From: Wenjunlia tyrosinilytica
GTDB taxonomy: Bacteria; Actinomycetota; Actinomycetes; Streptomycetales; Streptomycetaceae
Assembly: GCF_014646055.1 (NCBI RefSeq)
Contig: NZ_BMMS01000001.1
Location: forward strand, 144,240-208,239
DNA: 64,000 bases
Direction of reading: 5' to 3'
Part shown: positions 1-64,000 of the stretch, piece by piece
How the letters are laid out: each line of letters opens with the position of its first letter
Position numbering within the stretch: the stretch's first letter is position 1
Position numbers and translations under genes: made by a program
The notes under the pieces: model-generated
Database searches by the model: none
What the model was told of the DNA's origin: nothing
Seen by the model: the letters and a program-made list of their open reading frames with translations, nothing else

Positions 1-1
1 C

Positions 2-283
2 GTGATACCGCTCACCGAGCGGCTGGAGATCGTCCGCAGTGTGCGCTTCGTGGACGCGGCCTTCGTCGAGACGGTGCCGGACAAGCTCGAGACCTGGAAG
101 CAGGTCCGCTTCGACGTGATCTTCAAGGGCGACGACTGGCGCGGCACGGAGAAGGGCGACCGGCTCGAGCGTGACTTCGCCACCGTCGGCGTGGACGTCG
201 TGTACTTCCCGTACACCGTGCACACCTCGAGCACCCTGCTGCGCAAGGTGCTCGACGGGATGCTCGACGCCGACTCAGCGTGA
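2..283 (+). CDS. Cytidylyltransferase-like protein (TagD/GCT family), 3' part
   Basis: Only the C-terminal 93 residues are present; the gene runs off the left edge, so the first codon here is not a real start. The segment WKQVRFDVIFKGDDWRGT and the later VDVVYFPYT-HTSST match the second half of small nucleotidyltransferases of the glycerol-3-phosphate cytidylyltransferase type, where the GDDW and the final TSST (ISSTxxR) motifs bind the nucleotide. Such enzymes make CDP-activated polyols for wall or membrane polymers. Its stop overlaps by 9 bp the stop of a convergent CDP-alcohol phosphatidyltransferase, a plausible functional partner since that family consumes CDP-alcohols. The exact alcohol substrate cannot be told. 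Confidence 0.8.
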   Translation: MIPLTERLEIVRSVRFVDAAFVETVPDKLETWKQVRFDVIFKGDDWRGTEKGDRLERDFATVGVDVVYFPYTVHTSSTLLRKVLDGMLDADSA

Positions 284-979
284 CAGCTCCCGGTACCACT
301 TCGCGAGGAACGCGGCCATGAAGAGCAGATGGGCCGCGAGGAACGCGCAGTACAGGAGGAGAAACAGGTCCTGGTCGCCGAGGAAGAGGAAGACCGCGCA
401 GAAGAGTCCGTAGTCCACGGGCAGCAGTGCCACGGACCGCAGGGTGGAGGCAGGGGCGGGAGCCGTCCCCGTCTCCTTCCTCCGCTTCAGCTGCTCGGTG
501 AGGATGCCGCCGAAGAAGACCATGACGGCGGCGAACTGGAAGGCGACGGGCGCCAGCAGATACGCCTTCGCGGGCAGGTCGAAGAAGCGGTAGAAGGACA
601 CGAGCACGGCCATGTGGAGGGCGAGCATCTTCGCGCAGTCCACCACGTGGTCGAGCCACTCGCCAGCCGCGCTGCCCGCCTTCCTCAGCCGCGCGAGCTG
701 CCCGTCGGCGGAGTCGAGCGCGAAACCGGTGACGAGGGCCAGAAACACCCCTGCCGCCATGGCGTGCGAGGGCTCGACCATGGCTATCGTGCCAACACCG
801 GTGAAGGTGAACGCGGCACTGATGAGCGTCACCTGGTTCGGGGTGAGCCCGATGGTGTAGGAGGCGGCGGCGAGCACCCGGCCGGCCGGACGGTTGACGA
901 AACGCGAATAGAGGGACACCCCCTTGCCCGACTTCTGAGCTGCCGAGAGCTCCCTGAGCGCGTAAGTGAAATCAGTCAT
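275..979 (-). CDS. CDP-alcohol phosphatidyltransferase family membrane protein
   Basis: A 234-residue integral membrane protein. The signature of the family, D-G-x2-A-R-x8-G-x3-D-x3-D, is seen as DSADGQLARLRKAGSAAGE followed by WLDHVVDCAK, so the metal-binding aspartates are present. These enzymes move a phosphoalcohol from CDP-alcohol to an acceptor alcohol in the membrane. About six hydrophobic segments follow the motif. The start ATG at 979 is preceded by a G-rich Shine-Dalgarno stretch; the reading frame stays open far upstream but that part is the shadow of the next gene. It is convergent with, and overlaps, a cytidylyltransferase. The lipid or polymer product is unknown. Confidence 0.85.
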   Translation of the reverse strand: MTDFTYALRELSAAQKSGKGVSLYSRFVNRPAGRVLAAASYTIGLTPNQVTLISAAFTFTGVGTIAMVEPSHAMAAGVFLALVTGFALDSADGQLARLRKAGSAAGEWLDHVVDCAKMLALHMAVLVSFYRFFDLPAKAYLLAPVAFQFAAVMVFFGGILTEQLKRRKETGTAPAPASTLRSVALLPVDYGLFCAVFLFLGDQDLFLLLYCAFLAAHLLFMAAFLAKWYRELSR

Positions 980-1063
980 TTCCCCCCACTTCAATGTCCC
1001 CCACTTCAACGAGTCTGCCCCCCGCACCTCCCACCAAAGTCTCCTTCGGAGAGGAACAACATC

Positions 1064-2380
1064 ATGGCAGGTACCCGAGGCGAGGGCGGCCGCTCGAGCC
1101 GCAGGGCTCTGCTGACGGGCGGCGCGGCCGCCTTGGCCGCAGCCGGGCTCGCGGGCTGCGACGCCCAGGCGTCCCCGGCGCCCAAGAACCCGTCGGACGA
1201 CATGGCCACGACCGTGTCGGGCAGCAAGCCGAAGGGCAAGTCGGTCGTGGACGTCGTGGCCGACTTCGGGGCCAAGGGCGACGGCCGCACCGACGACAGC
1301 GCGGCCTTCCAGAAGGCGTACCAGCACGCGGCGGGCCGGGTGTGGGACCACATCGGCCGCACCGTCGTGGACATACCCGCGGGCACCTATCTGATCCGAA
1401 ATCCGGGGGCGCTGCTCGGGGGCACCAAGGGCGGGCTGAAGGCCAACGGGCTGCGCTTTCGCGGGGCGGGCAAACGGATGACGCAGATCATTTTCGCCCC
1501 CGAGAAGGCGGACGGCTCGTACCTGTGCCGCAACGAGGACACCTGGGCGAACCTGATGTTCGAACAGCTGGGATTCCGCTCGGGCACCCCGGGGGCCTCG
1601 TTCTTCTACTCGTACTCGACGGGGCAGGCGCAGGACTACCGGTTCACCGAGTGCGAGTGGACCGGTGAGTGGGAGTACGGGCTGGCGCTCGACGGCACCA
1701 ACACGAACTCGGAGATGCGCTGGGACGCCTGCCGGGTCGGCGGGGCGTACCGCAAGGCGTTCCTGTACTCGGGCCTGTCGGAGAGGTCGGAGAACGACCG
1801 GCAGCAGGACCAGTTCCTCAACTACTGGTTCAACGACATGAAGGTCGAGTACGAGTGGGGGAACTTCCTGGAGTTCCCCTACGGCGGCTCGATCACCTGC
1901 CGGGGCGGCTCGTACATCGTCACCGGCCGCCGTCCGGCCGACGACAAGGAGTACGGCCGCACCAGCACCTTCTTCCGCTTCCCGCGCGGCTCGCACTACG
2001 ACGCCGTCCAGCGCTTCCACGCCGAGGACATCCGGTTCGAGGTGCGCGACCCGGACGTGGTGGTGATCGACTGCGCCTGGAACAGCGGCACGGTCCACTT
2101 CAACGACTGCGACGACACCGCGAACGCCTTCAAGGACTTCTCCGACGGCGCCCGCCCCCACCGCTTCAACGTCGGACCGCGCGGTCCGCTGGTGCGCTAC
2201 GACTCGTGCCAGCTCGTCGGCAGGCACCAGTACCGCCTCCAGGGCCCGGCGGCAGCGGTCCCCGCGGTGGTGCGGTACGACATGTGCTTGTTCAAGAGCC
2301 ACCCGCAGAACGCCTTCGTGGACAGCTCCGGCTCGCAGGCGGCCGACTTCACCCGCTTCGTGGACTGCCTCGGCGGCTAG
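1064..2380 (+). CDS. Secreted pectate-lyase-like / GH28-related right-handed beta-helix protein
   Basis: 438 residues. The N terminus carries a twin-arginine-type leader (SSRRALLTGGAAALAAAG) running into a lipobox LAGC, so it is probably a Tat-exported lipoprotein. The mature start VVDVVADFGAKGDGRTDDSAA is the classic opening of the pectate lyase superfamily (Pfam Pectate_lyase_3), followed by the repetitive, aromatic-rich sequence of a parallel beta-helix. Likely acts on an extracellular polysaccharide, but no catalytic triad can be assigned by eye, so lyase, hydrolase or phage-tail-like binding roles are all open. ATG at 1064 has GGAGAGGA about 8 nt upstream. Divergent from the CDP-alcohol phosphatidyltransferase with an 84-bp gap. 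Confidence 0.75.
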   Translation: MAGTRGEGGRSSRRALLTGGAAALAAAGLAGCDAQASPAPKNPSDDMATTVSGSKPKGKSVVDVVADFGAKGDGRTDDSAAFQKAYQHAAGRVWDHIGRTVVDIPAGTYLIRNPGALLGGTKGGLKANGLRFRGAGKRMTQIIFAPEKADGSYLCRNEDTWANLMFEQLGFRSGTPGASFFYSYSTGQAQDYRFTECEWTGEWEYGLALDGTNTNSEMRWDACRVGGAYRKAFLYSGLSERSENDRQQDQFLNYWFNDMKVEYEWGNFLEFPYGGSITCRGGSYIVTGRRPADDKEYGRTSTFFRFPRGSHYDAVQRFHAEDIRFEVRDPDVVVIDCAWNSGTVHFNDCDDTANAFKDFSDGARPHRFNVGPRGPLVRYDSCQLVGRHQYRLQGPAAAVPAVVRYDMCLFKSHPQNAFVDSSGSQAADFTRFVDCLGG

Positions 2381-2700
2381 GGCCTCGCCGTCCTCAAGGC
2401 CGATCGGGTGAGCGGTGGAAGGCACCGGACACCCGGTCGGCGTAGGCGTTGTGCCGGTTCGGCGTGTCCCTACCTGACTATCAGTCAGTGAAATTTCACA
2501 TTGCTATTCTATCGACGCGGTTCGAGCCCCGTGTCACGACGGAGTGATGCCAGGAACACCCGCTCGGTCGGCGGCCCATCTCGCGCGGCCGCCTCGGGGC
2601 ACCTTCGCCTGCCCGCCGGCCGCGAGGCCCAGGGCGGCGTATCGGCGAGACCGCACCACAGCACGGCTCCCCACCCCTGCCACACACCAGGAGTGCTCCG
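2381..2700. other. Intergenic region, 320 bp, AT-richer regulatory patch inside
   Basis: No gene is supported here. The centre (about 2470-2515) is strikingly less GC-rich than the surroundings and holds two adjacent perfect inverted repeats, listed separately. The 200 bp just before the collagenase gene are G/C-rich with no clear promoter motif. Confidence 0.6.
2474..2499. promoter_or_regulatory. Two abutting palindromes, candidate operator
   Basis: CTGACT-ATC-AGTCAG at 2474-2488 is a perfect 6-bp inverted repeat with a 3-bp spacer. GTGAAATTTCAC at 2488-2499 is a perfect 12-bp palindrome sharing its first base. Both sit in an AT-rich patch with possible -10 boxes (TATTCT at about 2505), about 200 bp before the collagenase-like gene. 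The first looks like a TetR/MarR-type site. The binding protein is not identifiable from the window. Confidence 0.45.
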
Positions 2701-5214
2701 GTGTCCAGATCCCGTTCGGTGCGCAATGGCCTGCTGGTCGCCGTACTCTCGGCGTCCCTGACCCTGCCGATGGCGCCGACCGCGCAGGCGGTGCCGCACT
2801 CCGCCGCGGCCGGGGCGGGAAGCGGCACGGGCGCCCTCCCCGCGGCCACGGCCACATGGCCCGGCTCCGGCGCGGTGGGCGCGAGCGGCTGGAGCGGCTG
2901 GAGCGGCGGCTCCATCGGTGCAAGCGGGACGGGCGTTGGCTCCAGCGGCCTGAGCGCCCGTGGCTCCCTGGACGAGGTCCGGCGCATCGCGCAGGCACCG
3001 GCGACAACCGGCCGCCCCGCCCCCGCTCCGGCCCCCGGCAGCGACGACCTCCCCCGGAGCAGGCCCGGTGAGCTGCTCGGCGAACTCCCGGGAACGGGCG
3101 GGAGCGGCCTGGAGTTCGGAGCCACCGGCCTGCACAGCCGTCCCTCGGCGGCCGCCCTGCGCGGCTCCGCCTTCCGGGCAGGGCGCGCCGGTGTCCCCTG
3201 CACGGCGGACGCGGTCACCGACCTGACGCCGCGGGGGCTCGCCGACTTCCTCACCCAGCCGGACGTCACCGCGGACGGCTGCCTGCGCGCTCTGATCTGG
3301 AGCTGGGACCCCCGGCTGGCACCGGTGATGTCCGACGCCCACATCCAGGCGGTCGCCGACCGCATCACCGCCGTCGCCCCTCAGCACGACGGCACCGACA
3401 AGGCACACCTGAGCGAGCTGTGGACGTATCTGCACGCCGCCGTCCACCACGACTTCTCCCGGCCCGAGATCGACCTCACCGACGAGGCGACGCTGACCAG
3501 CCTGCGCGACGCGATCTCCGTCTACGCCGACAGCGCGCACACCTTCGACCCGACCAGGAACAATGCCTTCATCCTGCGTGAGGCCCTGGTCGTGGGCAGC
3601 GCGCCCGGCCTGAGACAGCACCAGCTCCCCCTGATCAAGAAGGTGCTCGCCACCATGGCCCCGGACGCCCGCACGGCGACGGACCCCGCGTGGGGAGGGG
3701 CCGCCCTCGGGGCGCTGACGGTGAACTACCTGGGCGTCAACCCGGGCAACCAGGACACGGCCTTCCGCGCCGCCGTCGCCGCCGATCCCTCCTACCGCGC
3801 CGCCTTCCGGGCCTTCTCCGGCTACGCCCACCTCAAGGGCACACCCAACGCCTGGGTCGCCCGCGACGCGCTGAGCGAGTACGGCCGCTTCGGCCAGATC
3901 GACGGCATCAAGGACGCGGTGGTCACCGACCTCGGCCACCTCCTCGACGCCACCGACGCGGCCTTCGGCGACTACCGGGCACCCTGGGCCGTGGTCGCCG
4001 CATGGCTGAACTACTACGGGATGTGCGAGCGGGACAACGTCTGCGCCCCCCAGATCGAGGACCGCCTCTTCCCCCGCACCTACCGATACGACAGCGGCGC
4101 AATCCAGGTCCGCACCGCTCTGCCGCGGGCCGAGGTGGACCGGCTGTACTACGCGGGCAAGCAGGTCAAGGCGCAGTTCTTCCGGGTGCTGGGCACCACC
4201 AGGCCGCTGCCCGACGACCAGAACAGCACCCTGACGGTCCATGTGTACGCCAACAAGGCCGACTACGAGCTGTTCCACCCGCTCCTGACCGGACTGCCCA
4301 CCGACAACGGCGGCATCTACGTCGAGGGATCGGCCACGCTCTACACCTTCCAGCGCACGGCGCAGGACACCCCGCTCACGCTCGAGGAACTGTTCCGCCA
4401 CGAGTACGTCCACTACCTCAACGGGCGCTGGGCGGTCCCCGGCACCTACGGCGACGGCAACTGGTACGACGGCGACCGCACCACCGCCATGGACGAGGGC
4501 ACCGCCGAGTTCTTCGACGGCGCCACCCGCGACGACGGCATCGAGGTCCGCAGATCGCTGGTGCGCGGCATCGTCCAGGACACCGCCGGCGGGCGGCCCC
4601 GGATGACGGTGGCCCAGATGCTGCACGCCACCTACGACGGCGACGGCTTCCGCTTCTACGACTACGCGGGCACGTTCTTCGAGTTCCTGTGGGCCGAGCA
4701 CCCCTCGTTGATCCGGCTGATGTACCGCCACCTGCGCGCGAACGACCCGGCCCGCTTCGACGCCTGGCGCGCCGACATCGGGGCAGATGTCGCCCTCCAG
4801 CGCCAGTACGACGCCTTCCTCGACCGCAACATCGCGCACGTGGCGGAGCTCTACCAGCCGGACACGGCCTTCGTGCCCAACGCGTCGCTGAGGTACGCCA
4901 ACGCCGGGGGTGTCGCGGCCGCGTTCGCCGAGGCCACCCGGCTGGCGCCCTCCTGCCGGCGCACCGGGGACCAGGACGACCTTCCCCGTTTCGTCTGCGC
5001 CGGGCGGATCACCGCCGACCTGTCGGACTCCCGAAGCGCCGACCAGGTCTTCAAGGACATGTCGGAGACCGTCGACCGGACCCTCCTCGACCGGACCGCG
5101 CGGGCGGCGAGCAACTTCACCGACATGAACTGCTTCTTCGGCCCGGTCGAGGTGTGGCCCGGCGGGGAGTCCGGGAGCGCGCACTACACATGCGAGGGCC
5201 CGCTGCGGCAGTGA
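2701..5214 (+). CDS. Secreted zinc metalloprotease, M9 (microbial collagenase) type
   Basis: 837 residues starting at GTG. A Sec signal peptide is clear: basic SRSRSVRN, hydrophobic GLLVAVLSASLTLPM, cleavage after AQA. A low-complexity Gly/Ser linker follows (about residues 45-125). An M9N-like helical activator region spans roughly 150-460, and the catalytic region 470-720 contains FRHEYVHYLNGRW (HExxH zinc site) and, some 30 residues on, MDEGTAEFFDG supplying the third ligand Glu. This order matches streptomycete collagenases, which cut native collagen or gelatin outside the cell. No PKD or collagen-binding C-terminal domain is seen, unlike clostridial enzymes. The last 70 residues hold paired Cys, perhaps a disulfide-bonded cap. 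Confidence 0.85.
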   Translation: MSRSRSVRNGLLVAVLSASLTLPMAPTAQAVPHSAAAGAGSGTGALPAATATWPGSGAVGASGWSGWSGGSIGASGTGVGSSGLSARGSLDEVRRIAQAPATTGRPAPAPAPGSDDLPRSRPGELLGELPGTGGSGLEFGATGLHSRPSAAALRGSAFRAGRAGVPCTADAVTDLTPRGLADFLTQPDVTADGCLRALIWSWDPRLAPVMSDAHIQAVADRITAVAPQHDGTDKAHLSELWTYLHAAVHHDFSRPEIDLTDEATLTSLRDAISVYADSAHTFDPTRNNAFILREALVVGSAPGLRQHQLPLIKKVLATMAPDARTATDPAWGGAALGALTVNYLGVNPGNQDTAFRAAVAADPSYRAAFRAFSGYAHLKGTPNAWVARDALSEYGRFGQIDGIKDAVVTDLGHLLDATDAAFGDYRAPWAVVAAWLNYYGMCERDNVCAPQIEDRLFPRTYRYDSGAIQVRTALPRAEVDRLYYAGKQVKAQFFRVLGTTRPLPDDQNSTLTVHVYANKADYELFHPLLTGLPTDNGGIYVEGSATLYTFQRTAQDTPLTLEELFRHEYVHYLNGRWAVPGTYGDGNWYDGDRTTAMDEGTAEFFDGATRDDGIEVRRSLVRGIVQDTAGGRPRMTVAQMLHATYDGDGFRFYDYAGTFFEFLWAEHPSLIRLMYRHLRANDPARFDAWRADIGADVALQRQYDAFLDRNIAHVAELYQPDTAFVPNASLRYANAGGVAAAFAEATRLAPSCRRTGDQDDLPRFVCAGRITADLSDSRSADQVFKDMSETVDRTLLDRTARAASNFTDMNCFFGPVEVWPGGESGSAHYTCEGPLRQ

Positions 5215-5267
5215 CCGCGGCCGGGCAGGTGTAGGCAGCATGCCCTCTGAAGTGCTACGACTGTGCG

Positions 5268-6818
5268 ATGCCGAAGTCGATGGTGCAGCGCACCGCCTAT
5301 GACGCCGTGATCGTCGGCGGCGGCCACAACGGTCTGGTCGCCGCCGCCTACCTCGCCCGCGCGGGCCGCAGCGTCCTCGTGCTGGAGCGGCTGGACTCGA
5401 CGGGAGGGGCGGCCGTCTCCACCCGCGCGTTCCCCGGTGTGGACGCACGGCTGTCACGCTACTCGTATCTCGTCAGCCTGCTGCCGCACCGCATCGTAAG
5501 TGAGCTGGGGCTGCGCTTCGAGGTCCGCAGGCGGCGTATCTCCTCCTACACGCCCACCGTGCGGGACGGGCGGCCGACGGGCCTGCTGGTCGACGCCGAG
5601 GACGAGTCCGGCACCAGGGAGGCGTTCGCCCGGCTGACGGGATCGGACCGGGAGTTCGCGGCCTGGCAGGAGTTCTACGGCAAGGCCCGGCGGGTGGCGG
5701 AACGCGTCTTCCCGACGCTGACCGAACCGCTGCCCTCCGCCGCGGAGCTCGAGCGGCGCATCGACGACAAGCCGGCCTGGGAGGCGTTCTTCGAGCGGCC
5801 CCTCGGCGAGGTGGTGGAGGAGACGTTCGAGGACGACCTCGTGCGCGGGGTGGTGCTCACCGACGCTCTCATCGGCACCTTCACCCATGCCCATGACCCG
5901 TCCCTGCGGCAGAACCGGTGCTTCCTCTACCACGTGATCGGCAACGGCACGGGTGACTGGGACGTGCCGGTCGGCGGCATGGGGGCGCTGACCGACGCCC
6001 TGGCCGCCGCCGCCCGTGACGCGGGGGCGGAGATCGTCCCCGGGCACGAGGTGACGGGCATCGCCACGGACGGCAGGAGCGCCGAGGTCGCCTACCGGCA
6101 CGGCGACCGGCGGGGCCGCGTCTCGGCCGCGCACGTCCTGGCCAATGTCTCCCCGCACACCCTCGCCGGACTCCTCGGCGAGCGCGCGCCCTCCCCCGCT
6201 CCCGAGGGCGCCCAGCTGAAGATCAATATGCTGCTGAAGCGGCTGCCTCGGCTGCGTGACACGGGAGTGGACCCCCGCGAGGCCTTCGCGGGCACATTCC
6301 ACATCGCCGAGTCGTACTCCGAGCTGGAGACGGCCTACCGGCAGGCCGCGGCGGGCCGTCTGCCGGGGGTCCAGCCGTCGGAGATCTACTGCCACTCGCT
6401 GACGGACCCGTCGATCCTCTCCCCCGAGCTGGCCGCGAGCGGACATCACACGCTGACGCTGTTCGGCCTGCACACCCCGGCCGGACTGTTCGCCGAGCCC
6501 GGGGCGAAGGAGGCCGCCGTGGACGCGGCGCTCGCGCAGCTCGACGCGCATCTGGCCGAGCCGATCCGCGATGTGCTCGCGGTGGACGGCCAGGGGCGGC
6601 CGTGCATCGAGGCGAAGTCCCCGCTGGACCTCGAACGTGAACTCGGCATGCCGGGCGGTCACATCTTCCACCGCGACCTGAGCTTCCCGTACGGCGAGGG
6701 CTACGGCGTCGAGACCGCCCACCCCAACGTCCTGATCTGCGGCGCCGGTGCCATCCGCGGCGGCGGTGTAAGCGGCATCCCGGGGCACAACGCGGCGATG
6801 AAACTGCTCCGCGGCTGA
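5268..6818 (+). CDS. FAD-dependent phytoene-desaturase-like oxidoreductase (CrtI / PYROXD2 type)
   Basis: 516 residues. The N-terminal dinucleotide fold reads YDAVIVGGGHNGLVAAAYLA with the ERLDSTGGA extension, and the C terminus carries the second FAD signature ANVLICGAGAIRGGGVSGIPG. Length and layout fit the CrtI-like superfamily, closest in flavour to PYROXD2-type proteins rather than true carotenoid desaturases, because no carotenoid genes (crtB, crtE) are nearby. Substrate unknown. ATG at 5268 is 53 bp after the protease stop; a second in-frame ATG four codons on is also possible. Convergent with the TetR gene downstream. Confidence 0.8.
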   Translation: MPKSMVQRTAYDAVIVGGGHNGLVAAAYLARAGRSVLVLERLDSTGGAAVSTRAFPGVDARLSRYSYLVSLLPHRIVSELGLRFEVRRRRISSYTPTVRDGRPTGLLVDAEDESGTREAFARLTGSDREFAAWQEFYGKARRVAERVFPTLTEPLPSAAELERRIDDKPAWEAFFERPLGEVVEETFEDDLVRGVVLTDALIGTFTHAHDPSLRQNRCFLYHVIGNGTGDWDVPVGGMGALTDALAAAARDAGAEIVPGHEVTGIATDGRSAEVAYRHGDRRGRVSAAHVLANVSPHTLAGLLGERAPSPAPEGAQLKINMLLKRLPRLRDTGVDPREAFAGTFHIAESYSELETAYRQAAAGRLPGVQPSEIYCHSLTDPSILSPELAASGHHTLTLFGLHTPAGLFAEPGAKEAAVDAALAQLDAHLAEPIRDVLAVDGQGRPCIEAKSPLDLERELGMPGGHIFHRDLSFPYGEGYGVETAHPNVLICGAGAIRGGGVSGIPGHNAAMKLLRG

Positions 6819-6823
6819 GCCGC

Positions 6824-6840
6824 GCGGCCCCGGAGGCCGC
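6824..6840. terminator. Hairpin between convergent genes
   Basis: GCGGCC-5 nt-GGCCGC stem-loop right after the oxidoreductase stop; a second short hairpin (AGCCGC-TCCG-GCGGCT, 6865-6880) overlaps the TetR stop. Both are short and lack U-tracts, so terminator function is only probable. Confidence 0.4.
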
Positions 6841-6878
6841 ATTCCGGACTCCGCCGCGCGCCGGAGCCGCTCCGGCGG

Positions 6879-7490
6879 CTACTCCGGCGCGGAGATCCCG
6901 TGGAGCAGCATCGTGGCGAGTTCGTCGTACGCCTCGGCGTCCCGCAGCCCGGTCCGCTCGCTGATCTCGCCGCGCTGGATGGCGACCATGGCGGTGCTCA
7001 CGATCTCGCCGACGAAGGCGGCGTGCACCTGCCGGAAGGCACCGCTGCGCACGCCTTCGTCCACCAGGGAGCGCACGCGGGCCGCCGCGATCCTCGTATT
7101 GCGCCCGTACACCTCGAGCGCGGGCGGGAAGGCCGCGAGATCCTGGTAGAAGCGGGCCGACGCGGGCCGCAGCTCTCGGGCGACGGCGGACAGGTAGGCC
7201 CCGACGCGCTCCAGCGGGCCGTCCGCCTGGCTCGTACGCTGCTCCACCCGCCCGGCCGCCCGGCGGAAGAAGTACTTCACGACCGCCACCGCGAGCTGTT
7301 CCTTGCTGCTGGCGAGCGCGTACAGGGTCGACTTCGAGCAGCGCAGACGGCCGGCGAGGTCGTCGAGGGTGAAATCGGCGAATCCCTCGGCAAGGAAGAG
7401 ATCGACGAGCTGGTCGAACAGTTGCGCCTGCCGCCCGGTCAGACCGCGTCCTCGGACGCGCTCGATCGAGGCCCGAGATCCGACACTCAT
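6879..7490 (-). CDS. TetR-family transcriptional regulator
   Basis: About 203 residues from ATG at 7490 (an in-frame TTG at 7508 is possible). The N-terminal helix-turn-helix is recognisable: LFLAEGFADFTLDDLAGRL, then RCSKSTLYALASSKEQL, the recognition helix and following tetR signature. The C-terminal all-alpha ligand domain is generic. It is divergent from an acyl-CoA dehydrogenase and the 130-bp gap holds an inverted repeat overlapping a promoter, so it most likely represses that gene (and itself) and responds to an acyl-CoA or fatty acid. The ligand is inferred from context only. Confidence 0.85.
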   Translation of the reverse strand: MSVGSRASIERVRGRGLTGRQAQLFDQLVDLFLAEGFADFTLDDLAGRLRCSKSTLYALASSKEQLAVAVVKYFFRRAAGRVEQRTSQADGPLERVGAYLSAVARELRPASARFYQDLAAFPPALEVYGRNTRIAAARVRSLVDEGVRSGAFRQVHAAFVGEIVSTAMVAIQRGEISERTGLRDAEAYDELATMLLHGISAPE

Positions 7491-7543
7491 GGTGCTCACC
7501 CTAGCCAACGTCCGACGAACCCCCGATCCCGGACCTGCACCGC

Positions 7544-7573
7544 TTGACTGTACTGCCGTACGTTCTACAGTAC
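7544..7573 (+). promoter_or_regulatory. Promoter with embedded palindromic operator
   Basis: TTGACT (7544-7549) and TACAGT (7566-7571) are spaced by 16 bp, a good vegetative sigma promoter pointing to the acyl-CoA dehydrogenase. The inverted repeat GTACTG...CAGTAC (7550-7555 and 7568-7573), with further inner matches, sits exactly between and over these boxes, the classical placement for a TetR repressor site. The TetR gene is divergent, about 55 bp away. Confidence 0.6.
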
Positions 7574-7622
7574 TGGTAGCAGTTCATGTCGTGCCCTTAC
7601 GCTTGGCAATCGGAGGCTCCCC

Positions 7623-8774
7623 GTGCCGGTCGACCGCATGCTTCCCACCACCGAAGCCCGCGACCTGATCGAGCTCACCCGCGACATCGCCGACCGGGAG
7701 CTCGCCCCCATCGCCGCCGAGTACGAGGCCGAGGGCAGGTTCCCCCGCGAGGTGTTCCGGACGCTCGGCCGCGCCGGGCTGCTCTCCCTGCCCTACGGCG
7801 AGGAGTACGGAGGCGGCGGCCAGCCGTACGAGGTCTACCTCCAGGTCCTCGAGGAGATCGCCGCCCGCTGGGCCAGCGCCGCCGTCGGGATGAGCGTCCA
7901 TGTGCTCTCGTGCTACCCGCTGGCGCAGTACGGCACGGAACAGCAGCGGCAGCGCCTCCTGCCCCCGCTGCTCGAGGGCGAACTGCTCGGCGCGTACTGC
8001 CTGTCCGAACCGCAGGCCGGCTCCGACGTGGCCTCGATGAGGACGCGCGCCGACAAGGCCGAGGCCGGGATGTTCACCCTCACCGGCACCAAGGCCTGGA
8101 TCACCCACGGCGGCGAGGCCGACAGCTACACGGTCTTCGCCCGCACCTCCGACGACCACCGGCACGGCATCTCGTGCTTCACCCTGGACGCGGCCGAGGC
8201 CGAGGGCCTGTCGTTCGGGGCGCCCGAGAAGAAGATGGGCCTGACCGGTTCGACCACGGCGATGGTGAACCTGGACGGTGTGCGCGTCCCCTCCGAGCGC
8301 CTGGTCGGGGACGAGGGACAGGGCATGTCCATCGCCCTGAGCGCCCTGGACTCCGGGCGGCTGGGGATCGCCTCCGTCGCCGTCGGCCTGGCCCAGGCGG
8401 CGCTCGACGAGGCGGTCGCCTACGCCAAGGAGCGCCGGCAGTTCGGCAAGGCGATCATGGACCACCAGGGGCTGGGCTTCCTGCTCGCCGACATGGCGGC
8501 GGCCGTCGAGTCGTCCAGGGCCACGGTCCTGCACGCGGCCAGGCGGCGTGACGCCGGGCTGTCGTTCTCACGCGAGGCGAGCATCGCGAAGCTGGTCGCC
8601 ACCGACGCGGCGATGAAGGTCACCACCGACGCGGTCCAGGTGCTGGGCGGGTACGGCTACACCAGGGACTTCCCGGTCGAGCGCTACATGCGCGAGGCGA
8701 AGGTGATGCAGATCTTCGAGGGCACCAACCAGATCCAGCGCCTGGTGATCAGCCGCCACCTCTCGAAGTCCTGA
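7623..8774 (+). CDS. Acyl-CoA dehydrogenase
   Basis: 383 residues, the usual length for a soluble, tetrameric FAD acyl-CoA dehydrogenase. Family signatures are all seen: GAYCLSEPQAGSDVASMRT (FAD/substrate binding), WITHGGEAD, the RRQFGKAI helix, QVLGGYGYTRDFPVERYMRE and the C-terminal KVMQIFEGTNQIQR, whose Glu is the catalytic base of the short/medium-chain type. It introduces the alpha-beta double bond in beta-oxidation or amino-acid catabolism. GTG at 7623 follows GGAGG by 7 nt. The stop codon lies inside the first unit of a long 15-bp tandem repeat. Probably controlled by the divergent TetR. Confidence 0.93.
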   Translation: MPVDRMLPTTEARDLIELTRDIADRELAPIAAEYEAEGRFPREVFRTLGRAGLLSLPYGEEYGGGGQPYEVYLQVLEEIAARWASAAVGMSVHVLSCYPLAQYGTEQQRQRLLPPLLEGELLGAYCLSEPQAGSDVASMRTRADKAEAGMFTLTGTKAWITHGGEADSYTVFARTSDDHRHGISCFTLDAAEAEGLSFGAPEKKMGLTGSTTAMVNLDGVRVPSERLVGDEGQGMSIALSALDSGRLGIASVAVGLAQAALDEAVAYAKERRQFGKAIMDHQGLGFLLADMAAAVESSRATVLHAARRRDAGLSFSREASIAKLVATDAAMKVTTDAVQVLGGYGYTRDFPVERYMREAKVMQIFEGTNQIQRLVISRHLSKS

Positions 8775-9430
8775 CCGCCCAGGTCCTGACAGTCCGGACC
8801 CTGACCGCCCGGCTCCTGACCGCCCGGCTCCTGACCGCCCGGCTCCTGACCGCCCGGGCCCTGACCGCCCGGCTCCTGACCGCCCGGCTCCTGACCGCCC
8901 GAGCCCTGACCGCCCGGCTCCTGACCGCCCGGCTCCTGACCGCCCGGGCCCTGACCGCCCGGCTCCTGACCGCCCGGCTCCTGACCGCCCGGCTCCTGAC
9001 CGCCCGGGCCCTGACCGCCCGGCTCCTGACCGCCCGGCTCCTGACCGCCCGAGCCCTGACCGCCCGGCTCCTGACCGCCCGGCTCCTGACCGCCCGGGCC
9101 CTGACCGCCCGGCTCCTGACCGCCCGGCTCCTGACCGCCCGAGCCCTGACCGCCCGGCTCCTGACCGCCCGGCTCCTGACTGCCTGGGCCCTGACCGTAC
9201 GGGTCCTGACCGGCCGGCTCCTGACCGCCCAGGTCCTGGCTGCCTGAGCCCTGACTGCCCGGGCCCTGACCGGCCGGGTCCTGACCGCCCGGCTCCTGAC
9301 CGGCCGGGCCCTGACTGCCCAGGTCATGACCGCCCGGCTCCTGACCGGCCGGGCCCTGACCGCCCAGGTCATGACCGCCCGGCTCCTGACCGGCCGGGCC
9401 CTGACCGCCCAGGTCATGACCGCCCGGGCG
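8771..9430. repeat. Minisatellite: 44 uninterrupted copies of a 15-bp unit
   Basis: The unit is CTGACCGCCCGGCTC with variants in the last five bases (GGCTC, GGGCC, GAGCC, AGGTC) and some at base 8 (CCGGCC). 660 bp is exactly 44 x 15. There is higher-order order: units 6-27 cycle mostly as GGGCC, GGCTC, GGCTC, GAGCC, GGCTC, GGCTC (90 bp), and units 37-44 follow a different 45-bp cycle (AGGTC, then ATGACC...GGCTC, CCGGCC...GGGCC). On the plus strand one frame meets TGA in every unit; all minus frames are open and would read a PGGQE-like pentapeptide, but I see no gene there. It begins in the last codons of the acyl-CoA dehydrogenase, and fills the gap to the methyltransferase. Confidence 0.97.
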
Positions 9431-9599
9431 CGGTGGGCTCCCTCGAAGAGGGGAGGCGGGTCGGGGCGGTCGGCGCACCGGCACGGGAGTTTCAAGAAGG
9501 GCACACGAAGTACACCTGGCGTACCACTGACCGCTCCCTTCGGGCCAGTAGTGTTCCGGCCACTTCCCGATGTCCGTTCCCCGTGCCCGAGGAAGCGAT

Positions 9600-10520
9600 A
9601 TGAGCACTGCGACCGCCGTCCCCTCCGAGCCGCGCCCCAGCCGACTGGACGACGTCAAGGGCTGGTTCCCGGGCCTTGACCAAGTGCTTTTCGACTGGCT
9701 CCTCTCCCGCCAGGCCCGCCTGGGGGAACGCGGGGACGTGGTGGAGATGGGCGCCTTCATGGGCAAGAGCGCGATCTTCACCGCGGCCTACCTGCGGAAG
9801 GGCGAGCGGTTCACGGTCTGCGACCTCTTCGACGCCCCGGCGCCGGACGAGGACAACGCGGCCGAAACCCGTAAGTCCTACTCCACACTGACCCGCGTCG
9901 CGTTCGAGCGGAACTACCTGTCCTTCCACGACGAGCTCCCCCATGTCGTCCAGGGGCCCACGTCCGAGATACCGGACCATGTCGCCCCCGCGACCTGCCG
10001 CTTCGTCCACGTCGACGCCTCGCATCTGTACGTGCACGTGGCCGGGGACATGGAGAACACCCGCAGGATCGTCGTCCCCGAAGGCATCGTGGTCCTCGAC
10101 GACTTCCGCTCCGAGCACACCCCCGGCGTGGCCGCCGCCACCTGGGAGGCCGTCTTCACCCGGGGGCTGCGGCCGATCGCGCTGAGCACGCAGAAGTTCT
10201 ACGGGACCTGGGGCGACCCCGGGCCGATCCAGGAGGATCTGCTGGAGCTGGCGGCGGGGCGCGACGACCTCCATGTGAGCGTTCCGGAGATCGCCGGGAG
10301 CAGGGTCCTGCGCTTCTCCGGCCGCGCCAAGCCGCCGACGGGCCCGCGCTCGCGCTTCCCCGCTCCGGTACCGCCGCCCGCTCCCACCCCGGCGGCTGCC
10401 GCGGCTGCCGCCGCCCCGGCGGCGCTTCCCTCCGGTCATTCCTCGGTGCGTCGACTGGCAAAGGAGATCCTGCCGCCGGTACTCACTCGGGCGCTGCGCC
10501 GTCGTCTGCGACGAGGCTGA
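9600..10520 (+). CDS. Class I SAM-dependent methyltransferase
   Basis: 306 residues. VVEMGAFMGKSAIFTAAYL is motif I of the SAM fold (Methyltransf_24-like), RFTVCDLFDAP is motif II and FVHVDASHLY with IVVLDDF are later core strands. The last 60 residues are a Pro/Ala-rich linker and a basic tail (RALRRRLRRG), which may be membrane- or glycan-associated, as in macrocin-O-methyltransferase-like proteins. Start chosen at ATG 9600 because GAGGAAG lies 4-5 nt upstream; an ATG at 9570 is in frame but has no ribosome site. Similar in type to the methyltransferase at 44619. Substrate unknown. Confidence 0.75.
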   Translation: MSTATAVPSEPRPSRLDDVKGWFPGLDQVLFDWLLSRQARLGERGDVVEMGAFMGKSAIFTAAYLRKGERFTVCDLFDAPAPDEDNAAETRKSYSTLTRVAFERNYLSFHDELPHVVQGPTSEIPDHVAPATCRFVHVDASHLYVHVAGDMENTRRIVVPEGIVVLDDFRSEHTPGVAAATWEAVFTRGLRPIALSTQKFYGTWGDPGPIQEDLLELAAGRDDLHVSVPEIAGSRVLRFSGRAKPPTGPRSRFPAPVPPPAPTPAAAAAAAAPAALPSGHSSVRRLAKEILPPVLTRALRRRLRRG

Positions 10521-10589
10521 CCGCCGGGCGGAGCAGAGGCTTGCCGCCGGGCGGCGCCGAGGCCATCCACCGGGCGTCACCGGGGGCGG

Positions 10590-10776
10590 TAGCCCGGTGG
10601 CCGGTGGGTGAGGGCCATGGCCGGTGGGTGAGGGGGCGTGGCCGGTGGGCCTTCGCCGGTGGGCCGTGCCCGGTGGGTGAGGGGTTGTGGCCGGTGGGCG
10701 GGGGCCGTGGCCGGAGAGTGGGGGTCGTGGCCGGAGGGCCTTCGCCAGTGGGCGGGGGGCCGTGGCCGGTGGGCGG
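10590..10776. repeat. Degenerate G-rich repeat tract
   Basis: A string of imperfect copies of GTGGCCGGTGGGTGAGGG, each roughly 16-26 bp, between the methyltransferase stop and the aldolase stop. Runs of 4-7 G on the plus strand are frequent. No reading frame with coding character is present. Confidence 0.8.
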
Positions 10777-11391
10777 TCAGCGCAGGGCGGCGGCCTCGCG
10801 GGCCAGTCGCTCCACCACGGCCCAGTCCTTCGCGGCGAGGGCCTCACCGGGCAGCATCCACGTCCCGCCCACACAGCCGACGTTCGGCAGGCCGAGGTAG
10901 GAGGGCGCCAGCCAGGCGTTGATCCCGCCGGTGGGGCAGAAACGGGCCTGCGGGAGCGGCGAGGCAAGGGAGTTGAGGTACGAGGTGCCGCCCGCGGCCT
11001 CGGCCGGGAAGAACTTCATCTCCCGCACCCCGCGCTCCAGCAGCGCCATGACCTCGGAGGCCGTCGAGACCCCCGGCAGATACGGGACGCCGGACCCGGC
11101 CATCGCGTCCAGCAGGCGGGGCGTCCAGCCGGGGCTGACCATGAAGCGCGAGCCCGCCGCCACCACTGCCTCGACCTGCTCCGGTGTGAGCACCGTGCCC
11201 GCCCCCACCACGGCGTCCGGCACCTCCGAGGCGATGGCCCGGATGCCGTCGAGGGCCACAGGGGTGCGCAGGGTCACCTCGATCGCCGGGAGGCCGCCCG
11301 CGACCAGGGCACGGGCAAGGGGCACCGCGTCGGCGGCATCCTCCAGCACCACGACGGGGATGACGGGCGCGAGGTCGAGGACGGAGGCCAT
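10777..11391 (-). CDS. eda: Bifunctional KHG/KDPG aldolase
   Basis: 204 residues, the family length. The class I aldolase landmarks are present: IEVTLRT with the catalytic Glu, GAGTVLTPEQVEAVVAAGSRF, PYLPGVSTASEV and MKFFPAEAAGG, where the Lys forms the Schiff base, then FCPTGGIN. It cleaves 2-keto-3-deoxy-6-phosphogluconate (or 4-hydroxy-2-oxoglutarate) to pyruvate. Start taken at ATG 11391; 19 more residues upstream are in frame but do not look like the family. It lies alone between the G-rich repeat and yaaA, on the same strand as yaaA with a 144-bp gap. Confidence 0.9.
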   Translation of the reverse strand: MASVLDLAPVIPVVVLEDAADAVPLARALVAGGLPAIEVTLRTPVALDGIRAIASEVPDAVVGAGTVLTPEQVEAVVAAGSRFMVSPGWTPRLLDAMAGSGVPYLPGVSTASEVMALLERGVREMKFFPAEAAGGTSYLNSLASPLPQARFCPTGGINAWLAPSYLGLPNVGCVGGTWMLPGEALAAKDWAVVERLAREAAALR

Positions 11392-11535
11392 GGCCCCATC
11401 GTGCCCAGGAGCTACCACTGTGCGCAACGTACGTTGCGCACGGTGCAATGCCGCCGCGAGGAGCGGCGGGCAATGGCCTCCTCCGTGCGACGATCCCGGG
11501 ACCGACGATCCTGTGCCCGCGGCCGACGACCGCGG

Positions 11536-12336
11536 CTAGTGGATCTCCGTCACCAGGACATCCACCTGCCATGCCGTGCCCGCCCGCTCCGGAGCCCGCG
11601 CCTCGACCCGGTAGCCGAGCGCTCTCAGTGCCTCCACCAGCTCGGCGGGTTTCCTGGGCCGGTGCCCGGCGACCAGCAGATCCCGGGTGAGCCGCCCCTT
11701 GGTGGCCTTGTTGAAGTGGCTGACCACCGAACGCTTCTCCACCCCGTCGACCGTCTTGACCTGGAGCACCCGCACGGTCGCCGTACGCCCCGCCACCTCG
11801 CCCTTCGGCTTCCACGCGCTCGCGTAGGCGGACGACCGCAGGTCCAGCACCAGCCCCCTGCCCGCCGCCTCCGGCATCGCCGAGGCCATGGGTCCGCGCC
11901 AGAAGGCGCCGAGCGCGCCGACGCCCGGCAGCTTCACGCCCATCGAGCAGCGGTAGGGCGGGATGCGGTCACCGATGCGCACGGCGCCCCACAGCCCGGA
12001 GAACACCAGGAGCGAGCCCCGGGCTCGGCGGCGGGCGGCCGGATCCAGCGTCGCCAGGCCCAGCGCGTCGTAGAGCACGCCCGTGTACACCTGGCCGGCG
12101 GGCAGCGCGGGGGCGGTGAGCAGACCCGCGTTCCTGGCGGCCTCCTCGCGCAGCCCCTCGCTGAGCCCCAGCACCTCCAGCGCCTTGGCCTCGTCGCCGG
12201 AGCACAGGTCGACCAGGGCGCCGAGCACCGCGCCGCGCGCCTCGGTCAACGAGGGCAGCCCCAGTCCGTCGAGGTCCAGCGCCGGACCCGACCCGGCGGC
12301 GGCCTTGCCCTCGGAGGGGGGAAGCAGGACGAGCAC
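11536..12336 (-). CDS. yaaA: YaaA family peroxide-stress protein
   Basis: 266 residues from GTG. VLVLLPPSEGK is the conserved N terminus of YaaA (DUF328); LVFSGLWGAVR, IPPYRCSMGVKLP and VVSHFNKATKGR, LTRDLL are also family blocks. In E. coli YaaA lowers intracellular free iron under peroxide stress and binds DNA. The start was fixed by homology to the LLPPSEGK motif; the open frame goes 41 codons further but overlaps the divergent RNB gene. The RNB gene begins 116 bp away on the opposite strand, so the pair shares a short bidirectional promoter region. Confidence 0.9.
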   Translation of the reverse strand: MLVLLPPSEGKAAAGSGPALDLDGLGLPSLTEARGAVLGALVDLCSGDEAKALEVLGLSEGLREEAARNAGLLTAPALPAGQVYTGVLYDALGLATLDPAARRRARGSLLVFSGLWGAVRIGDRIPPYRCSMGVKLPGVGALGAFWRGPMASAMPEAAGRGLVLDLRSSAYASAWKPKGEVAGRTATVRVLQVKTVDGVEKRSVVSHFNKATKGRLTRDLLVAGHRPRKPAELVEALRALGYRVEARAPERAGTAWQVDVLVTEIH

Positions 12337-12452
12337 AGCGAACTCCTCAACACGTTCGGCGGCGGCGGACGCCGCGCTCACGCAGCATATGGCTCGAAGT
12401 GGAGGCCGACCGTTCCGGGCAGTGCACCCGGTGGCGCCGTACTCTGGGCTGC

Positions 12453-13895
12453 GTGCCACTGCGACACATGCATGTGAGGACCGCGGACGGTGAGGAACTG
12501 CGCGCGGCCCTCCGTGCGCTGCGCGCGAAGATGGACATCCCCGGAAGCTTCCCCGCGGACGCGCTCGCCGAGGCCGAGAAGGCCGCCGTGGATCCCCGTC
12601 TGCCGTCGCTGGACGCCACAGACATCCCGTTGTTCACCATCGATCCGCCCGACTCGACGGATCTCGACCAGGCGATGCACCTGGCGCGCAACGGCTCCGG
12701 CTACCGCGTCCACTACGCCATCGCGGACATCGGTGCCTTCCTGACCCCCGGCGGGGCGCTGGACGCCGAGGCCCACAGGCGGGGCACCACCCTCTACTTC
12801 CCCGACAGGCGGGTGCCCCTGCATCCCCCGGTGCTCTCGGAGGGCGCGGCCAGCCTCCTGCCGGGCACGATCCGCCCCGCCCTGCTGTGGCGGCTCGACC
12901 TCGACTCCTCCGGAGAGGTGACCGACGTCGAGGTGCGCCGCGCCCTCGTGCGCAGCCGCGCCAAGCTCGACTACGCGGGAACGCAGGAGGCCATCGACTC
13001 CGGCACCGCCGAGGAACCCGTCACCCTGCTGCGCACCATCGGCACCCTGCGTGAGGAGCTGGAACGTGAGCGGGGCGGCATCAGCCTCAACCTCCCCGAG
13101 CAGGAGATCGTCGAGCGCGACGGCGGCTTCGCCCTGGAGTACCGGGCGCCGCTGCCCGCGGACGGCTGGAACGCGCAGATCTCCCTGATGACCGGCATGG
13201 CCGCCGCCGATCTGATGACCTACGCCGGAATCGGCATCCTGCGCACCCTCCCGGCCCCGCACGCCGACGCCGTCCAGCGGCTGGAGCGCGTGGCTCGCGC
13301 GCTCAACGTCGACTGGGCGGTGGGCACCCCGTACACGGACGTCGTCCGGTCCCTCAACCCCAGCCGCGCCAACCACGCCGCGTTCATGCAGGAGTGCGCC
13401 ACCCTGCTGCGGGGCGCCGGCTACGCCGTGTTCCCCAACGGCTCCGAGCGCCCGGCGTGGCACGCCGCCGTCGCCGACGCCTACGCCCACTGCACCGCGC
13501 CGCTGCGGCGCCTCGTCGACCGCTTCACCGGGGAGATCTGCGTGGCCGCGTGCGCGGGCATCGAGGTGCCGGAGTGGGTGCGGGCCGACCTGGCCGGACT
13601 GCCGAAGATCATGGAGTCCGCGGACCGCCGCGCGGGCCAGGTCGAACGCGGCTGCGTCGAGCTGGTCGAGGCCGCGGTGCTCGCGGACCGGGTCGGCGAG
13701 GTCTTCGACGCGGTCGTGGTGGACGTGCGGGAGAAGGAGCCGACGGTCGGCACGGTCCAGCTCCACGAGCCCGCGGTCATCGCCCGCGTCGAGTCACCTC
13801 CGGGCAGCCCCGGCCTCCCTCTGGGCCGCAGGCTGCGCGTCCGGCTCACCGAGGCCGACCCGGCCAGGCCCAAGGTGCTGTTCGCCCCCGCGTAA
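12453..13895 (+). CDS. RNB-domain (RNase II/R-like) ribonuclease
   Basis: 480 residues from GTG 12453 (ATG 12468 is an alternative). The RNB catalytic block is seen as IDPPDSTDLDQAMHLARN, with Asp residues for two Mg ions, followed by YRVHYAIADIGAFLTPGGALD, GTTLYFPDRRVPLHPPVLSEGA and LLWRLDLDS. HCTAPLRRLVDRF near the C terminus is the conserved RRYxD-like block. It is shorter than RNase R (no cold-shock domains at the N terminus), as in other actinobacterial RNB proteins. Degrades RNA 3' to 5'. It sits only 18 bp upstream of rnpB, an apt RNA-processing neighbour. Confidence 0.9.
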   Translation: MPLRHMHVRTADGEELRAALRALRAKMDIPGSFPADALAEAEKAAVDPRLPSLDATDIPLFTIDPPDSTDLDQAMHLARNGSGYRVHYAIADIGAFLTPGGALDAEAHRRGTTLYFPDRRVPLHPPVLSEGAASLLPGTIRPALLWRLDLDSSGEVTDVEVRRALVRSRAKLDYAGTQEAIDSGTAEEPVTLLRTIGTLREELERERGGISLNLPEQEIVERDGGFALEYRAPLPADGWNAQISLMTGMAAADLMTYAGIGILRTLPAPHADAVQRLERVARALNVDWAVGTPYTDVVRSLNPSRANHAAFMQECATLLRGAGYAVFPNGSERPAWHAAVADAYAHCTAPLRRLVDRFTGEICVAACAGIEVPEWVRADLAGLPKIMESADRRAGQVERGCVELVEAAVLADRVGEVFDAVVVDVREKEPTVGTVQLHEPAVIARVESPPGSPGLPLGRRLRVRLTEADPARPKVLFAPA

Positions 13896-13899
13896 CCAC

Positions 13900-13905
13900 T
13901 ACGAT
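13900..13905 (+). promoter_or_regulatory. Candidate -10 box of rnpB
   Basis: TACGAT lies 8 nt before the predicted 5' end of the RNase P RNA, directly after the RNB stop codon. The expected -35 would be inside the RNB coding sequence; no good consensus is visible there. Confidence 0.4.
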
Positions 13906-13913
13906 GGAAGCAC

Positions 13914-14325
13914 GGCGGACGAGCCGGCCGGGCGGCCGCGTCGGAGTCCTCGGACTCCGCCGAGGAACGTCCGGGCTCCACACGGCAAGGTGGTGGGTAA
14001 CGCCCACCCGGGGTGACCCGCGGGACAGTGCCACAGAAAACAGACCGCCGAGGGCTTCGCGCTCTCGGTAAGGGTGAAACGGTGGTGTAAGAGACCACCA
14101 GCGTCCGGGGTGACCCGGACGGCTAGGTAAACCCCACCTGGAGCAAGGTCAAGAGGAGCCGCCCCCGGGCGGCTCTGCGCGGACGCTCGAGGGCTGCCCG
14201 CCCGATGTCCGCGGGTAGACCGCACGAGGCTGTCGGCAACGGCAGCCCTAGATGGATGGCCGCCTCCCCCGGGGCCGCAAGACCCCGGGGAGACAAAACC
14301 CGGCGTACAGGCCGACTCGTCCGCC
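13914..14325 (+). ncRNA. rnpB: RNase P RNA (class A)
   Basis: About 412 nt; catalytic RNA that trims tRNA 5' leaders. Conserved core blocks in order: GAGGAACGTCCGGGCTCCAC (CR-I), the ACAGAAAACAGACCGCC region, GGTAAGGGTGAAACGGTG, AGAGACCACCAGC, AGATGGATGGCCGCC and GACAAAACCCGGCGTACAG (CR-V). The ends pair to form P1 (GGCGGACGAG at 13914-13923 with CTCGTCCGCC at 14316-14325), which sets the limits. The length and GC-rich P3 and P12 arms fit Streptomyces. A strong hairpin terminator follows within 25 nt. Confidence 0.97.
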
Positions 14326-14347
14326 GCCACCCGGGACTTCACCACGG

Positions 14348-14375
14348 AGGGCCTCCGATCTGCGTCGGAGGCCCT
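14348..14375 (+). terminator. rnpB terminator hairpin
   Basis: Perfect 11-bp stem AGGGCCTCCGA / TCGGAGGCCCT with loop TCTGCG. No U-run follows, as is common in streptomycetes. A nearly identical hairpin occurs at 20404-20431. Confidence 0.85.
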
Positions 14376-14772
14376 GTGCGATCTTTCACGGGCTCGCTGT
14401 CTTACGCAGGGAAATGTCCCTCGCAAGTCCCTCTGACAGCACTGAGAGTCCTTGAGAAGTCCCTGGAAAATCCCTCGGTGAGACACCAACACCGCCCGAA
14501 CTCACCGCTTGCCCGCCTTGGTCTCCGTCCGCGCGTTGGGCGCCCGGCGCGGGGGCCGGGGGCTACGGATGGGGAGGCGGGGCTGATGGACCGACAGGCG
14601 CGAGACGAACTGAAAGCCTCAGTAACCGCGGCCTTCGGCAACACGCTCTGGCCACCGCACGGCTCTGCCCACTGGTGCTGCCCGTAGGTGCGGGAAGGCG
14701 CGACGCGGGTCAGTCGAGTCTTGACAGTCCAAACACGAAGTGGTGGTCGTCCGCCGCCGCCGGAACGGAGGG
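14376..14772. other. Gap between rnpB and the GNAT gene; one short orphan reading frame
   Basis: About 400 bp with no recognised gene. ATG 14586 to TAG 14687 encodes 33 residues (MDRQARDELKASVTAAFGNT...) with a GGGGAGG stretch some 12 nt upstream; it reads like the first part of a protein cut short, but I do not recognise it. Several copies of TCCCT/AGTCCCT-like words occur at 14415-14480. Composition is a little less GC-rich than the flanks, as expected for the edge of inserted DNA. Confidence 0.35.
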
Positions 14773-15306
14773 TCAAGCCTTGATGGGCAAGGCGAGGACC
14801 ATCGCGCAGACCTTGCGGACACCCTCGGCGGGGGCAGGCGGAACGTGGGCGTAGCCCCAGGACTCGTAGTGCTCGACGAGGCAGGTGCGGGAGGTGAGCA
14901 CGCGAAGAACCGCGCGTGCTTCGGTACGGGGCGCGAGTAGTTCGTGGTGCATCCGCCGAGCGACGCCTGTCTTTCGCCACGGCTTGCGTACGCCGAGCTC
15001 GGCGAGGGTGAAGGTGCGGCTGCCTGTCTCGGCAATCCAGTCGAGGGAGAGATGCGGCGCCGTTCTGGTCCACCAGTCAGTGTCCGGTGGGAGAGGCGAG
15101 CCGAAGGCGTAGCCGACCGCTTCTTGGCCGTCGTAGCCGATGACACATTCCCAGGTGGGGCTTGTACACCATCTGTCGAGGCGTTCACCGAAGGCAGCGG
15201 TGTCTCCGACGGGGTCACCGACGTACACATCGGTGTACAGGTCTAGAAGCAACTGCCGCAGACCAGGGGCATCATCACGTCGGAAGTGGTGCAGCTCGAC
15301 AGTCAT
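14773..15306 (-). CDS. GNAT-family N-acetyltransferase
   Basis: 177 residues. The acetyl-CoA binding motif A is seen as LAELGVRKPWRKTGVARRMH (R-x-x-G-x-A pattern), followed by LLAPRTEARAVLRVL and a C-terminal HYESWGYAHV, the usual beta6-beta7 end. N-terminal YTDVYVGDP and the aromatic-rich loop would shape the acceptor site. ATG 15306 overlaps the stop of the upstream regulator in an ATGA arrangement and has AGGAG 5 nt upstream, so the two are translationally coupled. The acceptor may be a small molecule or a protein; nothing in the context decides. Confidence 0.85.
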   Translation of the reverse strand: MTVELHHFRRDDAPGLRQLLLDLYTDVYVGDPVGDTAAFGERLDRWCTSPTWECVIGYDGQEAVGYAFGSPLPPDTDWWTRTAPHLSLDWIAETGSRTFTLAELGVRKPWRKTGVARRMHHELLAPRTEARAVLRVLTSRTCLVEHYESWGYAHVPPAPAEGVRKVCAMVLALPIKA

Positions 15307-16563
15307 GCGGCTCCTGTCAGGTTGTTCCCGCTGGTGTGGTCTGCCCACTGACGGGCTGCTGTCGAAAGCGGCGCAACCCTCTCGAGCCTGGTGCCGAAGT
15401 CGGCGAGGAGTCGAGCCGTCCTGCCGCGCCACATCTCGATGGGCACGACCTTTGCCGAAGCAACCGCGGCGTCCAGCTCGTTCTGACCCAGCTGCGAGTG
15501 GGCCAGGTCCGCCTGGGTGAGGGCGCGGTTGCGCACCAGTTCGGGCTTTCGCAGCGCCAGGCTGCGGTGGGCGCGGGCTTCGGCTTCGGCGTACATGCCC
15601 AGGCGCAGGAAGGCGAGCATGGCCAGGCCCTCATGTTCGGCCCGGTCGTAGAAGTGCATCCACGGTGGGCGCTGAGCGGCCGCGTCGGCCCGGTCGAGTG
15701 CCGCTTCCGCGAAGCCGAGGGCACGTCGGGTGGCCACCTGGTCGCCCAGGGCAGCGTGAGCGACAGCGGCGCGCGAGTGGGCCAGGGAGGCGTACATCGG
15801 GTCGCGTCGCGCTGTTGTGGTGGTGCGCGCCACTTCTTGGGCGGCCAGGGCGTCCACGGGGCGGCCCAGTTGGCGGAACATCGCGCCGGCGTGGCCCCAG
15901 ACCCGGAATCGGACGGCGGGATCGGCGGACATGTCGGCGAGGGCGACAGCACGATCGAGGTATCTCTGAGCCTGGCCGAAGCGGCGGCCGTCGCTGGCGG
16001 CCCACATGGCGCTGGACGTGAAGGCGGCTGCGAGTGAGTAGAGCCGGCCCCGCACACGCTGGCTCGCGGTGCCCAACTGCTGGAGATCCAGGGCTTCCTG
16101 CGCGAGTGTGATGGCGCTGGTCTCCAGGTCGGCGGTGCCGCCATGCCGGTCGTCGGCCGCGACGATTTCAGCGAGTCCAACGCTCTAGACGGTCTACGTC
16201 CGCCGTCCCGACGCGCTGCGGCGGTCCTGTGCCTATCGCGGCGGCGGCTCCTGCGGCGGCAAGGAAGGTACGTCGCCTCAACGGGTCCTCCTCGTGCGCG
16301 GGCGGGGACACACGTGCTCCGCGGCGGACGAAGCCCAAAGCTTCAGCTGTGCAGCCCGTGACCTGCTCCAATGCTGCGCGCTGTCGCTCGTGTGGCCATT
16401 GGTTCTCCCCCGCGAGCCACCGCCAGACGGTGTGCTCGCCCACCTCTCCCCGCCTGCCAGTGAGACGGAGGATGGCGTCGTTGACGTCTTCGGCAAGCTC
16501 AGCAGCGGTCACGCCATTCTTGGCCATCCAGCCGGTCAGTACCGAATTCCGTGTACGCGGCAT
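15303..16563 (-). pseudogene. XRE/HTH regulator with TPR-like C-terminal half, split by a frameshift
   Basis: The N-terminal part (16563 down to a stop at 16168) carries a helix-turn-helix typical of streptomycete XRE regulators: LTGWMAKNGVTAAELAEDV, then TVWRWLAGENQWP, and the RRRTFLAAAGAAA segment that follows in this family. At VDRLE the frame ends early (RWTR, stop). Skipping one base after the GAG codon gives VGLAEIVAADDRHGG, and this second frame stays open to 15303 with the helical repeats of the expected C-terminal half (AQRYLDRAVALAD, RVWGHAGAMFRQLGRP, AHRSLALRKPE). So one extra base near 16175-16180 splits an otherwise intact protein of about 415 residues. It could be a true mutation, a base-calling error or, less likely, programmed frameshifting. 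A second ATG at 16590 is possible. Confidence 0.75.
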
Positions 16564-16820
16564 ACCGAGCACCGTACGGCGACCGTTCATTCACGGAAAG
16601 TAAAGGACGGGTCAATTCGCCAGTCGGGTGCACCGCCAAGGCCACCACTTCGCCATGTTCACGTGCTGTACCTGGCCGTTTACTGAACATCAGCCGCACG
16701 GCCAGTCCCGCGGACGGCTACGGGGGAGGGACGTGCAAGCGGCCGTTGATGCAGCGGTCGGGGCGAGCGGTCGTCGCCGGGTCACTCCCTTCCAGACAAT
16801 TGAACGCCGTAGGAGATGCA

Positions 16821-17330
16821 GTGACCTGGCCTTTGCTGCCCGGTTCTCCATCGCTGGGGAGAAGAACGAGGTCGCCCCGGCCCGCAAGCGGATTGCTGCG
16901 CGTCTGGGAAGTGCAGCTGGACGGGGAGCTGGAGACCGATGTGGAACTCGTCGCCTCCGAGCTGCTGACCAACGCGTTGGTCCACGGGCATGGACCATTC
17001 CTGGTCGGCGTATACCTGGGCTGCGGGCGTCTGTTGCTTGAGGTCCACGACGGCGACTCCACCTTCCCGCGGGAGCGCGACGCCGGTCGTGACGCAGAGT
17101 CCGGCCGCGGGCTCCCGCTGATCGGGGCGCTGTCCGAGGCCCACCGCTGGGAGCCGGTAGGCCGGGGAAAGCGTTGCTGGGCTGAGATCAAGGTTCCTGA
17201 GGCTGCCGAAGACGAACACGCGCGCAATCCATGGGTCGCACCAACTCAGTGCCCCTGCCTCCCGCCCGTCCTTTCAACCAGACAGGAGAGCCGTGACATC
17301 ACATCCGATCGGCAACACTCGTACCGATGA
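16821..17330 (+). CDS. ATP-binding protein, RsbW/anti-sigma-like GHKL kinase domain
   Basis: 169 residues from GTG 16821, which has AGGAG 5 nt upstream. The GHKL fold is recognised from ELVASELLTNALVHGHGPF (N box, Asn), LLEVHDGDSTFPRE (G1 box, Asp) and SGRGLPLIGALSEAHRWEP (G2 box), as in the many small streptomycete HATPase_c_2 proteins that resemble RsbW/SpoIIAB. These bind ATP and may phosphorylate anti-anti-sigma factors or hold sigma factors. The last 40 residues are unlike the family and run over the start of the next small reading frame. Divergent from the XRE regulator with a 257-bp gap. Confidence 0.8.
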   Translation: MTWPLLPGSPSLGRRTRSPRPASGLLRVWEVQLDGELETDVELVASELLTNALVHGHGPFLVGVYLGCGRLLLEVHDGDSTFPRERDAGRDAESGRGLPLIGALSEAHRWEPVGRGKRCWAEIKVPEAAEDEHARNPWVAPTQCPCLPPVLSTRQESRDITSDRQHSYR

Positions 17331-17532
17331 CCGGACTGCCACGGCGCGGCCCCCGTACGAACTTCCCTGCCGACCCGCCCCTGCCAGGCCACCGGGCAAC
17401 GCCTGTCCAGTTCGTCGGACACGCTTCCTTGCCGCCCGCGATCACCCGGCGGAGCGGCAGCGGCCACCTCAACGGCCGCGCCAGGTTCGGAGTTCAGAGG
17501 CCACCGCCGTCGCTGTCGGTGGCCGTCTGTAG
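17293..17532 (+). CDS. Possible small protein of unknown function
   Basis: 79 codons from GTG 17293, which overlaps the end of the ATPase gene by 38 bp and has an excellent ribosome site (CAGGAGAGCC just before it). The product is Pro/Arg-rich (TARPPYELPCRPAPARPPG...) without recognised domain. The good ribosome site argues for a real start, but the sequence looks degenerate, perhaps the decayed head of a second gene. Low confidence. Confidence 0.3.
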   Translation: MTSHPIGNTRTDDRTATARPPYELPCRPAPARPPGNACPVRRTRFLAARDHPAERQRPPQRPRQVRSSEATAVAVGGRL

Positions 17533-17616
17533 CATCCGTGGCCAGGTTGGTGACCCGATCGCCCCCCGCTGCGGGAAGGAACGGGGCCGTGAACGGGCTG
17601 CGAGGAGCGTGTGGCG

Positions 17617-20121
17617 ATGGTGAACAGCAACGGGTCCGAAGGGCTGATGCTGGATTCCGACGACGAAGCGGCGCTGTCGCGGCCGTTGGCGTTCGCCGAA
17701 GGCGCGGGTCTGCCCCTTGCCCTGTGGGTGGTGCTGGCGCGCGCCCTGTCGGGTCATCCGTGGACGGTTCAGGACGTGAGCGTGTTCCGGGACCGGGTCG
17801 GCGAACTCGTGGTCGAGACGCAGGCACCGGCGGGTCCGGCCTACCGGCTGCGTGCCCCGGGAGATCGGTCGGGCGAGCGGCACACGCAACAGGCGATCAC
17901 GAGCGCGCTGCTGGCCGAGGTGCCCCCGGACGGGGATCGCGGGCGCCGCGACTGGTCGGCCGCCGCACCGTACATCGTCGACCATCTCGCCGCGCACGCC
18001 GGCGCGGCCGGTGTCCTGGACGAGGTAATGGAGGACGCCGAGTACATGGTGCACGCGGCCCCGCGCGGGCTGCTCCGCGCGCTCAACACCCTTGGCTCGG
18101 CCCGGGGGCGGGTCCGGCGGAGCGTCTACCGGGCCTCCGTCCACGTCCACGCCACCGCCAGCCTGCCCGAAAGGCGGGACATCCTCGCCGTCGACGCCGC
18201 GCGCCACGGTGAGAGCGGCCTCGCCCGGGAGCTGTCTCGCGGCCGCCCGTGGCGACCGCGCTGGGCGACCGGCACGATGGTCCATCCCGCGCTGCGCCTC
18301 ACCCGCACGGGACTGGGCGTGGACGCCGCCGCGTGCACCGTCGTCGACGGGCGTCCCCACGCAGTGACCGGCTGCTACGACTCCAACGTCCGCGTGTGGG
18401 ACCTGGTGGACGGTGCCGAACGCCTTGTCATCACCGAGGACGACGGTGTCTACGCACTGGACTGCGCCGAGATTGACCGGCGTCCCCATGTCGTCACCGG
18501 AACCTGCTCCGGCAGCCTACGGGTGTGGGATCTGGATACCGGGGCCGAACGGTTCGCCCTCGCAGGTCACAAGGGCTGGATACGCGCGGTGGGCTGCACG
18601 GTGATCGACGGCCGGCCCCACGCGGTCACGGCGGGAGAGGACTGCCTGGTCCGGCTGTGGGACCTGGTCGACGGGTCGGAACGCGCACGGATGCCCGGCC
18701 ACACCGACGAGGTGCGAGCGGTGGCGTTCGCCGAGGTCGCCGGCCGCCCCGTTGCCGTGACCGGGGGCTATGACAACACGGTGAGGCTGTGGGATCTGGA
18801 GGACGGCGTCGAGCAGGCCGTGCTCACCGGCCACACGTCCGCCGTCTACTCGGTGGCCTGCACGGTGATCGACGGCATCCCCCACGCCATCACCGGGAGC
18901 GGCGGGGAGCGCACGGCACGGGTCTGGTGCCTGGCCGACGGCTCGGAGCGCGCTGTGCTGGGCGGGAACACCCCGTGGGTATCCGCCGTGAGCTGCGTCG
19001 ACCTCGACGGCCGCCCCCACGTGCTGACCGCCGGTGGTGACTGCACGATCCGCGTGTGGGACCTGACCGAGAACGCGGAGCGCGCCGCCCTGACCGGACA
19101 CCAAGGCCACGTGGACGTACTGGCCTGCACGGTGATCGACGGGCGCCCGTACGCTGTGAGCGGCGGGCATTCCGCGAGCCCGCGCGTATGGGATCTGGGT
19201 GACGCCGCCTTGCCCGCGGCGCGCAAGGGCCACACCGGGACCGTGCAGGCCGTGGGCGCGGTGAAGATCGACGGACGTCCGCACGTCGTCACCGGCGGCG
19301 AGACCACGATACGGGTCTGGGACCTGGCCGACGGGACGGAACGGCGCACCCTGTCCCACGGGCACTGTGTGGAGGCGATGGCGTGCACGACGGTCGACGG
19401 CCGCCCGTACGCCGCCGTCGGAGGCTGCTGCGGCATCGCCCGGGTCTGGGACCTCGCCGCCGGGACCGGATTCCGAAACCTCCCCGGGCACGACCACCGC
19501 GTGGAGACCGTGGCGTGGGCCGACGTCAGCGGCCGTCCCCACGTGGTCACCTCCGACCAGGACCGCACCGTACGCGTGTGGGACCTGGACGAGGACGTGG
19601 AGCATCCGCTCCTCACCGACCGCACCCGGTCGGCAGTGCGGGCCATGGAGTGCGTCACGGTCGACGGCCGCCCCCACCTCCTCACGGGGAGCGATGACGC
19701 CGCACTGCGGCTGTGGAGGCTCACGGGGAAGGGCCGACGCGTCACCGCCACCGTTCACACGGGGCACCACTCGATAGGGGCACTCGCCGGCACCGTCCTC
19801 GACGGCCGTCCGCACGCGCTGACCGTGGGCGGGAACGACACAGCGGCGCAGGTGTGGGATCTGACGGACGGCACCCTGCGGACCACCCTTGCGGGGCACT
19901 CGTCAGGAGTGCTCGCGGTGGCCTGCACCACGTGGGACGACCGCACGGACGCCATCACCTTGGACAGCAGCGGTACGGTCCACGTGTGGGATCTCGCTCC
20001 AGCCCGGCTCCGGGAGAAGGTGGCTCTGCCGGCGCGGGCCCAGTGCGTGATCGCCGCCGGTCCGGACATCGTCATCGGCATGGGCGACGACGTGGTCGTA
20101 CTCGTGCGCAACGACCGGTGA
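17617..20121 (+). CDS. WD40-repeat protein, sensor half of a STAND-NTPase-like protein
   Basis: 834 residues. From about residue 240 to 810 there are 13 WD40 blades, each ending in a form of RVWDL and carrying a VDGRPHAVTG-like strand (examples: YDSNVRVWDL, EDCLVRLWDL, YDNTVRLWDL, QDRTVRVWDL). Two seven-bladed-type propellers would fit. The first 230 residues (LSRPLAFAEGAGLPL, RDWSAAAPYIVDHLAAHA, RGRPWRPRWATG) match what normally lies between the NTPase and the WD40 domains in large streptomycete STAND proteins; the effector and NTPase modules are absent, and no upstream frame encodes them. GAGGAG is 9 nt before ATG 17617 (GTG 17611 is also possible). Either a stand-alone adaptor or a truncated remnant. 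Confidence 0.8.
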   Translation: MVNSNGSEGLMLDSDDEAALSRPLAFAEGAGLPLALWVVLARALSGHPWTVQDVSVFRDRVGELVVETQAPAGPAYRLRAPGDRSGERHTQQAITSALLAEVPPDGDRGRRDWSAAAPYIVDHLAAHAGAAGVLDEVMEDAEYMVHAAPRGLLRALNTLGSARGRVRRSVYRASVHVHATASLPERRDILAVDAARHGESGLARELSRGRPWRPRWATGTMVHPALRLTRTGLGVDAAACTVVDGRPHAVTGCYDSNVRVWDLVDGAERLVITEDDGVYALDCAEIDRRPHVVTGTCSGSLRVWDLDTGAERFALAGHKGWIRAVGCTVIDGRPHAVTAGEDCLVRLWDLVDGSERARMPGHTDEVRAVAFAEVAGRPVAVTGGYDNTVRLWDLEDGVEQAVLTGHTSAVYSVACTVIDGIPHAITGSGGERTARVWCLADGSERAVLGGNTPWVSAVSCVDLDGRPHVLTAGGDCTIRVWDLTENAERAALTGHQGHVDVLACTVIDGRPYAVSGGHSASPRVWDLGDAALPAARKGHTGTVQAVGAVKIDGRPHVVTGGETTIRVWDLADGTERRTLSHGHCVEAMACTTVDGRPYAAVGGCCGIARVWDLAAGTGFRNLPGHDHRVETVAWADVSGRPHVVTSDQDRTVRVWDLDEDVEHPLLTDRTRSAVRAMECVTVDGRPHLLTGSDDAALRLWRLTGKGRRVTATVHTGHHSIGALAGTVLDGRPHALTVGGNDTAAQVWDLTDGTLRTTLAGHSSGVLAVACTTWDDRTDAITLDSSGTVHVWDLAPARLREKVALPARAQCVIAAGPDIVIGMGDDVVVLVRNDR

Positions 20122-20566
20122 ACCGCAATCGCTGAGGCATGTGCACGGCCGGGCGGACAGCGGCGCACTCCAACGGCGGTGGCGCAGGCACTGGCGCTGA
20201 GCGACCGCGATTCAAGTATTGAGAGGCCGACGGCGTCGGGCTCTGCGCTGAGACGCACACCGTCCACCGGACGCCCCACATCCGGGCCATGGCGGTGAAG
20301 GCGCTCGTCTTCGTCCATTCGTCATGCCCTTCTTCCGTCATGCCCTTTCTCTTGTCGGCTCTCTTGTCGACTCGATGGGGTTGGTGGTGCGCAGACCGTG
20401 GGAAGGGCCTCCGACCTGCGTCGGAGGCCCTTCCACTCTTTCCACTACGGTACGTGCAGGTCTTTTAGGTGCAGGTCTTTCCCCTCTTTCCCCCGTCGGA
20501 CCTGAGCGGACGCCGTCGCCGAATTCGGTGACCGCCCGCTCAGGGTGGCGGGGATCGCCGTGGGCG
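20122..20566. other. Intergenic region with strong hairpin, no gene
   Basis: 445 bp without coding signal. It holds short direct repeats (GTCATGCCCTT twice around 20322-20345; TCTCTTGTCG twice near 20350; GTGCAGGTCTTT twice near 20455-20480) and the hairpin listed separately. The pyrimidine-rich stretch after the hairpin (CTCTTTCC, CCTCTTTCCCCC) is compatible with termination of transcripts from the left. Confidence 0.6.
20401..20434. terminator. 14-bp perfect hairpin, twin of the rnpB terminator
   Basis: GGAAGGGCCTCCGA / TCGGAGGCCCTTCC with loop CCTGCG. The central 28 bp (20404-20431) match the rnpB terminator with a single difference in the loop. Works on either strand in principle, lying between the WD40 gene and the class II aldolase gene which converge on it. 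Confidence 0.8.
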
Positions 20567-21343
20567 CTATTGGGCGTAACCGGGGTCGAGCCGATCGACC
20601 TTGCGCAGGAGCGCGTCGAACATCATCTGCTCGGGGCCCCGCCCCGGCTCCAGAAAATCCGCGGCGGCGCGGGAACTGGAGCGCGCGGCGGCTTCGCTCA
20701 CCCGGCGCAGGGGCTGTCCTGTCGATTGGGCGGCGAGCTGGATCTCGCACGCCCGGCTCAGCGCCCACAACCGGTAGAACGCTTCGGCGGTGGTGCGGCC
20801 GTGGGCGAGGAGCCCATGGTTGCGCAGGATCAGCAGGTGCTTGTCGCCGAGCGCCTCGAGCATGCGGGGGACCTCGCCCTCGTTGACGGTGATCCCCTCG
20901 AACTCGTGGTAGGCCACCGCGTCGTGCAGCTGCGCGGCGTAGAAGTTGTCCGGGGACAGCCCGCTGTCCATGCACGCCACCGCTGATCCGGCCGTGGTGT
21001 GGGTGTGCATGACGCAATGCGCGTCCGGCACGGTGCGGTGGATCGCGCCGTGGAACAGGAACCCGGCGGGGTTGGCGGAGTAGGGGCTGTCCTCCACCAG
21101 GTTCCCGTCCAGGTCCACCTTGATCAGGCTGGACGCCGTCACTTCCTCGTACATCAGGCCGAACGGGTTCATCAGATAGGTGGGGGTTTCGCCCGGCAAC
21201 CGCAGCGAGATGTGGTTGAAGATCATCTCGTCCCAGCCGAGCATGGCGAAGATCCGGTAGGTCGCGGCGAGTTCGAGGCGTGCCTCCCACTCGGCTTCCG
21301 CCATGCCCGCAGGAGTCGTGGTGTACCGCAGCGCGATGGTCAT
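20567..21343 (-). CDS. Class II aldolase/adducin family protein
   Basis: 258 residues. The fold is recognised from FNHISLRLPG, YLMNPFGLMYEEVTASSLIKVDLDG and the zinc ligands in HCVMHTHTTAG and LRNHGLLAHG, with a catalytic-type Glu in the H-E-F-E-G region. Relatives split ketose or aldol phosphates, or decarboxylate related acids; catabolic-cluster members often act on aromatic ring-fission or keto-acid intermediates. The ATG overlaps the stop of the transporter gene (ATGA), so both form one operon, divergent from the LysR-P450 arm. The substrate is unknown. Confidence 0.85.
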   Translation of the reverse strand: MTIALRYTTTPAGMAEAEWEARLELAATYRIFAMLGWDEMIFNHISLRLPGETPTYLMNPFGLMYEEVTASSLIKVDLDGNLVEDSPYSANPAGFLFHGAIHRTVPDAHCVMHTHTTAGSAVACMDSGLSPDNFYAAQLHDAVAYHEFEGITVNEGEVPRMLEALGDKHLLILRNHGLLAHGRTTAEAFYRLWALSRACEIQLAAQSTGQPLRRVSEAAARSSSRAAADFLEPGRGPEQMMFDALLRKVDRLDPGYAQ

Positions 21344-22713
21344 CGGACGCCTTCCGGTCGCGTGTGCTCGCCGGCCATGAGCTCGGCGGCGGGTGTCGGC
21401 GCTGGGCGCTTCTCGCCCGCCAGCGGGTCGCGCGACGGCTCGCCGAGCGCGAACGCCGCCGCCGCGCTGACCAGGCTAATGGCCACGACGTAGGCGGAGA
21501 TCGACAGGGCGGTACCCGTCGACGCCAACAACGAGGTGGCGATGGCCGGGGTGAAGGCGCCACCGAGGATCACTCCGAGCTGGTAGCACAGCGAGACACC
21601 GGTGTAGCGGACGCGGGCTCCGAAGATCTCGGCGAAGATCGCCGCCATCGGTCCGTACATCGCGTAGGAGGCGAGCTGCATGACGATGAACGCGAGCAGG
21701 ATCAGCAGCGGGACCCGCGTGTTGAACAGCAGGAAGAACGGGACCGCCCAGACCGCTTGGCCGACCGCGCCGCTGAGGAAGACCTTGCGTCGGCCGACCC
21801 GGTCGGACAGCGCGGAGAAGAAGGGGATCCCCGCCCCGCCGACGGCTGCGGTGACGAGGACGAGAGTCAGCATCACCGGTCTGCTCAGCTTGAGGACCGC
21901 GGTGCCGTAGGTCAGGCCGTAGGTGAGGATGAGGTAGCCGACGGCGATGTTCGCTGCGGCCGCCAGGCTGCCCAGGATGACCTGCTTCCAGTAGCTTCGC
22001 AGCACTTCGATGATCGGTGTGGGCGACACCGTCCGGGCCTGCTTCACCTCGGTGAAGACCGGACTCTCCTCGACCCTGAGCCGGATGAACAGGCCGACGG
22101 CGGCGGGCACGATGGCGATCAGGAAGGGCACCCGCCAGCCCCAGGACAAGAACTGGGCGGGGCTGAGCGCGGTGGTGATGATCAGGAAGACGAGGTTCGC
22201 GAGGATGATCCCGGCGGGGACCCCGATCTGCGGCCAGCTGCCGTAGAAGCCGCGCTTGCGGTCGGGGGCGTGCTCGACGGCCATGAGCACCGCACCACCC
22301 CACTCGCCGCTGACCCCCACCCCCTGGATCAGACGCAGGACCAGCAGAAGCACCGGGGCGGCGGGGCCGGCCACGGCGTAGGTCGGCAGCAGACCGATGG
22401 CGAAGGTGGCCAGCCCCGTCAGCAGGAGCGAGACGACCAGCAGGGACTTTCGTCCGATCCGGTCACCGAGGTGTCCGAAGAAGATGCCGCCCAGCGGACG
22501 AATGAGATATCCCATGGCAAAGGTGACGAACGCGGCGAATGTGGCGGCCGCACCGCCCAGTTGCGGGAAGAACAACTGGCCGAAGACCAGTGCCGTGGCC
22601 GCCGCGTAGGCGAAGTAGTCGTACCACTCGACGGTGGTGCCGATGGCGCTCGCGAGCGCCACCTTCCTGACGGTGCGGGCGTCGTGACGCGGAGGACCTT
22701 GCACACCTGTCAT
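21340..22713 (-). CDS. MFS transporter, metabolite:H+ symporter (MHS) family
   Basis: 457 residues with 12 predicted membrane segments. MHS landmarks: IGTTVEWYDYFAYAAATAL at the N terminus and GYLIRPLGGIFFGHLGDRIG followed by RK (MFS motif A between TM2 and TM3), VGVSGEWGGAVLMAVEHAP, and GDRVGRR-like repeat in the second half (SDRVGRRKVFLSG). This family imports organic acids such as shikimate, ketoglutarate, benzoate-type or proline/betaine. Start ATG 22713 has GAGGAG 4 nt upstream. Placed in a catabolic locus it probably imports the aromatic acid or a related carboxylate. Confidence 0.9.
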   Translation of the reverse strand: MTGVQGPPRHDARTVRKVALASAIGTTVEWYDYFAYAAATALVFGQLFFPQLGGAAATFAAFVTFAMGYLIRPLGGIFFGHLGDRIGRKSLLVVSLLLTGLATFAIGLLPTYAVAGPAAPVLLLVLRLIQGVGVSGEWGGAVLMAVEHAPDRKRGFYGSWPQIGVPAGIILANLVFLIITTALSPAQFLSWGWRVPFLIAIVPAAVGLFIRLRVEESPVFTEVKQARTVSPTPIIEVLRSYWKQVILGSLAAAANIAVGYLILTYGLTYGTAVLKLSRPVMLTLVLVTAAVGGAGIPFFSALSDRVGRRKVFLSGAVGQAVWAVPFFLLFNTRVPLLILLAFIVMQLASYAMYGPMAAIFAEIFGARVRYTGVSLCYQLGVILGGAFTPAIATSLLASTGTALSISAYVVAISLVSAAAAFALGEPSRDPLAGEKRPAPTPAAELMAGEHTRPEGVR

Positions 22714-22978
22714 GAGGACTCCTCGGGGTTCAGGCGGGTTGGGGAGAGCGAGGGGTTCGGATGGGGATCGCGCAGCCGTCGGTGCCGGTCGGCGGCAGGG
22801 CACGCCGAGGGTGGGGCGCGCCAGGGTACGGCAGCCGACTGACCTGCGGGGACGGGGGGAGCAGGCCGTGGATCATGGCGTCGCCGGGCCCGCCTTCGAT
22901 GTGAGGTGCCCCACAGCGAGTGGTGGATACAGTGCACCCGTCGGCGCACGCGTCACAACGCCGCGGAAGGACAGAAAC
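22714..22978. promoter_or_regulatory. Divergent promoter region of the catabolic locus
   Basis: 265 bp between the transporter/aldolase operon and the LysR gene. LysR-family regulators normally bind such shared regions, but I cannot single out a convincing T-N11-A box or -35/-10 pair by eye. No coding frame is supported. Confidence 0.4.
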
Positions 22979-23932
22979 ATGGGGAACCACATTGATAAAA
23001 CTGTGCAGACCTCCCGGGCGCCCAAGGTGCCGGGGTTCTCGCTGCGGCAGGCGCTGTACTTCGTCACGGCCGCGGAGAGCGGCACGCTGAGCGAGGCCGC
23101 CCTCCGGCTGCACGTCTCCCAGTCGGGGCTGTCCTTGGCGATCAATGAGCTGGAACGGGCGCTGAAGGTCCAGCTGTGCATCCGGCGCAAAGCGCACGGC
23201 ATCACGCTGACGTCGGCGGGCAAGGAGGCGCTGCACCAGATGAGGGCACTGCTGCGACAGGTCGAGGAGCTGGAGTCGGCGGTGTCGGGATCGGGGGACC
23301 ATCTGTCCGGCCGACTGTCGGTCGGCTGCTATGTCACCCTCGCGCCGACCGTGCTGCCACCTCTGCTCCAGGGCTTCTCCGAGCTGCATCCGATGCTGAC
23401 CGTCGACTTCACCGAGGGCACGCAGGACGCGCTGCAGCGGAAATTGCTCGATGGCGAGCTCGACCTGGCTGTGCTGTACGACATGGACGTGCTGCCGGAG
23501 ATGGAACGCGTGGCGCTGTTCTCCATGCGGCCGCACGTGCTGCTCCCCGCCGACCACCGCCTGGCGGGTGAGCCGAAGGTCGCCCTGCGCGACCTGGTCG
23601 CCGAGCCGATGGTGCTGCTCGACGCCCCGCCGAGCTCACTGCACACCCTGTTGCTGTGCAAGACCGCCGGTGTGACCCCGCTGGTGCGGCACCGCACCAC
23701 CAACTTCGAGATGGCGCGGGCACTCGTGGGGCGGGGACTGGGATACGCCATCTTGATCCAGCGGCCGCCCAACGACCGTACCTACGAGGGATTGCGCGTG
23801 GTGCACAAGGAGATCGCCGAGCTGCCGGAGGCCGCCGTGTCGGTCCTGCTGTGCTGGCCGCAGCAGGTGGCCCAGACCCGGCGGGCCGCCGAATTCGTGC
23901 GGTACTGCCTGGAGGACCGCCGCGGCACCTGA
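22979..23932 (+). CDS. LysR-family transcriptional regulator
   Basis: 317 residues from ATG 22979 with GGAAGG 8 nt upstream. The N-terminal winged helix-turn-helix is clear: FSLRQALYFVTAAESGTLSE, AALRLHVSQSGLSLAINELE. The C-terminal periplasmic-binding-like effector domain starts at GRLSVGCYVTLAP and contains DGELDLAVLYD. It stands first in the P450-HpaD arm and is divergent from the transporter/aldolase operon, so it is the natural candidate to activate both arms in the presence of the aromatic substrate. A 20-residue pre-HTH extension (residues 1-20) is slightly longer than usual. Confidence 0.9.
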   Translation: MGNHIDKTVQTSRAPKVPGFSLRQALYFVTAAESGTLSEAALRLHVSQSGLSLAINELERALKVQLCIRRKAHGITLTSAGKEALHQMRALLRQVEELESAVSGSGDHLSGRLSVGCYVTLAPTVLPPLLQGFSELHPMLTVDFTEGTQDALQRKLLDGELDLAVLYDMDVLPEMERVALFSMRPHVLLPADHRLAGEPKVALRDLVAEPMVLLDAPPSSLHTLLLCKTAGVTPLVRHRTTNFEMARALVGRGLGYAILIQRPPNDRTYEGLRVVHKEIAELPEAAVSVLLCWPQQVAQTRRAAEFVRYCLEDRRGT

Positions 23933-24057
23933 AATGGCCCGGCGACGGGCGATTATGAGTTTCCCTGCGGCAGTACAGCGGGAACCTGTGCTTTTCATCG
24001 GAAGTGCTGACCGCCACAGTCATGGCCAACCGTGCATCGCCCCACGGAAGGCAGGCC

Positions 24058-25242
24058 ATGGCCCAGACCATCGAGGACTTCACCAGCACCATCCATCTGC
24101 AGGACCTCTGGGAGGACCCCTACCCGATCTACCGGCAGCTGCGCCACCACCGACCTGTCGCCTGGGTTCCCGCCGCCAACCGGTACCTGGTCACCAGGTA
24201 CCGGGACGTCGTCCACCTGGAGCGCCACCCGGAGATCTTCAGTGCGGCCGAGCAGGACTCGCTGATGATCCGGGTGATGGGCAGGACCATGCTCCGCAAG
24301 GACGGCGCCGCCCACCTTCGGGAACGTAAGGCGGCCGAGCCCGCACTGCGCCCGCGGGCCGTCAGGGAGTACTGGACGCCGATCTTCCGGAAGATCGCCG
24401 ACGAGCTCATCGACGGCTTCTACGAACGCGGCGAGGCGGACCTGTTCACCGACTTCGCCGGCCCCATGGCCGCCCGCAGTCTGGCCGTGGTGCTCGGCCT
24501 GCACGACGTGGCCCCGCAGGACCTGCAGACCTGGTCCCAGGCGATGATGGACGGCACCGGCAACTACGGCGACGACCCGGCCGTCTGGCAGCGCTCCGAC
24601 GCCGCCGCCGGCGCGGTGGACGAGGCCGTGGACGCCGCGATCGCCTCGCTGCGCTCCGCCCCGGACGAGTCGGTGATCTCCGCGATGCTGCGCGCCGACG
24701 ACCCGCTGACACCGGAGGAGATCCGGAGCAACATCAAGCTGTTCATCGGCGGTGGCCTCAACGAACCGCGCGATGTCACCGCGGTCGCGAGCTACGCCCT
24801 GCTCACCCACCCCGAGCAGCGCACGCTCGTCACGGCGGACCCGGCCCGGTTCAAGGACGTCTTCGAGGAATCGGCGCGCTGGATCGCCCCGATCGGCATG
24901 TACCCGCGGCAGACCACCGCGGAGGTGGAACTGGGCGGCACGCTGCTGCCCGCCGGCGCCCGGCTGGGTGTGATGCTCGGCTCGGCCAACCGCGACGAGA
25001 CCGCCTTCGCCGACCCCGACGCCTTCGACATCAACCGCCGGGACCGCGCACACGTCGCCTTCGGCGGAGGTCCTCACTTCTGCCTCGGCTCGTGGACCGC
25101 CCGCGCCCAGGTCGGCCAGGTGTCCCTGCCCACGCTGTTCCGGCGTCTGAGGGGCCTGCGCCTGTCCGACTCCGAACCCGTCCGCCTCGGCGGCTGGGTC
25201 TTCCGAGGAGTCCTCAACCTGCCGGTGCGCTGGGAACCGTGA
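24058..25242 (+). CDS. Cytochrome P450
   Basis: 394 residues, normal for a soluble class I bacterial P450. Heme ligand loop FGGGPHFCLGSWTARAQV, K-helix ESAR within VFEESARWIAP, and I-helix FIGGGLNEPRDV are seen. The I-helix has Asn-Glu-Pro where most P450s have Asp/Glu-Thr, so the usual threonine of oxygen activation is missing. ATG 24058 follows GGAAGGCAGG. Directly downstream are a 2Fe-2S ferredoxin and a ferredoxin reductase, giving a complete electron chain. Context suggests oxidation (ring hydroxylation or O-demethylation) of an aromatic acid feeding the meta-cleavage steps; this is inference. Confidence 0.93.
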   Translation: MAQTIEDFTSTIHLQDLWEDPYPIYRQLRHHRPVAWVPAANRYLVTRYRDVVHLERHPEIFSAAEQDSLMIRVMGRTMLRKDGAAHLRERKAAEPALRPRAVREYWTPIFRKIADELIDGFYERGEADLFTDFAGPMAARSLAVVLGLHDVAPQDLQTWSQAMMDGTGNYGDDPAVWQRSDAAAGAVDEAVDAAIASLRSAPDESVISAMLRADDPLTPEEIRSNIKLFIGGGLNEPRDVTAVASYALLTHPEQRTLVTADPARFKDVFEESARWIAPIGMYPRQTTAEVELGGTLLPAGARLGVMLGSANRDETAFADPDAFDINRRDRAHVAFGGGPHFCLGSWTARAQVGQVSLPTLFRRLRGLRLSDSEPVRLGGWVFRGVLNLPVRWEP

Positions 25243-25283
25243 CGGAACCGCGCACCCGACCTTCTTCGAACGGAGAGACCGCC

Positions 25284-25607
25284 ATGCCGAAAGTCGTCTA
25301 TGTGCACCCCGACGGCTCCCAGGACCGTCTCGACGTGCCCGAGGGCACCAGCGTGATGCAGGCCGCGGTGGCCCAGGGAATCGTCGGCATCGTGGCCGAG
25401 TGCGGCGGTTCGGCGATGTGCGCGACGTGCCACGTCTACGTCGACCCGCCCGACGCCGAGTCGCTGCCCGCGGTCGGCGCCGACGAGGACGAGATGCTCG
25501 ACTGCACCGCCTGCCCGCGCGAACCAGGCAGCCGGTTGAGCTGCCGGATCGTGCTCACCGCGGACCTCGACGGCCTCACGGTCCGCCTTCCGGAGAAGCA
25601 GCGGTGA
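25284..25607 (+). CDS. 2Fe-2S ferredoxin, putidaredoxin type
   Basis: 107 residues. The cluster ligands are in VAECGGSAMCATCHVYV (C-x5-C-x2-C) and the distal Cys in GSRLSCR, the ISC/adrenodoxin-type arrangement. MLDCTACPRE carries extra Cys residues not expected to bind iron. It passes electrons one at a time from the reductase to the P450 upstream. ATG 25284 has GGAGAG 6 nt upstream; its stop overlaps the GTG of the reductase (GTGA), coupling the two. Confidence 0.93.
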   Translation: MPKVVYVHPDGSQDRLDVPEGTSVMQAAVAQGIVGIVAECGGSAMCATCHVYVDPPDAESLPAVGADEDEMLDCTACPREPGSRLSCRIVLTADLDGLTVRLPEKQR

Positions 25608-26842
25608 GCACGGTCATCGTCGGCGCCGGCCAGGCCGGAGTACACCTGGCGGCCACCCTGCGCCAAGAGGGCTACCAGGAGCGGATCGTCCTCATCGGCG
25701 ACGAACCGGAACCGCCCTACCAGCGCCCCCCGCTGTCGAAGGCGTTCCTGCTCGGCTCGGCCCCCGAGCACACGCTGCACCTGCGCGCGGAGTCCTTCTA
25801 CCGGGACAGCGCGATCGAACTGCTGCGTGGCGAGCGGGTCACCTGGATCGACCGGCCCGGCAGGCGGGTGCGACTGGCCGGAGGAACGCACCTGGCCTGG
25901 GACCGTCTCGTCCTGGCCACCGGTGCCCGCCCCCGACCCCTTGGCGTGCCGGGCGAGGATCTCGGCGGAGTACTGCCGCTGCGGAACCTGGCCGACGCGC
26001 GGGCATTGCGGGAGCACATGGCCTCGGCCCGGTCGGTCGTCATCGTCGGCGGCGGATTCGTCGGTCTCGAGGTCGCTGCCGCCTTCGCATCCGAAGGCGG
26101 TGAGGCGGTGCTGCTGGAAGCCGGTGACCGGCTGATGGGCCGAGCGGTTACCGAGCCGGTGTCCCGGTTCTTCGCCCGCGCCCACGCGGACAGGGGGACC
26201 CGGATACGGCTCGGCGCCGGCGCCGCCGAATTCCTCGGCCGCCGCGGGCACGTCACCGCGGTCCGCACCACCGACGGCCGCACCCACCCGGCCGACCTCG
26301 TGGTGACCGGCGTGGGCGTACTGGCGAACAGCGAACTCGCCGAGTGGGCCGGACTGGCGGCGGACGGCGGAATCCTGGTCGACGCCGCCCTGCGTACCAC
26401 CGACCCCCGCGTGCACGCCATCGGGGACTGCGCGCGGTTCCCCAGCGCCCACCACCGCGCGCGGGTGCGCCTCGAGTCCGTGCAGAACGCCGTCGACCAG
26501 GCCGTTCACACCGGCCGCCTCATCGCCACCGGCGAGGTGCGCTCCTACCGCGAGCTGCCCTGGTTCTGGAGCGACCAGAAGGGCCTCAAGCTCCAGATCG
26601 CCGGTCTGCCGACCGGACACGACCATGTCCAACTGCTCGGCGAGCCCGGCAGCGGCCGGTTCTCCACCCTGGTCTTCCGGGGCGGCCGACTGGTCGCGGT
26701 GGAGTCGGTCAACCGCCCCGCCGATCACATGGCGGCCCGGCGCCTTCTGGCGTCCGGCCGCGAGCTGGCTCCCGACCGGGCCGCCGCCCCCGGGTTCGAC
26801 CTGAAGGCCTTCACCGCCGACACCGCCGAACTCGCCGTCTGA
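25604..26842 (+). CDS. NAD(P)H:ferredoxin reductase, putidaredoxin-reductase-like
   Basis: 412 residues. N-terminal FAD fold STVIVGAGQAGVHLAATLR, the YQRPPLSKAFL block, ATGARPR, then the NADH fold VVIVGGGFVGLEVAAAFA and the second FAD motif VHAIGDCARFP; WFWSDQKGLKLQIAG is the typical C-terminal dimer/ferredoxin-facing segment. It takes electrons from NADH and reduces the adjacent ferredoxin. GTG start overlaps the ferredoxin stop. Acidic residue following the second fold (LLEAGDR) suggests NADH rather than NADPH, a family rule rather than proof. Confidence 0.93.
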   Translation: MSTVIVGAGQAGVHLAATLRQEGYQERIVLIGDEPEPPYQRPPLSKAFLLGSAPEHTLHLRAESFYRDSAIELLRGERVTWIDRPGRRVRLAGGTHLAWDRLVLATGARPRPLGVPGEDLGGVLPLRNLADARALREHMASARSVVIVGGGFVGLEVAAAFASEGGEAVLLEAGDRLMGRAVTEPVSRFFARAHADRGTRIRLGAGAAEFLGRRGHVTAVRTTDGRTHPADLVVTGVGVLANSELAEWAGLAADGGILVDAALRTTDPRVHAIGDCARFPSAHHRARVRLESVQNAVDQAVHTGRLIATGEVRSYRELPWFWSDQKGLKLQIAGLPTGHDHVQLLGEPGSGRFSTLVFRGGRLVAVESVNRPADHMAARRLLASGRELAPDRAAAPGFDLKAFTADTAELAV

Positions 26843-26855
26843 GCCAGGGAGAACC

Positions 26856-28301
26856 ATGTCACACCCACTCGGCCGCACGCCCGGCAAGGTGATCGCGGTC
26901 CACCTCAACTACCGCAGCCGGGCCAGGGAACGCGGCCGCGTCCCCGACCAGCCGTCGTACTTCCTCAAGCCGCCGACCTCGCTGGCCGGGACGGGAGAGC
27001 CGCTCCTTCGGCCGCGCGGCTGCGAACTCCTGGCCTTCGAGGGCGAGGTCGCGCTGGTCATCGGCCGCCGTGCCCACCGGGTCGATCCGGCCGACGGTTG
27101 GTCGTACGTCCACTGGGTGACGGCGGCGAACGACGCGGGCGTGTACGACCTGCGGTACGCGGACCGGGGGTCCAACCTGCGGTCCAAGGGCGCCGACGGG
27201 TTCACCCCGATCGGGCCGCGCCTGCTGGACGCCCGCCGACTGGACCCGGGCGCACTGCGGTTGCGTACCTGGGTCAACGGGGAGGTGGTGCAGGACGACA
27301 CCACCGACACCCTGCTGTTCCCCTTCGCGGAGCTGGTCGCCGATCTGTCGCGGCTGGTCACACTGGAGCCGGGGGATGTGATCCTGACCGGCACGCCGGC
27401 CGGAGCCTCGGTCGTCTCACCCGGTGACGTGGTCGAAGTCGAGGCCGTATCGGGCGAGTTGAGCACCGGCCGCCTGCGCACCCCGATCGCGGACGCCGAC
27501 CACGATCTGGAGACGTGGGGCGCGATGCCGAAGGCCGGTTCGGCCGAACGTGCCGCCGCCTGGGGCGCGGCGTTCGTCCCCGAGGCCCTGCTCGACAAGG
27601 GCATCGAGGAGGGCTTGCGCGGCGTGGCGGTCGCCACGCTCAGTGCTCAGCTGCGCAAACGGTCCCTGCCGCACATGAGCATCGACGGTGTACGCCCGAC
27701 CCGGCCCGGCGACACGATGGTGGGCGTCGCGCACACCCTGCGCTATCTGCCGCTGCGCGAGGACTTGTTCCAGCGGTACGGCAACGGCATGAACGCCCAG
27801 AAGCGGGCTGTCGAGGAGCTGCGCCCCGGCCATGTCCTGGTGATGGACGCCCGCCGGGACACCAGCGCGGGCACACTCGGCGACATTCTCGCCCTGCGCG
27901 CGCTGCGGCGCGGCGCGGTCGGCGTCGTCACCGACGGGGCGGTGCGGGACAGCGCCACCGTCGCCGCTCTCGGCCTGCCGGTCTACCACGCGGGCGCCCA
28001 CCCGTCGGTGCTCGGCCGCCGCCATGTCCCCTGGGACACCGGCATCCCCGTCGCGTGCGGCGGTGCGCTGGTGCAACCCGGCGACCTGCTCGTCGGTGAC
28101 GCGGACGGCGTGGTGGTCGTGCCGCCGGAGCTGGCCGAGGGGCTGATCGCCGACTGCGTCGAACAGGAGCGGCAGGAGCGGTTCATCACCGAGAAGGTAC
28201 GCGCCGGACAGAGCATCGACGGCCTCTACCCGCTCGGTCCCCAGTGGCGCGCGGCGTACGCGAAGTGGTGCGACAGCGACAGCGAAGGAGACCAGCCATG
28301 A
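26856..28301 (+). CDS. Fusion of fumarylacetoacetate-hydrolase-like (HpaG type) and RraA-like aldolase domains
   Basis: 481 residues, two enzymes in one chain. Residues about 10-215 are a FAH-fold domain: KVIAVHLNYRSRA, YFLKPPTSL, FEGEVALVIGRRA (metal-binding Glu), VTAANDAGVYDLR, LTGTPAGASVVSPGDVVEVE. In homoprotocatechuate pathways this fold (HpaG) decarboxylates or isomerises the ring-fission diacid. Residues about 255-460 are an RraA/HMG-aldolase-like domain: GVAHTLRYLPL, TLGDILALRALRRGAVG, VTDGAVRDS with the Arg-Asp pair of class II pyruvate aldolases, then WDTGIPVACGGALVQPGDLLVGD and DGVVVVPPELA. The intact R-D pair suggests the second half is a working aldolase or decarboxylase, not an RNase E inhibitor. 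Stop overlaps the next ATG (ATGA). Confidence 0.88.
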   Translation: MSHPLGRTPGKVIAVHLNYRSRARERGRVPDQPSYFLKPPTSLAGTGEPLLRPRGCELLAFEGEVALVIGRRAHRVDPADGWSYVHWVTAANDAGVYDLRYADRGSNLRSKGADGFTPIGPRLLDARRLDPGALRLRTWVNGEVVQDDTTDTLLFPFAELVADLSRLVTLEPGDVILTGTPAGASVVSPGDVVEVEAVSGELSTGRLRTPIADADHDLETWGAMPKAGSAERAAAWGAAFVPEALLDKGIEEGLRGVAVATLSAQLRKRSLPHMSIDGVRPTRPGDTMVGVAHTLRYLPLREDLFQRYGNGMNAQKRAVEELRPGHVLVMDARRDTSAGTLGDILALRALRRGAVGVVTDGAVRDSATVAALGLPVYHAGAHPSVLGRRHVPWDTGIPVACGGALVQPGDLLVGDADGVVVVPPELAEGLIADCVEQERQERFITEKVRAGQSIDGLYPLGPQWRAAYAKWCDSDSEGDQP

Positions 28302-29218
28302 AGTTCCGCAGTGATCCGTCCTCCATCCGGGGTTCCATCGCGCCGGTGGTCACCCCCTTCACGGCCGACGGAGCCGTCGACCACGATTCGCTCCGCGTCC
28401 TGATCCGCTTCCAGCTGGAGTCCGGCTCGCACGGTGTCTCCCTCGGTGGCTCGACCGGTGAGCCGAGCGCGCAGAGCCCGGTCGAGCGGATCGCGGCCAT
28501 GGAGGTGGCCGCCGAGGAGATCGCCGACCGGGTGCCGTTCCTGCCCGGCACCGGCTCGCACAAGCTCGACGAGACTCTGGAGATCACAGCCGCCGCCCGG
28601 GAGCTCGGCGCCGACGCTGCCCTGGTCATCACCCCGTACTACGCGCGCCCCACCCAGGAGGCGCTGTACCAGTGGTACGCCACGGTGGCCCGGGAGTTCC
28701 CCGACCTGCCGATCGTCGCCTACAACGTCCCCTCCCGCACGGCCGTCGACATCGCGCCCGACACCGTGAAGCGCCTGTTCACGGACTTCGACAACTTCGT
28801 CGGGGTCAAGGAGACGACGAAGGACTTCGAGCACTTCTCCCGGGTGCTGCACGCCTGCGGGCGGGAGTTGCTGGTGTGGTCGGGTATCGAGCTGCTGTGC
28901 CTTCCGCTGCTCGCGCTGGGCGGCGCGGGCTTCGTCAGCGCCGTGGCCAACCTGGCGCCGAAGGCGGTGGCCCGGGTGTACGAGCTGTGGGAGGCCGGTG
29001 ACGCCGATGCCGCCCGCGACCTCCACTACCGCCTCCACCCCTTGGTCGACCTTCTCTTCGTGGAGACGAACCCGGCCCCGGTGAAGTGGGTCCTGGCCCA
29101 GCAGGGCCGTATCTCCTCCGACGCCGTGCGCCCACCGCTGGTACGGCCCACGGACACTTCGCTGACGCGCGTCCGCGCCCTGCTGGCGGAGGGCGGCGAC
29201 CTCACCGCCCAGATCTGA
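28298..29218 (+). CDS. DapA/NAL-superfamily lyase (class I aldolase)
   Basis: 306 residues. PVVTPFTADGAVDHDSL, GGSTGEPSAQSPVER (carboxylate-binding loop), PYYARPTQEAL, VAYNVPSRT (catalytic Tyr) and FVGVKETTKDF, whose Lys would form the Schiff base with pyruvate. The family includes dihydrodipicolinate synthase, N-acetylneuraminate lyase and several catabolic aldolases. Here, coupled to the FAH-RraA gene and followed by HpaE- and HpaD-like genes, the likely role is retro-aldol release of pyruvate (succinic semialdehyde as the other product) late in the pathway, replacing HpaI. Lysine biosynthesis is unlikely in this setting. Confidence 0.85.
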   Translation: MKFRSDPSSIRGSIAPVVTPFTADGAVDHDSLRVLIRFQLESGSHGVSLGGSTGEPSAQSPVERIAAMEVAAEEIADRVPFLPGTGSHKLDETLEITAAARELGADAALVITPYYARPTQEALYQWYATVAREFPDLPIVAYNVPSRTAVDIAPDTVKRLFTDFDNFVGVKETTKDFEHFSRVLHACGRELLVWSGIELLCLPLLALGGAGFVSAVANLAPKAVARVYELWEAGDADAARDLHYRLHPLVDLLFVETNPAPVKWVLAQQGRISSDAVRPPLVRPTDTSLTRVRALLAEGGDLTAQI

Positions 29219-29349
29219 CCCCCGGCCACCGGCCCGCGCGGGACGCCACGACCCGACGCCGCGACCCGACCCCGCCACCTCGACGCCGCCACCCGACGCC
29301 GCCGTTCCGCAGCGGCCGCGACGCCGCCCGCACCAGAAAGAGGATTCCG

Positions 29350-30840
29350 ATGTCACCCACCTGCCCCGACGGACTGCCTCGGGCGATCCGCCACTGGATC
29401 GGCGGCGCAGCAGCCGACAGCGCGGACGGCTGCACCTTCGAGGTCACCGATCCCGTCTCCAACACCCCCTACGCCCATGCCGCCGCAGGCGGCAGGCCGG
29501 ACGTCGACCGGGCGGTGGCCGCCGCCCGGTCGGCCTTCCCCGCCTGGTCGGCGCTCGGCAACCGCGCCCGCGCCACCGTCCTGACCCGGATCGCGGACGG
29601 CATCGAGGCGCGCGAGGAGCGGCTGGCCGCCTTCGAGTCGTACGACTCCGGGCTGCCGATCACCCAGGCGCGCGGCCAGGCCCGCCGCGCCGCCGAGAAC
29701 TTCCGTTACTTCGCGGACGTCGTCGTCGCCCTTGGCGAGGAGGCGTTCCGGCAGGGCCAGGAGCAGTTCAGCTATGTCGTGCGCACCCCCATCGGGGTGG
29801 CCGGGCTGATCACCCCGTGGAACACCCCGTTCATGCTGGAGAGCTGGAAGCTCGCGCCCGCCCTCGCCTCCGGCTGCACGCTCGTCCTCAAGCCCGCCGA
29901 GTGGACCCCTCTGTCCGCGAGCCTGTGGCCGGAGATCCTCACCGAGGCGGGGGTGCCCGCGGGGGTCGTCAACATCGTGCACGGCATCGGCGAGGAGGCC
30001 GGGCAGGCGCTGGTCGACCATCCGGACGTGCCGCTGATCTCCTTCACCGGGTCCACCGACACCGGCCGCCACATCGCCCGCAGCAGTGCCCAGCACCTCA
30101 AGACGCTGTCCATGGAGCTCGGCGGCAAGTCCCCGGTCGTCGTCTTCGCCGACGCCGACCTCGAAACCGCCCTGGACTCCGTTGTCTTCGGTGTGTTCTC
30201 CCTCAACGGCGAGCGCTGCACCGCCGGTTCCCGCGTCCTGGTCGAGCGGCCGCTGTACGAGGAGTTCAGCCGCCGCCTCGCCGAGCGCGCCAAGCGTGTC
30301 ACGGTGGGCCCGCCGTCCGACCCGGCCACCGAGGTCGGAGCTCTCGTCCACCCCGAGCACTACGCCCGCGTCCTGGACTATGTGGACATCGGCCGCAAGG
30401 AGGGCCGCCTCGTCGCGGGCGGCACCCGCCCCGCCCACCTGCCCGAGGGCAACTACCTTCAGCCGACCGTCTTCGCCGACGTGCCGCCCGACGCCCGGAT
30501 CTTCCAGGAGGAGATCTTCGGCCCGGTCGTCGCCGTCGCTCCCTTCGACAACGAGTCCGAGGCCGTCGAGCTGGCCAACGCCACTCAGTACGGTCTGGCC
30601 GCGTACGTCTGGACCTCGGACCTGAGGCGCGGTCACCGCGTCGCGCACGCCGTCGAGTCCGGCATGGTCTGGATCAACTCCCACAACGTACGCGACCTGC
30701 GCACCCCCTTCGGCGGCGTCAAGGCGTCCGGCGTCGGCCGGGAGGGCGGCGCGCACAGCGTCGACTTCTACACCGAGTCCAAGATCGTGCACGTCGCACT
30801 CGGCGAGGTGCGCACTCCTCGCTTCGGAGGCAAGCGATGA
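29350..30840 (+). CDS. hpaE: 5-carboxymethyl-2-hydroxymuconate-semialdehyde dehydrogenase-like
   Basis: 496 residues, NAD-dependent aldehyde dehydrogenase. LITPWNTPF, SFTGSTDTGRHIARSS, TLSMELGGKSP with the general-base Glu, GERCTAGSRVLV with the nucleophilic Cys, and EEIFGPVVAV are all present. Sequence flavour and the direct coupling (ATGA overlap) to an HpaD-like dioxygenase point to oxidation of the semialdehyde made by ring cleavage. AGAGGA precedes ATG 29350. A 131-bp gap separates it from the lyase gene; that gap is made of degenerate CGACGCCGC / GACCCGAC words and holds no gene, but may contain a second promoter. Confidence 0.88.
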   Translation: MSPTCPDGLPRAIRHWIGGAAADSADGCTFEVTDPVSNTPYAHAAAGGRPDVDRAVAAARSAFPAWSALGNRARATVLTRIADGIEAREERLAAFESYDSGLPITQARGQARRAAENFRYFADVVVALGEEAFRQGQEQFSYVVRTPIGVAGLITPWNTPFMLESWKLAPALASGCTLVLKPAEWTPLSASLWPEILTEAGVPAGVVNIVHGIGEEAGQALVDHPDVPLISFTGSTDTGRHIARSSAQHLKTLSMELGGKSPVVVFADADLETALDSVVFGVFSLNGERCTAGSRVLVERPLYEEFSRRLAERAKRVTVGPPSDPATEVGALVHPEHYARVLDYVDIGRKEGRLVAGGTRPAHLPEGNYLQPTVFADVPPDARIFQEEIFGPVVAVAPFDNESEAVELANATQYGLAAYVWTSDLRRGHRVAHAVESGMVWINSHNVRDLRTPFGGVKASGVGREGGAHSVDFYTESKIVHVALGEVRTPRFGGKR

Positions 30841-31847
30841 CCCCGGCTCCCGCACCCGCACCCGATGTCGTCCGCTCCGCCTACGCCCAGCTCGTCGTCA
30901 CCGATCTGGCCAAGGCCCGTTGGTTCTGGGCCGACATGCTCGGCTTCCATGTCCAGTACGAGGCTCCCGGAATCATCTGCCTTCGCGGCAGCGACGAACT
31001 CACCCACCACTCGGTGGTGCTGCGCGAGGGCGAGGCCGCCGCCCTCGACCACATCGCCTACCGCGTCCGCACCCCCGCAGACCTGGACAGGGCCGAGCGG
31101 TTCTTCCACCGCCTCGACCGCCCCGTCCGCCGTGTTCCCCGCGGCGAGGGCACACCGGGTGTCGGCGACGCGGTCCGCGTCGTCGACCCGCTCGGCTTCC
31201 CCGTCGAGTTCTTCCACGACATCGACCGCGCCGAACGCCTCATCCAGCGCTACGACCTGCGTCGCGGCGCCGAGGTGGCACGCCTGGACCACTTCAACAT
31301 CTGCACCCCCGACATCCCGGCCGCCTACGCCCACTACCGGTCCCTCGGATTCGGATGCTCCGAGACCATCGAGGGCGACGAACACGAGCTCTACGCGGCC
31401 TGGATGTACCGCAAGCAGACCGTCCACGACGTCGCCTTCACCGGCGGCGCCGGACCCCGCCTCCACCACCTCGGGCTGGCCACGCACGAGTCGCACCATG
31501 TCCTGCGCTGCGCCGACCTGTTCGGCTCACTGCGCAAGGAGCACCACATCGAACGCGGCCCCGGCCGGCACGGTGTCTCCAACGCCTTCTATCTGTATCT
31601 GCGCGACCCCGACGGCCATCGCGTGGAGATCTACACCTCCGACTACTACACCGGCGACCCCGGCCACGAGACCTACCGGTGGAACGTCCACGACGACCGC
31701 CGCCGCGACTTCTGGGGCAACGCCGTCATCGAGTCCTGGTACCGCGAGGCCGCCCCGGTCCTGGACCTGGACGGCGAACCCCAGCCCGTCACCGACGCCC
31801 TCCTCGACGAATCCTCCGTCCGGGTCGGGGCCGACGGCCTCGGCTGA
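30837..31847 (+). CDS. hpaD: Homoprotocatechuate (3,4-dihydroxyphenylacetate) 2,3-dioxygenase-like
   Basis: 336 residues, vicinal-oxygen-chelate fold in two halves. The metal ligands of the type I extradiol enzymes fall in LDHFNICTPD (His), LHHLGLATHE (His) and HRVEIYTSDYYTGDPGHE (Glu); the last block is very close to the Arthrobacter/Brevibacterium HPCD enzymes as I remember them. It cleaves the catechol ring next to the hydroxyl groups, giving the semialdehyde oxidised by the preceding dehydrogenase. GGAGG lies 6 nt before ATG 30837, which overlaps the stop of hpaE. Last gene of the operon; no separate hydratase (HpaH) or tautomerase (HpaF) gene follows. Confidence 0.88.
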   Translation: MTPAPAPAPDVVRSAYAQLVVTDLAKARWFWADMLGFHVQYEAPGIICLRGSDELTHHSVVLREGEAAALDHIAYRVRTPADLDRAERFFHRLDRPVRRVPRGEGTPGVGDAVRVVDPLGFPVEFFHDIDRAERLIQRYDLRRGAEVARLDHFNICTPDIPAAYAHYRSLGFGCSETIEGDEHELYAAWMYRKQTVHDVAFTGGAGPRLHHLGLATHESHHVLRCADLFGSLRKEHHIERGPGRHGVSNAFYLYLRDPDGHRVEIYTSDYYTGDPGHETYRWNVHDDRRRDFWGNAVIESWYREAAPVLDLDGEPQPVTDALLDESSVRVGADGLG

Positions 31848-31977
31848 CGGCCCCCGACAGATCCCCCGCCCCGCCTCACCGGCCCCGCGCGGCGCCGGTC
31901 ACCGGGGGCCGCCCCCGGTACGCGGGGCGGCCCGCGCCGGGCCGCGACCGGCGGGCGGCCAGGGGCCGGTGAAGCGG

Positions 31978-33141
31978 TCAGCGCAGGTGGGAGGTGTCGT
32001 TGAAGAGTCTCAACGACGCGTTGCCGTCCGCGTAGTACTGCACTGCGGACAATGAGGCCGGGGAGAGCTCCATACGGAACAACGACTCCGGCGGAGCGCC
32101 CAGCGCCAGGCGGATCAGCGTCTTCACCGGGGTGACATGGCTGACCACCAGGACGGTGCGCCCGGCGTGGCGGGCGAGCAGCTTGTCGCGGGAGAGGGCG
32201 ACGCGGCGGGCCACCGACGCGAAGCTCTCACCTCCCGTGGGCGTCGCCTTCGCGGAGGTCAACCAGGCGTTCAAATCGGCCGGGTGACGGTCCTTCACCT
32301 CCGAGAAGCTCAGTCCCTCCCACGCGCCGAAGTCCGTCTCGCGCAGCCCGTCGTCGATACGCACCTCGAGGCCGAGGCGGTCGGCGACGGCCTGCGCGGT
32401 CTGGTGGCAGCGGGCCAGCGGGGAGCTGACCACGGCCTGGATCGTGCCCCGGGCGGCGAGCGCCGCCGCGGTGCGGTCGGCCTGCCAGCGCCCCTTGTCC
32501 GACAGATCGGGGTCGGTGCCGCCGCTGCCGGAGAAGAGCTTCTGCGGGGTGAGGAGGGTCTCGCCGTGGCGCAGCAGGACGAAGGTCGTCGGGGTGCCGA
32601 GGTCGGCGGCGGCCGACCAGCCCGTGGTGGGCGGCGCCGGTTCGCTCTCCTCGTCGGCGGAGGGCTGGGCCGACTCCGCGGCGGGCTGGGCCGACTCCGC
32701 GGCCCTCGACTGCCCCGGCTCCCACTGCCTGCCCGCCTTGCCCGCGTCCATCGCCTCATTGGCGAGGCGGTCCGCGTGCTTGTTCTTCTCGCGCGGGATC
32801 CAGGTGTACCGGACCTGCCCCGGCGGGAAGATGCCCTTGGCCTCCTCGGCGAGCGGGCGCATGTCGGGGTGTTTGATCTTCCAGCGGCCCGACATCTGCT
32901 CCACTACGAGCTTGGAGTCCATCCGCGCCTCGACCTCGGCGGACGGGTCGATGGCGTGCGCGGCGCGCAGCCCGGCGATCAGTCCGCGGTACTCGGCGAC
33001 GTTGTTGGTGGCGACGCCCAGGTACTCGGCGGCCTCGGCCAGTACCTGGCCGTCGGACGCGTCCCGCACCACGGTGCCGTACCCGGCGGGCCCGGGGTTG
33101 CCCCGGGACCCGCCGTCCGCCTCGATGACGAATCTGCGCAT
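31978..33141 (-). CDS. Bifunctional RNase H / histidine-phosphatase protein
   Basis: 387 residues. Residues 1-135 form a type I RNase H: EADGGSRGNPGPAGYG, NNVAEYRGLI, ARMDSKLVVEQM and KNKHADRLAN supply the acidic catalytic residues. After a Glu/Ala/Pro-rich linker, residues 175-387 are a phosphoglycerate-mutase-like acid phosphatase: FVLLRHGET (phosphohistidine), SPLARCHQTAQ, GAWEGL and VVSHVTPVK. The same fusion occurs in mycobacteria (Rv2228c). It removes RNA from RNA-DNA hybrids; the phosphatase is probably an alpha-ribazole-phosphatase-type enzyme. Start overlaps the stop of the zinc-ribbon gene (TGATG), forming a three-gene operon. Confidence 0.93.
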   Translation of the reverse strand: MRRFVIEADGGSRGNPGPAGYGTVVRDASDGQVLAEAAEYLGVATNNVAEYRGLIAGLRAAHAIDPSAEVEARMDSKLVVEQMSGRWKIKHPDMRPLAEEAKGIFPPGQVRYTWIPREKNKHADRLANEAMDAGKAGRQWEPGQSRAAESAQPAAESAQPSADEESEPAPPTTGWSAAADLGTPTTFVLLRHGETLLTPQKLFSGSGGTDPDLSDKGRWQADRTAAALAARGTIQAVVSSPLARCHQTAQAVADRLGLEVRIDDGLRETDFGAWEGLSFSEVKDRHPADLNAWLTSAKATPTGGESFASVARRVALSRDKLLARHAGRTVLVVSHVTPVKTLIRLALGAPPESLFRMELSPASLSAVQYYADGNASLRLFNDTSHLR

Positions 33142-33884
33142 CAGATGCCGGAGTCGGGGGTGCGGACGAGGATGCGGCGGCAGTTCTCGCACCGCACCAC
33201 GGTGTCGGGGGCGGCTGCCCTGACCTCGTTGAGCTCCGTCACTCCGAGCTCGAGGCGGCAGCCCTCGCAGCGGCGCTGGTACAGCCGGGCCGCGGCGACG
33301 CCGCCCGCCTGGTCGCGCAGCTTCTCGTAGAGCTTGAGGAGGTCGGCCGGGATGGCACCGACGAGGACCTCGCGCTCCTTGGTGAGCGAGGCGATCTCGG
33401 TGTCGATCTCCTCGGAGGCGGCGGCCCGGCGGCCCTCGGCCTCGGCGGTCTTGCCCTCGAGGGACTCCAGGCGCTGGGTGAGTTCGACAGCGCGCGCCTG
33501 GGTGGACTCGCGGCGTTCCATGACCTCCAGGACGACGTCCTCGAGGTCGGCCTGGCGCTTGGCGAGGGAGGCGATCTCGCGCTGGAGGTTCTCCAGGTCC
33601 TTGGGCGAGGAGACCGCGCCCGAGTCCAGGCGCTGCTGGTCGCGGACGGCGCGGGTGCGCACCTGGTCCACGTCCTGCTCGGCCTTGGTCTGCTCGCGGG
33701 CGTTGTCGCTCTCTTCGGTCTGGGCGGCGACGAGCAGGTCGCGCAGCTGGGTCACGTCGCCGGTGAGCCGCTCGATCTCGGCGTGCTCGGGGAGGCTGGC
33801 GCGCTTGTGCGCGAGCAGACCGAGGCGCGAGTCGACGGCCTGGAGGTCTAGGAGGCGGATCTGGTCGGCGGGCGCGGCGTTCAG
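33141..33884 (-). CDS. Coiled-coil zinc-ribbon protein (C4-type)
   Basis: 247 residues. Residues 20-190 are a long antiparallel coiled coil (EIERLTGDVTQLRDLL, LENLQREIASLAKRQADLE, ERRESTQARAVELTQRLE). The C terminus is a four-Cys zinc ribbon, RRCEGCRLEL and VRCENCRRIL. Proteins of this type (zf-RING_7, CdsZ-like) are conserved in actinobacteria next to Nif3 and RNase H; the function is still unclear. I place the start at a CTG (33884): it has AGGAG 7 nt upstream and overlaps the Nif3 stop as CTGA, and no ATG/GTG fits the family's N terminus (NAAPADQIRLLDLQ). Confidence 0.88.
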   Translation of the reverse strand: MNAAPADQIRLLDLQAVDSRLGLLAHKRASLPEHAEIERLTGDVTQLRDLLVAAQTEESDNAREQTKAEQDVDQVRTRAVRDQQRLDSGAVSSPKDLENLQREIASLAKRQADLEDVVLEVMERRESTQARAVELTQRLESLEGKTAEAEGRRAAASEEIDTEIASLTKEREVLVGAIPADLLKLYEKLRDQAGGVAAARLYQRRCEGCRLELGVTELNEVRAAAPDTVVRCENCRRILVRTPDSGI

Positions 33885-34858
33885 CTTGGGGCTCCTGGGC
33901 TGCTGGTCGGGACAGAGGTCTGTTCGTGTGCCGCGGGGGACGGGGCGGCGGGGGACGGGGCGGCGGCGGAGTGTGCGGCTGGGGACGGTGCGGCGGTGGG
34001 CTCGGCCGGCTCGTCGGCTTCGGCGTGGGCGTGCACGGTCCACGGGTCGGTGACCTGGCGGGAGACATGGGTGCGCAGGGCCCAGCCGTGCCGGTCGGAG
34101 ATCTCGTCGAGCTGGGCGGCTGCCTGCTCGCACCAAGGCCATTCGGTCGCCCAGTGGGCGGCGTCGACGAGGGACGGCCTGCCGTCGCGGAAGCGGCCGG
34201 CCTGCTGGGCCTCGGAGGCGGGGTGGTGGCGCAGGTCGGCGGTGAGGAACGCGTCCACGCCCGCCGCGCGCACCTGGTCGAACAGGCTGTCGCCGGAGCC
34301 TCCGCTGACGGCGACCGTGCGCAGCACCTGGTCGGGGTCGCCCGCGACCCGGATGCCGGTGGCCGTGCGCGGCAGGGCCCTCGCGGCGAGGTCGGCGAAC
34401 TCCCGGAGCGTGATCGGCTGCCGCAGCTCGCAGACGCGCCCGAGGCCACGGCGTCCCGCGGGATCGGTCGGGTCGGGCACGAGCGGCCCGGTCACCTCGA
34501 GGTCGAGGGCTCCGGCGAGGGCGTCGGAGACACCGGGGTCGGCGGTGTCGGCGTTGGTGTGGGCGACGTGCAGCGCCACATCGTTCTTGATGAGCGTGTG
34601 CACGACACGGCCCTTGAACGAGTCGGCGGCCACCGTCGTGGTGCCCCTCAGATAGAGGGGGTGGTGGGTGACCAGCAGATTCGCCCCGATGCGCACGGCC
34701 TCCTCGGCGACCTCCTGCACGGGGTCGACGGCGAAGAGCACCCGGGTGACCTCGGCGTCCGGTTCCCCGCAGACGAGGCCGACGGCGTCCCACTGCTCGG
34801 CCCGCTGAGGTGGCCAGAGAGCTTCGAGGACGTCGATGACGTCGGACAGTGTGGGCAC
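33881..34858 (-). CDS. Nif3-like dinuclear metal centre protein
   Basis: 325 residues. LSDVIDVLEALWPPQRAEQWDAVGL is the family N terminus; LLVTHHPLYLRG (His pair), VHTLIKNDVALHVAHTNAD and, near the end, FLTADLRHHPASEA with the second metal-binding set are present. These toroidal hexamers hold two metals and are annotated as GTP cyclohydrolase 1 type 2 homologues; physiological reaction uncertain. The last 55 residues are an Ala/Pro/Ser-rich tail (SPAAHSAAAPSPAAPSPAA) not needed for the fold. First gene of the operon Nif3, zinc ribbon, RNase H. Confidence 0.92.
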   Translation of the reverse strand: MPTLSDVIDVLEALWPPQRAEQWDAVGLVCGEPDAEVTRVLFAVDPVQEVAEEAVRIGANLLVTHHPLYLRGTTTVAADSFKGRVVHTLIKNDVALHVAHTNADTADPGVSDALAGALDLEVTGPLVPDPTDPAGRRGLGRVCELRQPITLREFADLAARALPRTATGIRVAGDPDQVLRTVAVSGGSGDSLFDQVRAAGVDAFLTADLRHHPASEAQQAGRFRDGRPSLVDAAHWATEWPWCEQAAAQLDEISDRHGWALRTHVSRQVTDPWTVHAHAEADEPAEPTAAPSPAAHSAAAPSPAAPSPAAHEQTSVPTSSPGAPS

Positions 34859-35089
34859 GCTCAGAGGCTACCTTGCGTACCCGCCCCGGCCACAGCCAAG
34901 ACAGCCGGCGGCAGCGCACCCACGGCGGTCCCCGTCCCTCGGACGGCGCCGCACGCGGCCCGGGCCAGCACATCCGTCCCGCGTTTCCCAGCGGATCCGG
35001 GCCATCGCCACCCTTATGTGTGAAGCCCCTGAACTCGCGTTGTTCGCCCAGGAATGCGAAAACTAGCGTCGGTCCTGGAGGTGACCGAA

Positions 35090-36550
35090 ATGACGGTCTG
35101 TGCGGCCCCCGGAACCGCGCCTGCTGGGGCGAGGACGGTGAAGACTGCCGGTACGGCACGGCGCGTGGGGTTCACTTTCGCGGCGGACGGCTCCTATGCC
35201 GCGTGCCTGGCGGACACCCGTGACGGGGAGTGGTTCCCGGAGCGCTGGACGCTCGGCGGTCCGGAGCCCTACACCGTCCCCCTGCCCGGTCGGGAGCCCG
35301 AGGAGCCGGGCAGCAGGGTGCTCCCGCTGGAGGACGGACGGGTCCTGATCTGCCGGCGCGAGGGCGCCCACCGGCGCGAGGGCGGCCCCCGGCCCGCGAA
35401 CGGCAAGGGCCAGGGCCGGGGAAACGGGAACGGGACGGGGAGGGGCGGCAACGGCGTCGGAGACGGGACGGCGGGCGACGGCGGAGGCCGGGGCGGATTC
35501 AGCCTGGCCCTGCTCTCCCCCACGGGCCCCGGCACGGCGGAGCTGCCGGTCGGCCGTCTGGCACTGGACGAGGTGCGGCTGCTGCCGCTGCCCACCCCGC
35601 CCGTACGCCCGGGAGGCAGTGCCTGGCAGGCGGGCCCGGCGCTCGCGCTCGCCCTGGGAAGCTCAGCCGACGGCAGCGGTGAGCGCACCACGTCCGTGTG
35701 GCTCATCTCCTCGGACAGCCCTTCGCCGGACCGGCTCGCCGAGCTGCCCGGACGCCATCTCGGCGGGATCTGGCTGGACCGGGAGGGGCGCATGCTCGCC
35801 CTGGACAGGGTGGCCGACGGGCGGGTGAAGACGGTCGTGCTGGACATGGAGAGCGGCGAGGCCACCCCCTTGCTGCAGATCGCCCCGGAGAGCAACGACC
35901 GGTTGCTCCTCGCCGACCCCGAGAGCGGGCTCCTCGTGGTGCGCAGCGACGCGCCCGGCAGCGACCGGGTGGGGTGGGGTGTGCTGTGCAGTGAGCGGCC
36001 CGTCCGGTTCCCCGAGTGCCTGCGGCTGCCGGACGCGGTGGTGACCCCGTTCGCCGTCCAACCGGGGCCCGCGCTGACCCCCGAGGAGTGCGGGGTGGCG
36101 CTGCGCATCGAAGGGCCGCAGCGGTCCCGGCTCGCGGTGTGGCGGCCCGCGCGGCGCAGGCTCGATGAGCTGACCGCGCCCGAGGGATGGCTGGTCGGCG
36201 CCGGGCATTGGTCGCACAACGGGCTGCGGCTGCCGTACGCGACAGGCGACTGCCCGTTCGGGGTGGCAACCGTGTCGGCCGAGGAGGAGGGCGGCGCGCC
36301 TCCGGACGCCACCCGGCCGGAGCTCACGCGGCCCGTCGCGGCGCGGTCCCCGTCAACGCCCGCACCCTCCGAACGGCCCGCCGCCACACGGCCCCACTCC
36401 CCACGCCCCGCGTCGGCGAATCCGTCACCCGGACAGCCCGCCATAACGCTGCCCCGCGCCGCCGACCGGCCTCCCCTGCGCACCCCCGTCCCTTTGCAGC
36501 AGGCCCCGTTGACCACGGCTCAGGCCCCGTTGACCACCGCTCGGACATGA
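35090..36550 (+). CDS. Conserved actinobacterial protein, beta-propeller-like, function unknown
   Basis: 486 residues. I do not recognise a named family. Many short strands with a recurrent turn (LEDGRVLICRRE, REGRMLALDRVADGR, LVVRSDAPGSD) suggest a propeller or repeated beta fold. A Gly-rich insert interrupts it at about residues 95-140 (GKGQGRGNGNGTGRGG), and the last 80 residues are Pro/Thr/Ala-rich and probably unfolded. No signal peptide or membrane segment, so cytoplasmic. Start at ATG 35090 is chosen because GGAGG lies 9 nt upstream; an ATG 12 codons earlier lacks a ribosome site. Divergent from the Nif3 operon. Confidence 0.7.
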   Translation: MTVCAAPGTAPAGARTVKTAGTARRVGFTFAADGSYAACLADTRDGEWFPERWTLGGPEPYTVPLPGREPEEPGSRVLPLEDGRVLICRREGAHRREGGPRPANGKGQGRGNGNGTGRGGNGVGDGTAGDGGGRGGFSLALLSPTGPGTAELPVGRLALDEVRLLPLPTPPVRPGGSAWQAGPALALALGSSADGSGERTTSVWLISSDSPSPDRLAELPGRHLGGIWLDREGRMLALDRVADGRVKTVVLDMESGEATPLLQIAPESNDRLLLADPESGLLVVRSDAPGSDRVGWGVLCSERPVRFPECLRLPDAVVTPFAVQPGPALTPEECGVALRIEGPQRSRLAVWRPARRRLDELTAPEGWLVGAGHWSHNGLRLPYATGDCPFGVATVSAEEEGGAPPDATRPELTRPVAARSPSTPAPSERPAATRPHSPRPASANPSPGQPAITLPRAADRPPLRTPVPLQQAPLTTAQAPLTTART

Positions 36551-36806
36551 GCACCCTCCCTGATGAGTGCGTTCATCGGTCCGCACGGGGCACTCCTAAC
36601 GGACGGGCAACGAAGGCGTGGGGCACGTACGACATGGATCAACGCCCCGATAGACTCACGCGGGCGCTACGCGGCCCGCGCGCTCGCACACCCGGGGTGA
36701 CAGCACACCCGCGGTGACAGCGACGGCTGCGTGGACGCAAGGGCGCAGCCTGGACAGCTCGTTCGCCCCGGAACCCCGACAGCTGAAGATGCACGGAGAG
36801 ACCTTC

Positions 36807-36983
36807 ATGTCCGAAGCCCGAACCGACACGACCGAGGACCGCGCGGCGCAGGCGGCGTCCGGCAGCAGGCACGGCAGGCACCGCGGCCCGGCCTCGAGCG
36901 ACACGGATGCCTCGAACGGCACCACCGGTCACGGCAAGCACCGTCGGCCGACGCACGGTCAGGACACCGCCGCCGCGAGCTGA
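36807..36983 (+). CDS. Small conserved hydrophilic protein
   Basis: 58 residues from ATG 36807 with GGAGAG 6 nt upstream. Very polar, rich in His, Arg, Gly, Thr and Ser: repeated basic clusters SRHGRHRGP and GHGKHRRP. I know similar short peptides of unknown function in streptomycetes but cannot assign a role. Longer in-frame starts (36714) exist without ribosome sites. Convergent with the SDR gene, 22 bp apart. Confidence 0.55.
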   Translation: MSEARTDTTEDRAAQAASGSRHGRHRGPASSDTDASNGTTGHGKHRRPTHGQDTAAAS

Positions 36984-37005
36984 CGCGGCGGCGGGTCCCT
37001 CGCCG

Positions 37006-37938
37006 TCACTCGTGCCGCAGGCTCAGCACATCGGTCATGGCGAAGCCGCCACCGCCCGCGCGTTCCGCGTAGTAGGGGGTGAGCAGGCCGTCGAGCTCCT
37101 CGACGCCGAACGCCTCCTTCGCGGTGTCGAACCTCGCCTCGACACGCGGGCTGGAGACCACGGCGACCATCCCGCCGTGGACCACGAACACCTGCCCGTT
37201 GACCCCGTCGGCGGGCGGCGAGGCCAGATAGGCGACCAGCGGTGAGACATGCTCGGCGGCCAGCGGATCGAGTCCTTCGCCGGGCGCCGGAACGCCGGCG
37301 AAGACGTCGTCGGTCATCCGGGTACGGGCGCGTGGGCAGATCGCGTTGGCCCGCACCCCGTACTTGGCGAGCGCGGTCGCCGTGCTGGTGGTGAGGCCGA
37401 TGATTCCGCCCTTGGCCGCCGCGTAGTTGGGCTGGCCGGGTGATCCTGCGAGGAACGCCTCGGACGAGGTGTTGACGATCCGTCCGTAGACCGGGTGTCC
37501 CGCTTCCTTGGAGCGCTCGCGCCAGTGGGCGGCGGCGAAGTGGGTGGTGTTGAAATGCCCCTTCAGATGGACGCGGATCACCGAGTCCCACTCGTCCTCC
37601 GTCATGGAGAAGACCATGCGGTCGCGCAGGATGCCCGCGTTGTTGACGAGGATGTCGAGTCGGCCGTAGGTGCCCACCGCCAACTGGACGAGTTCCCGGG
37701 CCTGTTCGAAGTCGGCCACGTCACCGTGGTGGGCGACGGCCGTGCCGCCCTCGGCCTCGATGGCCGCCACGGTCCGCCTCGCCGGGGTGGCCGATGCCTC
37801 GCCCGAGCCGTCACGGCTCGGGCTGCCGAAGTCATTGACCACCACACGCGCGCCGAGCCTGGCCAGCTCCAATGCCTCGGCGCGGCCGAGGCCCCGTCCG
37901 GCGCCCGTGACGATCGCGGTCCTGCCTCGCAACAGCAT
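37006..37938 (-). CDS. Short-chain dehydrogenase (MFE-2/17-beta-HSD4-like hydroxyacyl-CoA dehydrogenase)
   Basis: 310 residues. NAD fold RTAIVTGAGRGLGRAEALELA, then VVVNDFGSPSRDGSG, typical of the dehydrogenase part of peroxisomal multifunctional enzyme 2 (Hsd4A/ChsB1-like), NNAGILRD, and the catalytic Ser and Tyr-x3-Lys in NTSSEAFLAGS and QPNYAAAKGG. It would oxidise a 3-hydroxyacyl-CoA. The C-terminal 60 residues extend past a minimal SDR. Third gene of the operon with MaoC hydratase and a zinc alcohol dehydrogenase; GAGGAG is 7 nt before the ATG. The operon promoter carries a KstR-like site, suggesting steroid or related side-chain oxidation. Confidence 0.88.
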   Translation of the reverse strand: MLLRGRTAIVTGAGRGLGRAEALELARLGARVVVNDFGSPSRDGSGEASATPARRTVAAIEAEGGTAVAHHGDVADFEQARELVQLAVGTYGRLDILVNNAGILRDRMVFSMTEDEWDSVIRVHLKGHFNTTHFAAAHWRERSKEAGHPVYGRIVNTSSEAFLAGSPGQPNYAAAKGGIIGLTTSTATALAKYGVRANAICPRARTRMTDDVFAGVPAPGEGLDPLAAEHVSPLVAYLASPPADGVNGQVFVVHGGMVAVVSSPRVEARFDTAKEAFGVEELDGLLTPYYAERAGGGGFAMTDVLSLRHE

Positions 37939-38025
37939 CCGGCTTCTCCTCGGAGTTCGGCTTCGGCGGCCCCGGCCCTCCCGGGCCCGAGCCGTGGACG
38001 TATGGAGCGGAGCGAGTGCGCGCGG

Positions 38026-39105
38026 TCAGAGCGAGATGCATGTACGCAGCGCCTCGCCGCTGCGCATCTGCGTGATCGCCTCATTCACCTCGTCGAGGCG
38101 CACCCGGTGGGTGATCATGCTCTCCAGGTCTATCCGGCCCGCCCGCCAGAGCTTGGTGATCCGCTCGTAGGAGCGCAGCACATCGCCGCCGCCGTAGATG
38201 GACGGCAGGATGCGCTTCTCGTCGAAGAAGAGCTCGAACATGTTGAACTGCGCGAAGTCGTCCATCGCCCCGGCTCCGACGACGCACACCGTGCCGCCGC
38301 GCCGGGTCGCCTCGTAGGCCGCGCGGGCGGTGGCGGACTTGCCGACGACCTCGAAGACGTAGTCGAAGCCCTCCCCGGCGGTGATGCGCTGTCCGGCGTC
38401 GGCCAGCGCGTCGGGGGCGACCGCTTCGGTGGCCCCGAAGCCCAGCGCCGCCTCGCGGCGGGAGGCCACGGGGTCGACGGCGACGATCTCGGCGGCGCCG
38501 GCGACCCGTGCGCCCTGGACGGCGCTGATGCCCACCCCTCCGCAGCCGATGACGGCGACGGAGGAACCGGGCTCCACCTCGGCGGTGTTGAGGGCGGCGC
38601 CGATGCCGGTGGTGACACCGCAGCCGATGAGTGCGGCGACGTCGTAGGGCAGGTCGTCGGGGATGGGGACGGCGCAGCCCGCGGGCAGCACGGTCTCCTC
38701 GGCGAACGTTCCGGTGCCCGCGAAGCCGAAGACGTCCGCCCCTGCGGTGAACCGGAAGTTGGGCGTGCCGGCGTTCATGAAGCCGGTGAGGCAGAGATTG
38801 CCCTGGCCGCGCCGGCACGACGGGCAGGTGCCGCACGGCGGCAGCCAGCACACGATGACCCGGTCGCCCGGCTTTGCGCCGGTGACGTCGTCGGCGACCT
38901 CGACGACGTCGCCCGCGCCCTCGTGGCCGGGGACGAACGGGGCGGGCTGCGGCAGGACGCCGGTCATGGCCGAGAGGTCGGAGTGGCACAGGCCGGTGGA
39001 GTGCAGCCGCACCCGTACCTTGCCGGGTCCGAATCCCACCGCCTCGACGTCGTCGCGTACTTCGAGCTTGTCCTGACCGGTCTCTTGCAGGATGGCTGCG
39101 CGCAT
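38026..39105 (-). CDS. Zinc-dependent alcohol dehydrogenase, class III-like MDR
   Basis: 359 residues. Catalytic zinc site STGLCHSDLSAM and PGHEGAGDVVEV; structural zinc CGTCPSCRRGQGNLC; Rossmann fold VAVIGCGGVGISAVQGARVAGA. Overall layout matches the NAD-dependent alcohol dehydrogenases seen with actinobacterial lipid and steroid genes (AdhD-like). Oxidises an alcohol to aldehyde or ketone, substrate unknown. It lies between the MaoC gene (52 bp away) and the SDR gene (87 bp). The 52-bp gap contains three copies of a TCGATCAGGTGTG-like word. Confidence 0.9.
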   Translation of the reverse strand: MRAAILQETGQDKLEVRDDVEAVGFGPGKVRVRLHSTGLCHSDLSAMTGVLPQPAPFVPGHEGAGDVVEVADDVTGAKPGDRVIVCWLPPCGTCPSCRRGQGNLCLTGFMNAGTPNFRFTAGADVFGFAGTGTFAEETVLPAGCAVPIPDDLPYDVAALIGCGVTTGIGAALNTAEVEPGSSVAVIGCGGVGISAVQGARVAGAAEIVAVDPVASRREAALGFGATEAVAPDALADAGQRITAGEGFDYVFEVVGKSATARAAYEATRRGGTVCVVGAGAMDDFAQFNMFELFFDEKRILPSIYGGGDVLRSYERITKLWRAGRIDLESMITHRVRLDEVNEAITQMRSGEALRTCISL

Positions 39106-39157
39106 GCCCGGCTCCTCGGGTGGGTTCGATCAGGTGTGGGAAATCAGGTGCGCTCGA

Positions 39158-40015
39158 TCAGGTGTGCTCGATCAGGGTGTCGGCGAGCACGGGCGCGTGG
39201 TCGCGCTCCACGGAGGTCGCCAGGACCTGGATGCGGCCCTCGCCCTCGTTCCACATCCGGATGCGCATGGTCTCGCCGGGGAAGAGGATCCCGGCGAAGC
39301 GCGTCGAGTAGGCCCGGACGCGGGTCGCATCGCCGCCGAGCGCGGCGTCGACGACGGCCTTCAGCACGATGCCGTAGGAGCACAGGCCGTGCAGGATGGG
39401 CCGGTCGAAGCCGGCGAGCTCGGCGAACTCCGGGTCGGCGTGCAGCGGGTTCCAGTCGCCGCAGAGGCGGTACAGCAGCGCCTGGTCCTCGCGGGTGGCG
39501 CGCTCGACGGTGCGGTCCGGCTCGCGCTCCGGTGCCTCGAGGCGGTCGGAGGGGCCGCGCTCGCCGCCGAATCCGCCCTCGCCGCGGACGAAGATCCGGG
39601 TGGACGCCGACCAGAGCGGCCCTTCGTCGTCGTGGACGTCGGAGCGCAGGACGATGACGGCGGCCTTGCCCTTGTCGTGAACGGCCTCCACCCTGCCGAT
39701 CGCGGTGGCCCGGCCGGTGACGGGGATGGGCCGGTGCAGCTCGATGCGCTGGCCGCCGTGGAGGACGGTGGCGAGGTCCACCTCGATACCGGGGGCGGCG
39801 AGCCCGCCCGCGAGCGCCATCGCGCCGCCCGCCACGGTGCTGAAGCTCGGCAGGACCTGGAGTCTGCTCTCCAGCGTGTAGCGCAGTTCCTCGGCGTCGG
39901 TGGCCGGCCGTCCCGCTCCCACTCCGAGGTGGTAGAGCAGGACGTCCTTGTGGTCCCAGGCCAGCTCGGCAGTGCGAGGCTCGGCGGCGACGGCCCTGGC
40001 GGCATCGATGGGCAT
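39158..40015 (-). CDS. MaoC-like 2-enoyl-CoA hydratase 2 (double hot-dog)
   Basis: 285 residues, two hot-dog halves. The second half carries the hydratase 2 motif LCGDWNPLHADPEFA with catalytic Asp and His, then GFDRPILHGLCSYG, as in the hydratase part of MFE-2 and in ChsH3/Hsd4B-like mycobacterial proteins. It adds water to a trans-2-enoyl-CoA. ATG 40015 has GGAAGG 7 nt upstream; another ATG six bases earlier is too near that site. First gene of the operon MaoC-ADH-SDR, with a palindromic operator 110 bp upstream. Confidence 0.88.
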   Translation of the reverse strand: MPIDAARAVAAEPRTAELAWDHKDVLLYHLGVGAGRPATDAEELRYTLESRLQVLPSFSTVAGGAMALAGGLAAPGIEVDLATVLHGGQRIELHRPIPVTGRATAIGRVEAVHDKGKAAVIVLRSDVHDDEGPLWSASTRIFVRGEGGFGGERGPSDRLEAPEREPDRTVERATREDQALLYRLCGDWNPLHADPEFAELAGFDRPILHGLCSYGIVLKAVVDAALGGDATRVRAYSTRFAGILFPGETMRIRMWNEGEGRIQVLATSVERDHAPVLADTLIEHT

Positions 40016-40124
40016 GTCCATCCCTTCCGGGCGCGGTGGGGGCGGCCGTGCCGTGGTGAACCCCGGCACGGCCGTCCGCACCGTCAGCCGCACCGGGGTC
40101 GTCCGGTCAGAACAGGTCTGCGAT

Positions 40125-40140
40125 CTAGAACACGTTCTAG
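40125..40140. promoter_or_regulatory. KstR-like operator, site A
   Basis: CTAGAAC-AC-GTTCTAG: perfect 7-bp arms, 2-bp spacer. It fits the published mycobacterial KstR pattern TnnAACnnGTTnnA. It stands between the MaoC operon and the divergent histidine kinase gene, about 110 bp from the MaoC start. Confidence 0.75.
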
Positions 40141-40293
40141 GCAAGGCCCATGTATAACGCATCACAGCGGACATGGGAAGGGATGACAACGTGTCAGTAA
40201 CGCGCCTCGGTGGCCACCCGGGACTTTTGTCCTGCCGGACCGCGTACATTCGCAACTGCCCAGGTCAGAGATGGTTCTCGTAGTCTTCCCGGC

Positions 40294-41433
40294 ATGAAGG
40301 CCACAGAAGCGCTGCGGGAGCCGTCGTTCGAGGAGCACCTGGACCGGATGACACCGCCGACCGCGAAAACGTTCCTCCCCTGGCTGCTGGTGGCGGCGGG
40401 CCCGGCGGTGCAGGTGGTCAAGGGCGAACCCCCGCTGCCCTGGGTGGCCGCGGCGGGCCTCGCCGCCTTCGCGGTGCTCTACGCATGGACCGTCGTGGCC
40501 GCGTTCGGCGCCCGCACCAAGGGCGGTCCACTGCCCAAGCGCCTGCTCCGGGTGCTGACGGTCCTCACCTTCTGCCTCACCGTCGGATACGGGCCGGACT
40601 GGCTGCTGCTGTTCCCGCTGCTGTCACTGGCCATGGGAACCGTGCTGCGCTACCGCGTCCTCGGGCTCGCCCTGACGGCGCTGTCGGGCACCGCCGGCAT
40701 CGTCGCGGGCTGGCGCGGCGACGACTTCTGGGACTCCCTGTCCATCGGCTACGGCACCTTCATCTCCGGCATGGTGACCTCGGCGATCCTCTCGCTGTTC
40801 GAGACCGTGACCCGGCTGCGCGAGACCCGCAAGGAGCTGGCCAGGGCGGCGGTGGAGGAGGAGCGGCTGCGGTTCTCCAGGGACCTGCACGACCTGCTCG
40901 GGCACACGCTGTCGGTCGTCGTGGTCAAGGCGGAGGCGGTGCGCCGCCTGGCGCCGCGCGACCTGGACGCGGCACTCGGGCAGGCGGCCGACATCGAATC
41001 GGTCGGGCGCCAGGCGCTCACCGAGATCAGGGAGGCCGTGACCGGCTACCGACAGGCCGACCTCGCGACGGAACTGGACCGGGCCCGCTCCGCCCTGCTG
41101 GCGGTCGGCATCGAGCCCCACGTGCGTGAGTCGGGTCCGGCGCTGCCACCGCAGACCGAGGCCCTGCTGGGCTGGGTCGTCCGCGAGGGGGTCACCAATG
41201 TGGTCCGGCACAGCCGCGCCCGGCGGTGCGACATCGAGTTGAGCGGTGACGGGGAGGTGGTGCGCCTGGAGATAAGGGACGACGGACGGGGAGCGTCGGG
41301 CCCCGTAGGCTCGGGCAGCGGACTGCGGGGGCTGGGGGAACGGCTGGCGGCGGCGGGCGGCGGGCTGACCGCCGAGCCCATGGACCACGGCTTCCGTGTG
41401 GAGGCGACACTGCAGGTGGGAGGGGCCGAGTGA
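40294..41433 (+). CDS. Sensor histidine kinase, NarL/DesK type (HisKA_3)
   Basis: 379 residues. Four to six hydrophobic segments at about 35-165 (FLPWLLVAAGPAVQVV, WVAAAGLAAFAVLYAW, LLLFPLLSLAMGTVL). The phosphoacceptor block is RFSRDLHDLLGHTLSVVVVK; the ATP-binding part includes REGVTNVVRHSRA (N box), IRDDGRGA and GSGLRGLGERL. No extracytoplasmic sensor domain of note, so it resembles DesK-like membrane sensors. Its stop overlaps the GTG of the response regulator gene, a cognate pair. Divergent from the MaoC operon, but probably not part of it functionally. Confidence 0.93.
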   Translation: MKATEALREPSFEEHLDRMTPPTAKTFLPWLLVAAGPAVQVVKGEPPLPWVAAAGLAAFAVLYAWTVVAAFGARTKGGPLPKRLLRVLTVLTFCLTVGYGPDWLLLFPLLSLAMGTVLRYRVLGLALTALSGTAGIVAGWRGDDFWDSLSIGYGTFISGMVTSAILSLFETVTRLRETRKELARAAVEEERLRFSRDLHDLLGHTLSVVVVKAEAVRRLAPRDLDAALGQAADIESVGRQALTEIREAVTGYRQADLATELDRARSALLAVGIEPHVRESGPALPPQTEALLGWVVREGVTNVVRHSRARRCDIELSGDGEVVRLEIRDDGRGASGPVGSGSGLRGLGERLAAAGGGLTAEPMDHGFRVEATLQVGGAE

Positions 41434-42035
41434 TCCGGCTGCTGCTGGCCGAGGACCAGGGCATGATGCGCGGGGCGCTGGCGTTGCTGCTCGGCCTGGA
41501 GGAGGACTTCGAGGTCGTGGCCCAGGTCGGGTCGGGCGACGAGATCGTGCCCAAGGCCCTCGAGACGACTCCGGACGTGGCACTGCTCGACATCGAACTG
41601 CCCGGCCGCAGCGGCCTCGACGCCGCCGCCGAACTCCGCGAGGAGCTACCGGGCTGCCGGGTGCTGATCCTCACGACGTTCGGCCGCCCCGGCCATCTGC
41701 GCCGGGCGATGGAGGCGGGCGCCGGCGGCTTCCTGGTCAAGGACGGCCCCGTGGAGGAACTGGCCGCGGCCGTGCGCCGGATCCTCGACGGTGAGCGGGT
41801 CATCGATCCCGCGCTGGCCGCCGCCGCGCTGAGCGCGGGCCCCAACCCGCTGACGGCGCGTGAACGCGAGGCGCTCACCGCCGCCGTGGACGGGGCGACC
41901 AGCGCTGACATCGCCTCCAAGCTCCATCTGTCCGAGAGCACCGTGCGCAACTACCTGTCGTCGGCCATCGGCAAGACGGGCACCCGCAACAGGATGGAGG
42001 CGGTCCGCGCGGCCCGTCGGAACGGCTGGCTCTAG
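41430..42035 (+). CDS. NarL/LuxR-family response regulator
   Basis: 201 residues. Receiver with the acidic pair LLLAEDQGM, phosphoacceptor Asp in VALLDIELPGRSG, Thr in LILTTFG and Lys in FLVKDGP; C-terminal LuxR helix-turn-helix LTAREREALTAAVDGATSADIASKLHLSESTVRNYLS (quoted in pieces: helix 3 is SESTVRNYLS). Acts as partner of the preceding histidine kinase, whose stop it overlaps (GTGA). DesR-like in length. Targets unknown. Confidence 0.93.
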   Translation: MIRLLLAEDQGMMRGALALLLGLEEDFEVVAQVGSGDEIVPKALETTPDVALLDIELPGRSGLDAAAELREELPGCRVLILTTFGRPGHLRRAMEAGAGGFLVKDGPVEELAAAVRRILDGERVIDPALAAAALSAGPNPLTAREREALTAAVDGATSADIASKLHLSESTVRNYLSSAIGKTGTRNRMEAVRAARRNGWL

Positions 42036-42156
42036 GGCCGGTCGCAGGGCGGGGCGAACGGGCGGCAGCGCGCCGCGCGCTCGCCGCCGGGCGCCGAGCC
42101 GGTCAGGAACGCCCTGGCCAGGGGCCGTTGTCAGTGGTGCCTGGCAGGATCCGGGC

Positions 42157-43335
42157 ATGGCTTCGCAGAGCGGTATCAGCGACAACGCCGACATCACCGG
42201 CTACTGGGACGCGGCCGCGGACGCGTTCGACAGCGAGCCCGATCACGGCCTGCTCGACCCCTGCGTGCGGCAGGCATGGCGGGAGCGATTGCGCTCATGG
42301 CTCCCGGAGGAGCCGAGCCGTGTGCTCGATCTCGGCTGCGGGACGGGGAGCCTGGCGCTGCTCGCCGCCGAGGCCGGTCATGAGGTGACCGCCGTCGATC
42401 TGTCGCCCCGGATGGCGGAGCGGGCCCGCGCCAAGCTGGCCGGAACGAGCGCGCGGGTCCTCGTCGGTGACGCCGCCCGGCCGCCCGTCGGACCCGGCGC
42501 CTTCGATGTCGTGCTCGCCCGCCATCTGGTGTGGACACTGCCCGATCCGGTGAACACCTTGCGGCACTGGGCCTGTCTGCTGCGTCCCGCCGGGCGCCTG
42601 GTGCTCATCGAGGGGCGGTGGGCAGGCACCGGGCAGTACGTCAACGGCAGCCGGGCGCGCCTGCCGTGGGTCGGCGGCGTGACCGCCGATGCCCTCGCCG
42701 AGGCCGTGGCGTCCTGGGCGGCCCGTATCGAGACCGACCGGCTGCGCGAGGCGGCCCTGTGGGGCCGCGAGATCAACGACGAGCGGTACGCCATGGTCGT
42801 ACGGCCGGCGCCGCCCACGCGCCACCGCGAGGTGGTCGACGTCCATCTGATCGTGCGCCGGGGCGAGGAGGTGCTGCTGGCCCGCCGATCCGGTACCGGC
42901 TACGCCGACGGCCTGCTCCACGCCCCCTCCGGGCACGCGGAGGACGGCGAGGACGTATGTGAGGCGATGGTCCGGGAGGCGCGGGAGGAGATCGGTCTCG
43001 ACCTCGCGCCCGAAGACCTGCGCGTGGCGCTGGTGATGCAGCACTGCGCCCCCGGCGCCGCGGAGCCGCGCATGGGCTGGTTCTTCGAGGCGGCGTACGG
43101 AGTCGGCGGTGAGCCGGTCAACCTCGAGCCCCACAAGTGCTCCGAGCTCGGCTGGTTCCCGCTGGACGAGCTGCCGCTCGACATGGTGGCGTACTGCAGG
43201 GCGGGGGTCGACGCCTACCGGGAGGGGCACCGCTTCGCACTGCACTGGCACCACCCCGGTGACAGCATCGCGTTCGACCCGGACGCCCCCGGCCGCGCCG
43301 TCGCGCTGCCCATGGCACACCTACCCGCGCCGTAG
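42157..43335 (+). CDS. Fusion of class I SAM methyltransferase and Nudix hydrolase
   Basis: 392 residues. Residues 1-225: SAM fold with [19 protein letters not shown] (motif I), [15 protein letters not shown] and [15 protein letters not shown]. Residues 230-392: Nudix domain with [18 protein letters not shown] and EEIGL, the full G-x5-E-x7-RE-x2-EE-x-G box, so metal binding should be intact. The Nudix part likely cleaves a nucleoside-diphosphate-linked molecule; the methyltransferase substrate is unknown. No linker or frameshift between the two. The last 15 bp overlap the end of the convergent thiolase gene. Confidence 0.88.
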
Positions 43336-44517
43336 CAGGGTGACGACCGCCGCTCCGCCGAGGCCGATGTTGTGGGCGAGGCCGACCCGGGCGCCGGGGA
43401 CCTGGCGGTCGGCGGCCTCGCCCCTGAGCTGCCAGACGAGTTCGGCGCACTGGGCGAGGCCGGTCGCGCCCAGTGGATGCCCCTTGGAGATGAGTCCTCC
43501 GGAGGGATTGACCACCCACTGCCCGCCATAGGTCGTGGCGCCGTCGGCGACGAGCTCGCCGCTGCCGCCCTCGGCGCACATGCCCAGCGCCTCATAGGTC
43601 AGGAGCTCATTGATGGAGAAGCAGTCGTGGAGCTCGATCACGTCCACGTCCTCGATACCGAGCCCCGACTCCGCGTAGACCCGCCGGGCGGCGGCACGGC
43701 TCATCGGCAGACCCACGGCGTCGACGCACGAGCCGGAGGCGAACGACTCCTCGGTGTCCGTCGCCATGGCCTGGGCGGCGATCTCCACCGCCCGCTCCCC
43801 CAGCCCGTGCTCCTCCACGAACCGCTCGGAGGCGACCACCGCGGCCGCGGCGCCGTCCGAGGTCGGGGAGCACTGGAGCTTGGTGAGGGGGGCGTGGATG
43901 GTCCGCGCGTCCAGCACCTCGTCGAGGGTGTACTCGTCGCGGAACTGGGCGTAGGGATTGCGCACGGAGTGCCGGTGGTTCTTCACGCCCACGGTGGCGA
44001 GTTGCTCGGGCGTGGTGCCGTGGCGCTCCATGTGCTCGCGCGCCGCGTTGCCGAAGATCTGAGCGGTGGGCGGTGACTTCTCGAAGCCGTGCCGCGCCGC
44101 CATGACGCCGTAGTGGCGGGAGACGGGCGAGGTGGAGAAGTCCCCACCGGAGGCGGAGCCGCCCAGCGGGCCCCTGGTCATCTTCTCGAAGCCGAGGGCG
44201 AGTACGCAGTCGTTGACTCCACCCGCGACGAACTGCCGCGCCAGCATGAGCGCGGTGGCGCCCGTGGCGCAGTTGTTGTTGACGTTGTAGACGGGGACGC
44301 CGCTCAGGCCCAGCTCGTACGCGGCGCGCTGGCCGGCCGTGGACGCCTGGTAGCAGTAGCCGACGGGGACCTGCTCCACCTGCCCGTAGGCGATCCCGGC
44401 GTCGTGCAGGGCGGCGCCCCCGGCCTCACGCACCATGTCCCAGTACTGCCGGTCCCCGGTCTCGGGCTTCTCGAACTTCGTCATGCCCACGCCGACGACG
44501 AACGCCTTCCGGGTCAT
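43321..44517 (-). CDS. SCP-x-like thiolase (lipid-transfer-protein type)
   Basis: 398 residues. [15 protein letters not shown], the nucleophilic Cys in [16 protein letters not shown], the His of [12 protein letters not shown], and [21 protein letters not shown] are thiolase blocks of the SCP-x/Ltp branch rather than the FadA branch. In mycobacteria and Rhodococcus, related proteins (Ltp2-4, FadA5-like) shorten steroid side chains. CGAGGAGAGG is upstream of ATG 44517. A KstR-like site lies 33 bp before the start, where it would block transcription. The gene probably works with the SDR, MaoC and ADH genes to the left. Confidence 0.9.
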
Positions 44518-44549
44518 GGCCCGCCCCTCTCCTCGGCTCGCCGCGATAC

Positions 44550-45272
<723 letters not shown>

Positions 45273-45312
45273 GCGGTTCGCCGCGGCGGGCGCACTCGCC
45301 GCGGCGAACCGC
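45273..45312 (+). terminator. 16-bp perfect hairpin after the methyltransferase
   Basis: GCGGTTCGCCGCGGCG and its exact complement flank an 8-nt loop (GGCGCACT). The stem begins 1 nt after the stop codon. Confidence 0.85.
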
Positions 45313-45456
45313 GGCAGGCGCGGTTCCGCCGCGTCAGCGCGGCATTCGGTGTCGCTTTCGCTGTGAAAGCGGCATCCACCTGGCGCGGCGCCACCGCCGC
45401 GCTGGAGAATCAATCGGGGACCGATACGGGATCGCACGACGTGGGGGCGGCACGGC

Positions 45457-46740
45457 ATGGGCAACGAGGGTGACGGCTGGGTTCCCGGCGTATGGGATCC
45501 CAAGGCCAACGGGGGCGCGGGCGGGTGGGTGCGCAGGCAGGACACCGGCACCCACCATCTCGGCCGCCCGACCGCGCCGGAGGAGTCCGCGCCAGAGGAG
45601 CCCGCGCCCGAGCAGGAGAGCCGGTCGGAGCAGGAGAGCGGACCGGAGGACGCCCAGGACGACGCGCGGAGCACCAGCCGGGCGAACGGGCAGACGAGCA
45701 GCATCGGGCCCCTCCCGGCCGGGTCCGCGGACACCCGGGTGGGCGCGCCGAGGGACGAGCACGCCGCCCGGACCGCACCGCAGCCGCCGCCCTTTCGTCC
45801 CCCGGCCCCCACGGCCCCTTACCCGCAGCCGTTCAACGCTCCCCCGCCGCCTCCGCTGCCACCGCGGCACACGCAGTTCGGGAAGCCGCCGTACACCGAG
45901 CCGCCCCATCCCGGGGCGCAGCACGCCGAGCCGCCGTTCGCCGAGCCGCAGCACCCCGCCCCGCCCTACCCCCAGCAGTTCCCGCCGCACGCGCCCGGTC
46001 GCGAGCCCGGGTACCACGGCGGCGCCGGTCCCGAGCCCGCGCATGACGGCGGCGCCGGACGCAAATGGCTCATCGCGCTGGCCCTCGGCGCCGTCGGGGT
46101 CGGTCTCGGCTTCGGGGCCGTGTACGCGCTGGACTCCGGCGGCGGGGGCGGCGACAAGGCCGCCCACTCGCCCGCGCCCGATCCGGGCAAGGACAAGGGC
46201 GGCAAGAGCGACGGGCAGGCTCCCGACACCTCGGACTCCTCGGCCTCCTCGCCCTCGGCCTCCGCGACCCCCGACGACCCGGCCGCCGAGCAGGCGGGCG
46301 ATCTGGACGACCTGCTCGGCCAGAGCTCGCAGGACCGGAAGAAGGTGAGCGACGCCGTGAACGCGGTGGACGCCTGCGCTTCGTCGGACACCGTGTCGAC
46401 CGCCAGGAGCGATCTGCGTGACGCGGCCGAGCACCGTGACCAGTTGGTGGACAAGCTCGACAGCCTGGAGCTGGACCGGGTCGAGGGCGGCGCCGAGGCC
46501 GCCGCCGCGCTGAGGACCGCCTGGCAGCACTCCGCGGACGCCGACCGGGCGTTCGCGGACTGGGCCACCACCATGGCGGCGGGCGGCTGCTCCTCGGGCA
46601 GCGCCCCCCATGACGCCGACTACGATCTCGGAACCGCGAGCAGTGAGCGAGCGTCCAAGGCCAAGAAGGATTTCGTCAAGAAGTGGAATCCGATCGCCGG
46701 CGAGCACGGATTGGAGGCAAGGTCCGCGGATGCGCTCTGA
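45457..46740 (+). CDS. Proline-rich single-pass membrane protein, unknown function
   Basis: 427 residues. Residues 1-195 are disordered: Glu/Pro/Ser-rich, then PPPFRPPAPTAPYPQPFNAP and similar. One membrane segment, WLIALALGAVGVGLGFGAVYAL (about 205-226), preceded by a basic RK, so the Pro-rich part is cytoplasmic. The outside part begins with a Gly/Ser/Asp-rich linker and ends in an alpha-helical domain (about 285-425) with two conserved Cys (DACAS and GGCSSG). Its end overlaps the start of an N-acetylmuramoyl-L-alanine amidase by 11 bp, implying a joint role in the cell envelope. Confidence 0.75.
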   Translation: MGNEGDGWVPGVWDPKANGGAGGWVRRQDTGTHHLGRPTAPEESAPEEPAPEQESRSEQESGPEDAQDDARSTSRANGQTSSIGPLPAGSADTRVGAPRDEHAARTAPQPPPFRPPAPTAPYPQPFNAPPPPPLPPRHTQFGKPPYTEPPHPGAQHAEPPFAEPQHPAPPYPQQFPPHAPGREPGYHGGAGPEPAHDGGAGRKWLIALALGAVGVGLGFGAVYALDSGGGGGDKAAHSPAPDPGKDKGGKSDGQAPDTSDSSASSPSASATPDDPAAEQAGDLDDLLGQSSQDRKKVSDAVNAVDACASSDTVSTARSDLRDAAEHRDQLVDKLDSLELDRVEGGAEAAAALRTAWQHSADADRAFADWATTMAAGGCSSGSAPHDADYDLGTASSERASKAKKDFVKKWNPIAGEHGLEARSADAL

Positions 46741-47650
46741 GTCGCGTCGCGGGAGCAGGTCGCTGATCGCCGTCGCCGCACTGCTGCCGACATGCTGCGC
46801 GGGCTGGCTGGTGTGGCAGTCGTTCGACGATCCGCAGGAACCGTCCGCGGGTGCCTTCCCCGCCCCCTCTTCCTCTTCGTCCGCGCGCCCTTCGCCTTCC
46901 TCCTCGAGGACCGAGCAGGCGAAAGAGGCGGACAAGCCCGACGGAAAGGGCGGCAGTGGCGGACAGGGGCCACTCTCAGGCATGGTCGTGGTGCTCGATC
47001 CGGGGCACAATGTGCACAACCGCGACCACCGGGCGGAAATCAACCGCAAGGTCGACGCCGGGACGTTCCGCAAGGAGTGCGACACGACGGGGACCGCGAC
47101 CAACTCCGGTTACACCGAGGCCGAGTTCACCCTCGACGTGTCGCGGCGGGTCGGCAAACTGCTGAAAGCACGGGGGGCGACGGTGAAGTTCACGCAGAAC
47201 GGCGATCGCCCCTGGGGGCCTTGCGTGGACGAACGCGCCCGCATCGGCAACAAGGCACACGCCGACGCCGCCGTCTCGATCCACGCCGACGGCTCACTCG
47301 GCACGGGCAACCGGGGCTTCCATGTCATCGTGCCCCGTTCCGTGCGCACCTCGTCCGCCGACACCACGGCAATCGTGGGCCCTTCGCGGCGGCTCGGCCG
47401 GCAACTCAAGAAGCACTACGCCGAGGCCACGTCGTTCCCCCTCGCCAATTACCTCGGCGGGGGAAGCGGCTTGACGGTCAGAGAAGACCTGGGCGGTCTC
47501 AATCTTTCCAAGGTTCCGAAGGTTTTCATCGAATGCGGCAATATGCGCAACGCCACGGACGCACGTGGTCTCACCAGCGCATCCTGGCGACAACTCGCCG
47601 CCAAAGGGATAGCGGAGGGCATCTCCGCCTTCCTTGTCAATAATTCTTGA
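46730..47650 (+). CDS. N-acetylmuramoyl-L-alanine amidase (Amidase_3)
   Basis: 306 residues. An N-terminal anchor (SLIAVAALLPTCCAGWLVW) and a Ser/Pro-rich linker lead to the catalytic domain. Zinc ligands: VVLDPGHNVHN (His), GYTEAEFTLDV (Glu), VSIHADGS (His), and the catalytic Glu in KVFIECGNMRN. It cuts the amide bond between muramic acid and the peptide stem of peptidoglycan. ATG 46730 lies inside the end of the preceding membrane-protein gene, with GGAGG about 12 nt upstream, so translation is probably coupled. Exported side as for cell separation enzymes. Confidence 0.9.
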   Translation: MRSESRRGSRSLIAVAALLPTCCAGWLVWQSFDDPQEPSAGAFPAPSSSSSARPSPSSSRTEQAKEADKPDGKGGSGGQGPLSGMVVVLDPGHNVHNRDHRAEINRKVDAGTFRKECDTTGTATNSGYTEAEFTLDVSRRVGKLLKARGATVKFTQNGDRPWGPCVDERARIGNKAHADAAVSIHADGSLGTGNRGFHVIVPRSVRTSSADTTAIVGPSRRLGRQLKKHYAEATSFPLANYLGGGSGLTVREDLGGLNLSKVPKVFIECGNMRNATDARGLTSASWRQLAAKGIAEGISAFLVNNS

Positions 47651-47762
47651 CGGACCCCCGGCCCCGGCGCGGGAGCCTCAATCCGCCCCCGTACGATGGT
47701 GCTTCCGCGCCCGAAGCACCGGCGACAGCGACGACGACACCAAGACCCACAAAGGACTTCAC

Positions 47763-48626
47763 GTGAACATCCGCTCCCTCACCAGAGGAGACGGCGCGGT
47801 CATCGGCGCCGCGCTGCTGCTTTTCATCGGCTCGTTCCTCGGGTTCTTCACCTTCGAGGACAGGAGCTTCAACGGCTCCTCGAAGGACTACACGGTCAGT
47901 GCGTGGAGCCCGGCGACATTCCCGCTGCTGCCCACGGTCCACCTCGCCGCGCTGATCGGTGTCGCGCTCATCATCCTCGGACGCTCCGCCAATCAGAGCC
48001 GTAAGATCGCCGGGCTCGAACTGCCGCAGTGGGGCACGGCGCTGTGCGTGTTCGCCGGCTGGTCCGCCCTCTGGTCGGTGTTCTCCAACCTGTGGCCGTC
48101 GATCTCGGACATCTTCGACGAGGCCAACGACAAGACCGACCTCGGGGCCGGTGCCTGGCTGACGTTCGTCTTCGGCATCGCCGTCGCCGTTCTCGCGGTA
48201 CTGGGCAACAGCCTTCCCGCGCTGAAGGCCCCGCTGATGTCCGCCCCGCGCCAGCCCCAGCCCCAGCCCCAGCCCGGCTACGGCTACCCGGGCCAGACCG
48301 GTCAGCCCGGCCACCCGGGTCAGCCCGGCGGCTACGGCTACCCGGCCCAGGGCGTCGACCCCTCCTTCGGTGGCCAGGCCGCGGCGGCCCCCGGTCCGCA
48401 GGCGGCTCCGGCCACCGGTGCGCAGGAGTTCACCCCGTTCTGGTTCGCCGTGCCGGTCGCCCGGCCTCTGTTCCCCGAGGACGGCTCCTCCGGCGCCCCG
48501 ATCGCGGAGCTGACGCCGGGCCAGTGGTACCTGGCCGTCGACCAGCGCGGGCCGGCGATCATCGCGCAGACCCAGGACGGCCGCCGCGGCGTGCTCCAGG
48601 ACTCCTCCGGCATCCAGCGCGGCTGA
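47763..48626 (+). CDS. Multi-pass membrane protein with Gln/Pro/Gly-rich tail (DUF5336-like)
   Basis: 287 residues from GTG 47763, with AAAGGA 6 nt upstream. Four membrane segments: AVIGAALLLFIGSFLGFFTF, LPTVHLAALIGVALIILG, TALCVFAGWSALWSVF and WLTFVFGIAVAVLAVLG. A flexible repeat region follows (QPQPQPQPGYGYPGQTGQPG, residues about 160-215), ending in a small soluble domain (FTPFWFAVPVARPL... PGQWYLAVDQRG). Resembles streptomycete proteins I know only as hypothetical. Alone, 112 bp after the amidase, same strand. Confidence 0.7.
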   Translation: MNIRSLTRGDGAVIGAALLLFIGSFLGFFTFEDRSFNGSSKDYTVSAWSPATFPLLPTVHLAALIGVALIILGRSANQSRKIAGLELPQWGTALCVFAGWSALWSVFSNLWPSISDIFDEANDKTDLGAGAWLTFVFGIAVAVLAVLGNSLPALKAPLMSAPRQPQPQPQPGYGYPGQTGQPGHPGQPGGYGYPAQGVDPSFGGQAAAAPGPQAAPATGAQEFTPFWFAVPVARPLFPEDGSSGAPIAELTPGQWYLAVDQRGPAIIAQTQDGRRGVLQDSSGIQRG

Positions 48627-48708
48627 CCGTGACCGCCCGACGGCGCCGGAACCGCGGCAGGTGAACCGCGGCGCGTGAGCGCACCCGGCGCCACCGAGCA
48701 CCGGCGCG

Positions 48709-48738
48709 AGGCCCCGACCCCACCGTGGGTCGGGGCCT
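48709..48738 (+). terminator. 12-bp hairpin terminator
   Basis: AGGCCCCGACCC, loop CACCGT, GGGTCGGGGCCT, followed by TCCCGTTTCG. Ends transcripts of the membrane-protein gene. Confidence 0.85.
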
Positions 48739-48855
48739 TCCCGTTTCGTCCCCGGCGCCCTAAGGTCGGCTCCCGACGCCCGGTCACCCGTTCGGCCGAC
48801 CGATACGGAGTCCTTCCGGTCGGGAGGCTTGGGGTCTTCGAGTAGGAGTAGCCTC

Positions 48856-49866
48856 ATGCGGCTCGGTCTCGCCCTCGGGTACTGGGGGCGCGGTCCCTCG
48901 CCCGACACGCTCCCCCTCGTCCAGGAGGCGGAACGGCTCGGCTACCACTCCGTGTGGACGGCCGAGGCCTGGGGCTCCGACGTCTTCACCCCGCTCACCT
49001 GGATCGCCGCGCACACCACCCGGATCCGGCTGGGCACCGCCATCGCCCAGATGGCGGCACGCACCCCGACCGCCACCGCGATGCACGCCCTCACCCTCGA
49101 CCACATGTCCGGCGGACGGATGATGCTCGGTCTGGGACTGTCCGGGCCGCAGGTCGTGGAAGGCTGGTACGGCAGGCCGTTCCCCCGCAGCCCGTTGACG
49201 GCGACGCGCGAGTATGTCGAGGTGATCCGGCAGGTGCTGCGCAGGTCCGAGCCGGTGCGGCTGGACGGCGACTACCACCGGCACCCCTACAACGGGCCGG
49301 ACGCCACCGGCCTGGGCAAACCCCTCAAGCCGATCGTGCACCCGCTGCGCCCGGACCTGCCGATCCTGCTCGGCGCCGAGGGCCCGAAGAACATCGCCCA
49401 GACCACCCGGATCGCCGACGGCTGGCTGCCGCTGTACTGGTCGCCGTTCCGTACCGGCGCCTACGCCGAATCGCTCGCCGAGGCGCCGAAGGACTTCCTC
49501 GTCGCCCCGATGGTGCACGCCCGGGTGTGCGACGACGTGGCGCAGGGGCTGGCGCCGGTGAAGGCCGTCATCGGCTTCTACATCGGGGGCATGGGCGCCA
49601 AGGGGCGGAACTTCCACGCCGATCTCATGGCCAGGATGGGCTTCGAGGCCGAGGCCCGCCGGATCCAGGAGCTCTTCCTCGACGGGCGCCGGGACGAGGC
49701 GATCGCGCTGGTGCCGGAGGAGTTCGTGGACGAGATCTCGCTGGTGGGACCGCGCGAGCGCGTCGCGGAGCGGCTGGAGGCATGGCGGGAGGGCCCGGTG
49801 ACGGACCTGCTGATCACCTCGCGCGACCGGGACACCCTGCGGACCCTCGCCGAGCTGGTCGGCTGA
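48856..49866 (+). CDS. LLM-class F420-dependent oxidoreductase
   Basis: 336 residues. LALGYWGRG, AERLGYHSVWTAEAWGSDVF, IRLGTAIAQMAARTPTATAM, HMSGGRMMLGLGLSGP and YVEVIRQVLRR are the luciferase-like monooxygenase core in its F420-binding actinobacterial branch. It transfers a hydride to or from an unknown substrate with the deazaflavin F420. ATG 48856 follows AGGAG by 7 nt. Single gene between a terminator on the left and a convergent lipoprotein gene on the right. Confidence 0.88.
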   Translation: MRLGLALGYWGRGPSPDTLPLVQEAERLGYHSVWTAEAWGSDVFTPLTWIAAHTTRIRLGTAIAQMAARTPTATAMHALTLDHMSGGRMMLGLGLSGPQVVEGWYGRPFPRSPLTATREYVEVIRQVLRRSEPVRLDGDYHRHPYNGPDATGLGKPLKPIVHPLRPDLPILLGAEGPKNIAQTTRIADGWLPLYWSPFRTGAYAESLAEAPKDFLVAPMVHARVCDDVAQGLAPVKAVIGFYIGGMGAKGRNFHADLMARMGFEAEARRIQELFLDGRRDEAIALVPEEFVDEISLVGPRERVAERLEAWREGPVTDLLITSRDRDTLRTLAELVG

Positions 49867-49927
49867 CCCGGACGGGCCCCGGCCGAAGCGGTCGGCCGAA
49901 CCGACGGGCCGGTCCCCCGCGGCGGGT

Positions 49928-50470
49928 TCAGCCGCCCAACTGCCCCGCGGTGGGCAGCCGGTCGGTGACCGGGGCGCCGCAGTCGTCCCCCGCCTCCTTG
50001 ACGCTGCTGATCACATTCTCGAAGGTGTCGATGTCCTCGTCGCCGGCGTCCCCCGCGCGCAGCTTGGCACCCAGCCCCTGAAGGCTCTCGATGCCCTCGC
50101 CCAGCGGGGCGACGGACTCGGTCAGCCGCGGGTCGCCCTCGGCCTCCCTGGTCGCGGCCTTGAGCCTGCTGTATGTGAACGAGCCCGCGAGCCCGGCCTT
50201 GACCAGCGCCATCGTGCGTCCCTGCGCACCCTTGCGCAGCCGCCCCGCCTTGTACGGCTTGACGATCCACTGGTACGTGGCCCCGGCGGCCAGGCCCGCG
50301 TTGGCGACGAACCGGGTCTTGGCGAACCTCGCCCGCTCTGCCGAGGCCGCGGGAGCCGCCGGACCCGCGGCGGTTTCCTCGGCAGTCGATCCGCAGGCGG
50401 GTACCGACAGCAGGGCAGCGGCGAGCAGAAGTGCCGTCAGCGTCCGCTGGAGGGACGAGGCGTACGGCAC
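49928..50470 (-). CDS. Small lipoprotein of unknown function
   Basis: 180 residues. Signal peptide RTLTALLLAAALLSVPAC, a good lipobox with Cys 26, then an Ala-rich spacer. The mature part is helical (RFVANAGLAAGATYQWIVKPYKAG, quoted without its end) with one later Cys. I recognise it only as a conserved streptomycete hypothetical. No neighbour gives a functional hint; the small membrane-protein gene to the right is divergent. Confidence 0.75.
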   Translation of the reverse strand: MPYASSLQRTLTALLLAAALLSVPACGSTAEETAAGPAAPAASAERARFAKTRFVANAGLAAGATYQWIVKPYKAGRLRKGAQGRTMALVKAGLAGSFTYSRLKAATREAEGDPRLTESVAPLGEGIESLQGLGAKLRAGDAGDEDIDTFENVISSVKEAGDDCGAPVTDRLPTAGQLGG

Positions 50471-50648
50471 GGCGCTGTACCTTTCGGGGGCATGAGTGTG
50501 CGAGGGTCTTCTGCAGACTCACACGGCCCACCCGTCCTCGCGATCCATGCGCGTCCGTTCGGGTGGCCCGCCGAGCGCGGACAAACAGCCGTTCGACGGG
50601 TGGGAAACAGCGGGGTTTCAAGTCGTCGGTTGCGGCAAGCCGTTGACT

Positions 50649-50936
50649 ATGGCCAGACACTATGGAGGAAACCAGGCCGCGGTCGTGATACGGGTCGTCG
50701 CCGACATCATGGCGCTGATCCTCGGACTGTGGATCCTGATGTATGTGCTGGACGCGAACCGCGCGAACGACCTGGTCAGCTTTGTGCGGGACGCCGCGAA
50801 CTGGCTCGCGGGCTGGTCCCACGACCTGTTCACCATGGACACCGACTGGCTGCGGGTTCTGCTGAACTACGGCCTGCCCGCCGTGGTGTACCTGCTGATC
50901 GGGCACGCTCTCGCGGCCCGCGTCAGCCGCCTGTAG
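50649..50936 (+). CDS. Small membrane protein, unknown function
   Basis: 95 residues from ATG 50649. Two hydrophobic segments: VVIRVVADIMALILGLWILMYVL (inner part quoted short: MALILGLWILMYVL) and LLNYGLPAVVYLLIGHALA, joined by a helix DLVSFVRDAANWLAGWSHDLF. The N-terminal MARHYGG is charged. Common in streptomycetes as a hypothetical protein. The ribosome site is weak; upstream in-frame codons up to 50496 look noncoding. Confidence 0.7.
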   Translation: MARHYGGNQAAVVIRVVADIMALILGLWILMYVLDANRANDLVSFVRDAANWLAGWSHDLFTMDTDWLRVLLNYGLPAVVYLLIGHALAARVSRL

Positions 50937-50952
50937 GACACCCGTCCACCGG

Positions 50953-52065
50953 CTATGACGCGCAGCCGTCAGCCTCGCATCCGCTCGCCGAGGGCTCCAG
51001 GCCCACCGGGAGCAGATCTCCCCCGAAGACGGCGGTGGTGGCGTCGTCTCCCCCGAGCGCCGCCACCGCGAGCAACAGCGAGCCCGCGGTCCACGAGGTC
51101 TTCTCCTCGGGCCAGACCGCGTCGTCCTCGAACACGTAGCCGGTCCAGTACATGCCGTCCTCCGCCCGCAGGTGTCCGATCCACCGCAGGATCTCCACCG
51201 CCCGGTCGGACTCACCCATCGCCCACAGCGCGAGCGCCAGCTCGGCGCTCTCGCCGCCGGTCACCCAGGGCCGGTCGGAAACGCAGCGCACCCCCAGGCC
51301 GGGGACGACGAAACGGTCCCACTCGGCCTCGATCCGCTCCTTTGCCGCGGCACCGCGCAAGGCCGTGCCCAGCACCGGGTAGTACCAGTCCATCGAGAAG
51401 CGTCCCTTGTCCAGGAAGCGCCCGGGGTGGTCGAGCACCGCGTGGCCCAGCCGCCCGGTGGCCAACTCCCAGTCAGGCTGCGGCTCTTCACGGTGCTCGG
51501 CGATGGCCAGGGCGCAGCGCAGCGCCTGGTACATGCTCGAGCAGCCGGTCAGCAGGGCCTCGTCGGGAGCGGTGCCGTCGGGGTCGCGCTTCCAGCGGAT
51601 CTGCCCGCCGGGTGCCTGAAGGCCCAGGACGAACTCCACCGCCGCGTAAACGGTCGGCCACATCCGGTCGAGGAAGGCGTCGTCCCCGGTGGCCAGGTAG
51701 TGGTGCCAGAGCCCGACCGCGATGTAGGCGCAGAAGTTGGACTCGCGCACCCGGTCCGTGGGGACGCCGTCGGTGTAGGCGGCGTACCAGGAGCCGTCGC
51801 TGTTCTGGTTGTCGGCGAGCCAGCGGTAGGCGGCCTCGGCGCGCTCGTGCTCGGCGGCCACGTCGAGGGCCATGGCCGACTCGACGTGGTCCCACGGGTC
51901 CAGATGGCCTCCGGTGAACCAAGGGATGGCGCCGTCGGGACGCTGGATCGCCGCTATCGCGCGCACGGTGGCCGCGGCCTGGTCGGCGGTGAGCACCCCG
52001 GGCAGTTCCAGCAGCGAGTAGGAGTCGCCGCCGGTGCGGCCGAGGGGCCTTCCTGGCGTGGTCAC
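50953..52065 (-). CDS. Alpha/alpha-toroid protein (prenyltransferase/squalene-cyclase-like fold)
   Basis: 370 residues from GTG. Repeated helical hairpins with aromatic-rich ends such as ATVRAIAAIQRPDGAIPW, YRWLADNQNSDGSWY and ILRWIGHLRAEDGMYWTGYV resemble the QW-like repeats of terpene cyclases/prenyltransferase-like toroids; glycoside-hydrolase-like toroids (GH15/GH88 style) are another possibility. No DXDD motif of squalene-hopene cyclases is seen, so cyclase chemistry is doubtful. Last gene of the operon glycosyltransferase, methyltransferase, toroid; its GTG overlaps the methyltransferase stop (GTGA). Ends with a Cys pair (SGCEADGCAS). Confidence 0.7.
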   Translation of the reverse strand: MTTPGRPLGRTGGDSYSLLELPGVLTADQAAATVRAIAAIQRPDGAIPWFTGGHLDPWDHVESAMALDVAAEHERAEAAYRWLADNQNSDGSWYAAYTDGVPTDRVRESNFCAYIAVGLWHHYLATGDDAFLDRMWPTVYAAVEFVLGLQAPGGQIRWKRDPDGTAPDEALLTGCSSMYQALRCALAIAEHREEPQPDWELATGRLGHAVLDHPGRFLDKGRFSMDWYYPVLGTALRGAAAKERIEAEWDRFVVPGLGVRCVSDRPWVTGGESAELALALWAMGESDRAVEILRWIGHLRAEDGMYWTGYVFEDDAVWPEEKTSWTAGSLLLAVAALGGDDATTAVFGGDLLPVGLEPSASGCEADGCAS

Positions 52066-52883
52066 CGGCCGCTCTCAACGGACGGCGCGGCGGCGGACAC
52101 GGCGGCTTCGGCGGACACGGCGGACACGGCGGCTTCGGCAGAGCCCGCGGGCTCTGCCGGCGCGGCCGGCAGGTGGGGCTTGGTCGCGTAGGCGACGAAG
52201 CTCTTGCCGATCAGCGGGTTGAGGGCCTGCTCCGCCAGGCGGGTGGCGAGCGGGCGCTTCATGATGTCCCAGACCAGCAGCTTGTGATACGCCTTCACCG
52301 GCAGTGCCTTGTCGTTGTCCACGCCGACGGCGCATTTGATCCACCAGTACGGCGAGTGCAGCCCGTGGGCGTGGTGGGTTCCGTAGGGGTTCAGGCCCGC
52401 CTCGCGCATCCTGCCGAGCAGTTCGTCGCCGCGGTAGATGCGGATGTGGCCGCCCTCGACCTCGTGGTACTCGTCGGAGAGCATCCAGCAGATCTTCTCG
52501 GGAAGCCAGCGCGGCACGGTGACGGCGATGAGACCGCCCGGCCGCAGGACGCGGACCATCTCGGCGAGCACGCCCTTGTCGTCGGGGATGTGCTCCATGA
52601 CCTCGGAGATGATCACGCGGTCGAAGCTGTCGTCCGGGAACGGCAGGGCCAGGGCGTCGCCCTCGATGGCGACGGCGGTGGCTCCGGCCGGGGCCTCGCC
52701 CTCGAGCGCCATCGCCCCGAACATCTTGCCGACCTCGAGGATCTCGTCAGCGTTGCGGTCCAGGGCGACGACATTGGCGCCGCGCCGGTAGCACTCGAAG
52801 GCATGGCGGCCGGCACCGCAGCCGAGGTCGAGTACCCGGTCGCCGGGGGCGAGCGGGAAGCGAGAGAAGTCCACGGTCAGCAC
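52062..52883 (-). CDS. Class I SAM-dependent methyltransferase
   Basis: 273 residues from [23 protein letters not shown] (motif I), VVALDRNADEILEV (motif II), FDRVIISEVMEHIPDD and RPGGLIAVTVPRWLPE are UbiE/Methyltransf_11-like. WWIKCAVGVDNDKALPVKAY in the last third is not part of the core and may bind a lipid or glycan. The C-terminal 35 residues are an Ala/Ser/Val repeat (SAEAAVSAVSAEAAVSAA) encoded by a short GGCTTCGGCGGACACGGC-like DNA repeat. Middle gene of the glycosyltransferase operon. Confidence 0.85.
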   Translation of the reverse strand: MLTVDFSRFPLAPGDRVLDLGCGAGRHAFECYRRGANVVALDRNADEILEVGKMFGAMALEGEAPAGATAVAIEGDALALPFPDDSFDRVIISEVMEHIPDDKGVLAEMVRVLRPGGLIAVTVPRWLPEKICWMLSDEYHEVEGGHIRIYRGDELLGRMREAGLNPYGTHHAHGLHSPYWWIKCAVGVDNDKALPVKAYHKLLVWDIMKRPLATRLAEQALNPLIGKSFVAYATKPHLPAAPAEPAGSAEAAVSAVSAEAAVSAAAPSVESGR

Positions 52884-52920
52884 TGGGGGCTCTGCTTTCG
52901 TCTGAGGCGTATCGCTGCGT

Positions 52921-52963
52921 CGGCTGGTCGGCTTCGGCTGGTCGGCTTCGGCTGGTTCGGCTT
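52921..52963. repeat. Three tandem copies of a 14-bp word
   Basis: CGGCTGGTCGGCTT twice, then a 15-bp variant, in the 93-bp gap between the glycosyltransferase stop and the methyltransferase start. Confidence 0.85.
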
Positions 52964-52976
52964 CTGCGAGGGGGGG

Positions 52977-54305
52977 TCAGCGTGGTCGGGTGGCGGCCCT
53001 GGCCGCGATGGCCTCGCGGTAGCGGTCGGCGGTACCGCGGGCGGCCTGCTCCCAGGTGAAGCGGCGCAGCACCCGTTCGCGCCCCGCGGCTCCGAGGCGA
53101 CGGCGCAGGTCCGGGTCGCCGAGCAGGCGGCACAGGGCGGCGGCCAGCGCTCCGGCGTCGCCCGGAGGCACGGCGAGGCAGGTCCGCCCGTCGGGGCCGG
53201 CGACCTCCGGGATGGCTCCGCCGGTGGTGGCCACCAGGGGGGTGCCGGTCGCCATGGCCTCGGCGGAAGGCAGGGAGAAGCCCTCGTACAGGGAGGGCAC
53301 GCAGGCCACCTCGGCGCCGCGGATGAGGTCGACGAGTTCGGCGTCGCTGATGCCCTTGACGAACTCGATGGCGCCACCGAGCCCGAACCGCTCGATGGCG
53401 GCGGCGACCGGCCCGTCGTCGGACCGCTTGCCGACGACGACGAGGTGGGCGTCGGGCCGTTCCGTACGCACCTTGGCGAGCGCCTCGACGAGGTGGATCA
53501 GACCCTTGAGCGGTACGTCGGCGCTGGAAGTGGTGACGATGCGGCCGGGCACCTCGGGCACGGAGGGGTCGGGCGAGAACAGTCCGGTGTCGGCGCCGAT
53601 GTGGACGACATGGATGCGCTCGGGACGCACACCGAGGTCGTCGATGATCTCCTGTCGCGAGGTGCCGGAGACGGTCAGCACCGACGGCAGGCGTCGGGCC
53701 ACGCGCTTCTGCATCCGGGTGAAGCCGTACCAGCGGCGCACGGACAGGCGGCGCCGCCGGTTGGGCGCCGCGTCGAGCTCCAGGCGCCGGTCCACGGTGA
53801 TCGGGTGGTGGATGGTGGTGACGAGCGGGAAGCCGAGGCGTTCGAGGCCGAGCAGTCCGTAGCCGAGGGTCTGGTTGTCGTGGACGACGTCGAACTCACC
53901 GCGCCTGGCGGCGAGGTGACGGCGGGCCCGCAGGCTGAAGGTCAGCGGCTCGGGGAAGCCCGCGCTGAGCATGACGCCGACCTCGAGCAGGTCCACGGCG
54001 TCGCGGTACTCACGCGGCCCGGGTACGCGGAACGGGTCGGGCTGCCGGTAGAGATCGAGGCTCGGCAGCTCGGTGAGCGGCACCCCGCCGTCCAGGACCG
54101 GGTAGGGCTGGGCGCCGATGACCTCGACGGTGTGCCCGAGCCGGGCGAGTTCGCGGGAGAGGTGGCGGACGTAGACGCCCTGGCCTCCGCAGAACGGGTT
54201 TCCCTTGTACGAGAGCAGCGCGATGCGCAGCGGACCCTCACCGGCGGCGGGGGCGATCGGTTCGACGGGATCGGGCCCGATCGCCTGCGCGGCCTCAGCG
54301 GTCAC
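52977..54305 (-). CDS. GT4-family glycosyltransferase
   Basis: 442 residues from GTG 54305 (GAAGGGGG 6 nt upstream). N-terminal acceptor domain: LRIALLSYKGNPFCGGQGVYVRHLSRELA with the GGQG loop. C-terminal GT-B half: VTTSSADVPLKGLIHLVEAL, HLVVVGKRSDDG, AEVACVPSLYEGFSLPSAEAMA (E-x7-E motif, nucleotide-sugar binding) and GTPLVATTGGAIPEV. Retaining transferase using an NDP-sugar, likely on a lipid or cell-wall glycan. First gene of the operon with a methyltransferase and a toroid protein. The promoter region, shared with the divergent KstR-like gene, holds two KstR-type sites. Confidence 0.9.
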   Translation of the reverse strand: MTAEAAQAIGPDPVEPIAPAAGEGPLRIALLSYKGNPFCGGQGVYVRHLSRELARLGHTVEVIGAQPYPVLDGGVPLTELPSLDLYRQPDPFRVPGPREYRDAVDLLEVGVMLSAGFPEPLTFSLRARRHLAARRGEFDVVHDNQTLGYGLLGLERLGFPLVTTIHHPITVDRRLELDAAPNRRRRLSVRRWYGFTRMQKRVARRLPSVLTVSGTSRQEIIDDLGVRPERIHVVHIGADTGLFSPDPSVPEVPGRIVTTSSADVPLKGLIHLVEALAKVRTERPDAHLVVVGKRSDDGPVAAAIERFGLGGAIEFVKGISDAELVDLIRGAEVACVPSLYEGFSLPSAEAMATGTPLVATTGGAIPEVAGPDGRTCLAVPPGDAGALAAALCRLLGDPDLRRRLGAAGRERVLRRFTWEQAARGTADRYREAIAARAATRPR

Positions 54306-54359
54306 TCGCGGCCCCCTTCTCACTGCGGCTCAGCCGGAGCGTATCCGTCCATGTTCATT

Positions 54360-54373
54360 TAGAACAAGTTCCA
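54360..54373. promoter_or_regulatory. KstR-like operator, site C
   Basis: TAGAACAAGTTCCA, matching TnnAACnnGTTnnA, 55 bp before the glycosyltransferase GTG and facing its promoter. Confidence 0.7.
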
Positions 54374-54519
54374 CTATCGGATCGCCCGGGAAGTCTCGAA
54401 GATACCCGCCGCCGCCACCTTCCCTGTCACCGCGTCCCGTGATCCGCGCCACTCCCTCGCCCCGCCACGCCACCCGAACCCACCGGGAGCAGGACGAACG
54501 CACACTCCTCGCGCTAAAG

Positions 54520-54533
54520 TAGAACGGGTTTCA
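54520..54533. promoter_or_regulatory. KstR-like operator, site D
   Basis: TAGAACGGGTTTCA, one position weaker than the others, 108 bp before the regulator's GTG start; probably the autoregulatory site. Confidence 0.65.
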
Positions 54534-54641
54534 ATGATTCGCGCACGGCGGCGCCGCCTGCCATCATCCCCGTGTCCGCAAGCCGCGCGGACGGACCACG
54601 GGCGCGGATCGCTGAGGCCGCACCGTTCGAAAGGAAGCCCG

Positions 54642-55259
54642 GTGACAGCAGCCCCCAAACCGGCCTCCCTGCCGCTGACCGAGCGCCAGGAGGCGCGCCG
54701 CCGCCGGATCCTCCACGCGAGCGCCCAGCTCGCCAGCCGAGGCGGCTTCGACGCGGTCCAGATGCGCGAGGTGGCCGAGACGTCCGAGGTGGCACTCGGC
54801 ACGCTCTACCGCTACTTCCCGTCCAAGATCCATCTGCTCGTCGCGACCATGCAGGACCAGTTGCAGCACATGCACGAGCAGATGCGCAAGCGTCCGCCGG
54901 CGGCACAGGAACCTTCGGCCAGAGTGGCCGAGACCTTGATGCGCGCCTTCCGCGCCCTCCAGCGAGAGCCTCATCTGGCTGACGCAATGGTAAGGGCACT
55001 TACGTTCGCAGACCGCTCGGTGAGCGCCGAGGTGGACATGGTCAGCCGTCTGACCACGGCCATCATTCTGGACGCCATGGGGCTGGCGACACCGCCGACA
55101 GCCGAGCAGTTGTCGGCCGTCAGGGTCATCGAACACACATGGCACTCGGCCCTCATCACCTGGCTTTCCGGGCGTGCCTCGATCGCTCAGGTCAAGATCG
55201 ACATCGAGACCGTCTGCGGGCTCATCGACGTCACGCGCACTGACCAGCGGTCCTCGTAG
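54642..55259 (+). CDS. kstR: TetR-family regulator, KstR-like
   Basis: 205 residues from GTG 54642 with AAAGGAAG 5 nt upstream. LPLTERQEARRRRILHASAQ, LASRGGFDAVQMREVAETSEVALGTLYRYF (helix-turn-helix; the recognition helix is VALGTLYRYF) and SKIHLLVATMQDQL resemble KstR, the repressor of cholesterol catabolism in Mycobacterium and Rhodococcus. The effector in KstR is a CoA thioester of a sterol side-chain intermediate. Support here is double: protein similarity by eye, and four matching operator sites in the window, two of them in its own upstream region. The gene symbol is therefore a strong but not certain call. Confidence 0.8.
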   Translation: MTAAPKPASLPLTERQEARRRRILHASAQLASRGGFDAVQMREVAETSEVALGTLYRYFPSKIHLLVATMQDQLQHMHEQMRKRPPAAQEPSARVAETLMRAFRALQREPHLADAMVRALTFADRSVSAEVDMVSRLTTAIILDAMGLATPPTAEQLSAVRVIEHTWHSALITWLSGRASIAQVKIDIETVCGLIDVTRTDQRSS

Positions 55260-55275
55260 CGCTACCTCGAGTCAC

Positions 55276-55300
55276 GGCGCGCGCAGGGGGCGCGTGCGCC
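55276..55300 (+). terminator. Imperfect hairpin after kstR
   Basis: GGCGCGCGC / GCGTGCGCC with one G-T wobble and a 7-nt loop, 17 nt after the regulator's stop. Confidence 0.4.
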
Positions 55301-55430
55301 CCGCTTACGCCCGCTCACTCCCTGTTGGCTGAAACCGGCATCCATGGTCCGGGCGATGGCGGGTACTAATGACCTGCTCAACCGGCCTGCTCGAAGGAGC
55401 GCCGGTACACGAGGTCTGGAGGGGGCAGTC

Positions 55431-56036
55431 GTGATCCGGGTTCTACTCGTCATAGAGACGTGCCTGATGCGGTCGGCACTGGCGGCGCTGCTGGGGAGAG
55501 AACAGGACATAGAAGTGGTGGCGGCGCCGTGGAAGGACGCGCCCGGAAGAGCACGTCAACTGAGGCCGGATGTCTGCGTGGTGGACATGGACGGGGCGGA
55601 CTCGCCCTCCGCCCACGACGCGGCGCAGTTGACCGTGAGCGAGTCCGAGGAACAGCGAGCGCTCCTCGTTCTCGCGCCACCGGGCAAACCCGGCCTGCTG
55701 CGCCAGGCCGTGAAGACGAGGGCTCTCGGCTTCGTCAGCAAGGACGCTCCCCCGCAGCGGCTGCTCCGCGCGATCCGCCGTGTCGCCGAGGGGGAACGTT
55801 TCATCGACAGCGCGCTCGCTTTTGGTTTCCTCCAGGCGGCCGAGATGCCGCTGACTCCGCGCGAACTCAATGTGCTCTCACTGGCGGCCGAGGGCGCCTC
55901 CGTCTCGGAGATAGCCAGGAGCCTGCACCTGTCCAATGGAACGGTGCGCAACTACATGTCCGCCATCACCCGCAAGACCGGCGCCAGAAACCGTGTCGAC
56001 GCCATCCGGATCTCCAAGGGGGCCGGCTGGCTCTAG
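55431..56036 (+). CDS. Orphan NarL/LuxR-type response regulator with degenerate receiver
   Basis: 201 residues from GTG 55431, GGAGGGGG 6 nt upstream. The C-terminal helix-turn-helix is sound: LTPRELNVLSLAAEGASVSE, IARSLHLSNGTVRNYMSAIT. The receiver aligns with that at 41430, but the acidic pair is reduced (LLVIETC against LLAEDQG) and the conserved Thr is replaced (LVLAPPG); Asp in VVDMDGAD and Lys in FVSKDAP remain. No kinase gene is adjacent. It probably acts without normal phosphorylation, as in several antibiotic-cluster regulators (e.g. JadR1-like atypical receivers). It is convergent with the NRPS-MFS-MbtH operon, so a role as its regulator is likely but unproved. Confidence 0.8.
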   Translation: MIRVLLVIETCLMRSALAALLGREQDIEVVAAPWKDAPGRARQLRPDVCVVDMDGADSPSAHDAAQLTVSESEEQRALLVLAPPGKPGLLRQAVKTRALGFVSKDAPPQRLLRAIRRVAEGERFIDSALAFGFLQAAEMPLTPRELNVLSLAAEGASVSEIARSLHLSNGTVRNYMSAITRKTGARNRVDAIRISKGAGWL

Positions 56037-56176
56037 GGGCCCGCGTAGGACAGGCCCTGGCGGCACGAAGTGCCCCACCCGGGCGGGATTCCGCCGGGCG
56101 AGGCACTCCGGGAGTTCGGGACTCCGGACGCGGGGCCGGTGAGAGCCGGGACCGCGAAGGCCGGGACCCGCGAGGG

Positions 56177-56383
56177 TCAGGACCGGGCCGCGTTGTCCAT
56201 GCGCTCACGCAGGCTGCGCGGCCGCATGTCCGTCCACACCTCGTCGACATAGGCGGAGCACTCTTCCTTGCTCCCCTCCTTGCCGACGCGGTGCCACCCC
56301 TCGGGAACCTCGTGGCCCGCGAGCCAGAGGGAGTACTGGTCCTCGTCGTTGCGCAGAACCTCGTACCTCGCGTTGTCGTCCAT
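56177..56383 (-). CDS. MbtH-like protein, NRPS chaperone
   Basis: 68 residues from ATG 56383. The pattern N-D-E-x2-YSLW, VPEGWHRVG, SKEECSAYVDEVWTDMRPRS is the signature of MbtH proteins, with the conserved Trp residues and the final TDMRPRS-L. They bind adenylation domains and are required for solubility or activity of many of them. AGGAG is 7 nt before this ATG; an ATG 6 bases earlier is too close to the ribosome site. Last gene of the NRPS-MFS-MbtH row, 104 bp after the MFS stop. Confidence 0.95.
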   Translation of the reverse strand: MDDNARYEVLRNDEDQYSLWLAGHEVPEGWHRVGKEGSKEECSAYVDEVWTDMRPRSLRERMDNAARS

Positions 56384-56487
56384 GTCCATTCTCCTTTTCC
56401 GTTTCCGCTCGGGTCATTCCTCTTACGGTGTTGCTTTCGGTGTGAAGTTGTTGCGGCGATGGCTTGTCGGCGTGGTGCGGCCATGAG

Positions 56488-57860
56488 TCATGGACGCGGG
56501 AGCCGGCGAAGGACCGGGCTCGCGGTGGCCAGCACCGTGGCGGTCGCCATACCCGCCGCGCACAGCAGGACCGCCTGGTCCCCGGAGACCAGCTCGGTCA
56601 GCAGGCCGCCCAGGGCAGGCCCGCCGGCCGCGGCCACCCCGCAGGCCAGACCGATCACAGCGGTGAGCCTGCCCCTCAACTCGTCCGGGGTCAGGAGCAG
56701 TTGCTGGGTCATGATCGTCGTGTTCGCGGTCGGCGGCAGCAGAGCCATGCCGGCGAACAGCGCGCCCATGAGGTAACCGCTGTCGATGACGGCCGCGAGC
56801 GGCGTGAGCACCGTCAGCACCCAGAACACCGCGATGATCGACACATAGGGGCTCACCCGCTTGTGCAGGTGGGGCGCGGCAATGGCGCCGGCGACTCCGC
56901 CCACGCCCAGCATCGCCGCCATGACACCGATCTGGCCGGACGGCACCCCATTGGCCTCGGCCAGCACGATGACCACGATGTAGAAGGCACTGAAGAACAG
57001 GTTCAGCACCACCACGCACAACGCGGTCACCCGGATGTGCTCGTGCCGCCACACCCAGCGCAGCCCGGCCGCCATCTCCCGGCCGAGACTGCCCGGACGC
57101 AACGGGCCTTCCGCGACCTCGCGCGGCGGCACCGTCCCGCCCGAAGGGGCCGCTTCGCCCGATGACACCGTCTCGCCCGATCGCACCGTCTCGCCCGATC
57201 GCACCGTCTCGCCCGATCGCACCGTCTCGCCCGATCGCACCGTCTCGCCCGATCGCACCGTCTCGCGCGGCGGCACCTTCAGAAACGACAGTCCGCAGAA
57301 CGCCAGGGTGTGCGTGACGACGTCCACGGCGAACGGGACGAACCGTCCGACGGCGAACAGGAACCCACCGGCCGCCGTGCCCGACAGATGCCCCAGGGAC
57401 GCCCGCGCCGAGTTCATCGCGACCGCTGTCGGCAACTGCTCGTCGGGCACCAGATTCGGCAGGCAGGCGCTCTCCGCCGGCTCGAACAGGGCCGCGCACA
57501 CTCCGATCACGGCCGCCACGGCCACCATGTGCGCCACCGTGGCGGTGTCCCACCACAGCGCGGCGACCAGGCTGGCCGCCGCCAGTGCCTGCGCCGCCTC
57601 GCAGCCGAGCATGACCCGCTTGCGGTTCCAGCGGTCCACCAGGGCGCCCGCGGGGAGCCCGGCGACCAGTTGCGAGGCCGCGATGGTCCCCAGCACGAGC
57701 CCGGACGCGGCGGCGGAGCCGGTCACGGCGAGGACGACCAGGGGGAAGGCGATCACCGACGCGTTGAACCCGAACTCCGACAGCGCCAGACTGCCCCACA
57801 GCAGCCGGTAGTCGCGGTTGCGCGACAGCGGCACCGCCGCCTTCTCGGGCGCCGTCGCGG

Positions 57861-57864
<4 letters not shown>
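56488..57864 (-). CDS. MFS exporter linked to the NRPS
   Basis: 458 residues, 12 membrane segments in two halves. LLWGSLALSEFGFNASVIAFPLVVL, GLPAGALVDRWNRKRVML (motif A) and LLLTPDELRGRLTAVIGLA fit the MFS_3/enterobactin-exporter-like branch. The long central loop between TM6 and TM7 contains six near-perfect copies of VRSGET, encoded by an 18-bp tandem repeat. GTG 57864 overlaps the NRPS stop (GTGA), so transport and synthesis genes are translated together; export of, or self-resistance to, the peptide is the likely job. Confidence 0.88.
57167..57256. repeat. Five tandem 18-bp copies inside the MFS gene
   Basis: Unit ACCGTCTCGCCCGATCGC, five exact copies, flanked by partial copies on both sides. 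In frame, giving VRSGET repeated in the central cytoplasmic loop of the exporter. Copy number changes would keep the frame. Confidence 0.95.

Positions 57865-64000
<6,136 letters not shown>

What the first reader, a model, noticed from the sequence alone, without database searches (positions are those of the whole stretch)
37006..55259. A KstR-type regulon spread over 18 kb with four operator copies
TAGAAC-nn-GTT-nnA-like palindromes occur at 40125, 44550, 54360 and 54520. Each lies in front of a gene that fits sterol-type beta-oxidation (MaoC-ADH-SDR operon; SCP-x-like thiolase) or of the KstR-like regulator itself. I found no other copies by eye in the 64 kb. Sequence shows the motif and gene types; KstR binding TnnAACnnGTTnnA is established in mycobacteria; that this is one working regulon in this strain is inference. 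Streptomycete sterol catabolism is much less described than the mycobacterial one, and the set here lacks ring-degradation genes.
Basis: partly seen in the sequence, partly recalled or inferred. Interest (0 to 1): 0.75.

Follow-up and report, generated by a model that had tools for sequence, protein, structure and literature searches.

The report
KstR-type switch over methylmannose-polysaccharide operon
In this Streptomyces-type genome, DNA sites like those that the mycobacterial cholesterol repressor KstR binds lie in front of genes that match sterol side-chain breakdown enzymes and also in front of an operon predicted to make methylmannose polysaccharide, a sugar polymer that binds acyl-CoA in the test tube, so one repressor likely controls both; the polymer-operon site was also found in 16 of 20 family members that have the repressor gene but lack the sterol gene CYP125.

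Summary
The four operators are real, intergenic and conserved. Elsewhere in the genome, sites precede two acyl-CoA dehydrogenase genes and lie between CYP125 and FadA5 homologues. In Streptomycetaceae these sterol side-chain genes co-occur and keep their operators (28-30 of the best 30 loci per gene); the ring hydroxylase KshA is absent here, and a strong match occurs in only 2 of 150 relatives. The site at 54360 does not front a sterol gene: it lies 55 bp upstream of ManT, heading ManT-MeT3-MmpH, the methylmannose polysaccharide (MMP) genes. That site is present in 80 of 80 nearest KstR loci, at a fixed distance from ManT, and in 16 of 20 genomes with KstR but no CYP125. A second family shows the link in 29 of 37 loci; ten others in 0 of 43. 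Best reading: a KstR-type repressor, probably released by an acyl-CoA, controls MMP synthesis, with a sterol side-chain module added in about 40% of genomes. Binding, ligand and expression are untested. No held paper names both KstR and methylmannose.

The parts
54642..55259 (+). KstR-type TetR repressor gene (GTG start)
   Evidence: PDB KstR 5aqc E 2.7e-38; NCBIfam KstR model 194.5 bits, cut-off 280; only strong match in the genome
54520..54533 (.). operator TAGAACGGGTTTCA, 109 bp before the repressor gene
   Evidence: a second site in this gap is present in 10 of 80 relatives
54360..54373 (.). operator TAGAACAAGTTCCA, 55 bp before ManT
   Evidence: most conserved site of the set
52977..54305 (-). 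ManT homologue (alpha-1,4-mannosyltransferase of MMP synthesis)
   Evidence: PDB 7qsg 471 bits, next 92
52062..52883 (-). methyltransferase, candidate MeT3 by position
   Evidence: Pfam; no specific PDB match
50953..52065 (-). MmpH homologue (MMP hydrolase)
   Evidence: PDB 7qsj 418 bits, only match
44601..45272 (+). MeT1 homologue (1-O-methyltransferase of MMP synthesis)
   Evidence: PDB 6g7d 266 bits, only match
44550..44563 (.). operator TAGAACGCGTTCCA between SCP-x thiolase and MeT1 genes
   Evidence: before MeT1 found in only 7 of 42 relatives
43321..44517 (-). SCP-x type thiolase (lipid-transfer protein)
   Evidence: NF006102 621 bits, cut-off 436
40126..40139 (.). operator TAGAACACGTTCTA before MaoC-ADH-SDR
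   Evidence: 28 of 30 relatives' loci incl. this genome
39158..40021 (-). MaoC-type enoyl-CoA hydratase 2
   Evidence: Pfam, PDB
38026..39105 (-). zinc alcohol dehydrogenase
   Evidence: Pfam
37006..37938 (-). SDR of the 17beta-HSD4 / hydroxyacyl-CoA dehydrogenase kind
   Evidence: PDB 2et6 299 bits, 7lg9 282 bits; NF005862 466 bits, cut-off 414
38234..38247 (.). exact motif copy inside the ADH coding sequence, probably chance; not counted as an operator

Best explanation
A KstR-type TetR repressor encoded at 54642-55259 is predicted to hold down, through TAGAACnnGTTnnA operators, both the ManT-MeT3-MmpH operon, which likely makes methylmannose polysaccharide (MMP), and a scattered set of genes that match sterol side-chain degradation enzymes. 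Shown by sequence: the operators, their place before the genes, their conservation, and the co-occurrence of the sterol genes. Inferred: that this repressor binds all the sites and blocks the promoters; that an acyl-CoA (as 3-oxo-cholestenoyl-CoA does for mycobacterial KstR, recalled) releases it; that the sterol set shortens sterol side chains without opening the rings; and that MMP, which binds acyl-CoA in vitro, buffers or carries the acyl-CoA produced. The MMP operon is the conserved core of the regulon; the sterol module is an add-on in about 40% of the Streptomycetaceae sampled.
For: Repressor: KstR structures are the best matches; only one strong match in the genome (194 bits, next 39.5); recognition region near-identical. 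MMP genes: ManT, MmpH and MeT1 match their own crystal structures. MMP operator: 80 of 80 nearest loci, 54-55 bp from ManT (interquartile range) while 117-428 bp from KstR; flanking bases are less conserved than the site; 16 of 20 genomes with KstR and no CYP125; in unnamed family f17, 16 of 37 loci have a site before ManT and 13 more have one between KstR and the MBL-ManT gene row. Sterol module: CYP125 and FadA5 homologues around a shared site; sites upstream in 28/30, 28/30, 30/30 and 30/30 of the best loci, reversed pattern 0 of 119; four genes together in 57 of 150 genomes, KstR in all 65 with CYP125. Literature: motif and KstR binding (PMC1995591), MMP enzymes (PMC9883506), acyl-CoA binding (PMC2674218), passages seen.
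Against: The repressor is below the NCBIfam KstR cut-off (194.5 against 280). No binding, ligand or expression data. 4 of 20 CYP125-less genomes lack the ManT site, and outside Streptomycetaceae and f17 no locus has it within 2 mismatches (0 of 43, including 16 of family f4). The MeT1 site is seldom conserved (7 of 42 and 0 of 11). In the C31 dehydrogenase set the pattern also matches within the first 510 coding bases in 12 of 30. Genome-wide, 2-mismatch matches are not enriched (75 against 207 for the reversed pattern). No steroid-CoA ligase was identified under a site. A role of polymethylated polysaccharides in fatty-acid control in living cells has been doubted (PMC2674218).
Confidence: 0.7

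Rival explanations
1. A plain sterol regulon: the repressor serves sterol catabolism only, and the site near ManT is just its autoregulatory site.
For: CYP125, FadA5, MaoC and two acyl-CoA dehydrogenase genes carry the site and co-occur; the site lies in the shared ManT/KstR gap.
Against: The gap site is fixed at 54-55 bp from ManT, not from KstR; it persists in 16 of 20 genomes without CYP125; family f17 has it before ManT even where no KstR-type gene was found in the fetched stretch.
Confidence: 0.12
2. The beta-oxidation set acts on something other than sterols (hopanoids, other terpenoid or branched acids), so the repressor senses a different acyl-CoA.
For: No KshA in this genome and a strong one in only 2 of 150 relatives; the repressor's ligand-binding part matches M. 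tuberculosis KstR at 43 of 126 positions only.
Against: CYP125 homologue matches CYP125 structures at 520 bits against 290 for CYP124, FadA5 homologue passes the steroid-thiolase model; a Streptomyces CYP125 hydroxylates cholesterol (PMC9728343) and cyp125A13 rises on yeast (PMC13170338).
Confidence: 0.11
3. Another TetR protein, not this KstR-type one, binds the sites.
For: TetR operators can be alike, and one search lists 30 weak-to-strong matches to the KstR model in this genome.
Against: The motif is the published KstR motif (PMC1995591); the second-best protein scores 39.5 bits; the gene lies beside the most conserved site; KstR is present in all 65 CYP125 genomes.
Confidence: 0.07

Closest known systems
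KstR regulon of Mycobacterium (Kendall et al. 2007, PMC1995591, passages)
   Same: TetR repressor of the same sequence group, same 14-bp palindrome, sites before its own gene and before side-chain genes
   Different: Here the most conserved site fronts the MMP operon, the ring hydroxylase KshA is absent, and the CYP125/FadA5 site carries TAC in one half in place of AAC. In the passages seen MSMEG_6475 has the motif; the M. smegmatis MMP genes are MSMEG_6481-6484 and have no entry found under 'MSMEG_648'
Mycobacterial MMP gene cluster meT1-mmpH-meT3-manT (PMC9883506, passages and Introduction)
   Same: Homologues of ManT, MmpH and MeT1 in this window; S. griseus is reported to make an acetylated MMP
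   Different: MeT1 lies apart (44601); the operon sits beside a KstR-type gene and its operator; the word KstR does not occur in that paper
Streptomyces CYP125A13 (PMC9728343) and yeast predation by S. lavendulae (PMC13170338), passages
   Same: Streptomyces CYP125 that hydroxylates cholesterol; cyp125A13 and choD rise on yeast
   Different: KstR does not occur in either text; no regulon or MMP link in the passages seen

Membership tests
KstR repressor | score over the NCBIfam KstR equivalog cut-off (280 bits) | tested here: not met
   194.5 bits
KstR repressor | KstR is the closest solved relative | tested here: met
   5aqc, 5cw8 and other KstR chains lead at E about 1e-38; first hit outside the KstR-like group 3.2e-8
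KstR repressor | TnnAACnnGTTnnA site before its own gene and before sterol side-chain genes | tested here: met
   (the CYP125/FadA5 site departs by one base)
KstR repressor | gene diverges from fadE34 | tested here: not met
   it diverges from ManT
KstR repressor | binds the site and is released by a steroid CoA thioester | not testable with these tools
   needs purified protein
MMP biosynthesis gene set | ManT and MmpH homologues | tested here: met
MMP biosynthesis gene set | MeT1 homologue | tested here: met
MMP biosynthesis gene set | MeT3 methyltransferase | tested here: inconclusive
   methyltransferase in the expected place between ManT and MmpH; no specific match
MMP biosynthesis gene set | MMP made by the strain | not testable with these tools
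   needs extraction
Complete aerobic steroid degradation (9,10-seco pathway) | KshA ring hydroxylase | tested here: not met
   no PF19298 match in the genome, 99.95% complete
Complete aerobic steroid degradation (9,10-seco pathway) | KstD and HsaA-D | not tested
Complete aerobic steroid degradation (9,10-seco pathway) | side-chain genes CYP125 and FadA5 | tested here: met

The most novel reading that the evidence does not exclude
In streptomycetes and one other actinobacterial family the core job of the KstR-type repressor is not sterol catabolism but acyl-CoA-responsive control of MMP: the cell builds a methylated sugar polymer to hold and present bulky acyl-CoA, and lineages that eat fungal sterols hung a side-chain pathway on the same switch. 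That would give MMP a regulator, a signal and a function that can be tested directly.
Probability: 0.4. Interest if true: 0.85.

Novelty: new variant of a known kind. Interest (0 to 1): 0.72.

Why it matters
What MMP does in the cell is unsettled: it binds acyl-CoA in vitro, but a role in living cells is doubted (PMC2674218, passages). A conserved KstR-type operator on its operon supplies a candidate regulator and inducer that can be tested in ordinary Streptomyces. It could also explain why a KstR-type gene is found in 141 of 150 Streptomycetaceae although only 2 of 150 have a strong KshA match, and it names a side-chain-only regulon that fits the report that Streptomyces alters yeast sterols (PMC13170338, passages).

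Tried and rejected
Chance as the source of the motif: rejected on position and conservation, not on bare counts. At up to 2 mismatches the genome holds 75 places against 207 for the reversed pattern; exact matches are 23 against 14.

Site 38234 as an operator: rejected, inside the ADH coding sequence. Of the 18 exact matches outside the window, 14 lie inside coding sequence and were set aside. Two intergenic exact matches stay unassigned: C11:215031, and C7:193962 before another TetR gene. One-mismatch sites on C2 and C59 lie inside open frames. The 2-mismatch list was cut before contig C15, so weak sites on later contigs were not read.

First labels for the GT operon (MshA-like GT, GH15-like protein, 'prenyltransferase' in source names) were dropped after the PDB matches to ManT and MmpH. 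I guessed that the sites some 2.5 kb beyond KstR in relatives front a CoA ligase; in most of the loci looked at they front an ALDH/MBL pair. In this genome that gap holds GGGAACATGTTCTA and, by eye, TGATACCAGTTCTA.

MeT1 as a conserved target: not supported (7 of 42 and 0 of 11). No position separates repressors of CYP125 and CYP125-less genomes at the cut-offs used (28 and 20 sequences, pieces with stops left out). The KshA-bearing stretches of G012 and G063 have no exact KstR-type site (L298-L301). Paper searches that gave nothing useful. A genus-wide search reached only 2 genomes, so the family was used.
Full report
OBSERVATION. In the 8.49 Mb assembly there are 23 exact TnnAACnnGTTnnA places against 14 for the reversed pattern; 15 of the 23 lie inside coding sequence by my gene calls. 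Bare matches are therefore mostly noise. What carries the case is position and conservation.

REGULATOR. The protein at 54642-55259 matches KstR crystal structures best (E 2.7e-38; after five such chains the next is 3.2e-8). It scores 194.5 bits on the NCBIfam KstR model, below its cut-off of 280, and is the only strong match in the genome (194 bits, next 39.5). It is 42% identical to the M. tuberculosis segment, 31 of the first 50 aligned positions and 43 of the other 126, with the GTLYRYFPSK stretch identical. Because the cut-off is not met I call it KstR-type.

GENES BEHIND THE SITES IN THE WINDOW. 40126 heads MaoC-ADH-SDR. 44550 lies between an SCP-x thiolase and a MeT1 homologue. 54520 precedes the regulator. 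The best PDB match of the first is 7qsg (471 bits, next 92), which PMC9883506 reports as ManT (the PDB label differs), and of the third MmpH 7qsj (418 bits, the only match); the methyltransferase has no specific match. With MeT1 these correspond to the four-gene methylmannose polysaccharide set described in mycobacteria (PMC9883506; passages and Introduction read). That paper says S. griseus makes an acetylated MMP.

SITES ELSEWHERE IN THE GENOME. TAGAACGTGTTCTA precedes an acyl-CoA dehydrogenase gene on C8, and TAGAACGTGTTTCA another on C31 (domains). The best PDB matches of the C8 protein are 6wy8 and 4x28, which I recall as steroid-type dehydrogenases; the C31 protein was not compared with the PDB. 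ACTAGTACGCGTTCTAGT lies between a FadA5 homologue (689 bits over a cut-off of 515) and a CYP125 homologue, 25 kb from the repressor. The ALDH/MBL gap nearby holds a degenerate site, and a second one by eye.

CONSERVATION OF THE STEROL MODULE. In 150 Streptomycetaceae genomes: CYP125 65, MaoC 73, C8 dehydrogenase 59, KstR-type 141. The C31 dehydrogenase search matched 65; I kept the 57 genomes with a match above 680 bits and dropped the rest (456 bits or less) as likely paralogues. All four module genes occur in 57 genomes, and KstR is present in all 65 CYP125 genomes. Within 500 bp upstream a site with at most 2 mismatches is present in 28 of 30 (C8), 28 of 30 (MaoC), 30 of 30 (C31) and 30 of 30 (CYP125) of the best loci; each 30 includes this genome, and lower-ranked matches were not examined. 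The reversed pattern gave 0 of 119. In the first 510 bp of coding sequence the pattern matched 0 of 89 for three of the genes but 12 of 30 for C31, so for that gene the constant place upstream counts more than presence. In the same-genus genome G001, which has MaoC but no CYP125 match, the MaoC site is absent (L229). The genomes are related, so the co-occurrence p-values overstate.

NO CLOSE RING HYDROXYLASE. KshA_C has no match here. Of 150 family genomes 33 match at all, 2 of them above 300 bits and the rest at 93 or less; most of the weaker ones still pass the Pfam cut-off, so KshA-like oxygenases exist. The KshA stretches of the two strong genomes have no exact KstR-type site. A published screen found steroid pathways absent from 55 of 57 Streptomyces genomes (PMC4810484, passages). 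KstD and HsaA-D were not tested.

THE MMP SITE. In the 80 nearest KstR loci (the best 80 of 500 confirmed, so not a random sample) a site with at most 2 mismatches is present in the ManT/KstR gap in 80 of 80: 70 at two mismatches, 10 at one. Its distance to ManT is 54-55 bp (interquartile range), while its distance to KstR runs from 117 to 428 bp, so it belongs to the ManT promoter. In 20 of the 76 genomes that have KstR but no CYP125, ManT, MeT3 and MmpH homologues adjoin KstR in 20 of 20 and the site is present in 16 of 20.

OUTSIDE THE FAMILY. MmpH relatives occur in 187 of 394 genomes of the class. I fetched 80 loci outside the family, chosen for spread first and then weighted to three families. 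Family f17 (unnamed) has a site before ManT in 16 of 37, one of them weak (L366). In a further 14 of these 37 a KstR-type gene diverges from an MBL gene on the same strand as ManT, and 13 of 14 have a site in that gap. The other ten families together: 0 of 43, among them 0 of 16 in f4 and 0 of 13 in f18; one f46 locus (L333) has TAGAACGTGTTTCA close to the ManT match start, which one search lists and the stricter window did not count. One f26 locus has the KstR-type gene diverging from ManT, with AGGAACACGTTCCA between them, 3 mismatches.

MECHANISM. Shown: the operators, their place and their conservation. Inferred: repression by promoter occlusion, release by an acyl-CoA, side-chain shortening without ring opening, and MMP as acyl-CoA buffer. 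Polymethylated polysaccharides form complexes with acyl-CoA in vitro, but a role in living cells is doubted (PMC2674218, passages). CYP125A13 of S. peucetius hydroxylates cholesterol, and cyp125A13 and choD rise when S. lavendulae meets yeast (PMC9728343, PMC13170338; passages).

LITERATURE. No paper in the held library contains both 'methylmannose' and 'KstR'. Of 51 papers with KstR and Streptomyces I saw the listing of 25, and of 82 in a wider search the listing of 15. Kendall et al. noted a possible S. coelicolor orthologue, SCO2319 (32% identity), without synteny (PMC1995591, passages); that tag is in no other held paper, and I did not test whether it is the orthologue of this repressor. 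Most subscription journals are not held, so this is not proof of absence.

Noticed in passing
window 40210-42035: A histidine kinase / response regulator pair lies between the MaoC operon and the SCP-x gene; its role is unknown.
   Followed up: no
L023:5819-8513: ALDH and MBL-fold genes diverge around a degenerate KstR-type site; relatives have cleaner sites in the same gap. The MBL gene stands between KstR and ManT in part of family f17.
   Followed up: partly
L023:15369-15386: The CYP125/FadA5 operator ACTAGTACGCGTTCTAGT carries TAC in one half-site in place of AAC, and this departure is kept in the 30 relatives' loci examined, this genome included; the published consensus would miss it.
   Followed up: partly
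L408:3122-5130: In unnamed family f26 a KstR-type gene diverges from ManT, with an Hsd4A-like SDR nearby and a 3-mismatch site in the gap.
   Followed up: partly
L016:2963 and L010:3032: Two other intergenic exact motif matches; the first lies before another TetR gene.
   Followed up: no
L299:3204: One match to the recalled KstR2 pattern, in a stretch about 20 kb from a strong KshA gene of genome G012.
   Followed up: no
window 57861-63983: A 2040-aa open frame on the minus strand at the window's end, not examined.
   Followed up: no
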